Origin: Knoellia sp. S7-12
GTDB taxonomy: Bacteria; Actinomycetota; Actinomycetes; Actinomycetales; Dermatophilaceae
Direction: 5' to 3'
Length of the DNA stretch: 64,000 nucleotides
Assembly (NCBI RefSeq): GCF_040518285.1
Contig: NZ_CP155449.1
Span: 2,356,001-2,420,000, forward strand
A program made the translations under genes and the position numbers. Below the pieces are notes generated by a model. It saw only the letters and a list, made by a program, of their open reading frames with translations. It was not told the DNA's origin and made no database searches. Position 1 is the stretch's first letter; the number at the start of each line of letters is the position of its first letter. Below are positions 1-64,000 of this stretch, piece by piece.

Positions 1-429
1 CTGTGGGTCGAGGTCGATCCGCAGCTCGTCGGGGTTGTCGTTGTCAGCGGTGCGGACCGGCCATGGGTGGAAGGTCACGGTGTTCATCTGCACGGCCCAC
101 ACCGCGGCTGCGACCTCGTCGACGACGAGCTGGGCGTGGCGACGTCCGGACGGGTAGCGGCAGGAGACCGTGCTGATCCAGTCGGGCATGCCCTTCGGTG
201 GGTTCTTGGACCAAAATTCTTCACCTTCGATGCCCTCGGGGAACCGCTGCAGGGTCACCGGTCGGTCGCCGATGGCGCGCACGAGCGGTTCAGCCACAGA
301 CACCATGTATGCCGCGAGGTCACCTTTGGTGATCCCGTCACCGGGCCACATGAGCCGGTCCGGACTGGAGACCCTGACCTCACGGGTGCCGTCGGGGCCG
401 TCGATCTCCATCGTGATGGGGGACGCCAT
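1..429 (-). CDS. LigD-type polymerase (primase-polymerase) domain protein, partial
   Basis: This is the first 143 codons of a protein that runs off the left edge of the window. The translation (MASPITMEIDGPDG..., then SPDRLMWPGDGITKGDLAAYM, LQRFPEGIEG, FWSKNPPKGMP, VWAVQMNTVTFHPW) matches the polymerase domain of bacterial LigD, which adds nucleotides to ends during Ku-dependent non-homologous end joining. The visible part stops in RIDLDPQ, which carries the first metal-binding DxD motif. Whether a ligase or nuclease domain follows cannot be seen, and many actinobacteria encode the polymerase domain as a separate protein. The start codon at 429 has no Shine-Dalgarno but sits 7 nt after TAGGCT, consistent with a leaderless message. 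The family call is secure; the domain architecture is unknown. Confidence 0.85.
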   Translation of the reverse strand, partial: MASPITMEIDGPDGTREVRVSSPDRLMWPGDGITKGDLAAYMVSVAEPLVRAIGDRPVTLQRFPEGIEGEEFWSKNPPKGMPDWISTVSCRYPSGRRHAQLVVDEVAAAVWAVQMNTVTFHPWPVRTADNDNPDELRIDLDPQ

Positions 430-436
430 GAGCCGA

Positions 437-442
437 AGCCTA
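437..442 (-). promoter_or_regulatory. -10-like element for leaderless LigD-domain mRNA
   Basis: TAGGCT on the minus strand lies 7 nt upstream of the ATG at 429 with no ribosome binding site between. This fits the actinobacterial TAnnnT -10 pattern with transcription starting at or near the start codon. It is inferred from spacing only. Confidence 0.4.
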
Positions 443-602
443 GTCACCGGGCTCCGGACCAGCCGGGCGACGCCGACCGGCATGCGTACGTCACCGGGCG
501 ACTCCAAGACTTTGCCGAGTGCTTACCCAGGACTACAGACAAATTTGTGCGAACGGCATACGTTCTGGGGGTTCACTCCCTGCCCATCCCTGAAGGGTCC
601 TC

Positions 603-3044
603 ATGTCCAGGTTCACTCGTCGAACGTGCGCCGCCATCGCCGCGCCACTCGTCGCCCTCCCGCTCGCCGGGGCCACCGCCCTGCTGGCGGCCGCGCCTGC
701 CAGCGCAGCATCCACGACCGTGCTCATCTCCGAGGTCTATGGGGGTGGCGGCAACTCCGGCGCCACCTACACCCACGACTTCATCGAGCTTCGCAATGTC
801 GGCACGCAGGCGATCAGCCTCGCCGGGTGGTCCGTCCAGTACGCGTCCGCTTCGGGCACGTCGTGGCAGGTGACGCCCCTCAGCGGAAGCATCGCGCCGG
901 GTGCCAACTTCCTCGTCCAGGAGGCTCAGGGGGCCGGCGGAACCACCGCGCTGCCCACTCCGGATGCCACCGGAACGATCCCCATGTCCGGATCCAGCGG
1001 CAAGGTGGCCCTGGTCTCGAGCGCCTCCGCTCTGACTTGCGGCGCAGAGTGTGACACGGCCCCGGGGGTCGTCGACTTCGTCGGATTCGGCAGCGCCAAC
1101 GACTTCGAAACGTCACCGACTCGGGCTCTCAGCAATACGACGTCGGCCTCGCGCACAGCCGGCGACACCGACAACAACGCGGCCGACTTCACGGTCGGCG
1201 CACCGACGCCGGTGGCTTCAGGTGGCGGGACCGACCCCGACCCTGACCCGGAGCCCACCACGGCCACGATCGCCGAGATCCAGGGCACCGGACCGGTCTC
1301 CCCCTTGGCGGACAAGCCTGTGGAGACGACGGGCGTCGTCACGGCCGTTTACCCGACCGGTGGTTTCAACGGCTTCTACATGCAGACTCCCGGCACGGGC
1401 GGCGCCAACGACGCCACCCCGGGCGCATCAGACGGCATCTTCGTCTTCCGTCAGACCGACGTCGAGATCGGTGACTGCCTGACCGTCTCCGCGAAGGTGA
1501 TCGAGTTCAACGGTCTCACTGAGCTGACGGACTCGACCCTGACCGAGGCCGTTGACTGCGCGCCGGTCACCCCGACGCCGCTGGCCACGCTGCCCGTGAC
1601 CGATGCCGAGAAGGAGCAGTACGAAGGCATGCTCGTGCAGCCGCAGGGCACCTACACGATCACGAACAACTTCCAGCTGAACAACTTCGGCCAGATCGGG
1701 CTCGCGGTCGGCGACAAGCCGCTCTTCCAGTCCACCGACAAGGTGCTGCCCGGCGCGGCTGCTGCGGCCTACGAGGCCGAGAACCTCAAGAAGTACATCA
1801 CCCTGGATGACGGCGCGAGCGTGAACCACCTGACCAACGCGGCCGCGCAGGACTCTCCTCTGCCCTATCTCTCGCAGGACGAGCCGATGCGCACCGGGTC
1901 GCAGGTCAGCTTCGGCAAGCCGGTCATCCTGGACTACCGCTTCCAGTGGAACTACCAGCCCACGGGACAGATCGTCGGGCCGACCGACTCCGATGACCCG
2001 GTGACGACCGAGAACGACCGCGAGCTCACGCCGCCGAGCGTCGGTGGCAACCTCAAGCTCGCGACGTTCAATGTCCTCAACTACTTCCCCGACCTGGGAG
2101 TGACCGAGGACACCTACAAGAACTGCGACTTCTTTGCAGACCGTGACGGCAACCCCGTGGCGACGGACTTCTGCGAGGTTCGTGGCGCGTGGAGCCAGTC
2201 GGCGTTCAAGGACCAGGAGTCCAAGATCGTCACGGCGATCAAGGGCCTCGGGGCCGACGTCATCTCCCTCGAGGAGATCGAGAACTCCGCAAGGATCAGC
2301 TACCTGCCGGGCCAGCCCCGCGACAAGGCCCTGGCCACCCTCGTCACCGCCCTCAACGCCGGTGGCGGGCAGTGGGCCTACGTCCAGTCGCCGACGGTGA
2401 CACCGAGCAACGAGGACGTCATCCGGACGGCGTTCATCTACCGCAAGGACCGGGCCATGCCGCTCGACGCCTCGCAGATCCTGCTCGACGGGGCGTTCGC
2501 CAACGCCCGCTACCCGCTCGCGCAGAAGTTCAAGGCACTGAACGCCGGCTCGCCGTTCGTCGTCATCGCCAACCACTTCAAGTCCAAGGGCTCAGGCCCG
2601 AATGACGGCACCGGCCAGGGCAACTCCAACCCCTCGCGCATCGCGCAGGCCAAGGCGTTGGCCACGTGGGCGAACACGCAGTTCGCGGACGAGGCGGTCT
2701 TCCTCGTCGGCGACTTCAACGCCTACTCCAAGGAGGACCCGGTGCGCGAGATCGAGGCGGCCGGCTACACCAACCTCGCGGACAAGTACGAGGTCGACCA
2801 CGCCAGCTACCAGTTCTCCGGGCGTCTGGGCTCCCTCGACCACGGCTTCGCCAACGCGAAGGCGCTCAAGATGGTCACCGGCGCCGGTGTCTGGGACATC
2901 AACGGTGACGAGTCGGTGGCGATGCAGTACTCACGTCGCAACTACAACGTGACCGATTTCTTCACCGCGACGACGCCGTTCGCCTCGTCCGACCACGACC
3001 CGCTCGTCATCGGGCTTCAGGTCAGCGGACGCGGCCCACGCTGA
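603..3044 (+). CDS. ExeM/NucH-family secreted endonuclease with lamin-tail domain
   Basis: Predicted secreted nuclease of 813 residues. Residues 1-35 are a Sec signal peptide (basic start, hydrophobic core, then APASA-A). A lamin-tail domain follows at about 38-185 (VLISEVYGGGGN, DFIELRN), then an Asp/Pro-rich linker at about 205-217, an OB-like domain at about 222-320 (TIAEIQGTG), and an endonuclease/exonuclease/phosphatase domain at about 487-805. Catalytic motifs are present: SLEEIEN (near 556), NHFKSKG, GDFNAY (near 702) and SSDHDPL (near 796). Family members degrade extracellular DNA for nutrients or biofilm remodelling. The ATG follows GAAGGG at good spacing. There is no LPxTG or C-terminal membrane anchor, so release to the medium is likely. 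The gene is transcribed alone and ends at a strong hairpin. Confidence 0.93.
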   Translation: MSRFTRRTCAAIAAPLVALPLAGATALLAAAPASAASTTVLISEVYGGGGNSGATYTHDFIELRNVGTQAISLAGWSVQYASASGTSWQVTPLSGSIAPGANFLVQEAQGAGGTTALPTPDATGTIPMSGSSGKVALVSSASALTCGAECDTAPGVVDFVGFGSANDFETSPTRALSNTTSASRTAGDTDNNAADFTVGAPTPVASGGGTDPDPDPEPTTATIAEIQGTGPVSPLADKPVETTGVVTAVYPTGGFNGFYMQTPGTGGANDATPGASDGIFVFRQTDVEIGDCLTVSAKVIEFNGLTELTDSTLTEAVDCAPVTPTPLATLPVTDAEKEQYEGMLVQPQGTYTITNNFQLNNFGQIGLAVGDKPLFQSTDKVLPGAAAAAYEAENLKKYITLDDGASVNHLTNAAAQDSPLPYLSQDEPMRTGSQVSFGKPVILDYRFQWNYQPTGQIVGPTDSDDPVTTENDRELTPPSVGGNLKLATFNVLNYFPDLGVTEDTYKNCDFFADRDGNPVATDFCEVRGAWSQSAFKDQESKIVTAIKGLGADVISLEEIENSARISYLPGQPRDKALATLVTALNAGGGQWAYVQSPTVTPSNEDVIRTAFIYRKDRAMPLDASQILLDGAFANARYPLAQKFKALNAGSPFVVIANHFKSKGSGPNDGTGQGNSNPSRIAQAKALATWANTQFADEAVFLVGDFNAYSKEDPVREIEAAGYTNLADKYEVDHASYQFSGRLGSLDHGFANAKALKMVTGAGVWDINGDESVAMQYSRRNYNVTDFFTATTPFASSDHDPLVIGLQVSGRGPR

Positions 3045-3062
3045 GTCATCTCACTGCTTGAG

Positions 3063-3100
3063 CCACGAAGCCCCCGGGAACGTTCCCGGGGGCTTCGTGG
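3063..3100 (+). terminator. Perfect 38-nt palindromic hairpin after the nuclease gene
   Basis: The 18-19 bp arms beginning CCACGAAGCCCCCGGGAA are perfectly complementary around the centre AACGTT, 18 nt after the nuclease stop codon. There is no long T tract, which is usual for actinobacterial terminators. It lies just before msrB and argues against any msrB start upstream of 3112. Confidence 0.8.
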
Positions 3101-3111
3101 TTGCCTATGAC

Positions 3112-3546
3112 ATGGAGCCCACGAACCGCACGTATGCCGTCACCAAGTCCGACGAGGAGTGGCGCGCCGAGCTGTCCCCCGAGGAATACGCCGTTCTGCG
3201 CCAAGCCGGCACCGAACGCCCCTACGCGGGTGAGTACACCGACTCCAAGACGGAGGGTGTCTACTCGTGTCGCGCCTGTGGCGCCGAACTCTTCACGTCG
3301 GAGACGAAGTTCGACAGCCACTGCGGCTGGCCGTCCTTCTACAGCCCGCTGGCCGGGGACTCGGTCGAGTTCATCGAGGACGCCTCACTCCCGGGCCGCC
3401 CGCGCGTCGAGGTGCGCTGCGCCAACTGCGGCAGCCACATGGGCCACGTCTTCGAGGGCGAGGGTTATGACACCCCCACGGATCAGCGCTTCTGCATGAA
3501 CAGCATCGCCATGACCCTGCGCCCCGCCACCGAAACCCCCGCCTGA
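3112..3546 (+). CDS. msrB: Peptide-methionine (R)-S-oxide reductase MsrB
   Basis: Repairs methionine-R-sulfoxide in oxidised proteins using a thiol reductant. It has 144 residues, normal for the family. The zinc-binding CxxC pairs are C53/C56 (YSCRACG) and C103/C106 (RCANCG). The catalytic cysteine is C128 in RFCMNS, and the conserved HCGWPSF block is at 70-76. An in-frame TTG at 3058 lies before the palindromic terminator, so the ATG at 3112, just after the hairpin, is preferred. msrB and hemQ converge, with the inverted-repeat-flanked nuclease-like gene between them. In other actinobacteria msrB is often near the haem genes, so the neighbours may originally have been adjacent. Confidence 0.95.
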   Translation: MEPTNRTYAVTKSDEEWRAELSPEEYAVLRQAGTERPYAGEYTDSKTEGVYSCRACGAELFTSETKFDSHCGWPSFYSPLAGDSVEFIEDASLPGRPRVEVRCANCGSHMGHVFEGEGYDTPTDQRFCMNSIAMTLRPATETPA

Positions 3547-3560
3547 CCCGCCCCACCTCG

Positions 3561-3639
3561 CCAGCAACCCCTTTCCCGCCGCCCCCGGAAAAGGGGTCCG
3601 GGACAAGAGAACTGTTCCCTTGCTTGGGAACTGCTTCCC
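3561..3639. repeat. 79-bp inverted repeat, left copy
   Basis: This 79-nt segment matches the reverse complement of 4691-4769 at 70 of 79 positions without gaps (hand alignment). It starts CCAGCAACCCCTTTCCCG and ends GGGAACTGCTTCCC. It holds small internal hairpins such as GTTCCC-TTGCTT-GGGAAC. It begins 14 nt after the msrB stop and ends 17 nt before the stop of the enclosed gene, so it could act as a terminator, as the terminal repeat of an inserted unit, or as both. Confidence 0.8.
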
Positions 3640-3656
3640 TTGCGCGGGACGCCGAC

Positions 3657-4568
3657 CTAAGCGCTCTCGGCCAACATCGCTCGGCGGACCTTCGCCGACG
3701 CCTTGCCCGGCGTCTCGAGGTCGGCCCACGTGACTCGCACAAAGATCTTGCCCTCGGCGCGCATGTCGTCTTCCCGGCGCTTCTCCTTCCATAGAACCTG
3801 TGGATCCCCGTCGGCATACTTCACCTTGCCGTCGATCTCGATGAGCACGTTCGTCCCCTCGACACCGAAGTCGGCACGACCCATGAGCGACCCGTCGGCT
3901 CGCCGCACCTCTACCTGTGAAACAACGTGTATGCCGTGTGAGCCGAATTCGACGCGAGCTCGGCTCTCTGCCACGGACTCGCACTTTCCATCGACGTGGG
4001 TCAGCATCGCGCGCGGACGGTGCGACCCCGACCAAGCGGCAACCGCGTCGACCGCCGCCTTGAGCGCGTCGAGCGTGACCAACTTCCGGTGGAGAGCCGC
4101 GTCAGCCGACACGACTCCCTGGACGATGCCGTGGTCAATGCACAGCTGAACCAGCGCCTCGGCCAGCGGCACGCAGTGACCCCACGGGCCGTCCACCCGC
4201 TCGGTTCGCAAAGGCCGGACTCGGTACGGCTTCGCGCCTGCCTGCCGTTGGATGGGTCGCAGTATTTCCGGGCGGTTGAGTTGGCACCCCCAGACAGGCA
4301 ATTCGTAGGCCAGCACCGCCGTCAAGCCAGTGAGTGCCGCGTCAGGGTAGAGCAGCCGCGCACCCTCGGCCATGTGGCTTTGCCACGGAACGGGATCGGT
4401 GTCGACAAGTGAGCGCACGGCATACAAGCCGCGTGAAGGGTGGAGCAGCACCCCCGCTCGGACCCACTCGCGCAACGCTTTGCGACCGATCCCAAGAGTG
4501 TGTGCCTGCTTCGTCGTGAACATGCCGTGCTGCGCGCTGGCGATCCGCGTGAGGTCGTCGAGTGTCAT
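3657..4568 (-). CDS. AbiEi-like wHTH protein with C-terminal PD-(D/E)xK nuclease-like domain
   Basis: The 303-residue protein has an N-terminal winged-helix domain (about 1-55, MTLDDLTRIASAQHGMFTTK..., GIGRKALREWVRAG) like that of type IV AbiEi antitoxin-family proteins. Its C-terminal part (about 195-300) resembles DUF559/Vsr-type PD-(D/E)xK nucleases, with candidate residues E197, E201, D233, E244, D246 and K248 (RADFGV, IEIDGKVKY). Such proteins are common, often multicopy, in actinobacteria and their role is not settled. No AbiEii-like toxin partner is adjacent. The ATG at 4568 is chosen because homologues begin at this wHTH; the frame stays open to 4706. The gene is alone between the two arms of a 79-bp inverted repeat. 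Function in defence or DNA processing is an inference. Confidence 0.75.
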   Translation of the reverse strand: MTLDDLTRIASAQHGMFTTKQAHTLGIGRKALREWVRAGVLLHPSRGLYAVRSLVDTDPVPWQSHMAEGARLLYPDAALTGLTAVLAYELPVWGCQLNRPEILRPIQRQAGAKPYRVRPLRTERVDGPWGHCVPLAEALVQLCIDHGIVQGVVSADAALHRKLVTLDALKAAVDAVAAWSGSHRPRAMLTHVDGKCESVAESRARVEFGSHGIHVVSQVEVRRADGSLMGRADFGVEGTNVLIEIDGKVKYADGDPQVLWKEKRREDDMRAEGKIFVRVTWADLETPGKASAKVRRAMLAESA

Positions 4569-4690
4569 CCCACGACACTCGGGTCCGACAGCCCGTCGCC
4601 GGAAGGGGTCGCTCCTGATCTGTGGACAAGAGAGCACCGCTGCCCGGGCTGTGGACGACGCGAAGCGGGACGTATGCCCGACCCGAACAG

Positions 4691-4769
4691 GGGAAACCGT
4701 TCCCAAGCAAGAGAACAGTTCCCTTGTTCCGGAACCGTTTCCCGGGGGCGGCGGGAAAGGGGTGGCTGG
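4691..4769. repeat. 79-bp inverted repeat, right copy
   Basis: Inverted partner of 3561-3639 (70 of 79 identical by hand). It starts 11 nt from the hemQ stop codon, in the same position relative to hemQ as the left copy is to msrB. The pair encloses about 1.05 kb holding one gene. No direct target-site duplication was visible outside the repeats. Confidence 0.8.
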
Positions 4770-4780
4770 TGGGGTGAAAG

Positions 4781-5509
4781 TCAGCGCTGGCGGGCGATCA
4801 GGTCCGCGACGGCGACGCGGGGGCCAGTGAAGAACGGCACCTCTTCGCGCACGTGCAGTCGGGCCCGCGAGGGCCGCAGTTCACGCATGAGGTCGACGAT
4901 GCGATGCAGTTCGTCGGCTTCGAACGCGAGGATCCACTCGTAGTCGCCGAGCGCGAACGACGAGATCGTGTTGGCGCGCACGTCCGGGAACTCACGAGCC
5001 ATCTGGCCGTGCTCGCGCAGCATGTCGCGACGCTCGTTCTCCTCGAGGAGATACCACTCGTAGGACCGCACGAACGGATAGACACAGACGTAGGCGCGCG
5101 GGTCCTCACCGGCCATGAAGGCGGGGACATGGCTCTTGTTGAACTCGGCCGGTCGGTGCAGAGCAGCGTTGGACCACACCGATGACAGGTGGGCGCCGAA
5201 CTGGGTACGCAGCAGTCGGTGATAGGCGTCCTGGAGGTCCTCGATGCGCTCGGCGTGCCACCACACCATGAGGTCGGCATCGCCCCGCAGGCCCGCCACG
5301 TCATAGAACCCCCGCACCACGACGTCGCCCGACTCGAGCTCGGCAACGAGCTCCTCAACCTCTGCCGTCATGGCGGCACGGTCGTCCTTGCCGAGAGGCT
5401 CGGTCACCTCGAACACCGACCACATGGTGTAGCGGATCGAGTCATTGATCTCGCGCATCCGCGCGGGGCTGGGCTTGCTCGGGGCAGGGCGGTCGGTCGG
5501 GGTGCTCAT
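4781..5509 (-). CDS. hemQ: Coproheme decarboxylase HemQ (ChdC)
   Basis: Final enzyme of the coproporphyrin-dependent haem pathway; it oxidatively decarboxylates two propionates of iron-coproporphyrin III to give haem b. The 242-residue protein is a chlorite-dismutase-fold member of actinobacterial type. The conserved [12 protein letters not shown] block contains the likely radical-forming Tyr144, and H167 in MLREHGQM is the likely axial haem ligand. The ATG at 5509 is preceded by cgoX, whose stop lies 4 nt upstream, so the two are co-transcribed. With HemE and CgoX nearby and HemH at 57 kb, the window holds most of the late pathway. Confidence 0.95.
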
Positions 5510-5513
5510 GCGG

Positions 5514-6938
5514 TCATTCTCCCGCGCGCGCCGCGGCCGTCCTCAGGTGGGTCGCTGTCGCCTCCGCTGCGGCGTGCGCCGACGCGATGACGGCCGGGAT
5601 ACCAATGCCCTGGTATGCCGCGCCAGCCACTTCGAGACCGGCCACCCCTGCGATCGCTTCGGTCACTCGCGCGATCCGATCGACGTGCCCGACGGTGTAC
5701 TGCGGCAGTCCGCCACCCCATCGTTGGACGTGGCTGTCGACGAGGGTGAGTGGTGGCCCGCCGGCGGCCTCGCTGATCTCGCGCACCGCGAGGGCCACGA
5801 GCTCTGCGTCGTCACGCTGCAGGCTCGCCGTCTCGCCCGCTCGCCCCACAGACGCCCGCACGTATGCCGTGTCGCCACCTTCCGCTGCGAGCCACCCCCA
5901 CTTGGCCGAGCTGAAGGTGCTGGCCTTGATGCCCCGGCCCTCGACGGGGGGCACGAGGAAGCCTGAGCCCTCCCACGACGCGACCTCGGCTGTGGGAACG
6001 GCCAGGGTGATGACGGCAACCGACGCCATCTCGACCCCGCCGAGTGCAGCGCCCGCTGGGGGTGCGATCGGCGACAGCAGCCGCGAGGCCGCTGGCGGCG
6101 GCACGGCCACGATGACCGCGTCCGCCTCCAGCCGACGCGGCTGCGTCGTCGGACCACTGAGGACCGACCAGCCGGTCGCTGTCCGCTCGATGCCGCGGAC
6201 GATCGTGTTCGACTCGATGACTCCCCCGCGTTGCTCGACGTCGGCGGCGAGGAGCTCAGACAGTCGACCCACGCCACCGGACAGCCCGATGAACGGTGGC
6301 CGCGCCGCACCCGACTGGGTGTCGACGACCGGTGGCGCCAAGAGAGATCCACGCGCCTGGGCGATCGCCCAGACCGCCGGCATCGTGGCGCGCAGTGACA
6401 GCGCACGGGAGTGACCGGCATACACCCCGCCGAGCATAGGCTCCACGAGACGGTCGACGACAGCGGAACCCAGTCGGCCACCGACGTAGTCGGCGACGGA
6501 GACGTCAGCGCCCACATCGGGCGCGTCGGCCTCGGCGAGCATTCGCGTCTCCTCGTCGGCCGTCAGGAGCCCGGCGACCACCGAGTCAGCGAACGGAACG
6601 CCAATTCGGGTGCGCGGCAACGGATGCAGCTCACCGCGGGACCACACGCGTGCCGACGTCGTGGCGGGTGTGACGATGTCCGCCGCGTCTGCAAGCTCGC
6701 TCACGAGATCGACGGCCTCGGGACGCACGGCCAGCATCGCCTCGGCCCCCACGTCGACGAGGTGCCCGCCGATCTCCTCGCGACGGACCTTGCCACCCAC
6801 GCGGTCGGACGCATCGAGGAGGACGACGTGGGCGCCCGGCAGCGAGACGAGGACGTCACGCGCCGCCGCGAGCCCCGCGATCCCACCGCCAATGACGACG
6901 ACGGAACGACGGGAAGGGCGTGCGGCTTCGCTCACCAC
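5514..6938 (-). CDS. cgoX: Coproporphyrinogen III oxidase (HemY/HemG-type, CgoX)
   Basis: FAD-dependent enzyme of 474 residues. In actinobacteria it oxidises coproporphyrinogen III to coproporphyrin III before iron insertion; many databases still call it protoporphyrinogen oxidase HemG/HemY. The N-terminal dinucleotide-binding motif is [14 protein letters not shown] (about 13-26), followed by an acidic [11 protein letters not shown] strand. The C-terminal FAD-contact region contains [18 protein letters not shown]. The start is GTG at 6938; another GTG follows directly. It lies in an operon with hemQ. Substrate preference for coproporphyrinogen is inferred from the linked hemQ. Confidence 0.92.
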
Positions 6939-7061
6939 GTCACTCTCTCACCGGTCGTCATCAAGTCGTGACCCGGATCGAGGGAACCCGTGACCCGGCA
7001 GGAGCAGTCTCACCACCAACAGACGCGAGCACCCGGTTCGACCGGAGAAGTGGAGAGCACC

Positions 7062-8021
7062 ATGAGCGACCAGGTTCTTCGCCCCTCAGGGCTGTGGGGT
7101 CGCCGCCTCGTCGGCGCCACGCTTGCTGGCCTCCTCGCGGTGGGCGCGCTCAGTGCCTGCAGCAGTCGCAACGACTCGAGCGCTGGCAGTGGCGGGATGC
7201 CCGCGAGCGGCGAAATGGCAAGGCAGGACACGAGCGGGCAGGGGGCCGACGGCGACAGCGCAGCCAAGTCCGACCCGGCCAGTCAGGCGCGAGCAAGCGT
7301 GGGTCAGAAGCTCGTCCGACGGGCCAACCTGCAGCTCAAGGTCGACTCGCTCACGACGTCGGCCCAGCGGATCCGCTCCATCGCCGCTCAACAGAGCGGG
7401 GCCGTGCTGTCCGAAGAGCTCTACGCCGGCGAGACCGGGCGGGACACGTCCGGGTCGATCACCATCAGCGTCCCGGCTGCCTCACTGGATGCGACGATCG
7501 CCCTTATCGAGAAGGTCGGCGAGGTGCAGGTCCGCAACAGCTCCAGTGAGGACGTGACGGGCACCTATGTCGACACCGAGGCGCGGGTGAAGTCCATGAC
7601 GGCGAGCGTCGCTCGCATCCGCGATCTCCTGGCCAAGGCCACCACGGTCAACGACCTCGTCGCTCTGGAGAACGAGCTGTCGCAGCGTCAGGCTGAGCTC
7701 GACGGCCTCACGGCTCAGCTGGCCAACCTCAAGGACTCGGTGACGATGTCACCGATCTCAATCTCGCTCTCGACCGACGACTTTGAGCCTGTTGCGGCCG
7801 CTGGCTTCCTGTCGGGCCTGAAGTCCGGATGGAAGGCGTTCACGTCGTCCTTGGCGGTGCTCGTCACGGTCGTCGGCGCCGTGCTTCCGTTCGCGGTCGC
7901 GATCGGCCTCGTGCTCGCACCGGTGATCTGGTGGATGCGTCGCCGCCGGACCACCCCGGCAGCGTTTGTCAGCCCGGTGGCCCAACCCGCTGGGCCGATG
8001 CCGCCGCCGTCAGCGGGCTGA
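7062..8021 (+). CDS. DUF4349 lipoprotein with C-terminal membrane segment
   Basis: A 319-residue envelope protein of unknown function. It has a lipoprotein signal with lipobox LSAC at about residue 28. The DUF4349 region spans about 90-250 (KLVRRANLQLKV, ITISVPAASLDATI, SSEDVTGTYVDTEAR) and includes a predicted coiled coil around DLVALENELSQRQAELDGLTAQLA. A transmembrane helix near 275-300 is followed by RRRR. The ATG at 7062 follows GGAGAG; an upstream in-frame ATG at 6990 lacks a signal peptide at its N-terminus. It is divergent from cgoX, and its 3' end overlaps the convergent hemE end by 12 bp. A role in haem metabolism is not shown by the sequence. Confidence 0.85.
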   Translation: MSDQVLRPSGLWGRRLVGATLAGLLAVGALSACSSRNDSSAGSGGMPASGEMARQDTSGQGADGDSAAKSDPASQARASVGQKLVRRANLQLKVDSLTTSAQRIRSIAAQQSGAVLSEELYAGETGRDTSGSITISVPAASLDATIALIEKVGEVQVRNSSSEDVTGTYVDTEARVKSMTASVARIRDLLAKATTVNDLVALENELSQRQAELDGLTAQLANLKDSVTMSPISISLSTDDFEPVAAAGFLSGLKSGWKAFTSSLAVLVTVVGAVLPFAVAIGLVLAPVIWWMRRRRTTPAAFVSPVAQPAGPMPPPSAG

Positions 8022-9038
8022 GTGCTCGTGCACGACCTCGACGATCCTGGTGAGGACGTCGGGGTCGGCATGCGGCGGGACTCCGTGACCGAGGTTGAAG
8101 ATGTGGCCTGGCGCCTGGCGCCCTTCGTCCACGATCGCGCGGACGCGGGCTTCGAGAACCTCCCACGGGGCACCGAGGAGAGCCGGATCGAGGTTGCCCT
8201 GCACGGCATACCCATCACCGATGCGACTGACCGCGTCGGTGAGTGACAGTCGGTAGTCGACGCCGACGACCTCGGCCCCGGCCTCACCCATGAGTTCGAG
8301 AAGTTCACCGGTGCCCACGCCGAAGTGGATGCGCGGCACACCGAGGTCTGCGACCGCGGCGAGCGCTGTGGCCGAGTGCTTCTGGACGTATGCCGTGTAG
8401 TCCGCTCGCGAGAGCGAGCCGACCCAGGAGTCGAAGAGTTGGATCGCGCTGGCTCCGGCCTCGACCTGGACACGGAGGAAGGCTCCGGAGATCTGGGCAA
8501 GGCGTGCGCTGAGGTCGTTCCAGAGCTGCGGGTCGCCATGCATGAGCGCCTTGGTCTTCTCATGCGTGCGCGACGGCCCGCCCTCGACGAGGTAGGACGC
8601 GAGGGTGAACGGTGCGCCGGCGAAGCCGATGAGCGGGGTCGACCCGAGCTCACTGACAAGTCGCGAGACCGACTCGGTGATGTCGGGGATGGCGTCAGCG
8701 GTGAGGTCCGGAAGTCGGTCGAGGTCGGCGCGGGTGCGAAACGGTGCGGGCACGACGGGGCCGGTGCCCGGGACGATGTCGAGGTCGACGCCCACGGCCG
8801 CCAGGGGCACCACGATGTCCGAGAAGAAGATCGCTGCATCGACATTGTGGCGGCGCACGGGCTGGAGCGTGATCTCGGTGACGAGGTCGGGCATGCGACA
8901 GGCTTCGAGCATGGCCGTGCCCTCACGCAGCGCGCGGTATTCGGGCAGCGACCGACCGGCCTGACGCATGAACCACACGGGGGTGTGCGGGACGGGCTGG
9001 CGGGTTGCGGCAAGGACGAGCGGGCTGTCGGAGATCAC
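8010..9038 (-). CDS. hemE: Uroporphyrinogen decarboxylase
   Basis: Decarboxylates the four acetate side chains of uroporphyrinogen III to coproporphyrinogen III, the branch metabolite used by CgoX, HemH and HemQ. The 342 residues match the usual family length. The signature WFMRQAGRSLPEYR is at 22-35 and the catalytic aspartate is D74 in FFSDIVVP. The C-terminal FNLGHGVPP motif is present. The start is GTG at 9038, with GAGAGG about 8 nt upstream. A very stable hairpin at 9057-9125 lies just before the ribosome binding site. Confidence 0.96.
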   Translation of the reverse strand: MISDSPLVLAATRQPVPHTPVWFMRQAGRSLPEYRALREGTAMLEACRMPDLVTEITLQPVRRHNVDAAIFFSDIVVPLAAVGVDLDIVPGTGPVVPAPFRTRADLDRLPDLTADAIPDITESVSRLVSELGSTPLIGFAGAPFTLASYLVEGGPSRTHEKTKALMHGDPQLWNDLSARLAQISGAFLRVQVEAGASAIQLFDSWVGSLSRADYTAYVQKHSATALAAVADLGVPRIHFGVGTGELLELMGEAGAEVVGVDYRLSLTDAVSRIGDGYAVQGNLDPALLGAPWEVLEARVRAIVDEGRQAPGHIFNLGHGVPPHADPDVLTRIVEVVHEHSAR

Positions 9039-9056
9039 CGCGTGATCCTCTCATCC

Positions 9057-9125
9057 CCCCACTGATTGCCCGTTCGGCCAGTGAGGAGGGCAACGACGAA
9101 CTGGCCGAACGGGCAATCAGTGGGG
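9057..9125. terminator. Large hairpin with 26-bp perfect stem between the DMT gene and hemE
   Basis: Arms 9057-9082 and 9100-9125 are perfectly complementary over 26 bp (arm begins CCCCACTGATTGCCCG) around a 17-nt loop. It lies 15 nt after the stop of the upstream minus-strand transporter gene and 19 nt before the hemE start codon. A transcription terminator for the siderophore operon is most likely; an effect on hemE expression is possible. Confidence 0.75.
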
Positions 9126-9139
9126 AAAGGGGTGGAGGT

Positions 9140-9973
9140 TCACAGGGAAATGATGGCAGCACCGGCGAGCGCGAACACGACGCCGATCTGCTGGATGCGC
9201 TGGAGGCGCTCCTTGAGAACGATTCGAGCCAGCAGGATCGTCGCGATCGGGTACAGCGAGCCCAACACCGACGCGATGCTCACCTGCCCGCGTGAGGACG
9301 CCGTGGCGAAGAGCACGTTCGCGAGCAGGTCAGCGGAGCCGATGAACGCCAGTGGCACCAGGTGCGTGCGTCCGGCGCCACCGACCGACCGCAGCACGAC
9401 CGCCGCCGCCGCGAAGATGACGACGGAGGTGCCTCGCATCCCCCACAACGTCATGAGCATCGAGTCTCGCGAACCGCGGTCGAGGGAGAACAGCGCCAGG
9501 CCGAAGCCCAGCGCGGCGACGCACGCCAGGAGCACGGGGCGCGGCGACACGGCACCGGAAACCTCGGGCCCCGACGCCAGGACGATGCCGATGACGGCAA
9601 CGGCGATGCCGACCCAGACCCAGGACGAAGGTGTATCACCCGACGCGACACCGAGACCGACAGTCACCAGGACGCCCATCGACGCGATGGGTGCGACGAC
9701 GCCCATCGTGCCGCTCGCCAGCGCGGTGTAGAACGCGACGAGACCGGTGGCCCCGCTGAGCCCCGCGAGCATCGCCCATCCCACCCAGCTCCCCCACTCC
9801 GGCGGGTGCCCGAGTGCCAGGCGCACGAGGACGACGACGCACAGCAGGACGAACGCCAGCGACTGCGTGATGCCGACGACCGCGACAGCCGGAAGGCGTT
9901 TGGCCATGAGGCCACCGAAGAAGTCCGACGTCCCCCACACGGCCGACGAGGCGAGAGCGAGGAGAGAGAGCAC
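9140..9973 (-). CDS. EamA/DMT-family permease, candidate siderophore-pathway exporter
   Basis: A 277-residue integral membrane protein with about ten hydrophobic segments in two EamA-like halves, typical of the drug/metabolite transporter superfamily. The first helix contains SAVWGTSDFFGG. It starts with GTG at 9973, only 9 nt after the desD stop, so it is very probably the last gene of the desABCD operon. Co-transcription under iron control suggests export of the siderophore, cadaverine or an intermediate; the sequence alone does not show the substrate. A 26-bp hairpin follows. Confidence 0.85.
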   Translation of the reverse strand: MLSLLALASSAVWGTSDFFGGLMAKRLPAVAVVGITQSLAFVLLCVVVLVRLALGHPPEWGSWVGWAMLAGLSGATGLVAFYTALASGTMGVVAPIASMGVLVTVGLGVASGDTPSSWVWVGIAVAVIGIVLASGPEVSGAVSPRPVLLACVAALGFGLALFSLDRGSRDSMLMTLWGMRGTSVVIFAAAAVVLRSVGGAGRTHLVPLAFIGSADLLANVLFATASSRGQVSIASVLGSLYPIATILLARIVLKERLQRIQQIGVVFALAGAAIISL

Positions 9974-9982
9974 CCACGCAGC

Positions 9983-11761
9983 CTATGAGTGAGTGGCCGC
10001 CAGTGGGTTGGTGATCCGGCCGGCGAACGCGAGTGCGCCCACCGGATCCGCGAGGTCGACCATCTGCTGGTTGTTGCGCAGTTGCAGCCGGTTGAGGCAC
10101 GAGAGGTCGAAGTCGGCGGCTCGCAGGTCGAGGGCAGTCAACCGGGCGGCGAGCTCGGGGTGCGCGTCCTCGTAGTCACGAAGCACGTCTCGCGCCACTG
10201 CCCAGAAGTCCTCGGCATCGATCGTGCCGGCCTCGTCGAGCACCGCAGCGAGGAACCTCAGGAAGCAGTCGACGACATCGGTGAGGATCGACAGGGCCTG
10301 CATCGACGGTTCGGCCTCGACCCGCACACGCTCCACAGCAGCCGGCAGCGCGGCCTCGGTGTCGAAGATCGCCACCTCCTCGCCGATGTCCTTCATGATG
10401 ACGCGTGCGACGACGCCGTCCTTGAGCACGAGGATGAGGTTCTCGCCATGGGGCATGAAGACCAGGTGGTGTGCGACGAGGCAGTGGGTCACCGGGACGA
10501 GATAGGCCTCGAGATAGCGGCGCACCCACTCCTCGGGCGTGAGTCCGCTGGTGTCGACCAGGGCTGCGGCGAACGACTCCCCCACCTCGTCCACGTGCAG
10601 CAGGCTGGCCATCGTCGCCAGCGTCTCGCCCTCACGGAGCAGGGGCACCGGGCTCTCACGCCAGAGGCCGGCGAGCATCTTGAGGTGGGGGTCGCCCCTG
10701 TCAGCCACGGCGTCGTAGGTGGGGCTGCGGTAGCCCACCGAAGCGTGCTCGCGCAGGACGTCGAAACCGCTGGACCGCAACGTCTCGTCCCCGCGAACGA
10801 GGTCGGCGACATGGTCGTTGATCGCCGGGGTCACTTCCATGTATGCCGCGGACAGACCGCGCAGGAAGCCCATGTTGAGGACCGACAGGGCTGTCTTGAC
10901 ATAGCTGCGCTGGGGGGCGGACGTGTTGAAGAACGTGCGGATCGACTGCTGTGGTCGGTGCGCGTCATCGCCGTGACCCAGCAGGACCAGATCGCCTCGG
11001 ACGATGTCTGCGGCGAAGGTCGTCGTCACTCGGTTGTCCCACTGCCAGGGGTGGAGCGGCAGGAGGTGGACGTCGTCGAGTGTCAGGCCCCGATCGGCGA
11101 GGACGCTCTCGAAGCGGCCCCGGGTCTCGACCGAGAACTCCTCCGCCAGCAGGCGCTCCCGCGTCATACCCCCGCCGACGGCGAAGGTGGCACGTTCGCG
11201 GCGGGCAGCCAGCCAGACGAGTTTCACGTCGGGTGCGGCCTCCGGCGCATAGCGCTCGTACTCGCTCGCATCAAAGCCGATCCGTCCCGAGTTGGCGACG
11301 AAGCACGGGTGCCCCTCGCGCATGGACGATTCGACGAGCTGGAAGTCGGCGCCGACGAGCTCACTGCTCTTGGGTTGGTGCACGGACCAGCGATAGGCCT
11401 GGGCACTGAGAGTCGCCGACACCTCCTCGAGGAGCAGTGGCAGGACCTTGGGGCCGAGGTCGAGGTCGGCCCGCAGGTCAACGAACAGCTCGAGTGCGTC
11501 GAGGTCACGCACCTCGCCGTTGACGGTTCGCACGATCGACTCCGGTGCGATGAGCCAGTGGTCGAGCGGCAGGACACGAGCCGAGAACTCGTATGCCGCA
11601 CCGGAACTCGCGCGGACGGCATACTTTCCGCGGTCAAGGGCGATGGGCTCCAGCATGCGCTCGTGGGCGAACTCGGCCAGCGCCTTGCGTACGAGCCAGC
11701 GTGTCGCGCGGGCCCAGTGCCTGGGCTGCAGGTGCTGCGGAGAATGGGGTGAGGTGGTCAT
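9983..11761 (-). CDS. desD: NIS siderophore synthetase, IucA/IucC family (DesD-like)
   Basis: NRPS-independent siderophore synthetase of 592 residues. DesD condenses and cyclises N-hydroxy-N-succinyl (or acetyl) cadaverine units into desferrioxamines using ATP. The IucA/IucC domain spans roughly 120-370 (EGHPCFVANSGRIGFD, HPWQWDN, QQSIRTFFN) and a FhuF-like region follows (HNLILVL-type motif as HGENLILVLKDG, KDIGEEV). The ATG at 11761 overlaps the upstream stop as ATGA; an open frame to 11875 is not needed. It follows the acyltransferase in the order expected for des clusters. Confidence 0.92.
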   Translation of the reverse strand: MTTSPHSPQHLQPRHWARATRWLVRKALAEFAHERMLEPIALDRGKYAVRASSGAAYEFSARVLPLDHWLIAPESIVRTVNGEVRDLDALELFVDLRADLDLGPKVLPLLLEEVSATLSAQAYRWSVHQPKSSELVGADFQLVESSMREGHPCFVANSGRIGFDASEYERYAPEAAPDVKLVWLAARRERATFAVGGGMTRERLLAEEFSVETRGRFESVLADRGLTLDDVHLLPLHPWQWDNRVTTTFAADIVRGDLVLLGHGDDAHRPQQSIRTFFNTSAPQRSYVKTALSVLNMGFLRGLSAAYMEVTPAINDHVADLVRGDETLRSSGFDVLREHASVGYRSPTYDAVADRGDPHLKMLAGLWRESPVPLLREGETLATMASLLHVDEVGESFAAALVDTSGLTPEEWVRRYLEAYLVPVTHCLVAHHLVFMPHGENLILVLKDGVVARVIMKDIGEEVAIFDTEAALPAAVERVRVEAEPSMQALSILTDVVDCFLRFLAAVLDEAGTIDAEDFWAVARDVLRDYEDAHPELAARLTALDLRAADFDLSCLNRLQLRNNQQMVDLADPVGALAFAGRITNPLAATHS

Positions 11762-12300
11762 GCGGCAGCTCCTCGGCGGGCAGCGGATGCGGAATGGTCG
11801 GCTCGGGTGCAGAAGCTCAGCAAGGCGTCCTTGTCCGGCAGGGAGACGCGTTCGCGGACGCTGAAACCGGCCCACGCGTTGAGAGCGTGGACGGCGTGGT
11901 TGTCGGCATCGGGCTCGACGACGACGCGCGCAACGGCAGGGTCTTCGAAGAGCCAGTCCATGATCGTCGCGAACACCTCACGGGTGAAGCCGGGCACCGG
12001 CGTGTCGGTCGGTGCGACGAGCACGTGCATGCCAACGTCGCCGTGCTGCACGGCGTAGGCCTTCCCCACCGGGTCGCCGGCCGGATCGTAGCGCTCGACG
12101 AGGAACGCCGGATCGCCGTCGAACAGTCCGAGGAACGCTTCGTGAGAGGGGTTGTCGCGGATCTCGGCATAGGCCTGCTGGACCTGCTCCACGTCGCAGT
12201 CAGCCATCTGCCAGAAGTGACTCTTGGGGTGGGTCACCCAGGCATGGAGGGTCGGCCCATCCGCCACCGGGTCCACCGGTCGCAGGGTGAAGGTGGTCAT
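11758..12300 (-). CDS. desC: N-hydroxycadaverine acyltransferase, GNAT family (DesC-like)
   Basis: A 180-residue acyltransferase that, by family and position, acylates N-hydroxycadaverine with succinyl- or acetyl-CoA. The sequence resembles IucB/AlcB-type siderophore acetyltransferases (LHAWVTHPKSHFWQM, GMHVLVAP, VVEPDADNHAVHALNAWAGF). The start ATG overlaps the desB stop (ATGA), and its own stop overlaps the desD start in the same way, so the three are translationally coupled. Confidence 0.9.
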   Translation of the reverse strand: MTTFTLRPVDPVADGPTLHAWVTHPKSHFWQMADCDVEQVQQAYAEIRDNPSHEAFLGLFDGDPAFLVERYDPAGDPVGKAYAVQHGDVGMHVLVAPTDTPVPGFTREVFATIMDWLFEDPAVARVVVEPDADNHAVHALNAWAGFSVRERVSLPDKDALLSFCTRADHSASAARRGAAA

Positions 12301-13607
12301 GCCGACACCTCCTGTCGAAGCGGTGAGCGCAACGGCGCGATCTCGGGCAGGCCGAACTCCTGCTGCGCGATGCGCGTCTCGATCGGATAGACCTCGCGTC
12401 CCGTGATGCCGCGGACGATCCAGGAGTTCCGGTATGCCGCCATGCCGAGATCCGGTGCAGCGAACCCGTGCGTGTGGAGCTCGGCGTTCTGCACCCAGAT
12501 CGGCGGACCCGCCACGTCGACGCGGTAGTCGCGGGTGACGTCGAAGCGGCCCTTCTCGTCCCAGCGGATGCGATCAGCGACGGGCGCGAGGAAGGCCGGC
12601 ACCTCGTGCTTGTAGCCGGTGGCGAGAACGAGGCCATCGGTCTCGATGTCGCGCTCCTCACCGGTGTCGGCGTGCTTCACCGTGAGTCGGTAGGTCCCGT
12701 CCGGCTCCTGAATCGAGCCAGTCACAGCCGTATTCGTGAAGAGACGGGCGTTCGACGGTCCGTCGACGCCTGCGGCATAGAGGGCGTCATAGATCTCGTC
12801 GACGAAGTCACCCGAGATCCCCTTGTAGAGCTGGGCCTGAGACGCGATGAGGGACTCGCGTCGCTCCGGCGGCAGGGCGTGGATGTGGTCGACGTACTCC
12901 GGAGAGGTCATCTCGAGCGTGAGTTTGGTGTACTCGAGCGGGAAGAACCGCGGCGACCTCGTGAGCCAGATGATCTCGCGCTGGCGGCCATCGTCGGCCG
13001 CAAGGAGGTCCCGGAAGATCTCGGCAGCACTCTGGCCGCTGCCCACGACGACGACTCGTCGGCACTCGAGCAGCTGCGCCCTGCGCTGCAGGTAGGTCGA
13101 GTTGTGCAGCTCGGCCGGCAGCCCGGCGCAGCTGTCCGGGATGTGCGGTGGGGTGCCGGTTCCCACGACGAGGGAGCGAGCGGCATACGTCTCCTCGCCG
13201 TCAGGCGTCGACGCTCGCACGACGTAGGCGAGCTCATCCTCGTCAAAGGTCACCGACGTCACCCGACGCGAGAGGCGAACGCTCTCGAGACGCTCGGAGA
13301 CCCAACGGCAGTAGGCGTCGAACTCGCGGCGCAGCGGATAGAACGACTCACGGATGTAAAACGGATAGAGCCTCCCGGTCTCCTTGAGGTGCTGGAGGAA
13401 CGAGTGGCGCGACGTCGGGTCGGCCATCGTCACGAGGTCCGACATGAAGGGCGTCTGCAGCCGGCTGTCCGGCAGAAGCATCCCCGGGTGCCAGGCGATC
13501 TCGTCGCGCGCCTCGAGGAAGACCTCATCCACGTCGTCGATGGGGTCGAGCAGCGCAGCGAGTCCGAGGTTGAAGGGGCCGAGTCCGATCCCGATGACGT
13601 CGTGCAT
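12297..13607 (-). CDS. desB: Cadaverine/lysine N-monooxygenase (DesB-like)
   Basis: FAD- and NADPH-dependent N-hydroxylase of 436 residues; DesB hydroxylates cadaverine on one amine. The FAD-binding GIGLGPFNLGLAAL is at 5-18. The NADPH-binding VVVGSGQSAAEIF is near 190 and LVLATGYKHEVP is in the C-terminal third. These mark the lysine/ornithine N-monooxygenase family. The start ATG overlaps the desA stop as TGATG. Substrate assignment follows from the linked decarboxylase. Confidence 0.93.
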   Translation of the reverse strand: MHDVIGIGLGPFNLGLAALLDPIDDVDEVFLEARDEIAWHPGMLLPDSRLQTPFMSDLVTMADPTSRHSFLQHLKETGRLYPFYIRESFYPLRREFDAYCRWVSERLESVRLSRRVTSVTFDEDELAYVVRASTPDGEETYAARSLVVGTGTPPHIPDSCAGLPAELHNSTYLQRRAQLLECRRVVVVGSGQSAAEIFRDLLAADDGRQREIIWLTRSPRFFPLEYTKLTLEMTSPEYVDHIHALPPERRESLIASQAQLYKGISGDFVDEIYDALYAAGVDGPSNARLFTNTAVTGSIQEPDGTYRLTVKHADTGEERDIETDGLVLATGYKHEVPAFLAPVADRIRWDEKGRFDVTRDYRVDVAGPPIWVQNAELHTHGFAAPDLGMAAYRNSWIVRGITGREVYPIETRIAQQEFGLPEIAPLRSPLRQEVSA

Positions 13608-15121
13608 CAGGCCACCTCCCGTCCAGTGACCACGTAGTCCGGTGCGGCTTCGAAGGCCCGCTCGGCGTGGTCGGCGAGGAGGTCGACGACCTCGAGGATC
13701 TCGGCGAGGGTCGTCTCCGGGTTGAGGAGGGTGAACTTCAGCCAGGTGCGGCCGTCGATCTTCGTCGACGCGACGACAGCCTCACCCGTGAAGAAGACCG
13801 CTTCGCGGGCGCCGGTGTTGGCGGCGTCGACCCGAGGGTCGGTCACGGAACTCTCGGCTGCGTCGGGCACCCACCGGAAGACCACGGTGCTGAGCACGGG
13901 GTCGACCGCCACGTGGAACCGTGGGTCCAGCCGGAGGTGGCGAGCCGTTGTGGCGGCGAGGTCGATGACGGTGTCGAAGAGCTCCCCCACCCGGTCCGGG
14001 CCCATCGCGCGCAGGGTGAACCACAGCTTGAGCGCGTCGAAGCGGCGGGTCGTCTGCAGGCTCTTGTCGACCTGATCGTCGATGCCGCGGCGGTCGGCAT
14101 GCTCGACCGGGTTGAGGTAGTCGGCCCGGATCGTCACGTGGCCCAGCGTCGTGCGGTCGCGCACGAGCACAGCGCTCGAGCTCACCGGCTGGAAGAACGA
14201 CTTGTGGAAATCGACCGTCACCGAGTCGGCCCGCTCGATCCCGCCCAGCAAGGCACGACGTCGCGAGACGAGCAGACCGCAGCCGTAGGCCGCATCGACG
14301 TGCATCCAAAGGTCGTGGGCAAGGGCCACGTCGGCGATCTCGGTGAGCGGGTCGATGCTGCCGAAGTCGGTGGTGCCAGCCGTGGCGACGACCGCGCACG
14401 GAAGGTTGCCGGCACTGCGCTCCTCCGACACCGCCCTCACGAGCGCTTCCACACACATGCGTTGTGAGTCGTCGGTGTGGACGGCGATGACAGCATCCGG
14501 CGCGAGACCCAGGAGCTGGGCGGCCCGCTGGACGCTGAAGTGTCCGGACGCCGAGGCGAAGATCCGCAGTCGTCCCAGGGCCTGCGCCCGAGGGACATCG
14601 GCATGAGCCTTGAGGGCCTCGTCCCGAGCGAGGAGCAGCGCCTGGAGGTTGGACTGGGTGCCACCGCTCGTGAAGATGCCGTCGGCGTCCGGCCCGAGAC
14701 CGATCCGCGCGGCCGTCCAGTCGATGAGGCGTCGTTCGATGAGCATGGCTCCGGCGCTCTGGTCCCACGTGTCGAGGGACGAGTTCACGGCGGTCAACAT
14801 GGCTTCGGCCGCGACGGCGGGCACGGCGACAGGGCAGTTGAGGTGGGCGAGATAGCGCGGGTGGTGGAAATAGACGGCGTCGCGCAGATAGAGGTCGCGA
14901 GCCTCATCGAGGACAGCGGACATGCCGCTCATCGGGACGTCGAGGTCGATTGCGGCGACGGCCCCGTTCAATGGTCCGGGCAGGGCTCCGGTGAACGGTG
15001 CGGACGCTCCGGAAATCGCCTCGGCGGCGATGCGCGCGGTCTGAGCGACAGTGTCGGCACAGGCCTCAGCGGTTCGCGCGGTGAGCAGGGACGTGGCAGG
15101 TGACGACTCATCGTTGGTCAT
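13607..15121 (-). CDS. desA: PLP-dependent lysine decarboxylase (DesA-like)
   Basis: Group II pyridoxal-phosphate decarboxylase of 504 residues, first gene of the desferrioxamine operon. DesA makes cadaverine from lysine. The PLP-aspartate motif HVDAAYG is near 272 and the Schiff-base lysine lies in DFHKSFFQP near 306. It could formally be a diaminobutyrate or tyrosine decarboxylase, but the following hydroxylase, acyltransferase and synthetase fix the context. The ATG at 15121 has no clear Shine-Dalgarno, and TAGGCT lies 6 nt upstream, suggesting a leaderless transcript directly under two overlapping iron boxes. Confidence 0.93.
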   Translation of the reverse strand: MTNDESSPATSLLTARTAEACADTVAQTARIAAEAISGASAPFTGALPGPLNGAVAAIDLDVPMSGMSAVLDEARDLYLRDAVYFHHPRYLAHLNCPVAVPAVAAEAMLTAVNSSLDTWDQSAGAMLIERRLIDWTAARIGLGPDADGIFTSGGTQSNLQALLLARDEALKAHADVPRAQALGRLRIFASASGHFSVQRAAQLLGLAPDAVIAVHTDDSQRMCVEALVRAVSEERSAGNLPCAVVATAGTTDFGSIDPLTEIADVALAHDLWMHVDAAYGCGLLVSRRRALLGGIERADSVTVDFHKSFFQPVSSSAVLVRDRTTLGHVTIRADYLNPVEHADRRGIDDQVDKSLQTTRRFDALKLWFTLRAMGPDRVGELFDTVIDLAATTARHLRLDPRFHVAVDPVLSTVVFRWVPDAAESSVTDPRVDAANTGAREAVFFTGEAVVASTKIDGRTWLKFTLLNPETTLAEILEVVDLLADHAERAFEAAPDYVVTGREVA

Positions 15122-15154
15122 AAGGGCAGCCTAACCTTAGTTAGGTAGCCCTAA
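15121..15154 (-). promoter_or_regulatory. Two overlapping DtxR/IdeR/DmdR iron boxes at the des promoter
   Basis: On the plus strand, 15121-15139 reads TAAGGGCAGCCTAACCTTA; its complement matches the consensus TTAGGTTAGGCTAACCTAA at about 15 of 19 positions. A weaker copy (about 12 of 19) lies at 15136-15154. The boxes cover the -10-like TAGGCT (15128-15133) and the start codon, so iron-loaded regulator binding should block transcription initiation. A possible -35 (TTGATT) lies at 15153-15158. Confidence 0.8.
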
Positions 15155-15225
15155 TCAAATCGGACCATGAGGGCCATGCCCGCACCACCCCGGCGTGGCC
15201 TCACCCCTAACCCAGCCATGCGGCA

Positions 15226-15231
15226 TACCCT
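15226..15231 (+). promoter_or_regulatory. -10-like element for DUF3000 gene, inside a CGGCATAC site
   Basis: TACCCT lies 6 nt before the GTG at 15238 with no Shine-Dalgarno, suggesting a leaderless mRNA. It overlaps a CGGCATAC octamer (15221-15228), so here the repeated motif forms part of a promoter. Confidence 0.4.
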
Positions 15232-15237
15232 CATGGG

Positions 15238-15825
15238 GTGGCAACACGCTCTCTTCCTGGCCGTGAGTCCCCGGAGTTCACCGAGGCTCTCGAGGCCCTT
15301 CGACGCGTCCGACTGCGTCCCGAGGTCCGCATCACCGAGGTGCCCGCACCGCAACGAATCGCTCCGTATGCCGTGGCGCTCACCGCCGACGTGCTCGGCT
15401 CGGCCGCCGACGACGAGGATGAGCTGGCCTCGGGCCGCTTCGTCCTCCTCCACGATCCGTCCGCGCCCGAACCCTGGGGCGGCGAATGGCGGGCCGTGAC
15501 GTTCGCGCGCGCCGAGCTCGAACCCGAGCTTGCTGCCGACCCGCTCCTTGGTGAGGTCGGCTGGTCCTGGCTGGTCGACGCCCTCGCCAACCGCGACGTC
15601 GAGGCGATCGCCGAAGCCGGCACCGTCACTCGTGTCGTGAGCCAAAGCTTTGCGGGGCTCGCCGACCGTCCCGCCAGCGTCGAGATGGAGGTCCGCGCGT
15701 CGTGGACCCCCATCGGTCCCGACGCCGGGCTGCACCTCCTCGCCTGGTCCGATCTGCTCTGCACCATCGCCGGGCTTCCTCCCCTGCCCGAGGGTGTCGT
15801 CGCTCTCCCCGGGCCCCGCCGCTGA
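15238..15825 (+). CDS. DUF3000 family protein
   Basis: A 195-residue cytosolic protein of unknown function, recognised as DUF3000 by PEFTEALEALRRVRLRPEV, the IAPYAVAL segment and a Trp-rich middle region (PWGGEWRAVTFAR). It is conserved in actinobacteria directly upstream of an RNase D-like gene, as here with 1 nt between stop and start. Genetic linkage suggests a shared role, possibly in RNA metabolism, but this is guilt by association only. The start is GTG at 15238. Confidence 0.88.
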   Translation: MATRSLPGRESPEFTEALEALRRVRLRPEVRITEVPAPQRIAPYAVALTADVLGSAADDEDELASGRFVLLHDPSAPEPWGGEWRAVTFARAELEPELAADPLLGEVGWSWLVDALANRDVEAIAEAGTVTRVVSQSFAGLADRPASVEMEVRASWTPIGPDAGLHLLAWSDLLCTIAGLPPLPEGVVALPGPRR

Positions 15826-15826
15826 C

Positions 15827-17116
15827 ATGACCGACGCACCGTCCGCCCCGCCCACCTCGACCGAGGACGCCGAGCCCGCACCTGACGCAGAGCCGACCCT
15901 TCCCCCACCCACTCCGCTCAACGAGCCCGCCGACGGGACCCCCGACGTCGTCGAGTCCGAACGTGGCCTCAGCGAGGCCGCTGCGGCGATCGCCGCCGGT
16001 GAAGGACCCGTAGCAGTCGACGCCGAGCGAGCCTCGGGGTACCGCTACGGCCAGCGCGCCTATCTCATCCAGCTGCGGCGTGAGGGTTCGGGCACGTGGC
16101 TCATCGACCCCATCGCCTGCCCGGACATGAGTCCCCTCAACGACGCCATCGGCCGCGCCGAGTGGATCCTGCACGCCGCGACCCAGGACCTCGCCTGCCT
16201 CGCCGAGGTGGGCCTGCGTCCGCGTCAGCTCTTCGACACCGAGCTCGGCGCACGGCTCCTCGGGCTTCCGCGCGTGGGACTGGCCGCAGTCGTCGAGCAC
16301 TACCTCGGCCTGGCCCTGGCCAAGGAGCACTCGGCCGTGGACTGGTCCACGCGTCCCCTGCCCGAGCCGTGGTTGCGCTATGCCGCCCTTGACGTCGAGG
16401 TGCTCACCGAGCTCCGCAATCTCATGGGCGTCGACCTTGCCCGCCAGCAGAAGTCCGAGTGGGCCCGGCAGGAGTTCGAGGCGCTGCTCACGTGGGCGCC
16501 AACCGAACGCGTCGACCCGTGGCGTCGCACCAGTGGCCTCAACACCATCCGCAGCCGTCGCGGCGTCGCCATCGTGCGGGAGCTCTGGTACGCCCGTGAC
16601 GACATCGCCCGCGACCGCGACACCTCACCGGGCCGGATCCTCCCGGACGCCGGCCTCATCGCCATCGCCGCCCAGGCCCCGACGTCTTCGACCGATCTCC
16701 CGAGCGGCCACCGCGCCATCGCCCGCTACGGCCGCCAGTGGGTGGCAGCGGTCAAGCGCGCCAACGCCGTCGACGAGGCCGAGCTCCCGGCGCGCACGAT
16801 CCGCTCCGACGGACCGCCGCCCGCGCGCTCGTGGGCCGACAAGGACCCGGTTGCAGCGGAACGGCTGGCGGCCACGCGAGCCGAGCTGACGGCCTACGCC
16901 GAAGAACGCGAGATCCCGATCGAGAACGTCATCTCGCCCGACCCACTCCGCCGGGCCGTGTGGAGTCCGCCGACGGCGCGCGACGAGGCCGGGTTCACCG
17001 CGGCGCTGCACGACTCTGGTGTGCGCCAGTGGCAGGCCGAGATCGTCGCGCCGATGTTGGCCCGGGCCTTCGAGGCCCACCCCGACCCCTCTCCAGGAAC
17101 CTCTCCCGACGCCTGA
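15827..17116 (+). CDS. RNase D-like 3'-5' exonuclease with HRDC domain
   Basis: A 429-residue DEDD-superfamily exoribonuclease. An acidic, Pro-rich N-terminus (1-40) precedes the exonuclease domain (about 45-225) with motifs AVDAERASGYRYGQRAYLIQ, HAATQDLACL (ExoII) and RYAALDVEVL (ExoIII). An HRDC domain follows near 235-310. RNase D-type enzymes trim 3' ends of tRNA and other structured RNAs. The ATG at 15827 is 1 nt after the DUF3000 stop. The final 100 residues have no domain I can name. Confidence 0.9.
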   Translation: MTDAPSAPPTSTEDAEPAPDAEPTLPPPTPLNEPADGTPDVVESERGLSEAAAAIAAGEGPVAVDAERASGYRYGQRAYLIQLRREGSGTWLIDPIACPDMSPLNDAIGRAEWILHAATQDLACLAEVGLRPRQLFDTELGARLLGLPRVGLAAVVEHYLGLALAKEHSAVDWSTRPLPEPWLRYAALDVEVLTELRNLMGVDLARQQKSEWARQEFEALLTWAPTERVDPWRRTSGLNTIRSRRGVAIVRELWYARDDIARDRDTSPGRILPDAGLIAIAAQAPTSSTDLPSGHRAIARYGRQWVAAVKRANAVDEAELPARTIRSDGPPPARSWADKDPVAAERLAATRAELTAYAEEREIPIENVISPDPLRRAVWSPPTARDEAGFTAALHDSGVRQWQAEIVAPMLARAFEAHPDPSPGTSPDA

Positions 17117-17145
17117 GCGAATCGCGGCGGGCGACGAAGCGACAG

Positions 17146-18036
17146 CTACGTCGTTGGGATCGTCCTGAAGTGTCGTATCAGCGCCGACGCCAGTGCTGCT
17201 GGGTTCTCCTCGGCCATGTGGTGTCCGGAGTCGATCTCGACACCGACGACATCGGGCGCCCATAGACGCCAGATCGCGAGTGGGTCTCCATAGAAGTCCA
17301 CCATGTCGTCGCGGCTGGACCACGCAAAGAGTGTCGGCTGCTCCAGCACCCTGCCAGCGGCCCGGTCGGCAAGCTCGTCCTCGCGGTCCGGCCCGAGACC
17401 GGCGCGGTAGTCCTCGATCATCGCCTGACGGGTATCGGCGTCGTGGATGGCGGCGCGGTACTCCGCGAACGCGTCGGGCCCCATGTGCTCGGCGCTACCG
17501 CCGTACCACCTGTCCGGGTCGGCCCCAACGGCGAGCTCTGGCTTGTCGGCGAGCCCGAAGAAGAACCAGTGCGCCCATTTCTGGGCGAAGCGCGCATCGG
17601 CACGCTCGAGCGCTTCGCTGATCGGTATGCCGTCCAGCACCGCGAGCCGCTCGACGGCGGCTGGGTGGTCAAGAGCAAGGCGAAGAGCGACGTAGCAGCC
17701 GCGGTCGTGCCCGGCAAGGTGGAAGCGCTCGTGGCCGAGCCCGCGCATCAGGTCCACCAGGGCTCCGGCGACAACTCTCTTGGACTGTTGGCGATGGTCA
17801 GGACGCACCGGTGGACACGACGACTGCCCGTAGCCCGGCATGTCCGGGCAGACCACCGTCAGTCCCGCGTCCACGAGCGCAGCCGCGACCCGGTGCCACG
17901 TCGCTCCTGTGCGCGGGTGCCCGTGAACGAGCAGGACCGCTGGGCCCTTCCCACCGTGCCGCACGCGGATCGTGAGCGCACCGACCTCGCGTCGCTCGTC
18001 GACGAATCCCTCGAAGAAGCCGTGGCCACCCATCAC
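17146..18036 (-). CDS. Alpha/beta hydrolase resembling fluoroacetate dehalogenases
   Basis: An alpha/beta hydrolase of 296 residues. The oxyanion motif HGHPRTGATW and the nucleophile elbow GHDRGCYVALRLALDHP carry Asp rather than Ser, as in haloacid dehalogenases and epoxide hydrolases. The WAHWFFFG segment resembles the halide-binding Trp region of fluoroacetate dehalogenases. The catalytic His is in DSGHHMAEENP. It could act on haloacetates or epoxides, but the natural substrate is unknown. The first codon is GTG at 18036 with ATG next to it at 18033. It is transcribed convergently with the RNase D gene and divergently from the thiolase. Confidence 0.82.
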   Translation of the reverse strand: MMGGHGFFEGFVDERREVGALTIRVRHGGKGPAVLLVHGHPRTGATWHRVAAALVDAGLTVVCPDMPGYGQSSCPPVRPDHRQQSKRVVAGALVDLMRGLGHERFHLAGHDRGCYVALRLALDHPAAVERLAVLDGIPISEALERADARFAQKWAHWFFFGLADKPELAVGADPDRWYGGSAEHMGPDAFAEYRAAIHDADTRQAMIEDYRAGLGPDREDELADRAAGRVLEQPTLFAWSSRDDMVDFYGDPLAIWRLWAPDVVGVEIDSGHHMAEENPAALASALIRHFRTIPTT

Positions 18037-18096
18037 CTCACCGTGCCACAGATCTCCGACAGGTGATGGCTGTCACGGCTGACCGGCATACCCGGG

Positions 18097-18110
18097 TAAG
18101 CGATCGCTTA
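18097..18110. promoter_or_regulatory. 14-bp perfect palindrome, probable TetR-type operator
   Basis: TAAGCGATCGCTTA is a perfect palindrome in the divergent region between the hydrolase and the thiolase-fadB operon, 50 nt before the thiolase start. Palindromes of this size are typical TetR-family operators in actinobacterial fatty-acid genes. The regulator is not in this window. Confidence 0.55.
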
Positions 18111-18159
18111 GTAGCCTGAGCGCAGCACCACACAACCTGCTGAGAAGAGAGGCTCCACT

Positions 18160-19371
18160 GTGCCCCGCACCCTGAATGAGGTCGTCTTCGTCGACGGCGT
18201 GCGCACGCCGTTCGGCAAGGCTGGCGAGAAGGGCATGTATGCCCAGACCCGCGCCGACGACCTCGTCGTCCGCTGCATCCGCGAGCTGCTCAAGCGCAAC
18301 CCGCAGCTCCCCAAGGACCGTGTCGAGGAGGTCGCCATCGCCGCGACCACCCAGATCGGCGACCAGGGCCTGACGCTCGGCCGACTCGCCGCCCTCCTGT
18401 CGGGGCTGCCCAACACCACTCCCGGCTACTCCGTCGACCGCATGTGCGCCGGTGCCATGACCGCGGTGACCAACGTGGCGTCCTCGATCGGTTTCGGCGC
18501 CTACGACATCGCCATCGCCGGTGGTGTCGAGCACATGGGTCGCCACCCCATGGGTGAGGGCATCGACCCCAACCCGCGCCTCATCGGCGAGAAGCTCGTG
18601 GACCAGTCCGCTCTCTCGATGGGCAACACGGCCGAGAACCTGCACGACCGCTTCCCGAAGCTGACCAAGGAGCGTTCCGACGCGTTCGCCGTCGGCAGCC
18701 AGGCCAAGCTGGCCCAGGCCTACGCGGACGGCAAGATCCAGCCCGACCTCGTCCCCATGGCCACGCGCCACTCCGAGCGCGGCGCCGGTCTCGCAACCAA
18801 GGACGAGCCTCCCCGCCCCGGCACCACCATGGACGAGCTTGCCGCGCTCAAGACGCCGTTCCGCCCCCACGGTGCGGTCACTGCCGGCAACGCTGCTGGT
18901 CTCAACGACGGAGCGACCGCGTGTGTCCTCGCCTCCGAGCAGACGGCGCAGGAGCTTGGTCTCCCCGTCAAGATGCGCCTCGTGTCGTTCGGCTTCGTCG
19001 GCGTCGAGCCCGAGGTCATGGGCATCGGCCCGGTCCCCGCGACCGAGAAGGCCCTGGCCAAGGCTGGCCTCACCATCGAGGACATCGGTCTGTTCGAGCT
19101 CAACGAGGCGTTCGCCGTCCAGGTACTCGCCTTCCTCGACCACTTCGGCATCGCCGACGACGACGCGCGCGTCAACCAGTACGGCGGCGCCATCGCCACC
19201 GGCCACCCGCTCGCCTCCTCGGGAGTGCGCCTCATGACGCAGCTCGCTGCACAGTTCAAGGAGCAGCCAGAGGTCCGCTACGGCGTCACCGCGATGTGCA
19301 TCGGCATCGGCATGGGCGGCTCGGTCATCTGGGAGAACCCGCACCACGCCGACTACGGGACGGAAGCCTGA
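18160..19371 (+). CDS. fadA: Acetyl-CoA acyltransferase (thiolase), FadA-like
   Basis: A 403-residue thiolase that cleaves 3-ketoacyl-CoA in beta-oxidation. The nucleophilic Cys is in DRMCAGAM (about residue 92), the general-base region is GHPLASSG, and the second catalytic Cys is in TAMCIGIGMGG near the C-terminus. It starts with GTG at 18160 after AGAGAGG. The FadB-type gene begins 1 nt after its stop, giving the usual two-component fatty-acid oxidation complex. A palindromic operator lies upstream. Confidence 0.94.
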   Translation: MPRTLNEVVFVDGVRTPFGKAGEKGMYAQTRADDLVVRCIRELLKRNPQLPKDRVEEVAIAATTQIGDQGLTLGRLAALLSGLPNTTPGYSVDRMCAGAMTAVTNVASSIGFGAYDIAIAGGVEHMGRHPMGEGIDPNPRLIGEKLVDQSALSMGNTAENLHDRFPKLTKERSDAFAVGSQAKLAQAYADGKIQPDLVPMATRHSERGAGLATKDEPPRPGTTMDELAALKTPFRPHGAVTAGNAAGLNDGATACVLASEQTAQELGLPVKMRLVSFGFVGVEPEVMGIGPVPATEKALAKAGLTIEDIGLFELNEAFAVQVLAFLDHFGIADDDARVNQYGGAIATGHPLASSGVRLMTQLAAQFKEQPEVRYGVTAMCIGIGMGGSVIWENPHHADYGTEA

Positions 19372-19372
19372 C

Positions 19373-21487
19373 ATGAGCGAGAACACCACGTCCAAAGCCC
19401 ACGGCGAGACCGTGACGCGCGCCCTCGTCCAGGACGTCGCCCTCGCGGGTGACGCAGGCACTCTGGCCCTCATCACTCTCGACAACGGCTTCGACCACAC
19501 CAAGCCCAACACCTTCGGACCCGAGGGCATCGCGGCACTCCAGGGCGTCATCGACACCCTGCGCACCCGCGCCGAGGCCGGGGAGATCCAGGCAGTCGGC
19601 ATCACCGGCAAGCCGTTCATCTTCGCCGTCGGCGCCGACCTCACGGGTGTCCCGACTCTGAGCAGCCGCGAGCAGGCCCTCGAGATCGCTCGGGCGGGCC
19701 ACACGGCCTTCGCCGCGATCAACGACCTGCCTGTGCCGACGTTCGCGTTCGTCAACGGCGCGGCCATGGGTGGCGGTGTTGAGGTCGCACTGTCCTGCGA
19801 CTACCGCACGATCAGTGGAGCAGTGCCGGCTCTGGCTCTGCCCGAGACCTTCCTCGGTCTCGTCCCCGGATGGGGTGGCTGCTACCTGCTGCCCAACCTC
19901 GTCGGGCCGGCGAACGCTCTCAAGGTCATCATCGAGAACCCGATGAACACCAACCGCATGCTCAGTGGTCCGGCGGCCTTCAAGCTCGGCATGGCCGATC
20001 TCCTGCTCGAGCCGGCCGACTTCCTCGAGGAGTCGATCGCGTGGGCGGGCAAGGTCGTCACTGGCGACGTCACGGTCGAGCGCCCCGAGGTCTCACGCGA
20101 CGAGTCCGAGTGGGACGCCGCGACCAAGGCTGCCAAGGGACTCGTCCTCGCCAAGACGGCAGGCCGCTCACCCGGCCCACTGCGCGCGATCGAGCTGGTC
20201 TCCGCCGCTCGCACCGCCACTCGCGACGAGGCCTTCGCCGCCGAGGACCAGGCCCTTGCCGATCTCCTCCTGGGTGACGAGCTCCGCGCCGGGCTCTACT
20301 CGTTCGACCTTGTGCAGAAGCGCGCGAAGCGCCCGGCGGGTGCTCCCGACAAGGCTCTGGCCCGCAAGGTGACCAAGGTAGGCATCGTCGGCGCCGGTCT
20401 CATGGCCAGCCAGCTCGCCCTGCTTTTTGCCCGCAACCTGCGAGTTCCCGTCGTCATGACAGACCTTGACGAAGATCGTGTTGCCAAGGGTGTCGGCTAT
20501 GTCCACGCAGAGATCGCCAAGTCCCTCGAGGCGGGCAAGATCGGACAGGACCGCGCCAACCACCTCACTGGCCTCGTCACCGGCTCGACGTCCAAGGACG
20601 GCTTCGCCGACGCCGACCTCGTGGTCGAGGCGGTCTTCGAGGAGATCTCGGTCAAGAAGCAGGTCTGGGCCGAGGTCGAGGCCGTGGTCTCACCCGAGTG
20701 CGTCCTCGCCTCCAACACGAGCTCGCTGTCCATCACCGAGATGGCCGCCGACCTGCAGCACCCGGAGCGGGTCGTGGGCCTCCACTTCTTCAACCCAGTC
20801 GCCGTCATGCCGTTGCTCGAGATCATCCGAGGTGAGAAGACCGACGACGCCGCGCTCGCGACGGCCTTCGCCACGGGCAAGGGCCTCAAGAAGACGACGA
20901 TCCTCGTCAAGGACTCCGCGTCGTTCATCGTCAACCGCCTGCTCGGCCGCTTCATGGGCGAGTTCAGCAAGATCGTCGACGAAGGCACGCCGGTCGCCGT
21001 CGCCGAGAAGGCCGTCGCCGGTCTCGCGCCGATGCCCCCGTTCGTCCTGCTGGGCCTCGTCGGCCCGGCGATCGCGCTGCACAACAGCGAGACGCTCCAC
21101 CGCGCGTTCGGTGACCGATTCCACGTGTCGCCCAACCTTCAGAAGATGGTGGAGCTGGGCAAGCGCGGCTACTACACCCAGGTGGGCGGCAGGTTCGTCG
21201 TCGATCCCGAGATCGAGGCAGCCCACATCACGCCCGACCACCCGGTCGAGCTCGACGTGGCGGAGGTCCGTGAGCGAGTGCTCTCCGTCCTCGCCGAGGA
21301 GGTCGCCCTCATGCTCAAGGAGGGCGTGGCACAGGCGCCGATGGACATCGACCTCGCGCTGATCACCGGCGCCGGCTTCCAGTTCTGGAACGGCGGCCTC
21401 ACCCCCCTCCTTGACCGTGAGGGGATCTCCGAGAAGGTCGTCGGGCAGCGCTTCCTGCCGCCTGGCGCGGCAAGCGTTCCTGCCTGA
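19373..21487 (+). CDS. fadB: Multifunctional fatty-acid oxidation protein (enoyl-CoA hydratase / 3-hydroxyacyl-CoA dehydrogenase), FadB-like
   Basis: A 704-residue bifunctional beta-oxidation enzyme. The enoyl-CoA hydratase domain is at about 20-220 (GADLTGV, GGGVEVALSCDYR, LPETFLGLVPGWGG). A 3-hydroxyacyl-CoA dehydrogenase NAD domain follows at about 335-510 (VGIVGAGLMASQLALLFA, SNTSSLSI, RVVGLHFFNPV), then two C-terminal dehydrogenase domains to about 700. It works with the thiolase encoded immediately upstream, hydrating enoyl-CoA and oxidising the hydroxyacyl-CoA. It ends before a strong hairpin terminator. Confidence 0.94.
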   Translation: MSENTTSKAHGETVTRALVQDVALAGDAGTLALITLDNGFDHTKPNTFGPEGIAALQGVIDTLRTRAEAGEIQAVGITGKPFIFAVGADLTGVPTLSSREQALEIARAGHTAFAAINDLPVPTFAFVNGAAMGGGVEVALSCDYRTISGAVPALALPETFLGLVPGWGGCYLLPNLVGPANALKVIIENPMNTNRMLSGPAAFKLGMADLLLEPADFLEESIAWAGKVVTGDVTVERPEVSRDESEWDAATKAAKGLVLAKTAGRSPGPLRAIELVSAARTATRDEAFAAEDQALADLLLGDELRAGLYSFDLVQKRAKRPAGAPDKALARKVTKVGIVGAGLMASQLALLFARNLRVPVVMTDLDEDRVAKGVGYVHAEIAKSLEAGKIGQDRANHLTGLVTGSTSKDGFADADLVVEAVFEEISVKKQVWAEVEAVVSPECVLASNTSSLSITEMAADLQHPERVVGLHFFNPVAVMPLLEIIRGEKTDDAALATAFATGKGLKKTTILVKDSASFIVNRLLGRFMGEFSKIVDEGTPVAVAEKAVAGLAPMPPFVLLGLVGPAIALHNSETLHRAFGDRFHVSPNLQKMVELGKRGYYTQVGGRFVVDPEIEAAHITPDHPVELDVAEVRERVLSVLAEEVALMLKEGVAQAPMDIDLALITGAGFQFWNGGLTPLLDREGISEKVVGQRFLPPGAASVPA

Positions 21488-21498
21488 TTGAAGCGTTG

Positions 21499-21543
21499 GT
21501 GAGCGGGCGGCATACCTGATCTGCAGGTATGCCGTCCGCTCAC
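21499..21543. terminator. Hairpin terminator built from an inverted GTATGCCG pair
   Basis: Arms 21499-21518 and 21524-21543 pair at 19 of 20 positions around a 5-nt loop, followed by TTT. CGGCATAC (21508-21515) and GTATGCCG (21527-21534) form the core of the stem. It lies 12 nt after the fadB stop. Inverted copies of a genome-wide octamer serving as a terminator recall DNA-uptake-sequence terminators in Neisseria and Pasteurellaceae. Confidence 0.85.
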
Positions 21544-21562
21544 TTTCCCGAGGCCTGCTGAG

Positions 21563-21590
21563 TTGCTTTATCTCATATCTGACATACGCT
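21563..21590 (+). promoter_or_regulatory. Promoter of the XRE-MurA fusion gene
   Basis: TTGCTT (21563-21568) and TACGCT (21585-21590) are 16 nt apart, and the -10-like element lies 7 nt before the ATG at 21598. The spacer is unusually A/T-rich (TATCTCATATCTGACA). With no Shine-Dalgarno, a leaderless transcript is likely. The A/T-rich spacer could be an operator for the gene's own HTH domain. Confidence 0.5.
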
Positions 21591-21597
21591 ATTCGGC

Positions 21598-23133
21598 ATG
21601 ACTGAGTCCAGCTACCTCACCCGGATCGGCACCCTCATCAGGGATGCCCGGCGCCATCAGGGCCTGACCCAGAACGAGCTCGCCGACAAGCTCGGCACCA
21701 GCCAGAGCGCCGTCGCCCGCATCGAACAAGGCCGCCAGAACCTCAGCCTTGAGATGCTCGCTCGCGTCGGTGAAACCCTCGGCAGCGAGTTCGTCTCCCT
21801 CGGCCACAGCGGCCCCCAGCACCTGCGGATCGTCGGCGGCGCCAAGCTGTCCGGCTCGATCCCGGTCAAGACCTCCAAGAATGCAGCCGTGGGCCTGCTC
21901 TGCGCCGCCCTGCTCAACAAGGGCCGCACGACGCTGCGCAACCTCGCCCGCATCGAGGAGGTCAACCGGATCATCGAGGTCCTCACCTCGATGGGCGTCA
22001 AGGTGCGTTGGCTCCCTGACAGCAGCGACCTCGAGATCATCCCGCCGGCGACCCTCGACCTCGACTCCATCGACATTGCGGCCGCGCGCCGCACCCGCAC
22101 CGTGATCATGTTCCTCGGACCGCTGCTCCACCAGTTCGACGCGTTCTCCCTGCCTTACGCCGGCGGTTGTGACCTCGGCACGCGCACCGTCGAGCCGCAC
22201 CTCACCACGCTGAAGTCGTTCGGTCTCGATGTCGCGGCGACGCATGGCTTCTATGAGGCCAAGGTCGACAAGAACACGCGTCCCGAGAAGGCCATCATCC
22301 TCACCGAGCGTGGCGACACGGTCACCGAGAACGTCCTCTTCGCCGCTGCCCTGCACCCGGGCACGACCGTCATCCGCAACGCGTCCTCGAACTACATGGT
22401 TCAGGACGTCTGCTTCTTCCTCGAGCGTCTTGGCGTCAAGATCGAGGGCATCGGCACGACGACGCTCACGGTCACTGGCTGCGAGTCCATCGACGTCGAC
22501 GTCGACTACTCCCCCAGCGAGGACCCGATCGAGGCCATGAGCCTCATCGCCGCCGCCGTCGTCACGGAGTCGTCGATCACCATCGAGCGCGCACCGATCG
22601 AGTTCCTCGAGATCGAGCTCGCGACGCTGGACGGCATGGGGCTGCAGTACGAGATCTCGCAGGAGTACCTCGCCAAGAACGGCCACACGCGCCTCGCCGA
22701 CATCACCATCCTGCCGAGCAAGCTGACGGCGCCGATCGACAAGATCGCGCCGATGCCGTTCCCGGGCCTCAACATCGACAACCTGCCGTTCTTCGCGCTC
22801 ATTGCTGCGTGCGCCGAGGGCACGACGATGATCCACGACTGGGTCTACGAGAACCGCGCCATCTATCTCACCGAGCTCACCAAGGTCGGCGCCCAGGTGC
22901 AGCTCCTCGACCCGCACCGCGTCATGATCACCGGCCGCACAGCCAAGTGGCGTCCGGCCGAGGTCATGTGCCCGCCGGCGCTGCGCCCCGGCGTCGTCGT
23001 GCTCCTCGCGATGCTCGCGGCCAACGGCACCTCGGTCCTGCGCAACGTCTATGTCATCAATCGTGGCTACGAGGACCTCGCTGAGCGCCTCAACGCTCTC
23101 GGCGCCACCATCGAGATCTTCCGCGACATCTGA
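21598..23133 (+). CDS. XRE-type HTH domain fused to UDP-GlcNAc 1-carboxyvinyltransferase (MurA-like)
   Basis: A 511-residue fusion. Residues about 7-62 form an XRE/Cro-type helix-turn-helix (TLIRDARRHQGLTQNELADKLG, SQSAVARIEQGRQ). Residues about 75-505 are a complete EPSP-synthase-fold MurA domain. Active-site residues of MurA appear conserved: SKNAAVGLL (Lys22-Asn23 equivalents), GGCDLGTR (Cys115 and Arg120), the Asp of LNID (Asp305 region) and ALRPG (Arg397 region). It may therefore be catalytically competent in peptidoglycan precursor synthesis and also bind DNA. The fusion seems to recur in actinobacteria, but its role is unclear; a canonical murA would be expected elsewhere. A methyltransferase gene follows 5 nt later. 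Confidence 0.9.
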   Translation: MTESSYLTRIGTLIRDARRHQGLTQNELADKLGTSQSAVARIEQGRQNLSLEMLARVGETLGSEFVSLGHSGPQHLRIVGGAKLSGSIPVKTSKNAAVGLLCAALLNKGRTTLRNLARIEEVNRIIEVLTSMGVKVRWLPDSSDLEIIPPATLDLDSIDIAAARRTRTVIMFLGPLLHQFDAFSLPYAGGCDLGTRTVEPHLTTLKSFGLDVAATHGFYEAKVDKNTRPEKAIILTERGDTVTENVLFAAALHPGTTVIRNASSNYMVQDVCFFLERLGVKIEGIGTTTLTVTGCESIDVDVDYSPSEDPIEAMSLIAAAVVTESSITIERAPIEFLEIELATLDGMGLQYEISQEYLAKNGHTRLADITILPSKLTAPIDKIAPMPFPGLNIDNLPFFALIAACAEGTTMIHDWVYENRAIYLTELTKVGAQVQLLDPHRVMITGRTAKWRPAEVMCPPALRPGVVVLLAMLAANGTSVLRNVYVINRGYEDLAERLNALGATIEIFRDI

Positions 23134-23138
23134 CCTTG

Positions 23139-24257
23139 ATGTCTGAAACCCAGGTGTTTGACTGGAGCAACCTGCGCCGCTGGCCCGACGTCGAGGCATC
23201 CAACCTCCAGGCGTGGGACGCCAGTGATCGGCTGATCCTCGACGAGGCCGGTGCGCTGGCCGACGTCGGTGAGGTCGTCGTCATCGGCGACCGTCACGGA
23301 GCCCTGACTCTCGGGGCGCTCGAAGCCGGGGCCGCTCGGGTGCGTGTGCACCAGGACGGCATCCTGGGCCAGCGTGCCCTTGAGGCGAACGCCACCCGCC
23401 GCGGCGTTGACGGGTTCGAGCACCATCCGCTCGACGCGACACTGGTCGAGGGTGCTCGGCTCGTATTGCTGCAGCTCCCCCGTTCGCTCGACGAGCTCGA
23501 CGAGATCGCCCAGCTCGTCGCGGCCCACGCCCACGCCGAGGTGCGTGTGATCGCCGGTGGCCGGGTCAAGCACATGTCGCGGTCGATGAACGATGTCCTG
23601 GCTCAGTCGTTCGGCCAGGTGCAGGCCAGCCTGGCCAAACAGAAGTCGCGCGCCCTGCACGCCTCCGAGCCGCGCGAGGGTGTCACCTCGACCTGGCCCC
23701 GCCAGCAACGCCACGAGGACGCCGGACTCACGATCAGCGCGCATGGCGGTGTCTTCGCGGGCACGGGCATCGACATCGGCACCCGGCTCCTGCTCGACCA
23801 CATCCCTGAGATGCGTCAGGCCGAGCGGGCCATCGACCTCGCCAGCGGCAGCGGGGTTGTCGCTGCCGCCCTCGCCCTCGCCCGCCCCGATCTGCAGATC
23901 CTCGCCACCGACCAGTCGGCTGCCTCAGTCGCGTCGACCCGTGCGACGGCCCTCGCGAATGGCGTGAGCGACCGCGTCGAGATCGTTCGCGCCGACGGAC
24001 TCGAGACCGTCGACACCGCGTCGGCCCAACTCATCGTCCTCAACCCGCCGTTCCACGTCGGTGCGGCGGTGCACACCGGTCTGGCCGAGCGACTCTTCGC
24101 CGACGCTGCGCGCGCTCTCGAGCCCGGCGGTGAGCTCTGGGTCGTCTGGAACACCCCGCTGAACTATCGGCCGATCCTCGACAAGCTGATCGGCTCCACC
24201 AAACAGGTCCTGCGCACCAACAAGTTCACCGTCACCTCGTCGCGCAAGCGCACCTGA
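23139..24257 (+). CDS. RsmC/RlmG-like class I SAM-dependent methyltransferase
   Basis: A 372-residue protein with the two-domain layout of RsmC and RlmG (16S/23S rRNA guanine-N2 methyltransferases). A degenerate N-terminal domain (about 1-180) precedes a catalytic domain with SAM motif I AIDLASGSGVVAAALAL (about 228-244) and the catalytic NPPFHVG motif near 305. NPPF/Y motifs methylate exocyclic amines, fitting guanine N2. The ATG at 23139 is preferred over TTG at 23136. It is in an operon with the XRE-MurA fusion, and its stop is 2 nt from the convergent SDR stop. The exact target base is unknown. Confidence 0.85.
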   Translation: MSETQVFDWSNLRRWPDVEASNLQAWDASDRLILDEAGALADVGEVVVIGDRHGALTLGALEAGAARVRVHQDGILGQRALEANATRRGVDGFEHHPLDATLVEGARLVLLQLPRSLDELDEIAQLVAAHAHAEVRVIAGGRVKHMSRSMNDVLAQSFGQVQASLAKQKSRALHASEPREGVTSTWPRQQRHEDAGLTISAHGGVFAGTGIDIGTRLLLDHIPEMRQAERAIDLASGSGVVAAALALARPDLQILATDQSAASVASTRATALANGVSDRVEIVRADGLETVDTASAQLIVLNPPFHVGAAVHTGLAERLFADAARALEPGGELWVVWNTPLNYRPILDKLIGSTKQVLRTNKFTVTSSRKRT

Positions 24258-24259
24258 GG

Positions 24260-25009
24260 TCAGTGGGCGGTCCAGCCGCCGTCCATCGTGAATGACGATC
24301 CGGTGATGGAGTCCGAGGACGGTCCGCACAGGAACCCGATGAGGTCGGCGACCTCGGCCGGCTCGATGAGCCGTTTCACGGCCACCGGAGTCAGCATGAC
24401 TTCCTCCAGGACTTCGGACTCGGGTATGCCGTGTGCCTGCGCCTGTGCGCTGATCTGCCTCTCCACCAACGGAGTTCGCACATAGGCCGGGTTGATGCAG
24501 TTGCTCGTGACGCCCTTGTCGCCGGCCTCGAGGGCCACGACCTTGCTCAGTCCTTCGAGGCCGTGCTTGGCCGACACGTAGGCGGACTTGAAGGCACTGG
24601 CCCGCAACCCGTGCACGGACGAGACGTTGACGACGCGACCCCAGCCGGCGGCATACATGTGGGGAAGGCAGGCACGCACGAGCCGGAACGGCGAGAGCAG
24701 CATGATCCGGTGGATCCGTTCGAATTCGTCGACGGGGAACTCGTGGACGGGTGCGACGTGCTGGATGCCTGCGTTGTTGACGAGGACGTCGATGTCGGAC
24801 GGCAGACCGCCGTGCGCATCGAGGTCCGAGAGGTCAACGACCCACGGGGTGACGCGCTCGGCACCGACGCGTGCGACGAGCTTGTCGAGGGCGTCTCCAT
24901 CGATGTCGACTGCGTGCACCCGCGCGCCCGCGGACGCGAGGCGCTCGACGACGGCAGCACCGATCCCGCTTGCCGCACCAGTGACCAGCGCGGTGCGGCC
25001 GTCAAGCAT
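24260..25009 (-). CDS. 3-hydroxybutyrate dehydrogenase-like SDR
   Basis: A 249-residue classical short-chain dehydrogenase. The cofactor motif TGAASGIGAAV is near 10-20, NNAG follows, and the catalytic set is Ser (NVSSVHG), Tyr and Lys (AYVSAKHGLEG). The sequences VNNAGIQHVAPVHEFP and SNCINPAYVRTPLVE are characteristic of D-3-hydroxybutyrate dehydrogenases, which interconvert 3-hydroxybutyrate and acetoacetate with NAD. The ATG at 25009 overlaps the livM stop by 8 nt, so it is the last gene of the importer operon. This ties the transporter to short-chain hydroxy-acid or ketone-body metabolism, an inference. Confidence 0.88.
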   Translation of the reverse strand: MLDGRTALVTGAASGIGAAVVERLASAGARVHAVDIDGDALDKLVARVGAERVTPWVVDLSDLDAHGGLPSDIDVLVNNAGIQHVAPVHEFPVDEFERIHRIMLLSPFRLVRACLPHMYAAGWGRVVNVSSVHGLRASAFKSAYVSAKHGLEGLSKVVALEAGDKGVTSNCINPAYVRTPLVERQISAQAQAHGIPESEVLEEVMLTPVAVKRLIEPAEVADLIGFLCGPSSDSITGSSFTMDGGWTAH

Positions 25010-26039
25010 CACGCTTCCCCTGTGCCGCAGTTGCCGCGCGCCCGCGGATCCGTGCGACGAGATCGGCCACGGTGCCCCAGATGCCCTTGCGGAAGAGCAG
25101 GACGATGAGGACGAAGATCGTGCCGGTGATGATGCCGATGCCGTTGAACCCCGACGACGCCAGGTAGTCCTCGAGGAGGACCACGACGGCCGCCCCGAGT
25201 GGGCCTCCCCACAGGGTGCCGATGCCACCGAGGACCGTGATGAGCACGACCTTGCCGGAGGTCTGCCAGATGAGCTCCTGCAGCGACGCGAACCCGTGGC
25301 TCACCGAGAACACTCCCCCGGCCAACCCGGCGATGCCGGCGGAGATGACGAACACCATGATCTTGTAGCGCTCGACGTCGTAGCCCAGCGCCCGCGCGCG
25401 GGCCGGGTTGTCACGAATCGCGAGGAGCACTCGACCGAATGGCGACGACACGGTGCGCCAGGCGATGAACGCCCCGAGCAGGATGAGCGGCAGTGCGGCG
25501 TAGTAGAAGTAGAACGGTTCGTTCTCGATCAACTCGACCCCGAAGAACGACTTCGGGATGCCCTGCAGACCATTCTCGCCGCCGGTGAGGTCGCGCGCCT
25601 GGTTGGCGATGAAGAAGATCATCTGGGCGAACGCCAGAGTCACCATGGCGAAGTAGATCCCGGTGCGGCGCACCGCCAGGTAGCCGGTCGGCACAGCGAG
25701 GAGCATTGCCACCACTGCTCCGCCGAGGATGGCGACATGGAACGGCAGACCCGAGCGAGTGGCGATGATCCCGGTGACGTAGGCCGAGGTGCCCCAGAAC
25801 ATCGCGTGACCGAAGCTCAGCAACCCGGTGAAGCCGAGCAGCAGGTCGATGGAGATGGCGAACAGACCCCACGCCATGATGTCCATCGCCACGGGCGGAT
25901 AGATCAGCCACGGCAGGGCGAGCACTGCGAGCAGTGCGATGACCAGCGCGCCAGCCCGCACGAACGGGTTCAGCTTGCGATCAGGTGCGGCCGACGCGGC
26001 GGTCTCGACCCGCGTCGTCTCGGTGAGCTGGGCACTCAT
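25002..26039 (-). CDS. livM: Branched-chain amino acid-type ABC transporter permease LivM
   Basis: A 345-residue inner-membrane permease with about nine to ten helices after a roughly 30-residue cytosolic N-terminus. Family motifs include LLLGFTGLLSFGHAMFWGTSAYV and the permease-ATPase contact RDNPARARALGYDVERYKIMVFVISAGIAGLAG. It pairs with LivH to form the channel of a HAAT-type importer. The start ATG overlaps the livH stop as ATGA. The substrate may not be an amino acid in view of the SDR encoded next. Confidence 0.92.
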   Translation of the reverse strand: MSAQLTETTRVETAASAAPDRKLNPFVRAGALVIALLAVLALPWLIYPPVAMDIMAWGLFAISIDLLLGFTGLLSFGHAMFWGTSAYVTGIIATRSGLPFHVAILGGAVVAMLLAVPTGYLAVRRTGIYFAMVTLAFAQMIFFIANQARDLTGGENGLQGIPKSFFGVELIENEPFYFYYAALPLILLGAFIAWRTVSSPFGRVLLAIRDNPARARALGYDVERYKIMVFVISAGIAGLAGGVFSVSHGFASLQELIWQTSGKVVLITVLGGIGTLWGGPLGAAVVVLLEDYLASSGFNGIGIITGTIFVLIVLLFRKGIWGTVADLVARIRGRAATAAQGKRDA

Positions 26040-26905
26040 GAGGCCTCCTCGCGGCCGAAGAGTCCCGCCGGGCGGACGAGGACGACCGCTGCCATGAGGA
26101 CGAAGATGAGAACTTGCGCATAGGACGGTGCGTAGGCCTGGCCGTACGCCTCCACGAGCCCGACGAGGAACCCGGCGATGACTGCGCCAAGGATCGAGCC
26201 GAGCCCGCCGATGACGACGACGGCAAACAGGATGATGATGAAGTTGCTGCCCATGTCAGCGGTGATCGCCCGGAACGGTGCAGCGAGCACTCCGGCCACA
26301 CCCGCCAACGCGATCCCGAAACCGAACACCGGTGTCACCCAACGGCCCACGTTGATGCCCAGGGCGCGGGTGCGTTCGGCGTCCTCCGTCGAGGCGCGCA
26401 CGATCATGCCGATGCGCGTCTTGGTGAGGAGCAGCCACACGGCGACGCAGAGCGCCACCGAGAAGAAGGCCGCGAACAGCTGGTAGCTCGACAGGCTCAA
26501 ACCGCCCACGGTCACCCGTCCCTCGAGTCCCGCCGGCAGCTCGTAGGGCAACCCGGAGACGCCGTACTTGCGTTTGACCAGGTCGACGATGAGCAACGTC
26601 AGACCGAAGGTGAGGAGGAAGTTGTAGAGCGGATCGAGCTTGAGCAGCCACCTCACGAGGAGCCGCTCGACGAGGACGCCGAACAGGAACAACAGGATCG
26701 GGACGATGACGAGAGCACCCCAGAACGGGATGTCCGCGACGTCGAGGAGCACGGCCGACCCAACGGCGCCGAGCATGTACATGGCGCCGTGGCTGAAGTT
26801 GACCACCCCCATGACACCGAAGATGACCGCCAGCCCCAGGGCGGCGAGGGCATAGAAGCCGCCCGTCGCCAGGCCCTGGAGCGTGTACTGGATGAATGCA
26901 CTCAT
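26036..26905 (-). CDS. livH: Branched-chain amino acid-type ABC transporter permease LivH
   Basis: A 289-residue permease with about eight helices. It carries the LivH signatures GLATGGFYALAALGLAVIFGVMGVVNFSHGAMYMLG and, in the ATPase-contact loop, RASTEDAERTRALGINV. It forms the membrane channel with LivM. It lies 22 nt after the substrate-binding protein gene and is coupled to livM. Confidence 0.93.
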   Translation of the reverse strand: MSAFIQYTLQGLATGGFYALAALGLAVIFGVMGVVNFSHGAMYMLGAVGSAVLLDVADIPFWGALVIVPILLFLFGVLVERLLVRWLLKLDPLYNFLLTFGLTLLIVDLVKRKYGVSGLPYELPAGLEGRVTVGGLSLSSYQLFAAFFSVALCVAVWLLLTKTRIGMIVRASTEDAERTRALGINVGRWVTPVFGFGIALAGVAGVLAAPFRAITADMGSNFIIILFAVVVIGGLGSILGAVIAGFLVGLVEAYGQAYAPSYAQVLIFVLMAAVVLVRPAGLFGREEAS

Positions 26906-26927
26906 CGGGTTCTCAACAAACCCTTCG

Positions 26928-28178
26928 TCACATCGAGCAGCCGGACTCGGCTACCGGCTTGAAGGCGTCGGCCGCGGGAATGGTGGCGACGATCTTCTCG
27001 TAGTCCCACTCCTCCTTGACCTCGGCGGCGGGCTTGACCTCGGCGAGGTAGGCGTCGTGGATGACGCGGTGGTCCGCGGCACGAACCTCACCGTTGCGCA
27101 GGAAGAAGTCGTTGATCTTCTTGCCCTCGAGCTTGGCGACGACGTCGTCACCCTTGTCGCTGCCCGCCTCCTGGACGGCCTCGAGGTAGTTGTAGGCGGC
27201 GGAGTAGTTCGCGGCGTGCGCGAACGATGGGCGCGTCTTGGTCCTCTCCTGGAACTTGTCGGCCCACTTGCGGTTCTGCTCGTCGAAGTTCCAGTACCAG
27301 GCCTCGGTGAAGGTCACGCCCTTGAACTGCTCGGCGCCCAGGCTGTGGATGTCGGTGATGAACATCAGGCCGACGGCCAGCTTGATCTGGTCGCTGATGC
27401 CCGCCTGGTTGTACTGCTTGACGAAGTTGATGAGGTCACCACCGGCGTGCATCGTGCCGATGACATCGGGCTTGTCGGCCGCAGCCTTGGTGATGTAGGT
27501 CGCGAAGTTGTCGTTGGGGAACGGCGTCGGGACCTTCTGGCCGATCGCACCGCCGGCCGTCGTGATCTGGCCCTCGAACGACTTGGTCATGTCCTGACCG
27601 AACGCGTAGTCGGGGTAGACGACGTTCCACTTCTTGCCGCCGTCCTTGGTGAGCGTGCCACCCGTGCCCTTGGCGAGCATGTAGGTGTCGTAGGCCCAGT
27701 GGAACGTGTACTTGTTGCACTGCGCCCCCGTGAGGGCGGTCGTGCCGGCGCCGATGTTGATGTAGACCTTCTTCTTCGCCTTGGCCTGCGTCGCAACCGC
27801 CAGGGCTGCGGACGAGGTCGGGACGTCGAGGATGATGTCGGCCTTCTGCCGGTCGTAGAGCTCCTGCGCCTTGGTGTTGGCGATGTCGGGCTTGTTCTGG
27901 TGGTCGGCCGTGACCACCTCGATGTTCTTGCTCACTGCATCGTCCTTGTGCGCGGCCTTCCAGTCCTCGACGGCCATCTTCACGGCCTCGACCGAGTTGG
28001 GTCCGGAGAGGTCCTTGTAGACGCCGGACTGGTCGTTCAGCACGGCGAGGACGATCTTGTCGTCACTGATCTTGCCGCCGTCGGACGACGGGCCGCCGCC
28101 CGCGCTGCCGCACGCGGTCAGCACTAGGCCTGAACTGGCCACCATGGCCGCAAGGCTGATCATCTTGGTGTTTCGCAT
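26928..28178 (-). CDS. ABC transporter substrate-binding lipoprotein, Leu/Ile/Val-binding family
   Basis: A 416-residue periplasmic-binding-type lipoprotein. The lipobox LTAC (Cys23) follows a basic and hydrophobic signal; the mature protein starts GSAGGG. The receptor domain (about 40-400) has family features such as VLAVLNDQSGVYKDLSGPNSVEAVKMA and IGAGTTALTG, and resembles LivK/AmiC-type type I binding proteins. It captures the ligand for LivHMGF. It has a strong AGGAGGGG ribosome binding site, consistent with the excess of binding protein usual in such systems. The ligand is not evident from sequence. Confidence 0.93.
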   Translation of the reverse strand: MRNTKMISLAAMVASSGLVLTACGSAGGGPSSDGGKISDDKIVLAVLNDQSGVYKDLSGPNSVEAVKMAVEDWKAAHKDDAVSKNIEVVTADHQNKPDIANTKAQELYDRQKADIILDVPTSSAALAVATQAKAKKKVYINIGAGTTALTGAQCNKYTFHWAYDTYMLAKGTGGTLTKDGGKKWNVVYPDYAFGQDMTKSFEGQITTAGGAIGQKVPTPFPNDNFATYITKAAADKPDVIGTMHAGGDLINFVKQYNQAGISDQIKLAVGLMFITDIHSLGAEQFKGVTFTEAWYWNFDEQNRKWADKFQERTKTRPSFAHAANYSAAYNYLEAVQEAGSDKGDDVVAKLEGKKINDFFLRNGEVRAADHRVIHDAYLAEVKPAAEVKEEWDYEKIVATIPAADAFKPVAESGCSM

Positions 28179-28295
28179 GTTCCCCTCCTGGGGTGTGTAT
28201 GCCGTGCCCGGCGGTGAAGTTTCTTTGGTGCAGTTCTGGTGTGGCTGGGTGTTCAGGGAGTGGCTGGGTCAATCCGGGAGTGGCCAGGGATCTGG

Positions 28296-29003
28296 TCACA
28301 TGCCGAGGTGTTCGAGCAGTTCCGTTGTGCGGGACTGGAATTGGGAGTTGTCGAGACTCTCGACGACCTCGCCCAGGGCGAGGAGGTTGTGGCGGTCGGC
28401 CACGGTCGACGCGAACTTCACGTTCTGCTCGACGAGGAGCACGGCGACACCCTGGGCCTTGATGTCGCGGATGATCTGACCGATCTGGTTGACGATGACC
28501 GGCGCCAGTCCCTCACTTGGCTCATCGAGGAGCAGGAGTCGCGACCCTGCTCTCAGGGGCCGAGCCATGGCGAGCATCTGCTGCTCACCGCCAGAGAGCT
28601 TGGTCCCCGGGAAGTCGCGGCGTTCGCGAAGGACCGGGAACTGGTCGTAGATCTTGTCCAGGCTCCACGCTGCGGCCTTGTCGACAACTGGCGGGAGACT
28701 GAGGTTCTCGGCGACGGTGAGGGTGGCATAGATCCCGCGGTCATCGGGCACCCACCCGAGTCCGAGGCGGGCCCGCTTGTCGGCGGAGCGACCGTCCAGG
28801 GCCGTTCCGGCGAAGGTGATCGAACCGCGAACTCCCTTGTGCAGACCCATGATCGAGCGAAGCAGTGTCGTCTTGCCGGCACCATTGCGACCGACGAGCG
28901 TCACGACCTCTCCGGCCGCGACGTCAATGGAGACGTCGCGCAGGACCTGCGCCTCGCCATAGAACGCCGACAGCTTGTAGACCGAGAGCAACGCGTCACT
29001 CAT
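28296..29003 (-). CDS. livF: ABC transporter ATP-binding protein LivF
   Basis: A 235-residue nucleotide-binding subunit. Walker A is GRNGAGKTT (about 36-44), the signature is LSGGEQQMLA, and Walker B is LLLLDEPSEGLAP. The start ATG at 29003 is chosen because homologues begin MSDALLSVYKL...; the frame stays open further upstream. It overlaps the livG end by 8 nt. The gap of 117 nt to the binding-protein gene holds a GTATGCCG site at 28197 and may carry an internal promoter or processing site. Confidence 0.93.
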   Translation of the reverse strand: MSDALLSVYKLSAFYGEAQVLRDVSIDVAAGEVVTLVGRNGAGKTTLLRSIMGLHKGVRGSITFAGTALDGRSADKRARLGLGWVPDDRGIYATLTVAENLSLPPVVDKAAAWSLDKIYDQFPVLRERRDFPGTKLSGGEQQMLAMARPLRAGSRLLLLDEPSEGLAPVIVNQIGQIIRDIKAQGVAVLLVEQNVKFASTVADRHNLLALGEVVESLDNSQFQSRTTELLEHLGM

Positions 29004-29802
29004 GGGTGTCTCCCGACTCTCCGAGGTATGCCGTGATGACCTTGTCGTCGCGCCGCACCTCGTCGTAGGTCCCCTCTGCGAGCACCTCGCCCGATTGCAG
29101 GACGGTGACCCGGTCGGCGAGCGACCCGACGACGTGCATGTTGTGGTCGACGAAGACGACCGTGCGTCCGTCCGACACCTTCTTGACGAGGGCGATGGTC
29201 CGGTCGACATCCTCGAGCCCCATTCCCGCGGTGGGCTCGTCGAGCAGGAGCAGTGAGGGGTCGAGCGCGAGGGCCAGGGCGATCTCGAGGGCCCGCTTCT
29301 GGCCGTAGGCGAGGGAACCGGCCCTCTGCCCGCTTCGGTCCGCGAGCCCGACCTCGGAGAGCAATTCCATCGAGCGATCCCGAAAGGCGCCGAGTCGTTT
29401 GCGCGAGGTCCAGAAGCGGTAGCCGATCCCGGTCGGTGAGGCGAGGGCGAGCTCAAGGTGCTCGAGCAAAGTCATCTGCTCGAACAGGCTCGTGATCTGG
29501 AAGGACCGAGCAACACCGAGGTGGGCGATCTGCTCCGGCTGCTTCCCGGCGATGTCGTCACCGCGCAGGAGGATCTGCCCGGACGTTGGCGTGAGGAAGC
29601 CGGTGAGCAGGTTGAAGAGGGTGGTCTTGCCGGCCCCGTTGGGTCCCACGAGTGCGTGGATCGTGCCGTCCGCGACGTCGAGGTTCACGCCATTGACAGC
29701 AGTGAACCCGCGGAAGTCCTTCGTCAGGTCGACGGTCCGCAGGATCGTGGTCGACACCCCCGATGGGGACACCGGGTTTGTCGTCGATGGGCTCGCGCTC
29801 AC
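28996..29802 (-). CDS. livG: ABC transporter ATP-binding protein LivG
   Basis: A 268-residue ATPase subunit of the HAAT importer. Walker A is GPNGAGKTT, the Q-loop lies in RSFQITSLFEQMT, the signature is the LivG-type LAYGQKRALEIA, and Walker B is LLLLDEPTAGMG. The GTG start at 29802 follows an excellent AAGGAGG ribosome binding site; longer in-frame starts up to 29970 would overlap the divergent regulator gene. It is first in the transporter operon and divergent from the GAF/PucR regulator. Confidence 0.92.
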   Translation of the reverse strand: MSASPSTTNPVSPSGVSTTILRTVDLTKDFRGFTAVNGVNLDVADGTIHALVGPNGAGKTTLFNLLTGFLTPTSGQILLRGDDIAGKQPEQIAHLGVARSFQITSLFEQMTLLEHLELALASPTGIGYRFWTSRKRLGAFRDRSMELLSEVGLADRSGQRAGSLAYGQKRALEIALALALDPSLLLLDEPTAGMGLEDVDRTIALVKKVSDGRTVVFVDHNMHVVGSLADRVTVLQSGEVLAEGTYDEVRRDDKVITAYLGESGDTHE

Positions 29803-29952
29803 CAGCACCTCCTTGTGCTCCGCGCTGCAGGACATCTGCAAGCGGTGAGGCCCCACCATAGGGCGGGCCGCAGATACCTCACATGGCGCGAGGCACCATG
29901 GTCCGATCCGTCTCATGGCGTCACGACCCATACATCGGTCGTTCGGTGCGCC

Positions 29953-29958
29953 TAGGAT
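29953..29958 (+). promoter_or_regulatory. -10-like element for the GAF/PucR regulator
   Basis: TAGGAT lies 6 nt before the ATG at 29965 with no Shine-Dalgarno, consistent with a leaderless transcript. The 162-nt divergent region 29803-29964 must also contain the livG promoter and any operator of the regulator. Confidence 0.4.
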
Positions 29959-29964
29959 CGGCTC

Positions 29965-31830
29965 ATGCACGATGACGTGGATGTGGGCACCCGCCTGCTC
30001 GAGATGCTCGCCTCAGGGGCGTCCGCCGGGGACCTTGCCTCCCTCGACGTCGACCCCCATGCCCGCGACCTCGCCATCCGGATCAGTGGCGCCTTCGACG
30101 TGCAGCGCCGCCGAGAGCAGCAACTGGCCGCCCTCGTCGACACCGCTGGCGAGCTGGCCTCGATGAGTGACCCGTCCGTCGTCCTCGACGCCATCGTCCG
30201 CCGGGCCCGCACTCTCATGGGCACGGACGTCGCCTACCTCACCCTGTTTGACCACGAGCGTGGCGACACCTTCATGCGCGCCACGGCAGGGTCAGTCTCT
30301 GCGCAGTTCCAGGTCGTGCGGCTGGCATTCGGTGCGGGCCTCGGTGGCTTGGTTGCCCAGTCGCACAAGCCCTACTGGACCGCTGACTACTTCGCCGACG
30401 CCCGTTTCCGGCACACCCACTCCATCGATGGCGCCGTGGGCGACGAGGGCCTCGTCGCCATCTGTGGCACGCCACTCATCGTCAAGGACGAGTTCGTCGG
30501 AGTCCTCTTCGCGTCCAACCGGACCCCGCGCCCATTCACCCACGACGAGGTCGCCCTCCTCGGCTCCCTCGCAGCCCTCGCGGCCGTGACGATCGTCCAG
30601 GTGCGGGCCGTCGAGGAGTCGTCGCGCACTCTGGCCGCCCTGTCCAACGCCACCGAACGAGTGAGCCACTACGCCGCCGGCATCGAACGCGCCGCAGCAG
30701 CACACGACCGGTTCGCCGAGATCGTCCTCGAGGGTGGTGGGGTCGATGACCTCACCGAAGCACTGGCGCAGCTTCTTGGGGGCTGGGCGCTCCTCCTCGA
30801 CCTCGATGGAGCCGCCCGCAGCAGCGCGGGAGAGGCCCGACCGACCGGCGAGGCGCTGCGCGATCTTGCCGCCCAAGTCGCGGGTGGCGTCGAGGGTGGC
30901 CGCCTGTCCAGGCTCGGTGACTTCTGGGCCATCGGCATCGCTGCAGCGGGCGAACCCCTCGGCACCCTCGTCATCGGCGAGGTCTCCTCGATGGACGACT
31001 CCGACGAGCGCACGGTTGAGCGAGCAGCCGTCGTCACGGCGCTCGTCCTCCTCGGGGAGCGCAACCGGGCAGAGACTCGGCAGCAGCAGCGCACCGACCT
31101 TGTCTCGGGGCTCGTGAGCGGGCATGTCGACCTCGGGACCCTCCTTCCTGCCACGCGTTCACTGGGCCTCGACCTGCGCGAACCTGCCTGCCTGCTCGCG
31201 GTCCTCGGAACCCAGACGACCACCGCTCGATCACTCGTCCTCGCCGTCAACGCCGCACTGGGTGGCACCGGCCTCGTGGGCGAGGTCGAAGGACATGTCG
31301 TCGCGCTGGTGCCCGGGGGCGAACCCGGCTCTGCCGCAGCCGATCTGGCGCAGCGACTGTCACGCAGCCACGTCGTCACCGTGGGTGCAGCGGGCCCCGT
31401 GAGCGAGGTCGCAGGAACGCTCGGTGTCGATCTCGCGGCGGCTCACACCGAGGCCATCCGCACAGCCGAGGCGCTCGTTGCGCTCGGACGTCGTGGGGAT
31501 GGGGCCGCGGCCGCAGATCTGGGTTTCGCCGGCCTGATCGTGGGCACCCAGCCGGAAGTCACGGCATACGTCCATTCCGTCCTCGGACCGTTGCACGACT
31601 ATGACTCCTCGCGGGGCACCGACCTCGTCGGGACGCTCGAGGCCTACTTCCTGGCAGGGGCCAGCCCACGGCATGCGGCCACGAAGCTGCACGTCCACAC
31701 CAACACGGTCGCCCAGCGGCTGGAGCGGATCACCCGGCTCGTGGGTGACGGGTGGCAGTCCCCCGAGCGGGCACTCGAGCTGCAGCTCGCACTGCGGCTG
31801 CGCCACCTCGTGTCCGCCACCACCCACTGA
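29965..31830 (+). CDS. GAF-domain PucR-family transcriptional regulator (CdaR-like C-terminus)
   Basis: A 621-residue regulator. A GAF domain spans about 55-210 (LGASTLMGTDVAYLTLFD-type start, GLGGLVAQSHKPYWTADYFADARF, FVGVLFASNRTPRPFTHDEVALL). A middle region (about 250-540) has a degenerate GGDEF-like fold seen in PucR/CdaR proteins. The C-terminal HTH_30 domain (about 560-618) reads YFLAGASPRHAATKLHVHTNTVAQRLERI. Such proteins activate catabolic operons in response to small ligands. The divergent orientation to the livGF transporter-SDR operon makes that its likely target. The ligand may be the transported substrate, an inference. Confidence 0.87.
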   Translation: MHDDVDVGTRLLEMLASGASAGDLASLDVDPHARDLAIRISGAFDVQRRREQQLAALVDTAGELASMSDPSVVLDAIVRRARTLMGTDVAYLTLFDHERGDTFMRATAGSVSAQFQVVRLAFGAGLGGLVAQSHKPYWTADYFADARFRHTHSIDGAVGDEGLVAICGTPLIVKDEFVGVLFASNRTPRPFTHDEVALLGSLAALAAVTIVQVRAVEESSRTLAALSNATERVSHYAAGIERAAAAHDRFAEIVLEGGGVDDLTEALAQLLGGWALLLDLDGAARSSAGEARPTGEALRDLAAQVAGGVEGGRLSRLGDFWAIGIAAAGEPLGTLVIGEVSSMDDSDERTVERAAVVTALVLLGERNRAETRQQQRTDLVSGLVSGHVDLGTLLPATRSLGLDLREPACLLAVLGTQTTTARSLVLAVNAALGGTGLVGEVEGHVVALVPGGEPGSAAADLAQRLSRSHVVTVGAAGPVSEVAGTLGVDLAAAHTEAIRTAEALVALGRRGDGAAAADLGFAGLIVGTQPEVTAYVHSVLGPLHDYDSSRGTDLVGTLEAYFLAGASPRHAATKLHVHTNTVAQRLERITRLVGDGWQSPERALELQLALRLRHLVSATTH

Positions 31831-31863
31831 GACTGCGCCTCACCCCCGATCACCTGCGAGGCT

Positions 31864-32871
31864 GTGCGCGTGCTCACCCCCAACGATGTCGCCAAGTGCG
31901 AGCAGTGGTTCGACAGCCACGGACTTCCCTACTTCGTCGAGGCCGGTCACGCATCGATCAGGCGCGCCTTTGCCCCGAGGGTGATCGCCCTGTGGGGTGC
32001 CATCGCGCTCGTCCTTGGCGCAGGAGGCGGCGCACTGGCCAGGGCCGCGGACGCGTCCTGGCCGGATGCGGTCTCGGTGGCCCTCGGTGCTGCGGCGGTC
32101 GTGCTCCTACTGCGTTGCGGACGGGTGCTCCGCGTCCCCCTCATCGGGCGATGGGCGCTCGCGCACGCCTGGGAGGGACGATCGCTCCTCGTCCCGCTGG
32201 CGACCCGCGCACTGCCCTTCCTCCTGTTGTTCATCACCTTCCTCTTCATCAACACGGAGGTCTGGCAGGTCGCCTCGTCGCTGAGCCGCCGACTCCTGTG
32301 GTCGAGCGTCGCGGTGTTCGTGGTCCTGGCGGTGGGGTTCCTGGCACCGTCGTTCGACAAGGAGATCAGCCGGCTGGGAGCGGAGGTCGAGGGCGACCGT
32401 CTGGCTGAGTCGTGTGTCGGGACGCCCGTCGCCTCGGCCGCCCGTGAGATCCTCGCCGAACCGCACCTGGCACGTGAGGTCGCCGGCATCCGGCTGCGCG
32501 GGCTCCAGCGCAACAACTTGCTCCTCATGCTCTTCATCACCCAGGCCATCCAAGTGGCGATCCTGGCCCTCATCGTCTTCACGTTCTTCGTCGTGTTCGG
32601 CTCGATCGCGATCCGGCCCGACGTGATCGAGTCGTGGGTCGGACACCCCCCGACCTACGAGACCGGGGGCCTCCACCTTGTGAGCAACGAACTCTTCTCG
32701 GTGGCCGTGTTCCTGTCGGGGTTCGCTGGCCTCTACTTCACGGTGCAGGCGGTCATCGACCAGAATTATCGCCGCGAGTTCTTCTCCCAGATCGAGGACG
32801 ACCTGCAGCGCGCGATTGGCGTTCGCAAGGTCTATGTCGCCCTGCGCGCCCATCTGGCCGAACGCCCCTGA
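31864..32871 (+). CDS. Multi-pass membrane protein of unknown function
   Basis: A 335-residue protein I cannot place in a named family. After about 35 cytosolic residues (LTPNDVAKCEQWFDSHGLPYF) come about six hydrophobic segments, near 38-60, 66-85, 113-133, 143-163, 216-247 and 275-300. A soluble stretch of about 50 residues (DKEISRLGAEVEGDRLAESC...) lies between the fourth and fifth. The C-terminus is cytosolic and charged. The start is GTG at 31864, or GTG at 31870. It follows the regulator by 33 nt and may be co-transcribed with it, and its 3' end meets the convergent DUF222 gene. Confidence 0.75.
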   Translation: MRVLTPNDVAKCEQWFDSHGLPYFVEAGHASIRRAFAPRVIALWGAIALVLGAGGGALARAADASWPDAVSVALGAAAVVLLLRCGRVLRVPLIGRWALAHAWEGRSLLVPLATRALPFLLLFITFLFINTEVWQVASSLSRRLLWSSVAVFVVLAVGFLAPSFDKEISRLGAEVEGDRLAESCVGTPVASAAREILAEPHLAREVAGIRLRGLQRNNLLLMLFITQAIQVAILALIVFTFFVVFGSIAIRPDVIESWVGHPPTYETGGLHLVSNELFSVAVFLSGFAGLYFTVQAVIDQNYRREFFSQIEDDLQRAIGVRKVYVALRAHLAERP

Positions 32872-32877
32872 GACCGC

Positions 32878-34356
32878 TCAGGCGGCCCAGTAGTGACCCT
32901 CGTGGGCATCCTCAAGCCACACGTCGAACTCTTCTGCGAAACGTTCCTGCTCCCCGTCGAGCTCGATGAGCGGAGGGTCTGCATCTGGGATTTCGCCCAG
33001 CCACCCTTCGCCAAGAATCGGCGGAGCTGTGGAGTCATGGACACGCCCGGTCGGTGTCGTGATGCGTATGCCGTGCGCTCCAGTGCCGTCGAGCCCGGTG
33101 GACTGCACTGCGAAATGCCACCCAGCCTGTTCCTTCACCAGATTGTGTCGTTGGCACTCACCGCCGCCGTTGGCGGCCGAGGTCTTGCCGCCTTCATGGA
33201 CAGGCGTTACATGGTCGGTCTGCACGGCCGGTGCGTCGCACCACGGGACACGGCAGGTCGGGTCACGCAGTTCGAGGAAGCGGCGGAGTCCACCGAGGAA
33301 GCGGCGGCGCTGGGAGTCGAGGGCGACGAGGTCGCGTCCGGTGGGGTCCGTGAACAGGCGCCGCAGCCAGAGACCACTTGGTGGGTCACTGTTGTCGGCG
33401 TGGTCGAGAAGGTCCGCCACGTGCGCACGTGCTTCGGCGCCGGGGATGGGCCCCCAGCCGGGAATGACGGCAACATCATCAGACGGCGCCCGACCACCGA
33501 ACGCTGCCTGCAGGAGCACCTTGTCGGTCATGACGAGGTTGACCTCGACCGGTTGCGGTTGCCCCTTCGCGCGACCACTGAGGAGTTCGAGGGCGCGGTC
33601 GGCGAGCCAGGCGCCCTTGCCGCGGGTGTCAGCACGCGCGGCTGCTGCCACGGCTTCCCACTCATCGGCGGGCAGGTCGGGGTCGATAATGTTGCGGCGC
33701 CCCTCCTCTGCGGTCAATGCAACGTGGGCCCCGATGACGTCTTTCATCGGCCCGAGGACTGACAACCAGGCCATGCCGTCCGCGGCCGCACGCACCGACA
33801 TCCGACGGGACGCGACCGCGCGCCTGTTCCGCTCGGCCAAGGACTCCGCATCAAGAGCGGCACCTGCACGTCGCGCGGCCCCAGCCAGCGCCTTGTCGCC
33901 CAGTGCACCCATGGTCTTGGCGAGACGCCTATCGACTTCGGCACGGTGCTCAACGCTCAGGCATGCTGTCTCTCGCACCATGATCAGGGCGCGACGTTCG
34001 CTGATCTCCCCACGCTCCAAGGCGCCCATCGTCAGTGGCATCTCGTCCACGAGAGCCTTTGCGACACCCACGTGCTGGTCCGCCAGGGTCGGAGAACAAC
34101 GCCGCGCCAACGCCAGGTCGGCGCGCACACTGCGCGAATCCTCACCCAACGCTTCCCGATCCACCACCGCGGCCGCAGTCAGTCGAGCCTGTGCCGCAGC
34201 GGCCGCACCCTTGAGCGACTCCAAGGCCGCGACGGCTGCAATCCGGCCGGCTTGGGTGAGTCCCTCGGGTTGAACCTGGGCCAGAGACGACACGACAGAG
34301 AGGACCTCAACGTCAGGTCCTCTGCTCATCGTCGGCGCTTCCCTCATGCCACTCAT
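32878..34356 (-). CDS. DUF222 protein with C-terminal HNH endonuclease domain (13E12-repeat family)
   Basis: A 492-residue protein. The DUF222 region (about 20-330) is followed by an HNH nuclease motif near 385-435: RDPTCRVPWCDAPAVQTDHVTP, then GGGECQRHNLVKE, with zinc-type Cys pairs. These proteins are abundant and often multicopy in actinobacteria, including the mycobacterial 13E12 repeats; no firm function is known, though association with mobility or DNA degradation is proposed. Alternative starts are ATG 34347 and ATG 34329; the last has the best upstream AGGGAAG. The 219 nt upstream are of lower G+C than the surroundings. Confidence 0.87.
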   Translation of the reverse strand: MSGMREAPTMSRGPDVEVLSVVSSLAQVQPEGLTQAGRIAAVAALESLKGAAAAAQARLTAAAVVDREALGEDSRSVRADLALARRCSPTLADQHVGVAKALVDEMPLTMGALERGEISERRALIMVRETACLSVEHRAEVDRRLAKTMGALGDKALAGAARRAGAALDAESLAERNRRAVASRRMSVRAAADGMAWLSVLGPMKDVIGAHVALTAEEGRRNIIDPDLPADEWEAVAAAARADTRGKGAWLADRALELLSGRAKGQPQPVEVNLVMTDKVLLQAAFGGRAPSDDVAVIPGWGPIPGAEARAHVADLLDHADNSDPPSGLWLRRLFTDPTGRDLVALDSQRRRFLGGLRRFLELRDPTCRVPWCDAPAVQTDHVTPVHEGGKTSAANGGGECQRHNLVKEQAGWHFAVQSTGLDGTGAHGIRITTPTGRVHDSTAPPILGEGWLGEIPDADPPLIELDGEQERFAEEFDVWLEDAHEGHYWAA

Positions 34357-34575
34357 CGTACACCCGTTCTATGACAGTCTCGAGACTTCTCCACAACCAA
34401 TACCGTTGCAGCACAGCACTTTTGCGTCGAGGCATGGTGTTGAACCCATGGGGCAGGAGACGTGCATCTCCAACATATTCCTCAGCACCGACACAAACGG
34501 GTCGGCCCAGGACTGCGAGCGTTCCCAGCAGGTCGACATTGGGCATAGCGCTGCCGATCACGGACGACCCTCGAT
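34357..34575. other. Lower-G+C intergenic region between DUF222 and hydrolase genes
   Basis: This 219-nt stretch is visibly poorer in G+C than its neighbours. It contains a 12-nt palindrome AGTCTCGAGACT (34376-34387), which may be part of the DUF222 promoter. A short minus-strand frame crosses it, but its codon use is atypical and it is not called as a gene. Confidence 0.5.
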
Positions 34576-35505
34576 TCAACTCGTCGATGCCAACTGACGG
34601 TCGATCACGTCAGCCAGTGCTCGAACCGGTGCCAGGTCGAGGATGATCGAGTAGTGGTTCGTGTCAGGGACGGCTGTCACTCGCAGGCCCGGCGGAAGGT
34701 TCAGGGCCTGCAACCGGCCCTCGTCATAGAGCCCTTGCGGTTCGTCGAGAAGACCGCGCTGCGCCCACAGCAGCTCGACGTCGACGTCCGCCTCCACCGC
34801 GCAACGGGCGGCGCCCAACGTCGTGTGGTCGGCCAGCACGTCCCGCCCGTCGGCACGCACGGCATCGAGGATGCAGCTCGACCGCCACCCCTGCGCCGTC
34901 TCGATCAGGTCGTGCTCGAGATATCGACGCAGCCAGAGACCCCCCGGTCCCGCGAGCAGCGGCCCGACAGAAGGGTGCCGACGCCAGAACGCGAGGTGGT
35001 CCTCGGGCGAGTCGAACACCATCGAGAGCCGGGTCATCGCCGGTCCGAGGACACTCGACAACGCGTCGTCAACGGTCATTGTCACGGGCGCTGGAAACCC
35101 AAGACCACCATCGACGAGAACGACCGACCGGAAACGCTCCGGTTCCGCGGCCGCAGCCACGGCCGCAACGAAGGCGCCCATTGAGTGGCCCACGAGGATC
35201 GGCCGACCGCCGAAGGCCGACGCGATGGCGAGGACATCGTCGGCGTGGACACCGATCCCATAGGGACCGGGAACGTCACGGCTGGCCGCTCGGCCACGCA
35301 GATCGGGGGCAAGCAGTCGAACAGCACCAGCACCATGCCGACGCACGAGCTCGTCGGCGAGCACCTGCCAGGCAAGCCCGTTGGCGGTGATGCCGTGAAG
35401 TGCCAGGACGACCGGCACGTCAGGCGAGGTCGCACCAGGGATGAGGTCGTGGACGGCCAGCGTGCCGGACGTGACCTCCACGGTGAACGCCGGGATCACC
35501 CGCAC
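34576..35505 (-). CDS. Alpha/beta hydrolase, serine type
   Basis: A 309-residue alpha/beta hydrolase. The oxyanion-hole motif is LALHGITANGLAWQ, the nucleophile elbow is VGHSMGAFVAAV (Ser near 117), and the catalytic His lies in PDTNHYSIIL near the C-terminus. The fold and length fit esterases or C-C hydrolases; substrate is unknown. GTG at 35505 is preferred because AAGGGGAG lies 5 nt before it; the frame stays open much further but without homology. It is downstream of dxs-strand genes but separated by 115 nt from dxs, so co-transcription is uncertain. Confidence 0.83.
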   Translation of the reverse strand: MRVIPAFTVEVTSGTLAVHDLIPGATSPDVPVVLALHGITANGLAWQVLADELVRRHGAGAVRLLAPDLRGRAASRDVPGPYGIGVHADDVLAIASAFGGRPILVGHSMGAFVAAVAAAAEPERFRSVVLVDGGLGFPAPVTMTVDDALSSVLGPAMTRLSMVFDSPEDHLAFWRRHPSVGPLLAGPGGLWLRRYLEHDLIETAQGWRSSCILDAVRADGRDVLADHTTLGAARCAVEADVDVELLWAQRGLLDEPQGLYDEGRLQALNLPPGLRVTAVPDTNHYSIILDLAPVRALADVIDRQLASTS

Positions 35506-35620
35506 TTGGCTCCCCTTCACACGACGGGTCGCCGGATGCCACCCCATGCGTTCGACCGTATGCCGGTCACGAAGGATCGAGCATGGGTTCCGGCACCACA
35601 GAGCCCGTGTGCTTGTGGTG

Positions 35621-37495
35621 TCAGCGGAGGGCGTCGAGGAGTCGGATCGAGATGGCATCGGGGGTGAGGCCGATGCGGTCGAGGATCTGCCCACGCGACC
35701 CGTGGTCGAGGAACTCCCGCGGCAACCCGAAGAGATCCACGGGGGTGTCGATCCCGCTGTCGCGCAACGCAACCAAGACATGGGAGCCCACGCCGCCGGA
35801 CACCGAGTTGTCCTCGAGGACAGCGATGCGACGGGCCGACGCAGCAAGGCCACCCACGACCGGGTTGACCGGCAGTGCCCACACCGGGTCGATGACGCGC
35901 ACGCGCAGTCCCTCGGCCGAGAGCTTGTCAGCGACCGTGAGGGCGGTCGCGACCATCGACCCGATGCCGACGAGGAGCAGGTCGACCTCCTCGGCTGTGC
36001 CGTCGGGCTCAACCAACACGTCAACCCCGTCGACGGTCCGCACAGCCTCGATCGGGTCAGCAACCGAACCCTTGGGGAAGCGGATGACCGAGGGCGCATC
36101 CTCGATGTCGACAGCAGCGCGCAACGCCAACGGGATCTGGAAGCCGTCACGCGGAGCGGCCAGGTGCAGCCCGGGGACGATACCCACGAGGGACATGTCC
36201 CACATGCCGTGGTGAGAAGCGCCATCGGGCCCGGTGATGCCGGAGCGGTCGAGCACGAACGTCACGCCGGCCTTGTGCAGCGCGCAATCCATCAACAGCT
36301 GGTCGAAGGCGCGGTTCAGGAAAGTCGCATAGATCGCGACAACCGGATGCAGGCCGGCATACGCAAGACCTGCAGCCATTGTCGTGGCGTGCTGCTCGGC
36401 GATGCCGACGTCGAAGGTGCGGTCGGGGAAGCGCTTGGAGAACGCGTCGAGCCCGACCGGGATCATCATGGCCGCGGTGATCGCGACGACGTCCTCGCGC
36501 TCATCCCCCAGCTCGACCAGGGCATCACTGAACTCGTCGGTCCAGCTGCGCCCCGAGATCTCGAGCGGCAGGCCGGTCTCGGGGTTGATGACACCGACGG
36601 CGTGGAACTGGTCGCTCTCGTCGTTGACGGCGTGCTCGTAGCCCTTGCCCTTCTGGGTGATGACGTGAACGAGCACCGGTCCACCGAACGCCTTCGCCCG
36701 GCGGAGCGCCTGCTCGAGCGCGGCCTCGTCGTGACCGTCGATGGGGCCGACGTATTTGAGGCCGAGGTCCTCGAAGAGCCCCTGCGGCGCGACGATGTCC
36801 TTGATGCCCTTCTTCACACCGTGGAGCGTCTCGTACATCGCTCCCCCGACAACGGGCGTGCGATGCAGCGCCGACTTGCCCCAGTCGAGGAACCGCTCAT
36901 AGCCGCGCGTGGTGCGCAGGGTCGCGAGGTGGTCGGCGAGCCCGCCGCGAGTGGGTGCGTAGGAGCGCTCGTTGTCGTTGACGACGATGACGAGCGGCAG
37001 GTCGGACTCGGCAGCGATGTTGTTGATGGCCTCCCAGGCCATACCGCCAGTGAGTGCGCCGTCACCGATCACGGCGACGGTATGCCGGTCGCGCTCGCCT
37101 GCGATGACACGGCCAGCTGCGATGCCGTGGGCCCACGACAGCGAACTCGACGCGTGGGAGCTCTCGACGACGTCGTGCTCGGACTCGGCCCGACTCGGAT
37201 AACCCGACAGCCCGCCCTGCTTGCGCAGCGACGAGAAGTCGTGGCGGCCGGTGAGGAGCTTGTGGACGTAGGACTGGTGACCGGTGTCGAAGACGACGGC
37301 GTCGTGGGGACTGTCGAAGACCCGGTGGATCGCGATCGTCAACTCGACGACGCCGAGGTTGGGTCCGAGATGGCCGCCGGTGCGTGAGACCTCGTCGACG
37401 AGGAACGTGCGGATCTCCTGCGCCAACGTCGCCAGCTCGGCGCGGCTCAGGGCCTTGAGGTCGTCAGGTCCCTGGATGCGCTCCAACACGCTCAC
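35621..37495 (-). CDS. dxs: 1-deoxy-D-xylulose-5-phosphate synthase
   Basis: First enzyme of the MEP isoprenoid pathway; it condenses pyruvate and glyceraldehyde-3-phosphate using thiamine diphosphate. The 624-residue protein is full length. The ThDP site is [20 protein letters not shown] with [10 protein letters not shown], the N-terminal [15 protein letters not shown] and the transketolase signature [12 protein letters not shown] are present, and the C-terminal transketolase domain is complete. The start is GTG at 37495 with AAGGAG 5 nt upstream. Confidence 0.96.
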
Positions 37496-37623
37496 GCGTT
37501 CTCCTTCTCGGTGCAGATGTCCATCCGCAAGAGTCTAGGTGCTGTCGTGCTCAACCTCCGCTCCCCCATGACGACCGCGACACCTCTCACACACAACGTT
37601 CACGGGTCCCACACCAGCCCACC

Positions 37624-38055
37624 TCAGAGCCGCGGGACGAAGGCATGACCCTGCATCGCCTCCAGCAGCAGCCCGGCGGCGCGACGTGCCGCGAGCAGCC
37701 GTGCACCCTCGGCCTCGAGTGCCGCGAGCGCGGCGGCGATCCCTTCGGGCTCGACGTGGTCGGTGAGATCGACCCTCAATCCCCTGTATGCCGTCCGCAT
37801 GGCTCCCAGCTGCCCGTCCAGGTGGTGCGTGGTCACCCAGGCGAGGGCGATCGGATGATGGCGCCACACGGCATACATGCGGTAGTCCGAAGGGCAGTGA
37901 TCGAGCAGCCAGCCGACGGCGGGCACCTGCCAGCCGGGCGCGCCGGGCGGCGGCACGCGGTCGGGCCATCCGGGTGGCCCGGGCCGCCCCGTTCCGCCCG
38001 GCGCTCCGGGGCTCGCCGCACGGCGCAGTGGCGGCCGTGCGGCGGTCTCGAACAT
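37624..38055 (-). CDS. Small LexA-controlled protein of unknown function
   Basis: A 143-residue protein without a domain I recognise. The first 45 residues are rich in Pro, Gly and Arg and look disordered; the rest is probably helical (GWLLDHCPSDYRMYAVWRHH, then GLRVDLTDHVEPEGIAAALAALEAEGARLLAARRAAGLLLEAM). The ATG at 38055 lies inside a consensus SOS box, and TACTAT sits 7 nt upstream, so LexA would occlude the promoter and start. DNA-damage induction is therefore strongly suggested. It is divergent from the sulfite reductase gene. Confidence 0.75.
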   Translation of the reverse strand: MFETAARPPLRRAASPGAPGGTGRPGPPGWPDRVPPPGAPGWQVPAVGWLLDHCPSDYRMYAVWRHHPIALAWVTTHHLDGQLGAMRTAYRGLRVDLTDHVEPEGIAAALAALEAEGARLLAARRAAGLLLEAMQGHAFVPRL

Positions 38056-38063
38056 ACGTTCGA
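38048..38063. promoter_or_regulatory. LexA (SOS) box
   Basis: TCGAACATACGTTCGA is a 16-nt palindrome with 6-bp arms matching the actinobacterial SOS consensus TCGAAC-N4-GTTCGA. It covers the start codon (38053-38055) and abuts the -10-like TACTAT (38063-38068, minus strand) of the 143-residue protein gene. It is 119 nt from the sir start, so that gene is a less likely target. Confidence 0.85.
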
Positions 38064-38123
38064 TAGTAGCGCTTCTCGCACCCTGAACGGCACGGCCACA
38101 TCGTGGACCATGGCCAACAACGT

Positions 38124-38142
38124 CATAACTGCCGCTTATGCT
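38124..38142 (+). promoter_or_regulatory. Possible sulfate-operon promoter/operator
   Basis: An inverted repeat CATAA-N7-TTATG (38124-38140) overlaps a -10-like TATGCT (38137-38142), 40 nt before the sir start. It could be an operator for a sulfur regulator. The evidence is symmetry and position only. Confidence 0.3.
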
Positions 38143-38181
38143 TTCCATCAGCATTGGCACCCCATTGAGGAACGAGGATCC

Positions 38182-39885
38182 ATGACGAGCGTCGCCTCCG
38201 GTAGTCGCGCCCTGCGGCCGCCGCGCACCGGCCGGTCCAACGGTCAGTGGGCGGTCGACGGCCGTGAGCCGCTCAACCCCAACGAGACGTTCAAGGCGGA
38301 GGACAACGGCCTCAACGTCCGCGAGCGGATCGAGACGATCTATGCGCGCGACGGTTTCGACGCCATCCCCGGCGACGACCTCCACGGCCGGTTCCGCTGG
38401 TGGGGCCTCTACACGCAGCGCAAGCCCGGCATCGATGGTGGACGCACTGCCTCGCTCGAACCGCATGAGCTCGAGGACAAGTTCTTCATGCTCCGCGTCC
38501 GCACCGACGGTCAGGTCCTCTCCCCCGACCAGCTTCGCGTCCTGGGTGGCATCTCCACCGACTTCGCTCGCGAGAGCGCCGACATCAGCGACCGTCAGAA
38601 CATTCAGTACCACTGGATCGCGATCGAGAACGTCCCCGAGATCTGGAGTCGCCTCGAGGCCGTCGGCCTGCAGACGACCGAGGCCTGCGGTGACACCCCG
38701 CGCTCGTTCCTCGGCAGTCCCGTCGCCGGCATCGCTGCCGACGAGATCATCGACCCCACCGCGCTCATCAAGGTCATCACCGATCGCTGGCTCGGTGATC
38801 CCGAGTTGTCCAACCTGCCGCGCAAGTTCAAGACGGCGATCACCGGACACCCGAGCCAGGACGTCGTCCACGAGATCAACGACATCTCCTTGGTGGGTGT
38901 CGTCCACCCCGAGCTCGGGCCCGGCTTCGACCTCTGGGTCGGTGGGGCCCTCTCGACCGCGCCCCGGCTCGCCGAACGGCTCGGCGTGTTCGTGTCCGAG
39001 GCCGACGCCCCCGACGTGTGGCATGGCGTCATCTCGATCTTCCGCGACTACGGCTACCGGCGGATGCGCACCAAGGCCCGTCTGAAGTTCCTCCTCGCTG
39101 AGTGGGGACCCGAGAAGTTCCGCCACGTCCTCGAGACCGAGTACCTCGGACGCGCCCTGCCCGACGGTCCGGCGCCCGCCCCCGCCACGGGACCCGGCGA
39201 CCACATCGGCGTGCACCCACAGAAGGACGGCCGCTTCTATGTCGGCGCCGCGCCGATCGTCGGCCGAGTCAGCGGCACCATCCTCACCCGCCTCGGTGAC
39301 CTCGTCGAGCGCCTTGGTGGCGACGGTGTGCGCCTCACCGCGCACCAGAAGCTCGTCGTCCTCGGCATCCCCAAGGACGGAGTCGACGAGCTCGTCGCCG
39401 GCCTCGAGGAACTCGGGCTCACCGCCACACCCAGCCCGTTCCGTCGCACGACGATGGCCTGCACCGGCATCGAGTACTGCAAGCTCGCGATCGTCGACAC
39501 CAAGGACACCGCGACGGCCGTCATTGCCGAGCTCGAGCAGCGCCTAGCCGGCATCGAGCTCGACACACCGATCTCCTTGCACGTCAACGGTTGCCCGAAC
39601 TCGTGCGCCCGCATCCAGACCGCCGACATCGGGCTCAAGGGCCTCATCACGACCAACGACGCGGGCGACCAGGTCCCCGGTTTCCAGGTCCACCTCGGTG
39701 GTGGGCTGGCCTCCCCCGAGCGGGACGAGGCAGGTCTGGGTCGCACGGTGCGCGGCCTCAAGGTCGCGTCAACCGATCTCGCTGACTACGTCGAACGCAT
39801 CACCCGCCGCTTCCTGACGCAGCGGACCGACAGCGAGTCCTTCGCCACCTGGGCACACCGAGTCACGGACGAGGAGCTGACATGA
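38182..39885 (+). CDS. sir: Ferredoxin-type sulfite (nitrite/sulfite) reductase
   Basis: A 567-residue sirohaem and 4Fe-4S enzyme that reduces sulfite to sulfide. Two ferredoxin-like half domains and two sirohaem domains are present. The cluster ligands lie in TACTGIEYC (near 425) and NGCPNSC (near 469), which place it in the nitrite/sulfite reductase family; linkage to cysH, cysD and cysN supports sulfite as substrate. The ATG at 38182 follows GAGGAACGAGGA; a longer open frame from 37645 is not coding. The stop overlaps cysH (ATGA). Confidence 0.94.
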   Translation: MTSVASGSRALRPPRTGRSNGQWAVDGREPLNPNETFKAEDNGLNVRERIETIYARDGFDAIPGDDLHGRFRWWGLYTQRKPGIDGGRTASLEPHELEDKFFMLRVRTDGQVLSPDQLRVLGGISTDFARESADISDRQNIQYHWIAIENVPEIWSRLEAVGLQTTEACGDTPRSFLGSPVAGIAADEIIDPTALIKVITDRWLGDPELSNLPRKFKTAITGHPSQDVVHEINDISLVGVVHPELGPGFDLWVGGALSTAPRLAERLGVFVSEADAPDVWHGVISIFRDYGYRRMRTKARLKFLLAEWGPEKFRHVLETEYLGRALPDGPAPAPATGPGDHIGVHPQKDGRFYVGAAPIVGRVSGTILTRLGDLVERLGGDGVRLTAHQKLVVLGIPKDGVDELVAGLEELGLTATPSPFRRTTMACTGIEYCKLAIVDTKDTATAVIAELEQRLAGIELDTPISLHVNGCPNSCARIQTADIGLKGLITTNDAGDQVPGFQVHLGGGLASPERDEAGLGRTVRGLKVASTDLADYVERITRRFLTQRTDSESFATWAHRVTDEELT

Positions 39886-40598
39886 GCACCCTGACCAGAC
39901 GCAGCACCAAGCGCAGCGAAGAGGAACTGCGTGCCCTTGCTCTCCAGGGCTCACAGCTCGACGACACCGACGCCGCCGGTGTCGCACGCTGGGCCGCCGA
40001 GAACTTCCCCGGGAGCCTCGCCGTCGCCTGCAGCATGGCCGAAGGCGTTCTCCCCCACCTGATCTCACAACACTCCCCCGGCGTCGACGTCCTGTTCCTG
40101 GAGACCGGCTACCACTTCTCCGACACCCTCGGCACACGCGCCCGGGTCGCCGACGAACTGGACGTCAACGTCGTCGACGTGCTCCCCGAGCTGACCGTCG
40201 CCGAGCAGGACGCGAAGTTCGGGGCTCGCTTGTATGAGCGCGACCCGGCGTCCTGCTGCGCGATGCGCAAGGTGGAGCCGCTCGGCCGCACGCTCGCGGG
40301 CTACGAGGCCTGGGTGACCGGCGTGCGCCGCGACGAAGCGCCGACCCGGACCACGACACCCCTCGTCACGTTCGACGAGAAGCACGGGCTCGTGAAGATC
40401 AACCCCCTCGTCACGTGGTCGCTCGACGACGTCACCGACTACGCGCTCGACAACGGCGTACCCATCAATCTCCTTCTCACCGACGGTTATCCGTCGATCG
40501 GCTGCGAGCCGTGCACCATGCGCGTCGCACCCGGCGAGGACCCTCGATCCGGTCGTTGGTCCGGACTCTCAAAGACCGAATGCGGGATCCACACATGA
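39882..40598 (+). CDS. cysH: Adenylyl-sulfate (APS) reductase, iron-sulfur type
   Basis: A 238-residue thioredoxin-dependent reductase that converts activated sulfate to sulfite. Cluster cysteines C125-C126 (SCCAMRK) and C208/C211 (GCEPC) identify the 4Fe-4S APS reductase type rather than the cluster-free PAPS type. The catalytic Cys is C234 in KTECGIHT. No cysC (APS kinase) is in the operon, which fits direct APS use. The start and stop overlap both neighbours as ATGA. Confidence 0.95.
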   Translation: MSTLTRRSTKRSEEELRALALQGSQLDDTDAAGVARWAAENFPGSLAVACSMAEGVLPHLISQHSPGVDVLFLETGYHFSDTLGTRARVADELDVNVVDVLPELTVAEQDAKFGARLYERDPASCCAMRKVEPLGRTLAGYEAWVTGVRRDEAPTRTTTPLVTFDEKHGLVKINPLVTWSLDDVTDYALDNGVPINLLLTDGYPSIGCEPCTMRVAPGEDPRSGRWSGLSKTECGIHT

Positions 40599-41557
40599 GC
40601 GCATCCACGATCGAACAAGACACCCCGGCCGGCGTGGGGCCCACGGCGCCCGGCTCCGACACGCACGTCCTGAGTCAGCTCGATGCCCTCGAGGCCGAGG
40701 CGATCCTCATCATCCGCGAGGTCGTCGGCGAGCTCGAACGCCCCGTGCTGCTCTTCAGCGGCGGCAAGGACTCCGTCGTCATGCTGCACCTGGCGACGAA
40801 AGCCTTCTGGCCCGCACCCATTCCGTTCCCCGTGTTGCACGTCGACACGGGGCACAACTTCCCCGAGGTGCTCGCATACCGCGACGAGACGGTCGAGCGC
40901 CTCGGGCTGCGGCTCGAGGTGGCGAGCGTGCAGGACTACCTCGACGACGGACGACTGCGTGAGCGGGCCGACGGTCTGCGCAACGCCCTCCAGACCGTGC
41001 CGCTGCTGGACGCGATCAACGAGCATCGCTTCGACGGTGTCTTCGGTGGCGGACGGCGCGACGAGGAGAAGGCCCGCGCCAAGGAGCGGATCGTCTCTCT
41101 CCGTGACGAATTCGGCCAGTGGGACCCCAAGAACCAGCGGCCCGAGTTGTGGAACCTCTTCAACCCGCGGCACCGGCCGGGCGAGCACGTGCGCGCGTTC
41201 CCGATCAGCAACTGGACCGAGGTCGACGTCTGGAAGTACATCGACCGCGAGGACATTCCGCTGGCCCCGCTCTATTACGCCCACGAGCGCGAGGTCTTCA
41301 GCCGCGACGGCATGTGGCTCGCGGTCGGCCCCTACAGCCAGCCACGCGACGACGAGCCGGTCGAGACGCGCCTCGTGCGCTACCGGACCGTCGGTGACAT
41401 GTCATGCACCGGCGCCGTCGAGTCACCGGCGCTCACGAACGCCGAGATCGTCGTCGAGGTGGCCGCCTCGACCTTGACCGAACGCGGTGCCACGCGCGCC
41501 GACGACCGGGTCTCCGAGGCCGCAATGGAAGACCGCAAGAAGGAGGGCTACTTCTGA
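40595..41557 (+). CDS. cysD: Sulfate adenylyltransferase subunit 2
   Basis: A 320-residue small subunit of ATP sulfurylase, making APS from sulfate and ATP together with CysN. The PP-loop motif LLFSGGKDSVVMLHLA is near residue 50, and the conserved GGRRDEEKARAKERI and RHRPGEHVRAFPISNWTEVDVW blocks follow. The ATG at 40595 overlaps the cysH stop; the upstream open frame is within cysH. Its stop overlaps the cysN start as TGATG. Confidence 0.95.
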   Translation: MSASTIEQDTPAGVGPTAPGSDTHVLSQLDALEAEAILIIREVVGELERPVLLFSGGKDSVVMLHLATKAFWPAPIPFPVLHVDTGHNFPEVLAYRDETVERLGLRLEVASVQDYLDDGRLRERADGLRNALQTVPLLDAINEHRFDGVFGGGRRDEEKARAKERIVSLRDEFGQWDPKNQRPELWNLFNPRHRPGEHVRAFPISNWTEVDVWKYIDREDIPLAPLYYAHEREVFSRDGMWLAVGPYSQPRDDEPVETRLVRYRTVGDMSCTGAVESPALTNAEIVVEVAASTLTERGATRADDRVSEAAMEDRKKEGYF

Positions 41558-42927
41558 TGGCCACCGCGACCGCTGCCCCCACCACCGCCGTCACCTCGGC
41601 TCCGGCCACCACGGGGACCCTGCTCCGCCTCTCGACTGCTGGCTCCGTCGACGATGGCAAATCCACCCTCGTCGGCCGCCTGCTCCACGACACGAAGTCC
41701 GTCCTGTCCGACCAGCTCGCGGCCGTCGAGCGTGTCTCGCGCGACCGTGGGCTCACAGGCGCAGACCTCGCCCTCCTCACCGACGGCCTGCGCGCCGAAC
41801 GCGAGCAGGGCATCACGATCGACGTGGCCTACCGCTACTTCGCGACGGCCAGGCGCTCCTTCGTGCTCGCCGACTGCCCCGGCCACGTCCAGTACACACG
41901 GAACACCGTGACCGGTAGCTCGACGGCCGACGTCGTCATCCTCCTCGTCGATGCGCGCAAGGGCGTGCTCGAGCAGACCCGCCGCCACCTCGCCGTCACC
42001 GCTCTGCTCCGCGTGCCTCACGTGATCGTGGCCGTCAACAAGATCGACCTCGTTAACTTCTCGCAGGAGGTCTACGAACGGGTCAACGCCGAGGTGCAGG
42101 CCGTCGCCCGCGAACTCGGCGTCGAGGAGGCCACCGCCATCCCGGTGAGTGCCCTCGATGGCGACAACGTGGCCAGCCGGTCGACTCGCACGCCGTGGTA
42201 CGGCGGGCCGAGCCTCCTCGAGTTGCTCGAAGCGCTGCCGCCTGCGGATGACCCGGGGCACGAGGCCTTCCGACTGCCCGTCCAACTCGTCATCCGCCCG
42301 CAGGGTGCAGCGGTCGACCTGGCCCATCGCGACTACCGGGGGTATGCCGGCCAGGTCGCGTCGGGTGTCGTGCGCGTCGGTGACGAGGTCGTGGCGCTCC
42401 CGTCAGGTCGCCGCTCGACGGTCACCGGGATCGACCTGGGCGAGCGATCACTCGATGAGGCGTTCGCGCTGCAGTCGGTCACCCTGCGCCTCGCCGACGA
42501 GATCGACATCTCCCGGGGTGACGTCCTCGCCTCGGTGGTCGGCGCCCCCGAGCCCACCCAGGACATCAAGGCTGTCGTGTGCTGGCTCGGCGATGCACCC
42601 CTGCGTCCCGGCCAGCGGCTCCTGCTCAAGCACGGTTCGCGCACGGTGCAGTCCGCGGTCCGCACGATCGACGGTGTCCTTGACCTCGACGACCTGCATT
42701 CCGTCCCCTCGGACATCCTGTCGCTCAACGACATCGGCCTCGTGACCCTCCGCCTGGCGAACCCGGTGCCGGTCGAGAACTACTCGACCTCACGCCGGGG
42801 CGGGTCCTTCCTCCTCATCGATGCCCACGACGGCCGCACCGTGGCAGCGGGCATGGTCGGCTCGACGTTGCCGACCGGAGCCGATGCGCCGACCCAGCCC
42901 GAGGGTGATGAGGCATGGGAGATCTGA
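41557..42927 (+). CDS. cysN: Sulfate adenylyltransferase subunit 1 (GTPase)
   Basis: A 456-residue EF-Tu-like GTPase subunit of ATP sulfurylase; GTP hydrolysis drives APS formation. G-motifs are GSVDDGKSTL (P-loop, about 25-34), DCPGHVQY and VNKIDL, followed by beta-barrel domains 2 and 3. It ends without a fused CysC kinase, consistent with the APS reductase encoded upstream. The coding region overlaps the sirohaem synthase by 13 bp. Confidence 0.95.
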   Translation: MATATAAPTTAVTSAPATTGTLLRLSTAGSVDDGKSTLVGRLLHDTKSVLSDQLAAVERVSRDRGLTGADLALLTDGLRAEREQGITIDVAYRYFATARRSFVLADCPGHVQYTRNTVTGSSTADVVILLVDARKGVLEQTRRHLAVTALLRVPHVIVAVNKIDLVNFSQEVYERVNAEVQAVARELGVEEATAIPVSALDGDNVASRSTRTPWYGGPSLLELLEALPPADDPGHEAFRLPVQLVIRPQGAAVDLAHRDYRGYAGQVASGVVRVGDEVVALPSGRRSTVTGIDLGERSLDEAFALQSVTLRLADEIDISRGDVLASVVGAPEPTQDIKAVVCWLGDAPLRPGQRLLLKHGSRTVQSAVRTIDGVLDLDDLHSVPSDILSLNDIGLVTLRLANPVPVENYSTSRRGGSFLLIDAHDGRTVAAGMVGSTLPTGADAPTQPEGDEAWEI

Positions 42928-44135
42928 AGGCCGCTCTGCCGGTCGTCCTGGACCTGACCGGCCGACTCGTCGCCGTCTTCGGTGGCGGGCCGGTGACGGG
43001 GCGGCGCCTTCGGACGTTCCTGGACGAGGGAGCCCTCGTGCGGCTCGTGTCCCCCTGGATCTGCGAAGAGGTCCACGACCTCATGGTGGAGCACCCTGAG
43101 CGCGTGACCTGGCTCCAGCGCGACTACGCCGGCCCCACGGACCTCGACGAAGCCTGGCTCGTCCACACCGCCACGGGCGACCCCGACGTCGACAGCACTG
43201 TCAGCGCCGACGCCGCAGGGCGTCGCCTGTGGTGCATTGATGCGACGGACTCGCGTGGCACCGCTGCGAGCATCCCCGCCCGGACACAGGTCAGCACTCC
43301 CGACGGCACGGTCACCGTGGCCGTCCACGCCGGGGGCGACCCCGTCCTCTCGACGACTGTGCGCGACGGAATCGACCTGGCGTTGCGCAGCGGAGGCCTC
43401 GACCTCCGTCGTCACCGCCCGCGCACCTCCGGATGGGTCGCACTCGTGGGCGGCGGTCCCGGCGCAGACGGCCTGCTGACGGCTCGCGGCCACGAACTCC
43501 TTGCCAGCGCCGACGTCGTCGTCGTCGACCGCCTCGCTCCGCGCGGTGTCGTGTCGCGACTCCCGGAGTCGGTGCGGATCATCGACGTGGGCAAGACCCC
43601 CGGCCACCACCCCGTCCCCCAGGACCGCATCAACGCGATCCTCGTCGAGGAGGCGGAGCGCGGCCATGGAGTCGTCCGCCTCAAGGGTGGCGACCCCTAT
43701 GTCCTCGGCCGCGGAGGTGAGGAGCGCCTTGCGTGCGAGGCACACGGCATACCCGTGGAGGTCGTTCCGGGCGTGACGAGCGCGGTTTCCGTGCCCGCCG
43801 CAGCCGGCATCCCCCTCACCCACCGCGGCGTCGCCAAGGCGTTCACCGTGGTCTCGGGTCACGAGCAGATCCCGACGCTCCCACCCGGCTCGGACCACAC
43901 GCTCGTGCTGCTCATGGGTGTCTCCACGCTCCGTGACAGCGCGAACTCCCTTGTGGCAGAGGGTCGCTCATCAGATTGCCCTGTGGCCATCATCGAACGT
44001 GGCTTCCTCCCAACCCAGCGGGTGACGATCGGCACGCTGGGCGACATTGCGGACGTGGCGCTCTTCCGGGGAGTCGAGTCGCCAGCCGTCGTCGTCGTCG
44101 GCGACGTCGTCCGCCTCGCACACGACCCCCGCTGA
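42915..44135 (+). CDS. cysG: Bifunctional sirohaem synthase: precorrin-2 dehydrogenase / uroporphyrinogen-III C-methyltransferase
   Basis: A 406-residue fusion supplying sirohaem for Sir. Residues about 1-150 resemble the NAD-binding precorrin-2 dehydrogenase domain (LVAVFGGGPVTGRRL). Residues about 170-400 are a SUMT methylase (VALVGGGPGADGLLTARGHELLASADVVVVDRL, VVRLKGGDPYVLGRGGEE, VPGVTSAVSVPAAAGIPLTHRG). The segment between is short compared with enterobacterial CysG, so ferrochelatase activity is not certain. It lies last in the sulfate operon and competes with HemE for uroporphyrinogen III. It is followed by a hairpin terminator. Confidence 0.92.
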   Translation: MGDLKAALPVVLDLTGRLVAVFGGGPVTGRRLRTFLDEGALVRLVSPWICEEVHDLMVEHPERVTWLQRDYAGPTDLDEAWLVHTATGDPDVDSTVSADAAGRRLWCIDATDSRGTAASIPARTQVSTPDGTVTVAVHAGGDPVLSTTVRDGIDLALRSGGLDLRRHRPRTSGWVALVGGGPGADGLLTARGHELLASADVVVVDRLAPRGVVSRLPESVRIIDVGKTPGHHPVPQDRINAILVEEAERGHGVVRLKGGDPYVLGRGGEERLACEAHGIPVEVVPGVTSAVSVPAAAGIPLTHRGVAKAFTVVSGHEQIPTLPPGSDHTLVLLMGVSTLRDSANSLVAEGRSSDCPVAIIERGFLPTQRVTIGTLGDIADVALFRGVESPAVVVVGDVVRLAHDPR

Positions 44136-44209
44136 CCCTCACCCCTCCGCTCGAGCGCCGTCCTCAACCTGCCCCAGGGTGACGAGATCCACGGGGGGTG
44201 CCTGCGACT

Positions 44210-44251
44210 CGATAACCCATAGGTGTTGGCCTGAACACCTATGGGTTATCG
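44210..44251. terminator. Hairpin terminator of the sulfate operon
   Basis: Arms 44210-44227 and 44234-44251 form a perfect 18-bp stem (CGATAACCCATAGGTGTT) with a 6-nt loop, 74 nt after the cysG stop. It is the only obvious signal in the 207-nt gap before the DinB-like gene. Confidence 0.8.
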
Positions 44252-44330
44252 GCGCTTGCGAGGACAGGTCCAGCATCGCATCGCATCGCTTCCCTTGCTG
44301 AATCGGACGCGGCGTGTCAGGTGGCGGCGC

Positions 44331-44336
44331 TAGTTT
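44331..44336 (+). promoter_or_regulatory. -10-like element for DinB-like gene
   Basis: TAGTTT lies 6 nt before the ATG at 44343 without a Shine-Dalgarno, suggesting leaderless transcription after the preceding terminator. Confidence 0.4.
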
Positions 44337-44342
44337 CTGGTC

Positions 44343-44870
44343 ATGGACAGCGAACGCTCAGATCTGATCGAGTCCCTACGACAGCACCGCCACTTCCTGC
44401 GGTTCACCACCCAGGACGTCACCGATGACCAGGCGCGTGAGCGCACCACCGTCAGCGAATTGACCCTCGGTGGTCTCATCAAGCATGTGTCCGCCACCGA
44501 GGCCGAGTGGGCCCGGTTCATCGTCGAAGGGCCGGTCGATGGCCCCGAGATCGACTGGGACAGCGTCGACTGGAGCAACCCACCGCCCGAGGCTGCTGCG
44601 TTCATGGACTCCCACCGCATGACCGAGAGCGAGACCCTGGCCGGACTGCTCGCCGACTACGAGGAGGTTGCCGCGCGCACCGACGCCCTCATCGAGTCGC
44701 TCCCCGACCTCGGCGCCACCCAGCCGCTGCCGCCGGCGCCCTGGTTCGACGACGGCGCGGTGCGCAGCGCTCGGCGCTCGATCCTGCACATCATCGCCGA
44801 GACCGCGCAGCACTCGGGCCATGCCGACATCATCCGCGAGGCCCTCGACGGTCAGAAGACCATGGGCTGA
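44343..44870 (+). CDS. DinB-family (DUF664) protein
   Basis: A 175-residue four-helix-bundle protein. The start (DLIESLRQHRHFLRFTTQDVTDDQARERTTVSELTLGGLIKHVSATEAEW) and the C-terminal HIIAETAQHSGHADIIREAL are typical of the DinB/DUF664 group. Three conserved His (in LIKH, LHIIAE and QHSGH) would bind a divalent metal. Some relatives are thiol-dependent transferases using mycothiol or bacillithiol, which is a possible but unproven role. It is a single-gene unit. Confidence 0.87.
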   Translation: MDSERSDLIESLRQHRHFLRFTTQDVTDDQARERTTVSELTLGGLIKHVSATEAEWARFIVEGPVDGPEIDWDSVDWSNPPPEAAAFMDSHRMTESETLAGLLADYEEVAARTDALIESLPDLGATQPLPPAPWFDDGAVRSARRSILHIIAETAQHSGHADIIREALDGQKTMG

Positions 44871-44899
44871 CCCACCCCACCTCAACTTTTGCTCCCCAT

Positions 44900-44956
44900 G
44901 AGGGAAAGTGAAGGGTCCGGAGGCTTAATCCGCCTCCGGACCCTTCACTTTCCCTC
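44900..44956. terminator. Bidirectional hairpin terminator between DinB-like gene and acnA
   Basis: Arms 44900-44923 and 44933-44956 are perfectly complementary over 24 bp (arm begins GAGGGAAAGTGAAGGG) with a 9-nt loop. It lies between the converging ends of the DinB-like gene and acnA and probably serves both. Confidence 0.85.
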
Positions 44957-44977
44957 CGGTGGGAGGGCTGCGGTTCG

Positions 44978-47791
<2,814 letters not shown>

Positions 47792-47838
47792 GAGCCTGCT
47801 CCTTCCGCCGCGTCATCGCGTGTGTCGGTCCACCAAAT

Positions 47839-47856
47839 TATCTTGACGTCAAGATA
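47839..47856. promoter_or_regulatory. 18-bp perfect palindrome upstream of acnA
   Basis: TATCTTGACGTCAAGATA is a perfect palindrome 48 nt before the acnA start, overlapping the stop codon of the upstream gene. The GATAAT at its edge could be the acnA -10. The form TTGA-N2-TCAA is typical of MarR-family operators. The regulator is not identified here. Confidence 0.6.
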
Positions 47857-48757
47857 CTAGTCGAGAGGTGGTCCTGTCCACCTTCCCACGCCGCATGCGG
47901 TAGTGCAGACGGAGGGCGCGAGCCGGACCGACCCTCAACTCATGATCGGTCCGCAGGTCCCCCCGGTCGTCGACGAAGACGATGAACTCCTCATGAATCG
48001 GCACCTTCGCCGCCCAGGCCCCACCGCCTTGACGAGCGCCCGCCCCATGCACGAGGACGTAGGCGCCCTGACCTCCAAAGGGCCCGCGCGTCGATGTGAG
48101 GACGAGCGCACCGTCCTCCCTGACGTCGGGCCGCAGGAACACCTGGACGTTGCCGTGTTCCAACGGGAAGGTGACGTGCACGCTTGGGCGCGCGGCCCCG
48201 GGAAGGGCGCGGACGGCATACGCGCCGCTGAAGAGGAACTGGCCGCTGCGACGAAGGCGGCGCAACCACGCAGCCCAGACCTGCTCACCTGCGGCGTCAC
48301 GGATCGCGACGATCTCGCTGTCGATGCCATGACTCACGTCGAGAGGCTGGACCGGCAGCGCGAGCTGTTGCAGGCGCCGACCGAAGAGGTGCTCGACAAG
48401 GAGGCCACCGGGCGCGAAGACGGGCGACCAGCTCGACCAGGCGTCCATCGTCCACTCATCGGTGTGCTCGTAGAAGTGACGCACGGCCGGGTCCAACGAG
48501 TCGGCCGCAAAGCCCGGTCCGTCGAGCGCTGCGAGGTCCGGGACGAGACCACCGCCTTCGCCGCGGCCCACAGTGCCGGCGACCGAGGCTGCAGCGGCGT
48601 CGAGCCAGGACTCACCGATGGCTCCCGAGTCGGCCGCCGGCGCGCGCAGCCACGAGTGCTCGCCGTCCAGGTCGACGCGGCGACCAACAGTCCGCCAGAA
48701 GGCGCGCGTGCCGGCATCGAGAACCCGGTATGCCGCGTCACCGGCTGCCGCTGTCAC
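47849..48757 (-). CDS. Protein of unknown function
   Basis: A 302-residue soluble protein that I do not recognise. It begins VTAAAGDAAYRVLDAGTRAFWRTVGRRV, has acidic and Trp-rich stretches (HFYEHTDEWTMDAWSSWSPVFAPG), and ends with a basic tail. No signal peptide or membrane helix is evident. The GTG at 48757 overlaps the stop of the RNA methyltransferase gene as GTGA, so translation is coupled; earlier starts to 48787 are less likely. It may act with the methyltransferase, but nothing in the sequence says how. Confidence 0.75.
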   Translation of the reverse strand: MTAAAGDAAYRVLDAGTRAFWRTVGRRVDLDGEHSWLRAPAADSGAIGESWLDAAAASVAGTVGRGEGGGLVPDLAALDGPGFAADSLDPAVRHFYEHTDEWTMDAWSSWSPVFAPGGLLVEHLFGRRLQQLALPVQPLDVSHGIDSEIVAIRDAAGEQVWAAWLRRLRRSGQFLFSGAYAVRALPGAARPSVHVTFPLEHGNVQVFLRPDVREDGALVLTSTRGPFGGQGAYVLVHGAGARQGGGAWAAKVPIHEEFIVFVDDRGDLRTDHELRVGPARALRLHYRMRRGKVDRTTSRLVS

Positions 48758-50073
48758 GGCTCGTTGCGCTCGAAGATCGCCACGCACTCGACGTGGTGAG
48801 TCATGGGGAACGCGTCGAACGCCCGCAAGGACGTGAGCGCGTAGCCGCGCTCCATCAGGTATGCCGTGTCGCGGGCGAGCGCTGCGGGGTCACAGGCGAC
48901 GTAGGCCAGGGCGCGGGGCGCCAGAGCGACGACAGCGGCGATGACCGCCTTGCCGGCCCCGGTGCGGGGCGGATCGAGGACGACGACGTCGGCGGTCGGC
49001 GGCAGGGCGCTGTTCGGCCGACGAGGAGCGCTCCGACGACGACCGCCCTTGCGCGACCCGGCCACTCGGCCGGTCGACTCGACACCGAAGACGTGGTCGA
49101 CACGGCCCTGGACGTATTGGACCCAGGGTGTGACGGTCTCGACATTGAGCCGAGCCTGCGCCACGGCCGTCGCGTCGGACTCGACGGCGATGACCTGCCC
49201 GCGCTCCCCCACTGCTTGCGCGAGAGCCGAGGTGAAGACACCGACACCGGCATAGAGGTCGAGGCAGCGTTCGCCCTGTTGGGGCCGCAGCCCGTCGATG
49301 ACGGCGTCGACGAAGGTTGCAGCAGCACCGGGGTGGACCTGCCAGAAGCCGCGCGCACTCACATCGAAGTCACGCGAAAGCGATTGTGCCGCAATGGTTT
49401 CAGTGACCACCGGCGCATCAGCTTCGTCCGACGGGATGCGCACGACGACTGCCGGTCCGGTGCTCGGCGCAACGACGTCGACGGCCTTCTCTCCGGCCCA
49501 ATGGCCCTGCAGCACACCGGTTCCCACAACGCGCTCACTCGCGATCAGACAGTCGTCAATGGCCAGGAGATCGTGGCTGCGGTGGCGCCGCATGCCTGCG
49601 CGCCCCTCGGCGTCAACGGCGAACTCGGTGCGGGTGCGCCAGCGCAGACCCTCGACGTCGCCGGGCACGGCCTCGACGACCACGTCCCGCTCGACGTAAG
49701 CCAGTCGCTGCAGTTGCTCGGTGACGACCGACGCCTTGAGCCGGCGCTGCTCTGCGACGTCGACGTGCTGGAAGTCGCAGCCACCGCACAGGCCGGGACC
49801 GGCATAAGGGCAAGGTGGTTCGAGTCGTGCAGGCGCAGCGTCGAGGATCTCGACGGCGTCTGCCCGTAGGAAGCGGTCGCCGGGACCACCCTCGGTGATG
49901 CGCGCACGCACGCGCTCACCCGGGAGTGTGTGCCGGATGAAGAGGACGCGGCCCTCGTGGCGCGCGACGACGAAACCACCGTGGGCGATCGGGCCCGAGT
50001 CGACGACGACTTCGTCGCCCACCGTGAGTCCGTCGGCCGACACGGAGTCGCCCGGCGCTGCCGTCTCGCTCAT
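48754..50073 (-). CDS. TRAM-domain class I RNA methyltransferase (RumA/TrmA family)
   Basis: A 439-residue uracil-5 methyltransferase-like protein. An N-terminal TRAM domain (about 15-75: VGDEVVVDSGPIAHGGFVVARHEGRVLFI) precedes a cluster-type motif CPYAGPGLCGGCDFQH, then the SAM site LDLYAGVGVFTSALA and the catalytic DPPRTGAGKAV. The nucleophilic Cys is in YVACDPAALARD. It corresponds to mycobacterial Rv2689c in the same gene order. The ATG at 50073 overlaps the transporter stop (ATGA). A basic insert near 355 (RKGGRRRSAPRRP) looks disordered. The target RNA is not determined. Confidence 0.92.
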   Translation of the reverse strand: MSETAAPGDSVSADGLTVGDEVVVDSGPIAHGGFVVARHEGRVLFIRHTLPGERVRARITEGGPGDRFLRADAVEILDAAPARLEPPCPYAGPGLCGGCDFQHVDVAEQRRLKASVVTEQLQRLAYVERDVVVEAVPGDVEGLRWRTRTEFAVDAEGRAGMRRHRSHDLLAIDDCLIASERVVGTGVLQGHWAGEKAVDVVAPSTGPAVVVRIPSDEADAPVVTETIAAQSLSRDFDVSARGFWQVHPGAAATFVDAVIDGLRPQQGERCLDLYAGVGVFTSALAQAVGERGQVIAVESDATAVAQARLNVETVTPWVQYVQGRVDHVFGVESTGRVAGSRKGGRRRSAPRRPNSALPPTADVVVLDPPRTGAGKAVIAAVVALAPRALAYVACDPAALARDTAYLMERGYALTSLRAFDAFPMTHHVECVAIFERNEP

Positions 50074-52079
50074 CCTTCGCCGCGTCGGACGTCGCCCGCC
50101 ACGGGGCCGTCCATCCGTTCCTCGACACCTGCGGAGGACACCAGCTGCCACGGCACGCTCGCGACCATCACGCCCGGGGTGAAGAGAAGTCGCCCCTTGA
50201 GCCGGAGCGCGCTCTGGTTGTGCAGCGCCTGCTCCCACCAGTGACCCAGGACGTACTCGGGGATGTAGACCACGACGATGTCTCGGGGGTTGCCTGACCG
50301 GATGGACTTCACGTAGTCGATGACGGGACGAGTCACTTCGCGGTAGGGGCTGTCGAGGGCCTTGAGCGGCATCGGGATGTCGCGGCGATCCCACTCGGCC
50401 TGCAGCGCCTTGGTCTCCTCGGCGTCGACGTCGACGGTCAGCGCCTCGAGGATGGAGGGGCGGGTGGCCCGGGCATAGGCGAGTGCTCGCAGCGTCGGCT
50501 TGTGGATCTTGGAGACGAGCACGATGGCGTGCACTCTCGACGGGAGGAGTTGCTGCTTGGTGTCGCCCTCTTCGACGCGCAGCTCGTCGCGGACCCGGTC
50601 ATAGTGGCGCCTGACCCGCATCATCAGGAAGTAGAGGATGGCCATCGCAGCGATGGCGAAGCCGGCGCCGTGCAGGAACTTCGTGGCGAGGACGACGATG
50701 AGGACCAGGCCACACATGACCGCGCCGATGCCGTTGATGATGCGACTGCGGTGCATGCGGGCCCGGGTCCGTGGGTTTCGCTCCAGGGTCAGGTGGCGGT
50801 TCCAGTGCCGCACCATCCCGATCTGGCTCAGGGTGAAGGAGACGAAGACACCAACGATGTAGAGCTGGATGAGCTTGGTGACCTGCGCGTCGTAGAGCGC
50901 AATGAGCGCGGCCGCCGCTCCGGCGAGGATGAGGATGCCGTTGGAGAAGGCGAGCCGGTCACCGCGGGTGTGGAGCTGGCGCGGCAGGAAGCCGTCCTTG
51001 GCCAGGATCGAGCCGAGCACCGGGAAGCCGTTGAACGCCGTGTTGGCCGCGAGGAAGAGGATGAGGCCGGTGACGACGGAGACGAGGATGACACCGGGCT
51101 GGAAGCCGTCGAAGACCGCCTTGGCGACCTGTCCCATGACGGTGTCCTGGACGTGCCCCTCGCCCAGGGGCTGGCCGTCCTTGAGCAGCTGGGTCTCGGG
51201 GTCCTCGGCGATCTTGACGCCAGTCCACCGAGCGAGCGCGACCATCGAGACAAGCATCGTGATGGCGACGGCGCCCATGAGGAGCAGCGTCGTTGCGGCA
51301 TTGCGGCTCTTGGGCTTCTGGAAGGCCGGGACGCCGTTGGATATCGCCTCCACACCGGTGAGGGCGGCACAGCCCGACGAGAAGGCACGCAGCAGCAGGA
51401 AGGCCATCGCGGCCGTGCCGAGGGCCCCCATACCGGGCTCGGGAGCAAGCTCGTATGCCGCGCTCTCGGCGGACGGCAGCGTCCCGGTCGCTTCCCGGAA
51501 GAAGCCGACGATTGCCATCCCGATGATCGTCACCATGAAGAGGTAGGTCGGGACCGCGAAGGCCTTGCCGGACTCGCGGACACCGCGCAGGTTCATGGCG
51601 GTGAGCAGGACGACGAGCGTCACGGCGGTGGCCACCTCGTGACCGCGCAGGAACGTGAACGCCGACGCGGCGTTCTGCACGCCCGCCGAGACCGAGACCG
51701 CGACGGTGAGGACGTAGTCGACCAGGAGCGCGCTGCCCACCGTGAGACCGGCCTTGGGCCCGAGGTTGACGCTCGCCACCTCGTAGTCGCCGCCACCGGA
51801 CGGATAGGCGTGGACGTTCTGGCGATAGCTCAGGACGACGACGGCCATGACGACCACGACGCCGAGGGCGATCTCCCACGAGTGGGTTGCGGCGAGTGCG
51901 CCACCGGCAAGTCCAAGGGTGAGCAGGATCTCGTCGGGCGCGTAGGCCACGGACGACAGGGCGTCGCTGGCAAAGACCGGGAGAGCCAGGCGTTTGGGGA
52001 GCAGGGTTTCGCCCAGCCGGTCCGAACGCATGGCCCGCCCGAGGATGACGCGTTTGACCACGCGACCTGAGGAACTCAC
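50070..52079 (-). CDS. APC-superfamily permease, probable KimA-like potassium transporter
   Basis: A membrane transporter of about 669 residues: roughly 12 helices (about 30-455) followed by a soluble C-terminal domain of about 200 residues. N-terminal FASDALSSVAYAPDEILLTLGLAGG and YRQNVHAYPSGGGDYEVAS are typical of the KUP/KimA-like APC branch. The C-terminal domain (RVHAIVLVSKIHKPTLRALAYA, RDIVVVYIPEYVLGHWWEQ) resembles the cytosolic domain of KimA. Divergent TrkA-type genes support potassium transport. GTG at 52079 is preferred because TAGAGT lies 7 nt upstream; an ATG at 52097 is possible. It is the counterpart of Rv2690c. Confidence 0.85.
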   Translation of the reverse strand: MSSSGRVVKRVILGRAMRSDRLGETLLPKRLALPVFASDALSSVAYAPDEILLTLGLAGGALAATHSWEIALGVVVVMAVVVLSYRQNVHAYPSGGGDYEVASVNLGPKAGLTVGSALLVDYVLTVAVSVSAGVQNAASAFTFLRGHEVATAVTLVVLLTAMNLRGVRESGKAFAVPTYLFMVTIIGMAIVGFFREATGTLPSAESAAYELAPEPGMGALGTAAMAFLLLRAFSSGCAALTGVEAISNGVPAFQKPKSRNAATTLLLMGAVAITMLVSMVALARWTGVKIAEDPETQLLKDGQPLGEGHVQDTVMGQVAKAVFDGFQPGVILVSVVTGLILFLAANTAFNGFPVLGSILAKDGFLPRQLHTRGDRLAFSNGILILAGAAAALIALYDAQVTKLIQLYIVGVFVSFTLSQIGMVRHWNRHLTLERNPRTRARMHRSRIINGIGAVMCGLVLIVVLATKFLHGAGFAIAAMAILYFLMMRVRRHYDRVRDELRVEEGDTKQQLLPSRVHAIVLVSKIHKPTLRALAYARATRPSILEALTVDVDAEETKALQAEWDRRDIPMPLKALDSPYREVTRPVIDYVKSIRSGNPRDIVVVYIPEYVLGHWWEQALHNQSALRLKGRLLFTPGVMVASVPWQLVSSAGVEERMDGPVAGDVRRGEG

Positions 52080-52086
52080 GAGCGCC

Positions 52087-52137
52087 ACTCTATGCATCTG
52101 TGCACTCCGGCGCGGCCAAGGTTCACCGGTGTAGCGT
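52087..52137. promoter_or_regulatory. Divergent leaderless promoters for the potassium transporter and TrkA genes
   Basis: On the minus strand TAGAGT (52087-52092) lies 7 nt before GTG 52079; on the plus strand TAGCGT (52132-52137) lies 7 nt before GTG 52145. Only 65 nt separate the two starts, so the promoters must overlap and may be regulated together. Confidence 0.45.
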
Positions 52138-52144
52138 TCAGAGT

Positions 52145-52807
52145 GTGCATTTCGTCATCATGGGCTGCGGCCGCGTCGGCGCCTCGTTGGCCAGAGCCCT
52201 TGAGCGGGCGGGCCACGAGGTCGCGATCATCGACCAGGACGAGTCGGCGTTCCGCCGGCTGGGTGCCTCCTTCGAGGGGCGGCGTGTCGTCGGCGTCGGT
52301 TTCGACCGGGATACGTTGCGAGAGGCCGGGATCGAGGACGCATACGCGTTCGCCGCGGTCTCCAGCGGCGACAACTCCAACATCCTCGCTGCCCGCGTCG
52401 CACGCGAGAAGTTCGGCATCGAGAACGTCGTCGCGCGCATCTATGACCCCGGCCGCGCCGAGATCTACCAGCGGCTCGGCATCCCGACGGTCGCGACCGT
52501 CAAGTGGACGAGCGACCAGGTGCTCCGTCGACTGCTTCCCCAGGGCCACGTTCCCGAGTTCACCGACCCCAGTGGTCGGGTCGTCATCGCCGAGATGCCC
52601 GTCAACGCGGGCTGGGTGGGCCGCCGCGTCTTCAACCTTGAGGCGATCGTGGGCGGACGAGTCGCCTATGTTACTCGCCTGGGTGAGGGACTCATCCCCA
52701 CCGCCGACACCGTCCACCAGGATGGCGACCTCGTCCACTTCGCTCTCGATCGCGCCCACCTCGCCGAGGCTGAGCGCATTCTCGACGCCGCTCCCCCGGC
52801 CCTCTGA
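52145..52807 (+). CDS. ceoB: TrkA-family potassium uptake regulatory protein (CeoB-like)
   Basis: A 220-residue RCK-type protein. The N-terminal Rossmann RCK_N domain (about 1-120) has HFVIMGCGRVGASLARALERAGHEVAIIDQDE, the NAD/nucleotide motif with acidic strand end. A C-terminal RCK_C domain follows (about 135-215). It gates a potassium channel or transporter in response to nucleotides. The start is GTG at 52145, reading VHFVIMG; upstream codons are not conserved. It forms a pair with the next gene, equivalent to Rv2691/Rv2692. Confidence 0.9.
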   Translation: MHFVIMGCGRVGASLARALERAGHEVAIIDQDESAFRRLGASFEGRRVVGVGFDRDTLREAGIEDAYAFAAVSSGDNSNILAARVAREKFGIENVVARIYDPGRAEIYQRLGIPTVATVKWTSDQVLRRLLPQGHVPEFTDPSGRVVIAEMPVNAGWVGRRVFNLEAIVGGRVAYVTRLGEGLIPTADTVHQDGDLVHFALDRAHLAEAERILDAAPPAL

Positions 52808-52825
52808 CAGCAAGGACCAACAAGC

Positions 52826-53512
52826 ATGCGCGTCGTCATCGCAGGAGCAGGGAGCGTCGGTCGTTCCATCGCCCGCGAGCTCATCCGCAACGGACACCAG
52901 CTCCTCCTCATCGACCGTGACGCCGACGGAGAGCGGGTCGCCAAGGTCGCCGATGCGGCGTGGCTGCAGGCCGATGCGTGTGAGCTCAGTGCGCTCACCG
53001 AGGCCGGAGTGGCGGAGTGCGACGTTGTCGTCGCGGCCACCGGCGACGACAAGGCCAACCTGGTCGTGTCGCTCCTCGCCAAGACGGAGTTCGGTGTCCC
53101 GCGCACCGTGGCTCGCGTCAACAACCCCAAGAACGAGTGGATGTTCGACGACGCGTGGGGCGTCGATGTCGCCGTCTCGACGCCGCGGCTCATGACCGCC
53201 CTCATCGAGGAAGCCGTCTCGGTCGGTGACCTTGTGCGCATCTTCGAGTTCCAGCAGGGTCACGCGGCCATGGTCGAGATGACGTTGCCCGAAGGCAGTC
53301 CGTATGCCGGCACGCGGGTCGGCGACATCGCCTTCCCTCCCGACACGGTCCTGACGGCCATCATTCGCGGCGGGGCGCCGATCGCGCCCAGCCGGGATGA
53401 CGCGCTCGAGCCGCTCGATGAGCTGCTCTTCATCACGACGACCGACGGCGAGTCGGACCTCGAGTCAATGCTCAGTCCGGGGATCCGCCAGAAGCGTCAG
53501 CTCGACGACTGA
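52826..53512 (+). CDS. ceoC: TrkA-family potassium uptake regulatory protein (CeoC-like)
   Basis: A 228-residue second RCK protein. It starts MRVVIAGAGSVGRSIARELIRNGHQLLLIDRD and has a complete RCK_N domain, then an RCK_C domain from about 140 (MVEMTLPEGSPYAGTRVGDIAFP). It lies 18 nt after ceoB and probably forms a heteromeric regulatory ring with it. A GTATGCCG site encodes PYAG. Its 3' end overlaps the convergent DUF3159 gene by 16 bp. Confidence 0.92.
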   Translation: MRVVIAGAGSVGRSIARELIRNGHQLLLIDRDADGERVAKVADAAWLQADACELSALTEAGVAECDVVVAATGDDKANLVVSLLAKTEFGVPRTVARVNNPKNEWMFDDAWGVDVAVSTPRLMTALIEEAVSVGDLVRIFEFQQGHAAMVEMTLPEGSPYAGTRVGDIAFPPDTVLTAIIRGGAPIAPSRDDALEPLDELLFITTTDGESDLESMLSPGIRQKRQLDD

Positions 53513-54204
53513 GCGGTGTCAGGGTCCATCTGCTGCGGGTCGATCTGCTGCGGCGTGTTGCCGCGCACGAGCAACCAGCCCATCACTGCAACTCCCCCGA
53601 GCCACAACGGCCAGCCGAGAACGATCTTGGCGACACCGAGCGCCGCGACTTCGCCCGCGAGGTAGAGCGGGATCTGGATCGAGAGCCGCACGATGTAGAG
53701 CGCGACGAGGACCCAGGTCAGGCGCGAGCAGACCCGCACCATCCCGGCGTCACGCCTCCACCCGAACGGATCGTCAGCGACCCGAGGATTGCCCGCTCCG
53801 ACGAGGAAGCCGACGACCGGCCACTTCACGAGGATCGAGGCCAGCGTGCCGACGAGGTAGGCGCCGGAGATGAGCATTCCGGGCAGGAACGCGTCCTCGG
53901 CCTTGCCGCTGCGCATGGCGAAGAAGGCGGCCAGGCCGGTGGCGATGACCGCACCGAACACGTGTTGGAGGCTCGATCGCTGCACGATTCGGAGGACGGC
54001 GAGCACGACGGCGACGGAGACGGCGGTCCAGACGGCCGCGCGCAGGTCCTGACGCCAGCTCCACACACCGATGAACGCGATGGTCGGCAGGGCCGTCTCG
54101 AGGGATCCGCGCCAGCCACCGAGGGCAGAGGACAGGCGATGGCGGATGAGCTCCTCGACCGTGTGGGCTGCGGCCTTCTCGTCAGCCGTCGTTTCCGGGC
54201 TCAC
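53497..54204 (-). CDS. DUF3159 membrane protein
   Basis: A 235-residue integral membrane protein with about five to six helices, of the DUF3159 family (Rv2693c equivalent). It has a soluble N-terminus (about 40 residues, HTVEELIRHRLSSALGGWRGSLETALPTIAFI) and a C-terminal tail rich in Gln, Asp and Pro. The GTG at 54204 overlaps the upstream stop (GTGA). Conserved location beside TrkA and the OB-fold gene hints at a link with ion homeostasis, unproven. Confidence 0.85.
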   Translation of the reverse strand: MSPETTADEKAAAHTVEELIRHRLSSALGGWRGSLETALPTIAFIGVWSWRQDLRAAVWTAVSVAVVLAVLRIVQRSSLQHVFGAVIATGLAAFFAMRSGKAEDAFLPGMLISGAYLVGTLASILVKWPVVGFLVGAGNPRVADDPFGWRRDAGMVRVCSRLTWVLVALYIVRLSIQIPLYLAGEVAALGVAKIVLGWPLWLGGVAVMGWLLVRGNTPQQIDPQQMDPDTAQSSS

Positions 54205-54569
54205 TTCGTCGGGACGATCTGATATGTCGGGTTGAAGATCGCCGGCTGGCCCTTGACCATGGCGATGCGACCCTGCGCGATGAGGAAGACGCCCGGCTCG
54301 ATGCCGACGATGCGCCGCCGTCCGACCCACATGAGGTTGACGGCGCGTTCGCCGTCGAAGAGCTCAGCGACGAGCACCGGCATGCCCTGCCGTGGCGGCA
54401 TGGTGATGCAGCGGACACAGCCCGCCACGGTGGCTGGCTTGCGCTCGACGAGCTTGCCCGCACACGCCACTGCGGCGCCCGGGTCGGCAATCGTGCGCTG
54501 GCGGATCTCGTCGTTCTCGAGCTGGGTCTCGGTCCGGGCGAGGTCACGCAGTCGTTCCTTGAGGCCCAT
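54201..54569 (-). CDS. OB-fold nucleic-acid-binding domain protein
   Basis: A 122-residue protein with a single OB-fold (about 35-122: AVACAGKLVERKPATVAGCVRCI, VAELFDGERAVNLMWVGRRRIVGIEPGVFLIAQGRI), equivalent to Rv2694c. Such domains resemble the tRNA-anticodon/RecG-wedge OB family and may bind RNA or DNA. The ATG at 54569 overlaps the DUF3710 stop as TGATG; a GTG at 54572 is the alternative. Confidence 0.87.
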   Translation of the reverse strand: MGLKERLRDLARTETQLENDEIRQRTIADPGAAVACAGKLVERKPATVAGCVRCITMPPRQGMPVLVAELFDGERAVNLMWVGRRRIVGIEPGVFLIAQGRIAMVKGQPAIFNPTYQIVPTK

Positions 54570-55366
54570 CACCGCACCTCGGTGATCTCGGGCCCACGTT
54601 CAAAGGGGTTGAGGTCATCGGTCGAGGTCGGTGCAGTCTCACCGTCCGGGGCGGGCGGCATCGGCGCCGCCTCCTCCTGCGGCAGGGCCAACGGCAGCAG
54701 CTCACGCGGCGCCATGGGGTCGCTGCCGCGGACGACGACCGTCTCGCGGAAGATCTCTAGCAGCGGTGCGGCAGCTGCCTCGTCGATGGCTCCCCGTCCG
54801 GAGATCACGCCGCGAAGGAACCAGCGCGGCCCGTCGACACCGAGGAAGCGTGCCGGGGCGAAGACGGTGCGGCCGTCAGGTCCAGCGCTGGGCATGCGGG
54901 TGCGGAGCTCGGTGCCGAGTTCGGAGTACGCGAGATCAGCCGTGCCGCCCTGGCCCTCGATGGACTCGGCGATCTCGGAGCGGATCTGCGCCCAGAGGCC
55001 ACCCGAACGAGGTGCGGCGAAGGCCTGCAGCTGGAGCGCGGACTCGCCGACGACGGCCGTCGCCGCGATGACGTTCTGCTGCTCCTGGTCGATCTCGAGG
55101 CGCAGCTCCATCCCCTCGGTGCCGCTGACGCGCAACGCACCCAGATCGAGGCGGCCATCGTCGTCGTCGACCTCGGCCGCATCGAACGGCCCGGACGAGC
55201 GGTCGATGGGAACATCGGGGACGGTCTCGGTCACGGCGTCCTCCGACGCGGCCTCGTTGGACGCGTCGGCCTCGAGACCGGCGTCGAGGTCGGTGTCGGC
55301 GTGGACTGCGGACTCTGCCTCGACGGTGGTCTCTGCGTCGGCCTTGCGCCGGCGAAAGATGCTCAC
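54569..55366 (-). CDS. DUF3710 family protein
   Basis: A 265-residue soluble protein of unknown function. The first 70 residues are acidic and low-complexity (ETTVEAESAVHADTDLDAGLEAD); DUF3710 follows at about 70-220 (GRLDLGALRV, PRSGGLWAQIRSEIAES, FLGVDGPRWFLRGVISG). The C-terminus is Pro/Glu-rich. It is the Rv2696c equivalent, coupled to dut by an ATGA overlap in the conserved actinobacterial order. Confidence 0.9.
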   Translation of the reverse strand: MSIFRRRKADAETTVEAESAVHADTDLDAGLEADASNEAASEDAVTETVPDVPIDRSSGPFDAAEVDDDDGRLDLGALRVSGTEGMELRLEIDQEQQNVIAATAVVGESALQLQAFAAPRSGGLWAQIRSEIAESIEGQGGTADLAYSELGTELRTRMPSAGPDGRTVFAPARFLGVDGPRWFLRGVISGRGAIDEAAAAPLLEIFRETVVVRGSDPMAPRELLPLALPQEEAAPMPPAPDGETAPTSTDDLNPFERGPEITEVR

Positions 55367-55857
55367 GGTGTGGTCACTTTCTCGATGATGTCTGGGGGCG
55401 TCGTGCCGAAGCCTCCGGTGGATCCATGTCCAGTGTCACCCCGAACGCTGTCCGGGAGCGAGTCTGCCTCGCGGAAGTCCGCATGGAGATACTCCTGCAC
55501 GACGATCTGGGCGATGCGGTCGCCCACCGCGACCGTGAACGACTCGCGCGGGTCAAGGTTGACCAGGTTCACGAGGATCTCGCCGCGATAGCCGGAATCG
55601 ACCGTTCCGGGTGCGTTGACGACGGTGATCCCGTGCCGTGCCGCGAGCCCCGACCTCGGGTGGACGAGCCCGACGGTTCCCGGGGGAAGCGCGATTGCGA
55701 TGCCGGTGGGCACCAGAGCACGCTCACCTGGAGCCAAGGTCACCGACGCCGCCGCGGTCAGATCCGCACCGGCGTCACCGTCAGAGGCGTATGCCGGGAT
55801 ACGCGCCTGCGGGGAGAGCCGTCGGAAGGCAACCGGAATGCGAGAAGGGCCAGTCAC
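55363..55857 (-). CDS. dut: dUTP diphosphatase
   Basis: A 164-residue trimeric dUTPase that hydrolyses dUTP to dUMP, preventing uracil incorporation and feeding dTMP synthesis. All five motifs are visible: ASDGDAGADL, PRSGLAARHG, GTVDSGYRGEI (catalytic Asp), GDRIAQIVVQ and a C-terminal RGDTGHGSTGGFGTT. The start is GTG at 55857, with TAGGGT 8 nt upstream and no clear Shine-Dalgarno. The DUF3093 gene often found next to dut is absent. Confidence 0.95.
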   Translation of the reverse strand: MTGPSRIPVAFRRLSPQARIPAYASDGDAGADLTAAASVTLAPGERALVPTGIAIALPPGTVGLVHPRSGLAARHGITVVNAPGTVDSGYRGEILVNLVNLDPRESFTVAVGDRIAQIVVQEYLHADFREADSLPDSVRGDTGHGSTGGFGTTPPDIIEKVTTP

Positions 55858-55921
55858 GGGGACTGACCCTATCTCGGACACTGTGCCGCTCCGACCACGA
55901 TCGGACCACTGTTGGTGGCGC

Positions 55922-56221
55922 TCAGGCAGCGCACTCGCGGCAGACCATCTGGCCCGCCTTCTCGCTCGCCAGCTGGCTGCGGTGATGCACGAGGAAACAC
56001 CGCGAACAGGTGAACTCGTCGGCCTGACGCGGAATGACCCGCACCGACATCTCTTCACCCGAGAGATCCGCTCCGGGGAGCTCGAATCCCTCAGCCTGCT
56101 CAGTCTCGTCGACGTCGACGCTGGAGGATCGCTTGTCGTTGCGACGCGTCTTGAGCTCCTCGATGGAGTCCTCCGACAGCTCATCGTCAGTCTTGCGTGG
56201 GGCGTCGTAATCGGTCGCCAT
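55922..56221 (-). CDS. DUF4193 family protein
   Basis: A small 99-residue protein of DUF4193, equivalent to Rv2699c. It begins MATDYDAPRKTDDELSEDSIEELK and ends with a zinc-ribbon-like pair of CxxC motifs (FTCSRC...MVCREC). It is acidic in the middle. The ATG at 56221 is preceded by a strong AAAGGAGAG site, suggesting high expression. Function is unknown; metal binding is inferred from the cysteines. Confidence 0.9.
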   Translation of the reverse strand: MATDYDAPRKTDDELSEDSIEELKTRRNDKRSSSVDVDETEQAEGFELPGADLSGEEMSVRVIPRQADEFTCSRCFLVHHRSQLASEKAGQMVCRECAA

Positions 56222-56377
56222 GGCTCTCCTTTCCCAATGTCGTGTGGCCATCCACCGAAGAGATAACGGTGGCTGACATCCCTGCTGGCCCAGTCAACGC
56301 ATGAAGCGTCGATTTTGTGCCCGTGCGAGCCGCGATTGTGCACCATCTGAGCGCAAAGCGCCACAGGGAGCCCACGG
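56222..56377. other. Intergenic region upstream of DUF4193
   Basis: These 156 nt separate DUF4193 from the inositol monophosphatase-like gene. A TTGACT (minus strand, near 56298) could be a -35 element for the DUF4193 gene. The LytR C-terminal gene (Rv2700 type) found here in mycobacteria is missing. Confidence 0.5.
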
Positions 56378-57244
56378 CTAGCTCATCAGGTGGCGCCGGG
56401 TGCCCTCTTCGACGAGGTTCGAGAACACCGATTCCAGCCCCGCGGTGCAGGCCCACGTGAGCCCTTCGCCCGGTCCGTCGAGCCCCCCGACGACGGCACC
56501 GGCCTCGGTGGCGATGAGCCACCCGGCAGCCAGGTCCCACGGGTTGAGACCGGTTTCGTAGTAGGCGTCGATCAGGCCGGCTCCCACGGCGCAGAGGTCG
56601 AGGGCAGCGCTGCCGATCCGGCGGATGTCTCGGATCTGCGGAAGGACCTCGAGGACGAGGCGACCCTGGCGCTCTCGGCGCTGCGCGGCATACCCGAAGC
56701 CTGTTCCGACGAGCGCCTGGCCGAGCTCGGTGCAAGTCGTCGGCGTCAGCTCGCGCTGCACCCCGTCTGTGCGAATGACGCGGGACCCGCCGCCCACGCG
56801 AGCGAGGTAGAGCTCGTCGGTGACCGGGTTGTAGACGGCGCCCACGAAGGGGCGCCACGCGCCGGCTGTCGTCGGGTCGCCGACAACGGCGGCGACGGAC
56901 ACGGCATACGCGGGTATGCCGTAGAGATAGTTGACCGTGCCGTCGATCGGGTCGATGACCCACGTGATGCCGGAGGTGCCCGTCGCTCCCCCGCTCTCCT
57001 CGCCGAGAACGGCGTCATCGGGACGCGCCTCGCGAAGGCGGGCGATGAGGTGGTCCTGGGAACGCTGGTCCATCACTGTCACGACATCGGTCGCACTCGA
57101 CTTCGTGGTCGCGACCTCGACGGCATCCGGACGCTCGTCGACGACGAGACGACCGGCGGAGCGCGCGACGTCGGCCGCGAGCGTCTCGAGCTCCGCGGCG
57201 AGCGCGTCGTCGGGAAGGGCGAGGCCTCGTGCAGTCGATGACAT
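56378..57244 (-). CDS. Inositol monophosphatase family protein (SuhB-like)
   Basis: A 288-residue Mg-dependent, Li-sensitive phosphatase-family protein. Motif A is WVIDPIDGTVNYLYG, the upstream acidic residues are in GEES, and motif B is LNPWDLAAGWLIATEAGA. It may dephosphorylate inositol-1-phosphate, supporting mycothiol or phosphatidylinositol synthesis, or histidinol phosphate. It is the Rv2701c (suhB) positional equivalent. ATG at 57244 is 1 nt after the hemH stop. Two GTATGCCG-type sites 12 nt apart lie inside it (56902 and 56914). Confidence 0.9.
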   Translation of the reverse strand: MSSTARGLALPDDALAAELETLAADVARSAGRLVVDERPDAVEVATTKSSATDVVTVMDQRSQDHLIARLREARPDDAVLGEESGGATGTSGITWVIDPIDGTVNYLYGIPAYAVSVAAVVGDPTTAGAWRPFVGAVYNPVTDELYLARVGGGSRVIRTDGVQRELTPTTCTELGQALVGTGFGYAAQRRERQGRLVLEVLPQIRDIRRIGSAALDLCAVGAGLIDAYYETGLNPWDLAAGWLIATEAGAVVGGLDGPGEGLTWACTAGLESVFSNLVEEGTRRHLMS

Positions 57245-57245
57245 G

Positions 57246-58364
57246 TCAGTCCCTTCCGCAGAGGGCCGGGAGTGCGGACCGGAGGTTGGGGCAGCAGCCC
57301 GGGTCGCAGATCGAGGGTCGCAGGTCGCCCTTGTCGGCCTGCGCGGGGATGACGACTTCGTCACGAGCCTCGGCGGACCGCTCTTCGAGGAGGTCCACGA
57401 GGGCCTCGACAAAGAGCGGGTGAGTGCCAGCCGTGGGAACGCGCACGAGCCTCAATCCCAATCGCTCGGCGGTCTCGCGGGCCTCACGGTCGAGGTCGTT
57501 GACGACCTCCATGTGGTCGGAGACGAAACCGATCGGGGCCACCACCACCGTCGTCACGCCCTCGGCGGCCAGCTCCTCGAGCCGGTCGTTCACGTCGGGT
57601 TCGAGCCACGGCGTGCGCGGGCTGCCCGACCGGGAGCAAAAGACGAGCTCCTGCTCGAGCGTGGCTCCAGTGCGTTCGGCGAGCCCCTGCGCGATGAGAT
57701 GCCCTGCCCGCAGGTGCTGCTCGACATAGAGGTTGCCGTCGCCATCCCCCGGCCCGGACGTGTCGTCCATGGAGTCCGGCACCGAGTGGGTGACGAAGAG
57801 GAGACGGGTGGTCGGGAGTTCGGCCGCGTCGATCGTGGCGACCGACTCGACCAGGTGCTCGGTGTTGACGGCCGTGAACCCCGGGTGGAGGGCGTAGGGG
57901 CGGATCTTGTCGATCTCGAGGTCGACAGCGGCCAGGCCGAGTTCCTCCGTGGCCGCCGCAAGGTCCTCGCGATACTGGCGACAGCCGGAGTAGGACGAGT
58001 AGGCCGACGTCACGACGACACAGATGCGCAGGTGACCCTCCGCCCGGGCCGCGCGCAGGGTGTCCGCAAGGAACGGTGCGCTGTTGCGGTTACCCCAGAG
58101 CACCGGCACGGTCGAACCTCGTCGGGTCAGCTCGGCGTCGAGCGCGGCGACAAGCTCTCGGTTCTGGTCGTTGATCGGGCTGGCGCCACCGAAGTGGTGG
58201 TAGTGCGTCGCCACCTCTTCGAGCCGCTCCTCCGGCACATCGCGTCCTGCGGTCACGCGGCGCAGGAACGGCATGACCTCTTCGGGAGCTTCGGGGCCAC
58301 CGAAGGAGAGCAGGAGCACGGCGTCATAGGGGGCAAGAGCGTCGTCGTTGGACGTGATCGGCAT
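57246..58364 (-). CDS. hemH: Ferrochelatase (coproporphyrin III type)
   Basis: A 372-residue ferrochelatase inserting iron into coproporphyrin III. The catalytic His region is FVTHSVPDSM, with a later conserved Glu in the C-terminal half (PIGFVSDHMEVVNDLD). Actinobacterial features include a C-terminal tail CDPGCCPN...C, four cysteines able to bind a 2Fe-2S cluster. It complements HemE, CgoX and HemQ at the left of the window. ATG 58364 follows TAGGTT by 6 nt, a leaderless arrangement. Confidence 0.94.
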   Translation of the reverse strand: MPITSNDDALAPYDAVLLLSFGGPEAPEEVMPFLRRVTAGRDVPEERLEEVATHYHHFGGASPINDQNRELVAALDAELTRRGSTVPVLWGNRNSAPFLADTLRAARAEGHLRICVVVTSAYSSYSGCRQYREDLAAATEELGLAAVDLEIDKIRPYALHPGFTAVNTEHLVESVATIDAAELPTTRLLFVTHSVPDSMDDTSGPGDGDGNLYVEQHLRAGHLIAQGLAERTGATLEQELVFCSRSGSPRTPWLEPDVNDRLEELAAEGVTTVVVAPIGFVSDHMEVVNDLDREARETAERLGLRLVRVPTAGTHPLFVEALVDLLEERSAEARDEVVIPAQADKGDLRPSICDPGCCPNLRSALPALCGRD

Positions 58365-58370
58365 GGTTCC

Positions 58371-58376
58371 AACCTA
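58371..58376 (-). promoter_or_regulatory. -10-like element for hemH
   Basis: TAGGTT on the minus strand lies 6 nt before the hemH ATG with no Shine-Dalgarno, consistent with leaderless transcription. Confidence 0.4.
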
Positions 58377-58479
58377 ACGAGCCATGGATGGTTGCTCACG
58401 ACCGGCGTGGGCTGCTTTGTCGCAGGGGCGCGGAGTGGCACAGTCGTGGGTGACCAGACCACAGCCCGGGAGTTCTCAG

Positions 58480-59823
58480 ATGCAGGACCTACGTCTCATC
58501 GGCGTCCACGAGGACGGCGAGCACGTCCTCCTCTCTGACGCCGAGGGGAAGCGCTACCGCGTTGCCCTCGATGAGGCGATGCGTGCTGCCGCGCGCCGCG
58601 ACCGACCCCGGCTGGGCCAGCTGCAGATCGAGATCGACGGAGGTCTGCGTCCACGCGACGTGCAGGCACTCATCCGCTCCGGGTTGTCGACGGAAGAGGT
58701 CGCGGACCGCGCCGGATGGACAATCGAGAAGGTGCAGCGGTTCGAGGGACCCGTCCTCGGCGAACGCGAGTACGTCGCGAATCAGGCCCGCGCCTGCATC
58801 GTCGGCACCTCGAAGTCGGCTGTCGGCGTCGGCAGCCGCTATGGCAGCGGCACCGGCCCAGGCGCCGAGCAGACCCTCGGCAGTCGCTCTGATGAGCGCT
58901 TCAAGGAGCGTGGTGTCCCGGCTGAGCTCGTCCGTTGGGACTCCGCCCGCCTCGACGACGGCCAGTGGACCGTGACCGCCCTTTTCCCCGCAGGCGGACG
59001 TGAGCGCACTGCCGCGTGGCGCTTCGACCCCCGGCTGCGTTCGCTCGTGCCCGTCAACGACGAGGCGCGCTGGTTGAGCGAGGAGTCCACGGGCGACGCG
59101 GCCATCCCGACCCCTCACGTCGCCACCGACAGCAACCGGGCCAGCGCCGTGTTCGATGTCGAGGCCGAGGGCGGCGTCGACGAGGAGAAGCCGCCCCGGC
59201 GCGCGAAGTCACGTGAGCCGATCGACCTCATGGCCGCCATGCGTGAGCAGTCGACCCGATCCCGCCGCGGTCGTCGTCGCTCATCACCCACGCACACTCC
59301 TGTCGAGGAGTCCCCGCGCGAAGACGCCCTCCCCCTCGAGGACCTCGTGATGGACACGGCCGACGCACCCGAGCCTCCGGTCGCTCGTGGCAAGCACCCC
59401 GTGGCCGCACACCTCGACGAGCGGGCCCCCGACAACGACGGTGAGGTCGAGGACGAGCTCGGCGACCTGGATGACGACGTGAACGTCACTCCCGGCAACG
59501 TCACCCAACTCGGCGCGACCACCACCATCCACGAAGACATCGACGTCGACGACCCCGAGGTCGATGACACGGATGACACCGACTTCGAGATTGACCTCGA
59601 GACTGACGAGGACGACGTCAAGGACTCGGTGCCCGACACAGCAGACAGGCCCGACCACGCACCTGTCGACGAAGCGCCGGCTGCAGGGAAGCCCACAGCG
59701 CCGAAGCCGGCCGCGACCGGACGTGGTGGACGCAAGAGTGCGGGCCGCAAGTCCGGACGCCCGAGCGTTCCCAGCTGGGACGACATCATGTTCGGCGGCG
59801 GCCGCGGAGGCAGCACCACCTGA
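58480..59823 (+). CDS. sepH: Septation protein SepH
   Basis: A 447-residue actinobacterial cell-division protein that stimulates FtsZ assembly. The conserved N-terminal domain (about 1-180, formerly DUF3071) starts MQDLRLIGVHEDGEHVLLSDAEGKRYRV and includes an HTH-like segment (IRSGLSTEEVADRAGWTIEKVQRFEGPV). The rest is long, acidic and disordered (many Asp/Glu, about 190-405). A short basic C-terminal tail follows (GRGGRKSAGRKSGRPSVPSWDDIMFG), which in SepH is also conserved. The ATG at 58480 follows GGGAG; the frame is open upstream but unconserved. Confidence 0.93.
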   Translation: MQDLRLIGVHEDGEHVLLSDAEGKRYRVALDEAMRAAARRDRPRLGQLQIEIDGGLRPRDVQALIRSGLSTEEVADRAGWTIEKVQRFEGPVLGEREYVANQARACIVGTSKSAVGVGSRYGSGTGPGAEQTLGSRSDERFKERGVPAELVRWDSARLDDGQWTVTALFPAGGRERTAAWRFDPRLRSLVPVNDEARWLSEESTGDAAIPTPHVATDSNRASAVFDVEAEGGVDEEKPPRRAKSREPIDLMAAMREQSTRSRRGRRRSSPTHTPVEESPREDALPLEDLVMDTADAPEPPVARGKHPVAAHLDERAPDNDGEVEDELGDLDDDVNVTPGNVTQLGATTTIHEDIDVDDPEVDDTDDTDFEIDLETDEDDVKDSVPDTADRPDHAPVDEAPAAGKPTAPKPAATGRGGRKSAGRKSGRPSVPSWDDIMFGGGRGGSTT

Positions 59824-59833
59824 CCCACGAGTC

Positions 59834-59885
59834 GAGATGGAGCGACACGCCGAGCAAGGCTGACTCAGGCGTGTCGCGCTATCTC
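59834..59885. terminator. Hairpin between convergent sepH and tdk
   Basis: Arms 59834-59851 and 59868-59885 pair at 16 of 18 positions around a 16-nt loop, within the 72-nt gap between the two convergent stops. It is likely a bidirectional terminator. Confidence 0.7.
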
Positions 59886-59895
59886 AACTTTGAGC

Positions 59896-60570
59896 TCAGT
59901 CGCGCGCAGGGATGGCGCAGACGTCGAGGTCGAACGGCAGGACGTCGGGCGTTGCGGAGGCCAGACGCGCCGCGTGGCTGCTCATCCGGCGCATGTAGTG
60001 GCGACGACAGAGCACTTCGTACTCAACCAGGCTGTCGCTGGCGGCGGTGTCGCCGACGACGACCTGCTCCCCCTCGACGACCATGACGCCGTCGATGAGT
60101 CGGGCGTTGTGGGTGGCCCGCGCACCGCACCAACACAGCGCGGCGACCTGCAGGACCTGGACTCGGTCGGCAAGCTCGAACAACCGCTTGGAGCCCGGGA
60201 AGAGCTCGGTGCGGAAGTCCGCGGTGATGCCGAAGCAGTTCACGTCGATGCCGAGCTCGTCGACGATGCGGGCGAGCTGTTCGATCTGGGCCGCGGTGTA
60301 GAACTGCGACTCGTCACAGATGAGGTAGTCGGCGCGCTGCCCGTGAGTCAGGTGCTCGACGACGACGTCCCAGAAGTCGAGCTCGTCGTTGACCTCGTGC
60401 GCCTGCGTGGACAGGCCGAGTCGCGACGACAGCACCGACTCACCCATCCGGTCGAGCTTGGTGAAGATCAGACCCACCCGAGAGCGCGCTCGGTGGTTGT
60501 GATCCATCTGGAGCGCGAGGGTGGACTTGCCACAGTCCATCGTCCCGGAGAAGAACACCAACTCAGCCAC
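59896..60570 (-). CDS. tdk: Thymidine kinase (type II)
   Basis: A 224-residue salvage enzyme phosphorylating thymidine with ATP. The P-loop is GTMDCGKSTLALQ (9-21), the DESQF motif is present, and zinc-type Cys residues occur in LCWCG and VLCRRHY. Its start is GTG at 60570. A -10-like TAGGGT 8 nt upstream includes the stop codon of the preceding gene, so it may have its own leaderless promoter. It is absent from many mycobacteria, so its presence is lineage-informative. Confidence 0.94.
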   Translation of the reverse strand: MAELVFFSGTMDCGKSTLALQMDHNHRARSRVGLIFTKLDRMGESVLSSRLGLSTQAHEVNDELDFWDVVVEHLTHGQRADYLICDESQFYTAAQIEQLARIVDELGIDVNCFGITADFRTELFPGSKRLFELADRVQVLQVAALCWCGARATHNARLIDGVMVVEGEQVVVGDTAASDSLVEYEVLCRRHYMRRMSSHAARLASATPDVLPFDLDVCAIPARD

Positions 60571-60581
60571 GAGGCGACACC

Positions 60582-61871
60582 CTAGAACGACTTCGGGGCG
60601 ACATGGAACATCGGCACGGGCACTTCGTCGTCGGTGAGCGAACCGTGCAGCCCGATCAGGGCCAACAGCTCCGGCCGTTGATAGCGGGAGTCGACGACAG
60701 CGTGGGCGTCGCGCATGGCCACGACGACGTCCCCGATGCGGGCGAGGTGCTCGTCACGCACCGACCCGAACAGCCCTGTGCCGACGGCTTCGTCACGCGA
60801 GAACACCCAGGCGAAATCGCCGATGCGAGCCCGCCACGTGGCCAGCACGTCCTCGGCAGCGCCCGCCTCGCAGTAGAGCTGGGGTGCGCGCGCCTCTCCC
60901 CCCGTGTGGCGCACCCCGGCCGCGAGCTCGGCGTCATGGGCGACGTCGATCCGGTTGGCCATGGGCACGTCCACCATGCCGTGGTCGGCAGTGATCGTGA
61001 GCGAGCAGTCCGTCGGTAGCCCGTCAGCGAGGCGTGCGAGGGCCCGGTCGATGGTCTCGAGCTCGTCTCCCCACTGCCACGACTCGCAGCCGTGAACGTG
61101 TCCAACCTTGTCGAGATCTCCCCAGTAGAGATAGGTCAGGGTCGCCGGTTGCGAGCGCGCGTGGGCCAGGGTCGCGTCGACGCGCGCGTCGAGCTCCTTC
61201 GCTGCGACGAACCGTCCACCCCGGAGTGCAGCGCGGGTGAGCCCTGACCCGTCGAAGAAGGCCGGCCCTGTGCGCATGACGTCGATCCCGGCCGCAGCAG
61301 CCTTCTCGAACCACGTCGCTCGCGGCTGCCACCGCTCGGGGACAGGTCCGTCCTCCCACGACAGTTCGTTGAGGAGTCGGTCCTCACCCGGAACGAGCAC
61401 TTCGTAGCCGAGCATGCCGTGTGTCCCGGGCACGAGTCCCGTGCCGAACGACCCCATGGAGGACGCCGTCGTCGACGGGAAGCCGCTGACCACCCGCCGT
61501 CCGTCAGCGAAGAGGGAACGCAGCCAGGGAGCATGTCCACCGCGGCGCCGCAGGAGGTCGTAGCCCAGTCCGTCGACCAGCACCACCACGGCACTGCGCG
61601 CCGGCGGGAGGGCCCATCGCGGCGCACCGCCCCCGGGGACACCGATCGACGCGGCGATCGAGGGGAGGACGTCGCTGAGGCCACCCTCGGCGTAGGCCGG
61701 CGCCGGAACTCCCGGCAGTTTCCGAGCCGCCGGAGCGGTCAAAGCCTTCGGAGCCGGGTATGCCGTTGCGCGGCCCGTGCGTGAGTGGCGCGGCTTGCGT
61801 GGTTTGCGGGGTTCCCCCTGCAGTTCACCCTGTGGCTCGTGGGCCCCGGGTTCGGTCTCGGGTTCGGTCAC
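60582..61871 (-). CDS. Alkaline phosphatase-superfamily nucleotide pyrophosphatase/phosphodiesterase
   Basis: A 429-residue protein of the type I phosphodiesterase/nucleotide pyrophosphatase group. After a basic Pro-rich N-terminus (about 1-70) come metal motif VVVLVDGLGYDLLRRRG, the nucleophile region GFPSTTASSMGSFGTG (Thr), and later metal residues in YWGDLDKVGHVHGCES and TADHGMVDVP. No signal peptide is evident, so it is probably cytosolic. GTG at 61871 overlaps the DUF5998 stop as GTGA. The substrate is unknown. Confidence 0.9.
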   Translation of the reverse strand: MTEPETEPGAHEPQGELQGEPRKPRKPRHSRTGRATAYPAPKALTAPAARKLPGVPAPAYAEGGLSDVLPSIAASIGVPGGGAPRWALPPARSAVVVLVDGLGYDLLRRRGGHAPWLRSLFADGRRVVSGFPSTTASSMGSFGTGLVPGTHGMLGYEVLVPGEDRLLNELSWEDGPVPERWQPRATWFEKAAAAGIDVMRTGPAFFDGSGLTRAALRGGRFVAAKELDARVDATLAHARSQPATLTYLYWGDLDKVGHVHGCESWQWGDELETIDRALARLADGLPTDCSLTITADHGMVDVPMANRIDVAHDAELAAGVRHTGGEARAPQLYCEAGAAEDVLATWRARIGDFAWVFSRDEAVGTGLFGSVRDEHLARIGDVVVAMRDAHAVVDSRYQRPELLALIGLHGSLTDDEVPVPMFHVAPKSF

Positions 61872-62527
61872 TGGCCGAGCGAGCCCGAGAGCGCGTGGGC
61901 GAAGGCGATCGCCTGCTGGAGCGCCACGTCGCCGTCTGCTGTCGCCGACACGCGCAGCGCGATGTCGTCGCTGGAGATCGTGCCGTCGTAGCCGTGGTCG
62001 GCGTCGCACCCGGGGTCACCACAGGTGGCGGGCAGCAGGTCAACGCGACTCACCGCGCCCCAGCCGAGCGTCAGGGTCAACTCACGTCCGAGGGATCCGG
62101 GAACGTAGTGCTGCGGGTCGGCGACGACGTGTGTGAGCATGACGCCACGCACCGCGGACAGCGGGATGCTCTCGGTCGTCGCCGTGGCGACCTCCGGCCC
62201 ACCGGCGACGACAGCATCGATGTCATCGTCAACACCGGCGCCACCGACCCCCACGCCGTCAGTGACACCTGCGCCGGCAGCCTCATCGGCGTGATCGTCG
62301 GCGTGCGCGATCACGAGCCGCGAAGGGGTGAGCACGAGGACGGTGACGTGACGACGGATGACGTCGCGGTCGAAGGTCGTCTCGAGGTGGACAAGGTGTG
62401 AACGCACCTGCTCCCCGGCGAGTGCTGCGGCGACCACATCCCCGACAAGCGCCGGGTAGTAACCGGCTCGCTCGATCGCCGCAGTGAGGTCCACCGGCAG
62501 GGTGGGGACGTCGAACGATCGCATCAT
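61868..62527 (-). CDS. DUF5998 family protein
   Basis: A 219-residue soluble protein of unknown function, conserved in actinobacteria beside a phosphodiesterase gene as here. It begins MMRSFDVPTLPVDLTAAIERAGYYPALVGDVV and includes VRSHLVHLETTFDRDVIRRHVTVLVLTPSRLVIAHADDH. A Gly/Val/Asp-rich loop near 110-130 looks disordered, followed by CGDPGCDADHGYDG. The two adjacent ATGs at 62527 and 62524 are both possible starts. Coupled translation with the phosphodiesterase suggests a joint role. Confidence 0.85.
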   Translation of the reverse strand: MMRSFDVPTLPVDLTAAIERAGYYPALVGDVVAAALAGEQVRSHLVHLETTFDRDVIRRHVTVLVLTPSRLVIAHADDHADEAAGAGVTDGVGVGGAGVDDDIDAVVAGGPEVATATTESIPLSAVRGVMLTHVVADPQHYVPGSLGRELTLTLGWGAVSRVDLLPATCGDPGCDADHGYDGTISSDDIALRVSATADGDVALQQAIAFAHALSGSLGQ

Positions 62528-62574
62528 GTCGCCATTCTGCCGCACTGCCCGAGCGCTGCCTGCCTGTCCACAGG

Positions 62575-62640
62575 TCAGCGCCTGTCGTCGCACCCCTCAG
62601 CGCCCGTCGTTGCACGGGTCAGCGCCGATCCGTCCACGCG
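62575..62640. repeat. Three tandem 22-nt units
   Basis: Units starting TCAGCGCC begin at 62575, 62597 and 62619. The first two are nearly identical (TCAGCGCC, Y, GTCGT, Y, GCAC) and the third diverges in its second half. They lie in the 114-nt gap between DUF5998 and the acyl-CoA synthetase gene, partly symmetrical, and may form alternative hairpins. Confidence 0.65.
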
Positions 62641-62641
62641 C

Positions 62642-64000
62642 TCAGGTGAGCGAGCGCCGTCCCGGATCGGTGCGCCGGGCCATCGGCGCGACGGTCACCT
62701 CGGCTCCGAGGACCTCCACCCCGCCGGGGTGGGCGTTGACCGGGTTGAGGCGCAGGGACGCGATCTCGGGCATGTCGTCGCTGATGACCGACACGCGGGC
62801 GATGAGGTCGGCCAAGGCGGCACGGTGCACCGGCGTGGAACCCCGGTGACCGTGGAGGACGGGAGCGGCCTTGACCGAGGAGATCAGCTCGGAGACCGCG
62901 ACATCGGTGAGCGGCGGGATGCGGTGGGCGATGTCGTCGAGGAGTTCGGTGGGCAACCCGGCGACACCAAAGCTGACGACCGGCCCGAAGAGCGGGTCCT
63001 CATCCGCGGTGACGACGCACGCCACCCCGGGTGTCGCCATCCGTTGCACTTCGAGCTGTCCGGCGGCCAGCGGCGAAAGGCGCTCGTTCAACGACGCCCA
63101 GGCCTCACGCACTGACTGCTCCGTCCCGAGGTCGACGCGCACGCCGGTCACCCCTCCCTGGTGGCGCAGCATCGGTGCCGTGGACTTGAGCACGACGGGG
63201 TAGCCGATGTCCTCGGCAGCGTCGACGGCCTCTTCGACTGTCGCCGCCCGACGTGAGGGCCAGACCTCGATCCCGTATGCCGTGAGCAGTGCGGAGGTCT
63301 CGTCGGGGTCCAGTCGGCGTCCTTCCGGACTGACCGACAGAACGGTCTGGACGACGTCCTCCGCGACGCGTCGGTTGATGCCAGCTGGTGCCACGGGAAC
63401 GCCGTGGTCCTTGTTGCGCCACTCGGCGTACTTCGTCGCCTTGGCGAGCGCGTATGCCGCGTCCTCCGGCATCGCATAGATCGGGATGGCCTGACCGGTG
63501 CCGCCCTCGTACATGTGGGTGGACGCGTCGACGCCGCGCATGCCGAGGAAGGTTGCGACACAGGTCTTTTCAGAGCCACGGGCGGCCGCACGAACAGCCT
63601 CGGTGACGTCTTCGTCGTGGGCGACGATCGGTGGGATGAAGCACGTGAGCACAGAGTCGACGTCGGGGTCGGTGAACGCCTTGGTGAGTGCCTCCCGGAA
63701 CTGCTCGGCCGTGGCCTCGGACGGGAGGTTCACGGGTCCGTGGGTGACGGTGAGCCCGCGACCCGCCACGGCGCCGGCCGAGAGGGCACCCAACGCCGAG
63801 GAGTTGCCGATGATCGCGACCCGTCGACCGGCGGGCAAGGGCTGGTGGACGACGAGCTGGGCCACGTCGAACATCTGGTGCACGTTGGAGACGCGGATGC
63901 AGCCGGCTTGGCGCAGCATCGCCCCGAAGACCGCCGGGCGGACCTTGGTGCGTCGCACGCGGTGCCCGGGGGGCGTGCCATAGGCCGAGACACCGGACTG
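62642..64000 (-). CDS. ADP-forming acyl-CoA synthetase / protein acetyltransferase-like, C-terminal part
   Basis: The open frame extends to the right edge and codes for the C-terminal part of a larger protein. Visible parts are a succinyl-CoA ligase-like domain (VAIIGNSSALGALSAGAVAGRGL, LGMRGVDASTHMYEGGTGQAIPIY) and an ATP-grasp domain (ALLTAYGIEVWPSRRAATVEEAVDAAEDIGYPVVLKSTAP, GVRVDLGTEQSVREAW, VTADEDPLFGPVVSFG). Actinobacterial homologues often carry an N-terminal CoA-binding and GNAT domain and acetylate proteins; whether those exist here is outside the window. Three GTATGCCG-type codon pairs are visible nearby. Confidence 0.85.
   Translation of the reverse strand, partial: QSGVSAYGTPPGHRVRRTKVRPAVFGAMLRQAGCIRVSNVHQMFDVAQLVVHQPLPAGRRVAIIGNSSALGALSAGAVAGRGLTVTHGPVNLPSEATAEQFREALTKAFTDPDVDSVLTCFIPPIVAHDEDVTEAVRAAARGSEKTCVATFLGMRGVDASTHMYEGGTGQAIPIYAMPEDAAYALAKATKYAEWRNKDHGVPVAPAGINRRVAEDVVQTVLSVSPEGRRLDPDETSALLTAYGIEVWPSRRAATVEEAVDAAEDIGYPVVLKSTAPMLRHQGGVTGVRVDLGTEQSVREAWASLNERLSPLAAGQLEVQRMATPGVACVVTADEDPLFGPVVSFGVAGLPTELLDDIAHRIPPLTDVAVSELISSVKAAPVLHGHRGSTPVHRAALADLIARVSVISDDMPEIASLRLNPVNAHPGGVEVLGAEVTVAPMARRTDPGRRSLT

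Follow-up and report, generated by a model that had tools for sequence, protein, structure and literature searches.

The octamer GTATGCCG, hyper-abundant in Knoellia sp. S7-12, is most likely a DNA uptake word, i.e. a self-recognition sequence for natural transformation (estimated probability of about 0.6, from sequence comparisons). Several roles had been proposed in a sequence-only reading of this DNA, including an uptake sequence and a Chi-like signal. The uptake sequence fits best because the word is equally distributed between strands, has no replication skew, forms hairpin pairs, exists as genus-level dialects and is accompanied by competence genes, whereas a Chi role through RecBCD is disfavoured. 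Judged by analogy, the anatomy of the word is that of the DNA uptake sequences of Neisseria and Haemophilus, here in Gram-positive bacteria. The only groups in which we know of uptake words are the Pasteurellaceae and the Neisseriaceae, which are both Gram-negative. If the uptake reading is true, GTATGCCG would be a third, unrelated case with dialects of its own; it would make testable the molecular-drive origin of uptake words, the nature of a Gram-positive sequence-reading component and the isolation of lineages by dialects, and would provide a transformation tag for a group in which genetic tools are scarce. Whatever its function, a word that is hyper-abundant, pairs as hairpins and forms dialects in 18 of the 28 genera sampled demands explanation. 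Among the matches listed from the open-licence PubMed Central literature, none reports competence in Knoellia, and none describes the word or any uptake sequence from Actinomycetota.

Abundance of the word

The window, i.e. the whole 64-kb stretch of DNA that was analysed, contains exactly 47 copies of GTATGCCG (29 on the forward and 18 on the reverse strand), the first at 307 and the last at 63452-63459. This agrees with the earlier hand count of about 47, and the two or three copies then expected compare with 2.15 under a third-order Markov model; no other 8-mer of the window scores higher. The presumed genome-wide excess is borne out by the 4,163,720-base (4.16-Mb) chromosome, which carries 2805 copies (1406 and 1399 per strand) as against 79 of the word read backwards (33 and 46). 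In a 464-kb sample composed of the window and 20 stretches of 20 kb spread over the chromosome, GTATGCCG again ranks first, with 292 copies versus 47.6 under a fourth-order Markov model that swallows part of the excess. Its density is 0.15-1.05 copies per kb and every sampled 20-kb stretch is covered.

The word is not its own reverse complement and is thus non-palindromic. It is most often followed by T, and the flanks of its copies are mostly unrelated within the genome. No AT-rich flank was apparent up to 20 bases away in the window, or up to 8 bases away in the larger sample, and an Rfam search of the window gave nothing at the gathering threshold. The copies of GTATGCCG in the window are listed below with their strands. 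Genes are those of our own gene map, to which "intergenic" refers where stated, and fractions give the other Knoellia loci with an identical octamer over the loci aligned.

307..314 (+), in gene 1-429(-); identical in 6/6
554..561 (-), intergenic; identical in 6/6
3132..3139 (+), in gene 3097-3546(+), read as TYAV
3812..3819 (-), in gene 3657-3884(-)
3929..3936 (+), intergenic by gene map; identical in 4/4
4418..4425 (-), intergenic by gene map; identical in 4/4
5613..5620 (+), in gene 5514-6938(-); identical in only 1/6
5862..5869 (+), in gene 5514-6938(-); identical in 6/6
6416..6423 (-), in gene 5514-6938(-)
8204..8211 (-), in gene 8010-9038(-)
8388..8395 (+), in gene 8010-9038(-)
10841..10848 (+), in IucA/IucC-family gene 9983-11761(-)
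11591..11598 (+), first of an inverted pair inside gene 9983-11761(-)
11617..11624 (-), second of the pair, partner of 11591..11598, inside gene 9983-11761(-)
12432..12439 (+), in gene 12297-13607(-)
13181..13188 (-), in gene 12297-13607(-)
15221..15228 (-), intergenic
15366..15373 (+), intergenic, touching the predicted start of gene 15373-15825(+)
17625..17632 (+), in gene 17146-17757(-), read as DGIP (rare Ile codon ATA)
18084..18091 (-), intergenic by gene map
21508..21515 (-), first half of a hairpin 21 bases after frame 19373-21487(+); 17-pair stem, -33.6 kcal/mol as RNA
21527..21534 (+), second half of the hairpin, partner of 21508..21515
24424..24431 (+), in gene 24260-25009(-), read as HGIP
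24649..24656 (-), in gene 24260-25009(-)
28197..28204 (+), intergenic
29026..29033 (+), in gene 28996-29757(-)
31562..31569 (-), in GAF/PucR-type regulator gene 29965-31830(+)
33066..33073 (+), in gene 32878-33801(-), read as HGIR
35558..35565 (+), intergenic by gene map
36355..36362 (-), in gene 35621-37489(-)
37080..37087 (+), in gene 35621-37489(-), read as RHTV (uncommon frame)
37786..37793 (+), gene assignment unsure: 5' part of NIR_SIR reading frame 37645-39885
37869..37876 (-), gene assignment unsure: 5' part of NIR_SIR reading frame 37645-39885
42342..42349 (+), in gene 41557-42927(+)
43745..43752 (-), in gene 42915-44135(+), read as HGIP
48214..48221 (-), in gene 47849-48757(-)
48728..48735 (+), in gene 47849-48757(-)
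48859..48866 (+), in gene 48754-50073(-)
51453..51460 (+), in gene 50070-52061(-)
53302..53309 (+), in gene 52826-53512(+)
55789..55796 (+), intergenic by gene map
56686..56693 (-), in gene 56378-57244(-)
56902..56909 (-), first of an inverted pair in gene 56378-57244(-)
56914..56921 (+), second of the pair, partner of 56902..56909, in gene 56378-57244(-)
61758..61765 (+), intergenic by gene map
63275..63282 (+), in gene 62642-64000(-)
63452..63459 (+), in gene 62642-64000(-)

Orientation and inverted pairs

A check for strand and replichore skew, recommended in the earlier reading, revealed none: the 292 sampled copies divide into 68 forward and 64 reverse to the right of dnaA and 89 and 71 to its left (p 0.56). 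Close inverted pairs are 4.4-fold over expectation in the genome of strain S7-12 and direct pairs are depleted. At gaps of 3-23 bases, 55 head-in and 33 head-out inverted pairs were counted versus 9.9 expected for each, and 5 direct pairs versus 19.8. The pair at 21508/21527, which had been read as a terminator, folds into an uninterrupted 17-pair stem just past frame 19373-21487.

Pooling of 18 genomes gave 1183 inverted pairs versus 347 expected. Hairpin-forming close pairs are found in strain S7-12 and in its genus. The excess is weak in G011 (12 and 10 versus 7.2) and G034 (8 and 6 versus 3.7), and is absent from two word-rich genomes, G012 (9 and 20 versus 14.5 each) and G019 (14 and 12 versus 13.4 each). 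G002 has an excess of direct pairs (86 versus 31).

Conservation, dialects and taxonomic range

The word is abundant in all nine genomes examined of the genus. Comparison with sister genomes, the check suggested for conservation, found its sites identical in 45 of 59 Knoellia comparisons, against a baseline of 3553/14623 (24%) for the remaining 8-mers containing five G or C. Elsewhere in the family of Knoellia, GTATGCCG is kept, swapped for a one-letter variant or missing; by our own division into genera, a hyper-abundant word is present in 18 of 28 and missing or weak in 10. GTATGCCG is a mark of this family, as 22 sampled genomes from other families of the same order hold 2-167 copies, at most 3.6 times the count of the reversed word.

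Three genera carry 3647, 3916 and 3984 copies of GRATGCCG, versus 351-1353 in the other 33 genomes, and the further dialect words GTATGCGG and GTATGNCG were detected in sequence samples. The dialects of the family, one base apart, comprise GTATGCCG, GTATGNCG, GGATGCCG, GAATGCCG and GTATGCGG, and perhaps GTACGMCG. A weak GTACGCCG signal in G018, G026 and G031 may be codon-related. In strain S7-12 itself, single-base variants are near background and only GTAGGCCG exceeds the threshold used (34 versus 16). Dialect labels cluster on the ComEC tree, with 11 changes versus a mean of 17.3 in 200 shufflings, none of which gave so low a number; nine closely related genomes from a single genus contribute to this clustering.

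Where DNA was aligned between genera that differ in dialect (G009 and G020 versus Knoellia, G020 versus G029, G033 versus G028 and G023, G024 versus G028), only 1 of 25 word sites of the first genome coincides with a word of the other, and 1 of 20 in the reverse direction. Between genera sharing a dialect, 9 of 18 sites coincide; sharing is good in two pairs (G015-Knoellia, 4/6; G023-G028, 3/3) and poor in two (G011-G034, 2/8; G033-G024, 0/1), the remaining pair, G029-Knoellia, giving 0/0. New dialects thus seem to build up at fresh sites and not by conversion of old ones, on small numbers and with divergence unequal between pairs.

Some Propionibacteriaceae, e.g. Propioniciclava and Nigerium, carry the related word GGACGCCG (3573-5498 copies per genome), for which the excess of inverted pairs is almost nil (1.25-1.33-fold). 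Because of this word, the language may reach beyond the family. The odds are roughly even that Actinomycetota possess an independent uptake language, in which a monoderm system of the Tad-pilus type would read an 8-base word, with genus dialects and some losses.

Comparison with known uptake sequences

Like the uptake signal sequences (USS) of Pasteurellaceae, GTATGCCG is dense, strand-symmetric and non-palindromic; unlike them, it showed no AT-rich flanks over the distances examined, and the two sequences are unrelated. The resemblance to the neisserial DUS, which is read by ComP, extends to thousands of copies on both strands, terminator-like hairpins of inverted pairs, one-base dialects clustering on the tree, conserved sites and intergenic enrichment. 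The differences are a Gram-positive high-GC host, a genus without type IVa pilus markers, a length of 8 bases instead of 10-12 and an uptake role that we infer from sequence. For the DUS, inverted pairs acting as terminators, conservation and eight dialects are described in two reports (PMC2397512, PMC3630211). Two dialects in one genome, as found in G020, are described for Simonsiella in the latter (PMC3630211).

Competence genes and proposed mechanism

The search for competence genes proposed in the sequence-only reading succeeded for ComEC, ComEA and Tad-type genes, but type IVa pilus markers were not found in the genus. ComEC is present in all 36 family genomes sampled, with or without the word. 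ComEA, which adjoins it, was read in 24 of 33 comEC-region loci from word-bearing and word-poor genera alike, by a motif filter on short loci under which the nine misses are not shown absences. The genome of strain S7-12 encodes three TadA-like ATPases, and T2SSF and TadE-like proteins lie close to two of these. Among the 36 genomes, PilT exceeded the cut-off only in G032 (with strong split matches in G013) and PilM was found only in G032 and G027; judged by these two markers, which gave nothing in the genus of the window, Neisseria-type type IVa pilus machinery was not found there.

As discriminators, ComEC, ComEA and the type IVa pilus markers were rejected: none tracks the presence of the word, because ComEC is everywhere sampled and ComEA occurs in several word-poor genera. 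Nor do Tad-type ATPases track it in a by-eye comparison of the tabulated genomes, and a receptor was not found.

The uptake process could be viewed as follows. A sequence-specific receptor within the competence machinery, in the simplest case a Tad/Flp pilus pilin or an accessory to ComEA, would prefer word-bearing fragments; ComEC would pass one DNA strand inward and homologous recombination would write it into the chromosome. Since alleles with the word would enter cells and recombine more frequently, the word would build up in intergenic DNA and at those coding positions where the protein permits it, a molecular drive that would also maintain it. A one-base shift in receptor preference would let a new dialect grow while old copies decay.

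Methylation, recombination and segregation

The chief rival to uptake is maintenance linked to methylation, with GTATGCCG as a word like the HIP1 octamer of cyanobacteria: an orphan DNA methyltransferase would modify the site, a methyl-linked repair or other function would make and keep the word, and specificity would differ by genus. This is unlikely, although the failure of the tested competence genes to separate genera with and without the word speaks for it, and some types of methyltransferase act on non-palindromic words. Against it, single-base variants are near background in strain S7-12, and we know of no hairpin-forming inverted pairs as a feature of HIP1. HIP1 is reported to be similarly abundant and to be swapped in some lineages for other words with a matching methyltransferase (PMC4390886), a lineage-specific replacement that the dialects resemble. 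However, HIP1 and its replacements are described as palindromic and tied to methyltransferases (PMC4390886), whereas GTATGCCG has no palindromic symmetry and forms hairpins through pairs of its copies.

A Chi-like signal, at which a recombination nuclease (AdnAB-type, AddAB-type or RecBCD) would stop destroying DNA and switch to repair, is decidedly improbable. Chi sites are, like GTATGCCG, short, non-palindromic, over-represented and lineage-specific, and RecC is the Chi-reading subunit. RecC was found in 0 of the 9 genomes searched from the genus and, across the family, in 4 of 18 word-bearing versus 6 of 10 word-poor genera (p 0.10). Unlike Chi, GTATGCCG has a larger excess and no strand polarity, and we know of no role of hairpin pairs in Chi. 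Chi through RecBCD was rejected because RecC was not found in the genus and replichore skew is lacking.

A binding word for a nucleoid or chromosome-segregation protein would account for the coverage of every sampled 20-kb stretch, genic and intergenic, but is very improbable. KOPS-type segregation words show strand polarity, whereas GTATGCCG lacks replichore polarity, and for an essential chromosome protein it would be unusual that its word forms genus dialects and is weak or absent in 10 of the 28 genera.

Codon use and distribution along the DNA

Selection or drive acts on the word as DNA rather than on the encoded protein, as had been suspected from codon usage; codon shuffling, non-coding enrichment and site conservation bear this out. 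Genes of the 464-kb sample contain 214 copies versus a mean of 24 after within-gene synonymous codon permutation (maximum 36 in 100 runs), so that about nine tenths of coding copies are lost on shuffling. In the context G-TAT-GCC-G, 98 of the 105 tyrosines are encoded by TAT, as compared with 0-38% in other contexts; since TAT is the rule only when all eight bases match, the choice of TAT depends on the whole octamer. The objection that TAT-GCC might be the preferred encoding everywhere fails on these two results. As had also been noted, the word occurs in intergenic DNA: non-coding DNA makes up 13.2% of the sample and holds 78 of the 292 copies outside predicted genes, about twice its share (p 7e-10).

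That the word has no function and merely results from codon usage, amino-acid composition or a process of mutation or repeat formation is hardly credible: although 177 of the 214 coding copies lie in two codon phases and repeat-like clusters or near-identical hairpins occur in G002 and G023, codon permutation, site conservation, 68 intergenic copies versus 1.4 and the mostly unrelated flanks contradict it.

Copies are not spaced more evenly than expected by chance (coefficient of variation 1.09 versus 1.01). The uneven distribution pointed out earlier holds in the window, where GTATGCCG is missing from an aconitase-type gene (44978-47791), from 19373-21487 and between 56922 and 61757. It is due at least in part to codon bias: the most codon-biased quarter of genes has 0.20 copies per kb and the other three quarters 0.56-0.73. 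Two sparse sampled stretches contain, by eye reading only, sugar-uptake and copper-type genes.

Abundance and nature of the octamer

The octamer GTATGCCG is a DNA word that is not explained by any protein or codon effect. The window was claimed to hold about 47 copies where two or three would be expected, and 47 were indeed counted (29 on the + strand and 18 on the - strand) for 2.15 expected. The whole genome carries 1406 forward and 1399 reverse copies, compared with 33 and 46 for the reversed word. A 464-kb sample, made up of the window and 20 stretches spread over the chromosome, contains 292 copies; 78 of them are located outside predicted genes, the non-coding share of this DNA being 13.2% (p 7e-10). 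The coding copies number 214, against a mean of 24 and a maximum of 36 after within-gene synonymous shuffling (100 runs). TAT encodes 98 of the 105 tyrosines found in the context G-Tyr-GCC-G and 0–38% of those in eleven other contexts examined. Intergenic DNA of a 475-kb sample that excludes the window carries 68 copies (1.4 under a first-order model). Codon shuffling, context-bound TAT and intergenic excess all uphold the proposal of the sequence-only reading that selection acts on the DNA word and not on the protein. The proposed comparison with sister genomes agrees. Of 59 copies aligned with six other Knoellia loci, which are related by descent and hence not independent, 45 match exactly; other 8-mers containing five G or C match exactly at 3553 of 14623 places (24%).

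One-base neighbours of GTATGCCG are close to expectation in the window and, over 400 kb of chromosome, only GTAGGCCG exceeds the threshold used (34 vs 16 expected). Among 289 copies with 8 bases on each side, only one flank position exceeds 0.25 bit, a T directly 3' of the word (0.38 bit), the second 3' base being mostly G (0.13 bit). The form GTATGCCGTG has 16 copies in the window (0.1 expected) and accounts for 78 of 292 in the 464-kb sample. Two other words are also over-represented in the sample of this genome, CTATGAC (63 vs 19) and CTCCCCC (118 vs 54), the latter being seen in some relatives too.

The window belongs to a single contig of 4,163,720 bases that starts with a DnaA-like and then a DnaN-like protein (both named by eye). 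The protein encoded at 603-3044 has its top matches in Knoellia genomes (66–81% identity; 64% or less for the next best), a genus placed by NCBI in Intrasporangiaceae, Micrococcales. Taking dnaA as position 1, the word does not track replication direction (68 plus/64 minus in the right half, 89/71 in the left half); the suggested search for strand or replichore skew thus found none.

In coding DNA, the word forces TAT, GCA or ATA, and strongly codon-selected genes therefore probably resist it. Among genes of at least 450 bases, the most codon-biased quarter carries 0.20 copies per kb and the other three quarters 0.56–0.73, a comparison that is partly circular as word copies themselves slightly lower the score of a gene. 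The aconitase-type gene is devoid of copies, as had been noted for acnA; codon bias accounts for such absences with no further assumption. Two sparse stretches (0.8 and 3.4 Mb) resemble accessory islands when their sequences are read by eye.

Distribution and dialects in the family

GTATGCCG is abundant in this genome and in all eight others of the genus (1971–3277 copies), and in some of the family's 27 other genera as well. In 22 genomes from other families of the order, it has 2–167 copies, i.e. 0.5 to 3.6 times the reversed-word count. When all 8-mers were ranked in 20–475 kb per genome from 28 genera, one-base variants, or dialects, came up where the standard word is rare.

Dialects by compared genome (observed vs expected; coding expectations from codon shuffling where coding is stated)
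GGATGCCG, G033: coding 74 vs 13.5, intergenic 37 vs 1.8
GGATGCCG, G024: coding 37 vs 8, intergenic 9 vs 0.8
GGATGCCG, G009 (weak): coding 24 vs 8, intergenic 1 vs 0.8
GAATGCCG, G020: coding 33 vs 3.6, intergenic 23 vs 0.5
GTATGCGG, G027: 18 vs 2.8
GTATGNCG, all four bases at position six: G011 and G034
GTACGMCG, G030: 43 and 27 vs 12.9 and 11.6; less certain, as common codons spell it

G020 carries the standard word besides its dialect (1025 copies vs 101 reversed). Whole-genome counts of GRATGCCG, which covers the G and A forms, reach 3647 in G020, 3916 in G024, 3984 in G033 and 1353 in G009, and range from 351 to 1328 in the other 32 genomes. By our division, 18 of the 28 genera bear some such word, G009 and G030 being included; it is absent or weak in G010, G014 (judged on 20 kb only), G016, G017, G018, G021, G022, G026, G031 and G035. 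On a ComEC tree of 36 genomes, a single-gene tree with 13 of 33 inner branches well supported, the word labels need 11 changes (mean 17.3 after shuffling, as few in 0 of 200), a clustering partly due to nine closely related genomes from a single genus. GGATGCCG, which requires two changes on this tree, is common to the sister genomes G024 and G033, as is GTATGNCG to the sister genomes G011 and G034. In G031, loci L131-L133, L209, L268 and L269 are enriched in C runs and in GTACGCC (118 vs 31).

Inverted pairs and hairpins

With gaps of 3–23 bases, the Knoellia sp. S7-12 genome has 55 head-in and 33 head-out inverted pairs (9.9 expected each, Poisson) and 5 direct pairs (19.8 expected). The sample has 16 pairs that begin at most 60 bases apart, not many more than the expected 10.8; 13 of them are inverted, and 9 of these 13 are intergenic. 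Folded as RNA, four hairpins from this genome and one from G023 give stems with hardly any interruption (-23 to -41 kcal/mol). Over 18 genomes, there are 1183 inverted and 208 direct pairs for 347 expected of each, the expectations using rounded genome sizes for all but the own genome; among these 18, the inverted excess is weak in G011 and G034 and absent in G012 and G019.

Some genomes show peculiar arrangements. In G002, from the same genus, close direct pairs number 86 (31 expected) and head-to-tail clusters occur; direct pairs are below expectation in the eight other genomes of its genus. Of the 39 head-out pairs in G023, 21 span exactly 26 bases (10-base gap) and 37 have a span of 2 modulo 3. 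These lengths suggest a favoured spacing of the dyads, a constraint from the reading frame and perhaps a dimeric reader. G023 and G028 harbour dozens of similar hairpins of type GTATGCCGCTGAGCCGGCTCAGCGGCATAC (32 and 64 head-in pairs overall), which may be terminator elements scattered through the genome and based on the word.

Competence, pilus and recombination genes

ComEC is encoded by all 36 genomes of the family. In the own genome, ComEA adjoins comEC; 24 of the 33 comEC-region loci examined yielded a ComEA reading, word-bearing and word-poor genera both being represented. The own genome also encodes three TadA-like ATPases (one over its NCBIfam cut-off), two of them near T2SSF and TadE-like proteins; of the competence genes that had been proposed for checking, comEC and Tad-type genes are thus present. 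A search of the 36 genomes did not find the type IVa pilus markers PilT and PilM in the genus; PilT exceeds its cut-off in G032 only, G013 giving strong split matches, and PilM occurs in G032 and G027. In the actinobacterium Micrococcus luteus, natural transformation needs Flp (Tad) pili, according to the part consulted of PMC4322843, where the uptake-specificity terms searched for occur in unrelated senses only; PMC8467076 contains none of them.

No RecC turned up in the nine genomes of the genus. Family-wide, 10 of 36 genomes have it, with a tendency towards genera carrying little or no word (6 of 10 word-poor vs 4 of 18 word-bearing, p 0.10).

Likeness to uptake sequences

Most of the anatomical features tested for GTATGCCG match those of uptake sequences, namely density, symmetry, hairpin pairs, intergenic enrichment, conservation and dialects; even spacing of copies was not seen in the own genome. 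According to the sections consulted, inverted pairs of the neisserial DNA uptake sequence (DUS) act as terminators and DUS is highly conserved (PMC2397512), and eight DUS dialects are congruent with phylogeny, Simonsiella having two dialects and dyads (PMC3630211), just as G020 has two dialects in one genome. This evidence suggests that GTATGCCG works like an uptake sequence, as a candidate function. Membership in the Neisseria system is not supported and is not claimed, because that system relies on a T4a pilus whereas such markers are missing from Knoellia. A 2025 review presents Neisseria, in the portion consulted, as the exception recognising an uptake sequence (PMC12236230). Among the open-licence PubMed Central papers listed, none reports GTATGCCG or any Actinomycetota uptake sequence.

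No tested gene separates word-bearing from word-less genera. This would be expected if competence were ancestral in the family and the receptor's preference alone came and went. The lack of a splitting gene is also compatible with a possible methylation-linked origin, for which HIP1, an abundant cyanobacterial octamer, provides a precedent, as abundant octamers there change together with a methyltransferase (PMC4390886, in part).

The 12-base neisserial DUS contains the heptamer ATGCCGT. GTATGCCGTG has it in common with this DUS, probably by chance.

A word outside the family

Among loci of other families, GGACGCCG is prominent in some Propionibacteriaceae and not in others, and is a second genome-wide word, related or unrelated to GTATGCCG. 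Its coding copies number 22–28 in three loci (6.4–9.2 by codon shuffling) and 12 in the Nigerium locus (5.7).

Whole-genome copies of GGACGCCG
G058, MAG labelled Propionibacterium (locus L010): 3829
G059, Propioniciclava (locus L013): 4376
G060, Propioniciclava (locus L019): 5498
G065, Nigerium (locus L027): 3573

Four presumed relatives (Granulicoccus, Tessaracoccus, Raineyella and a MAG) have 584–1388 copies, and 13 other genomes up to 1976; apart from Propioniciclava, the genomes of this comparison assigned to Propionibacteriaceae are those that we take to belong there. As its head-in inverted pairs reach just 1.25–1.33 times expectation, GGACGCCG barely shares the hairpin feature and is a weaker second case than GTATGCCG.
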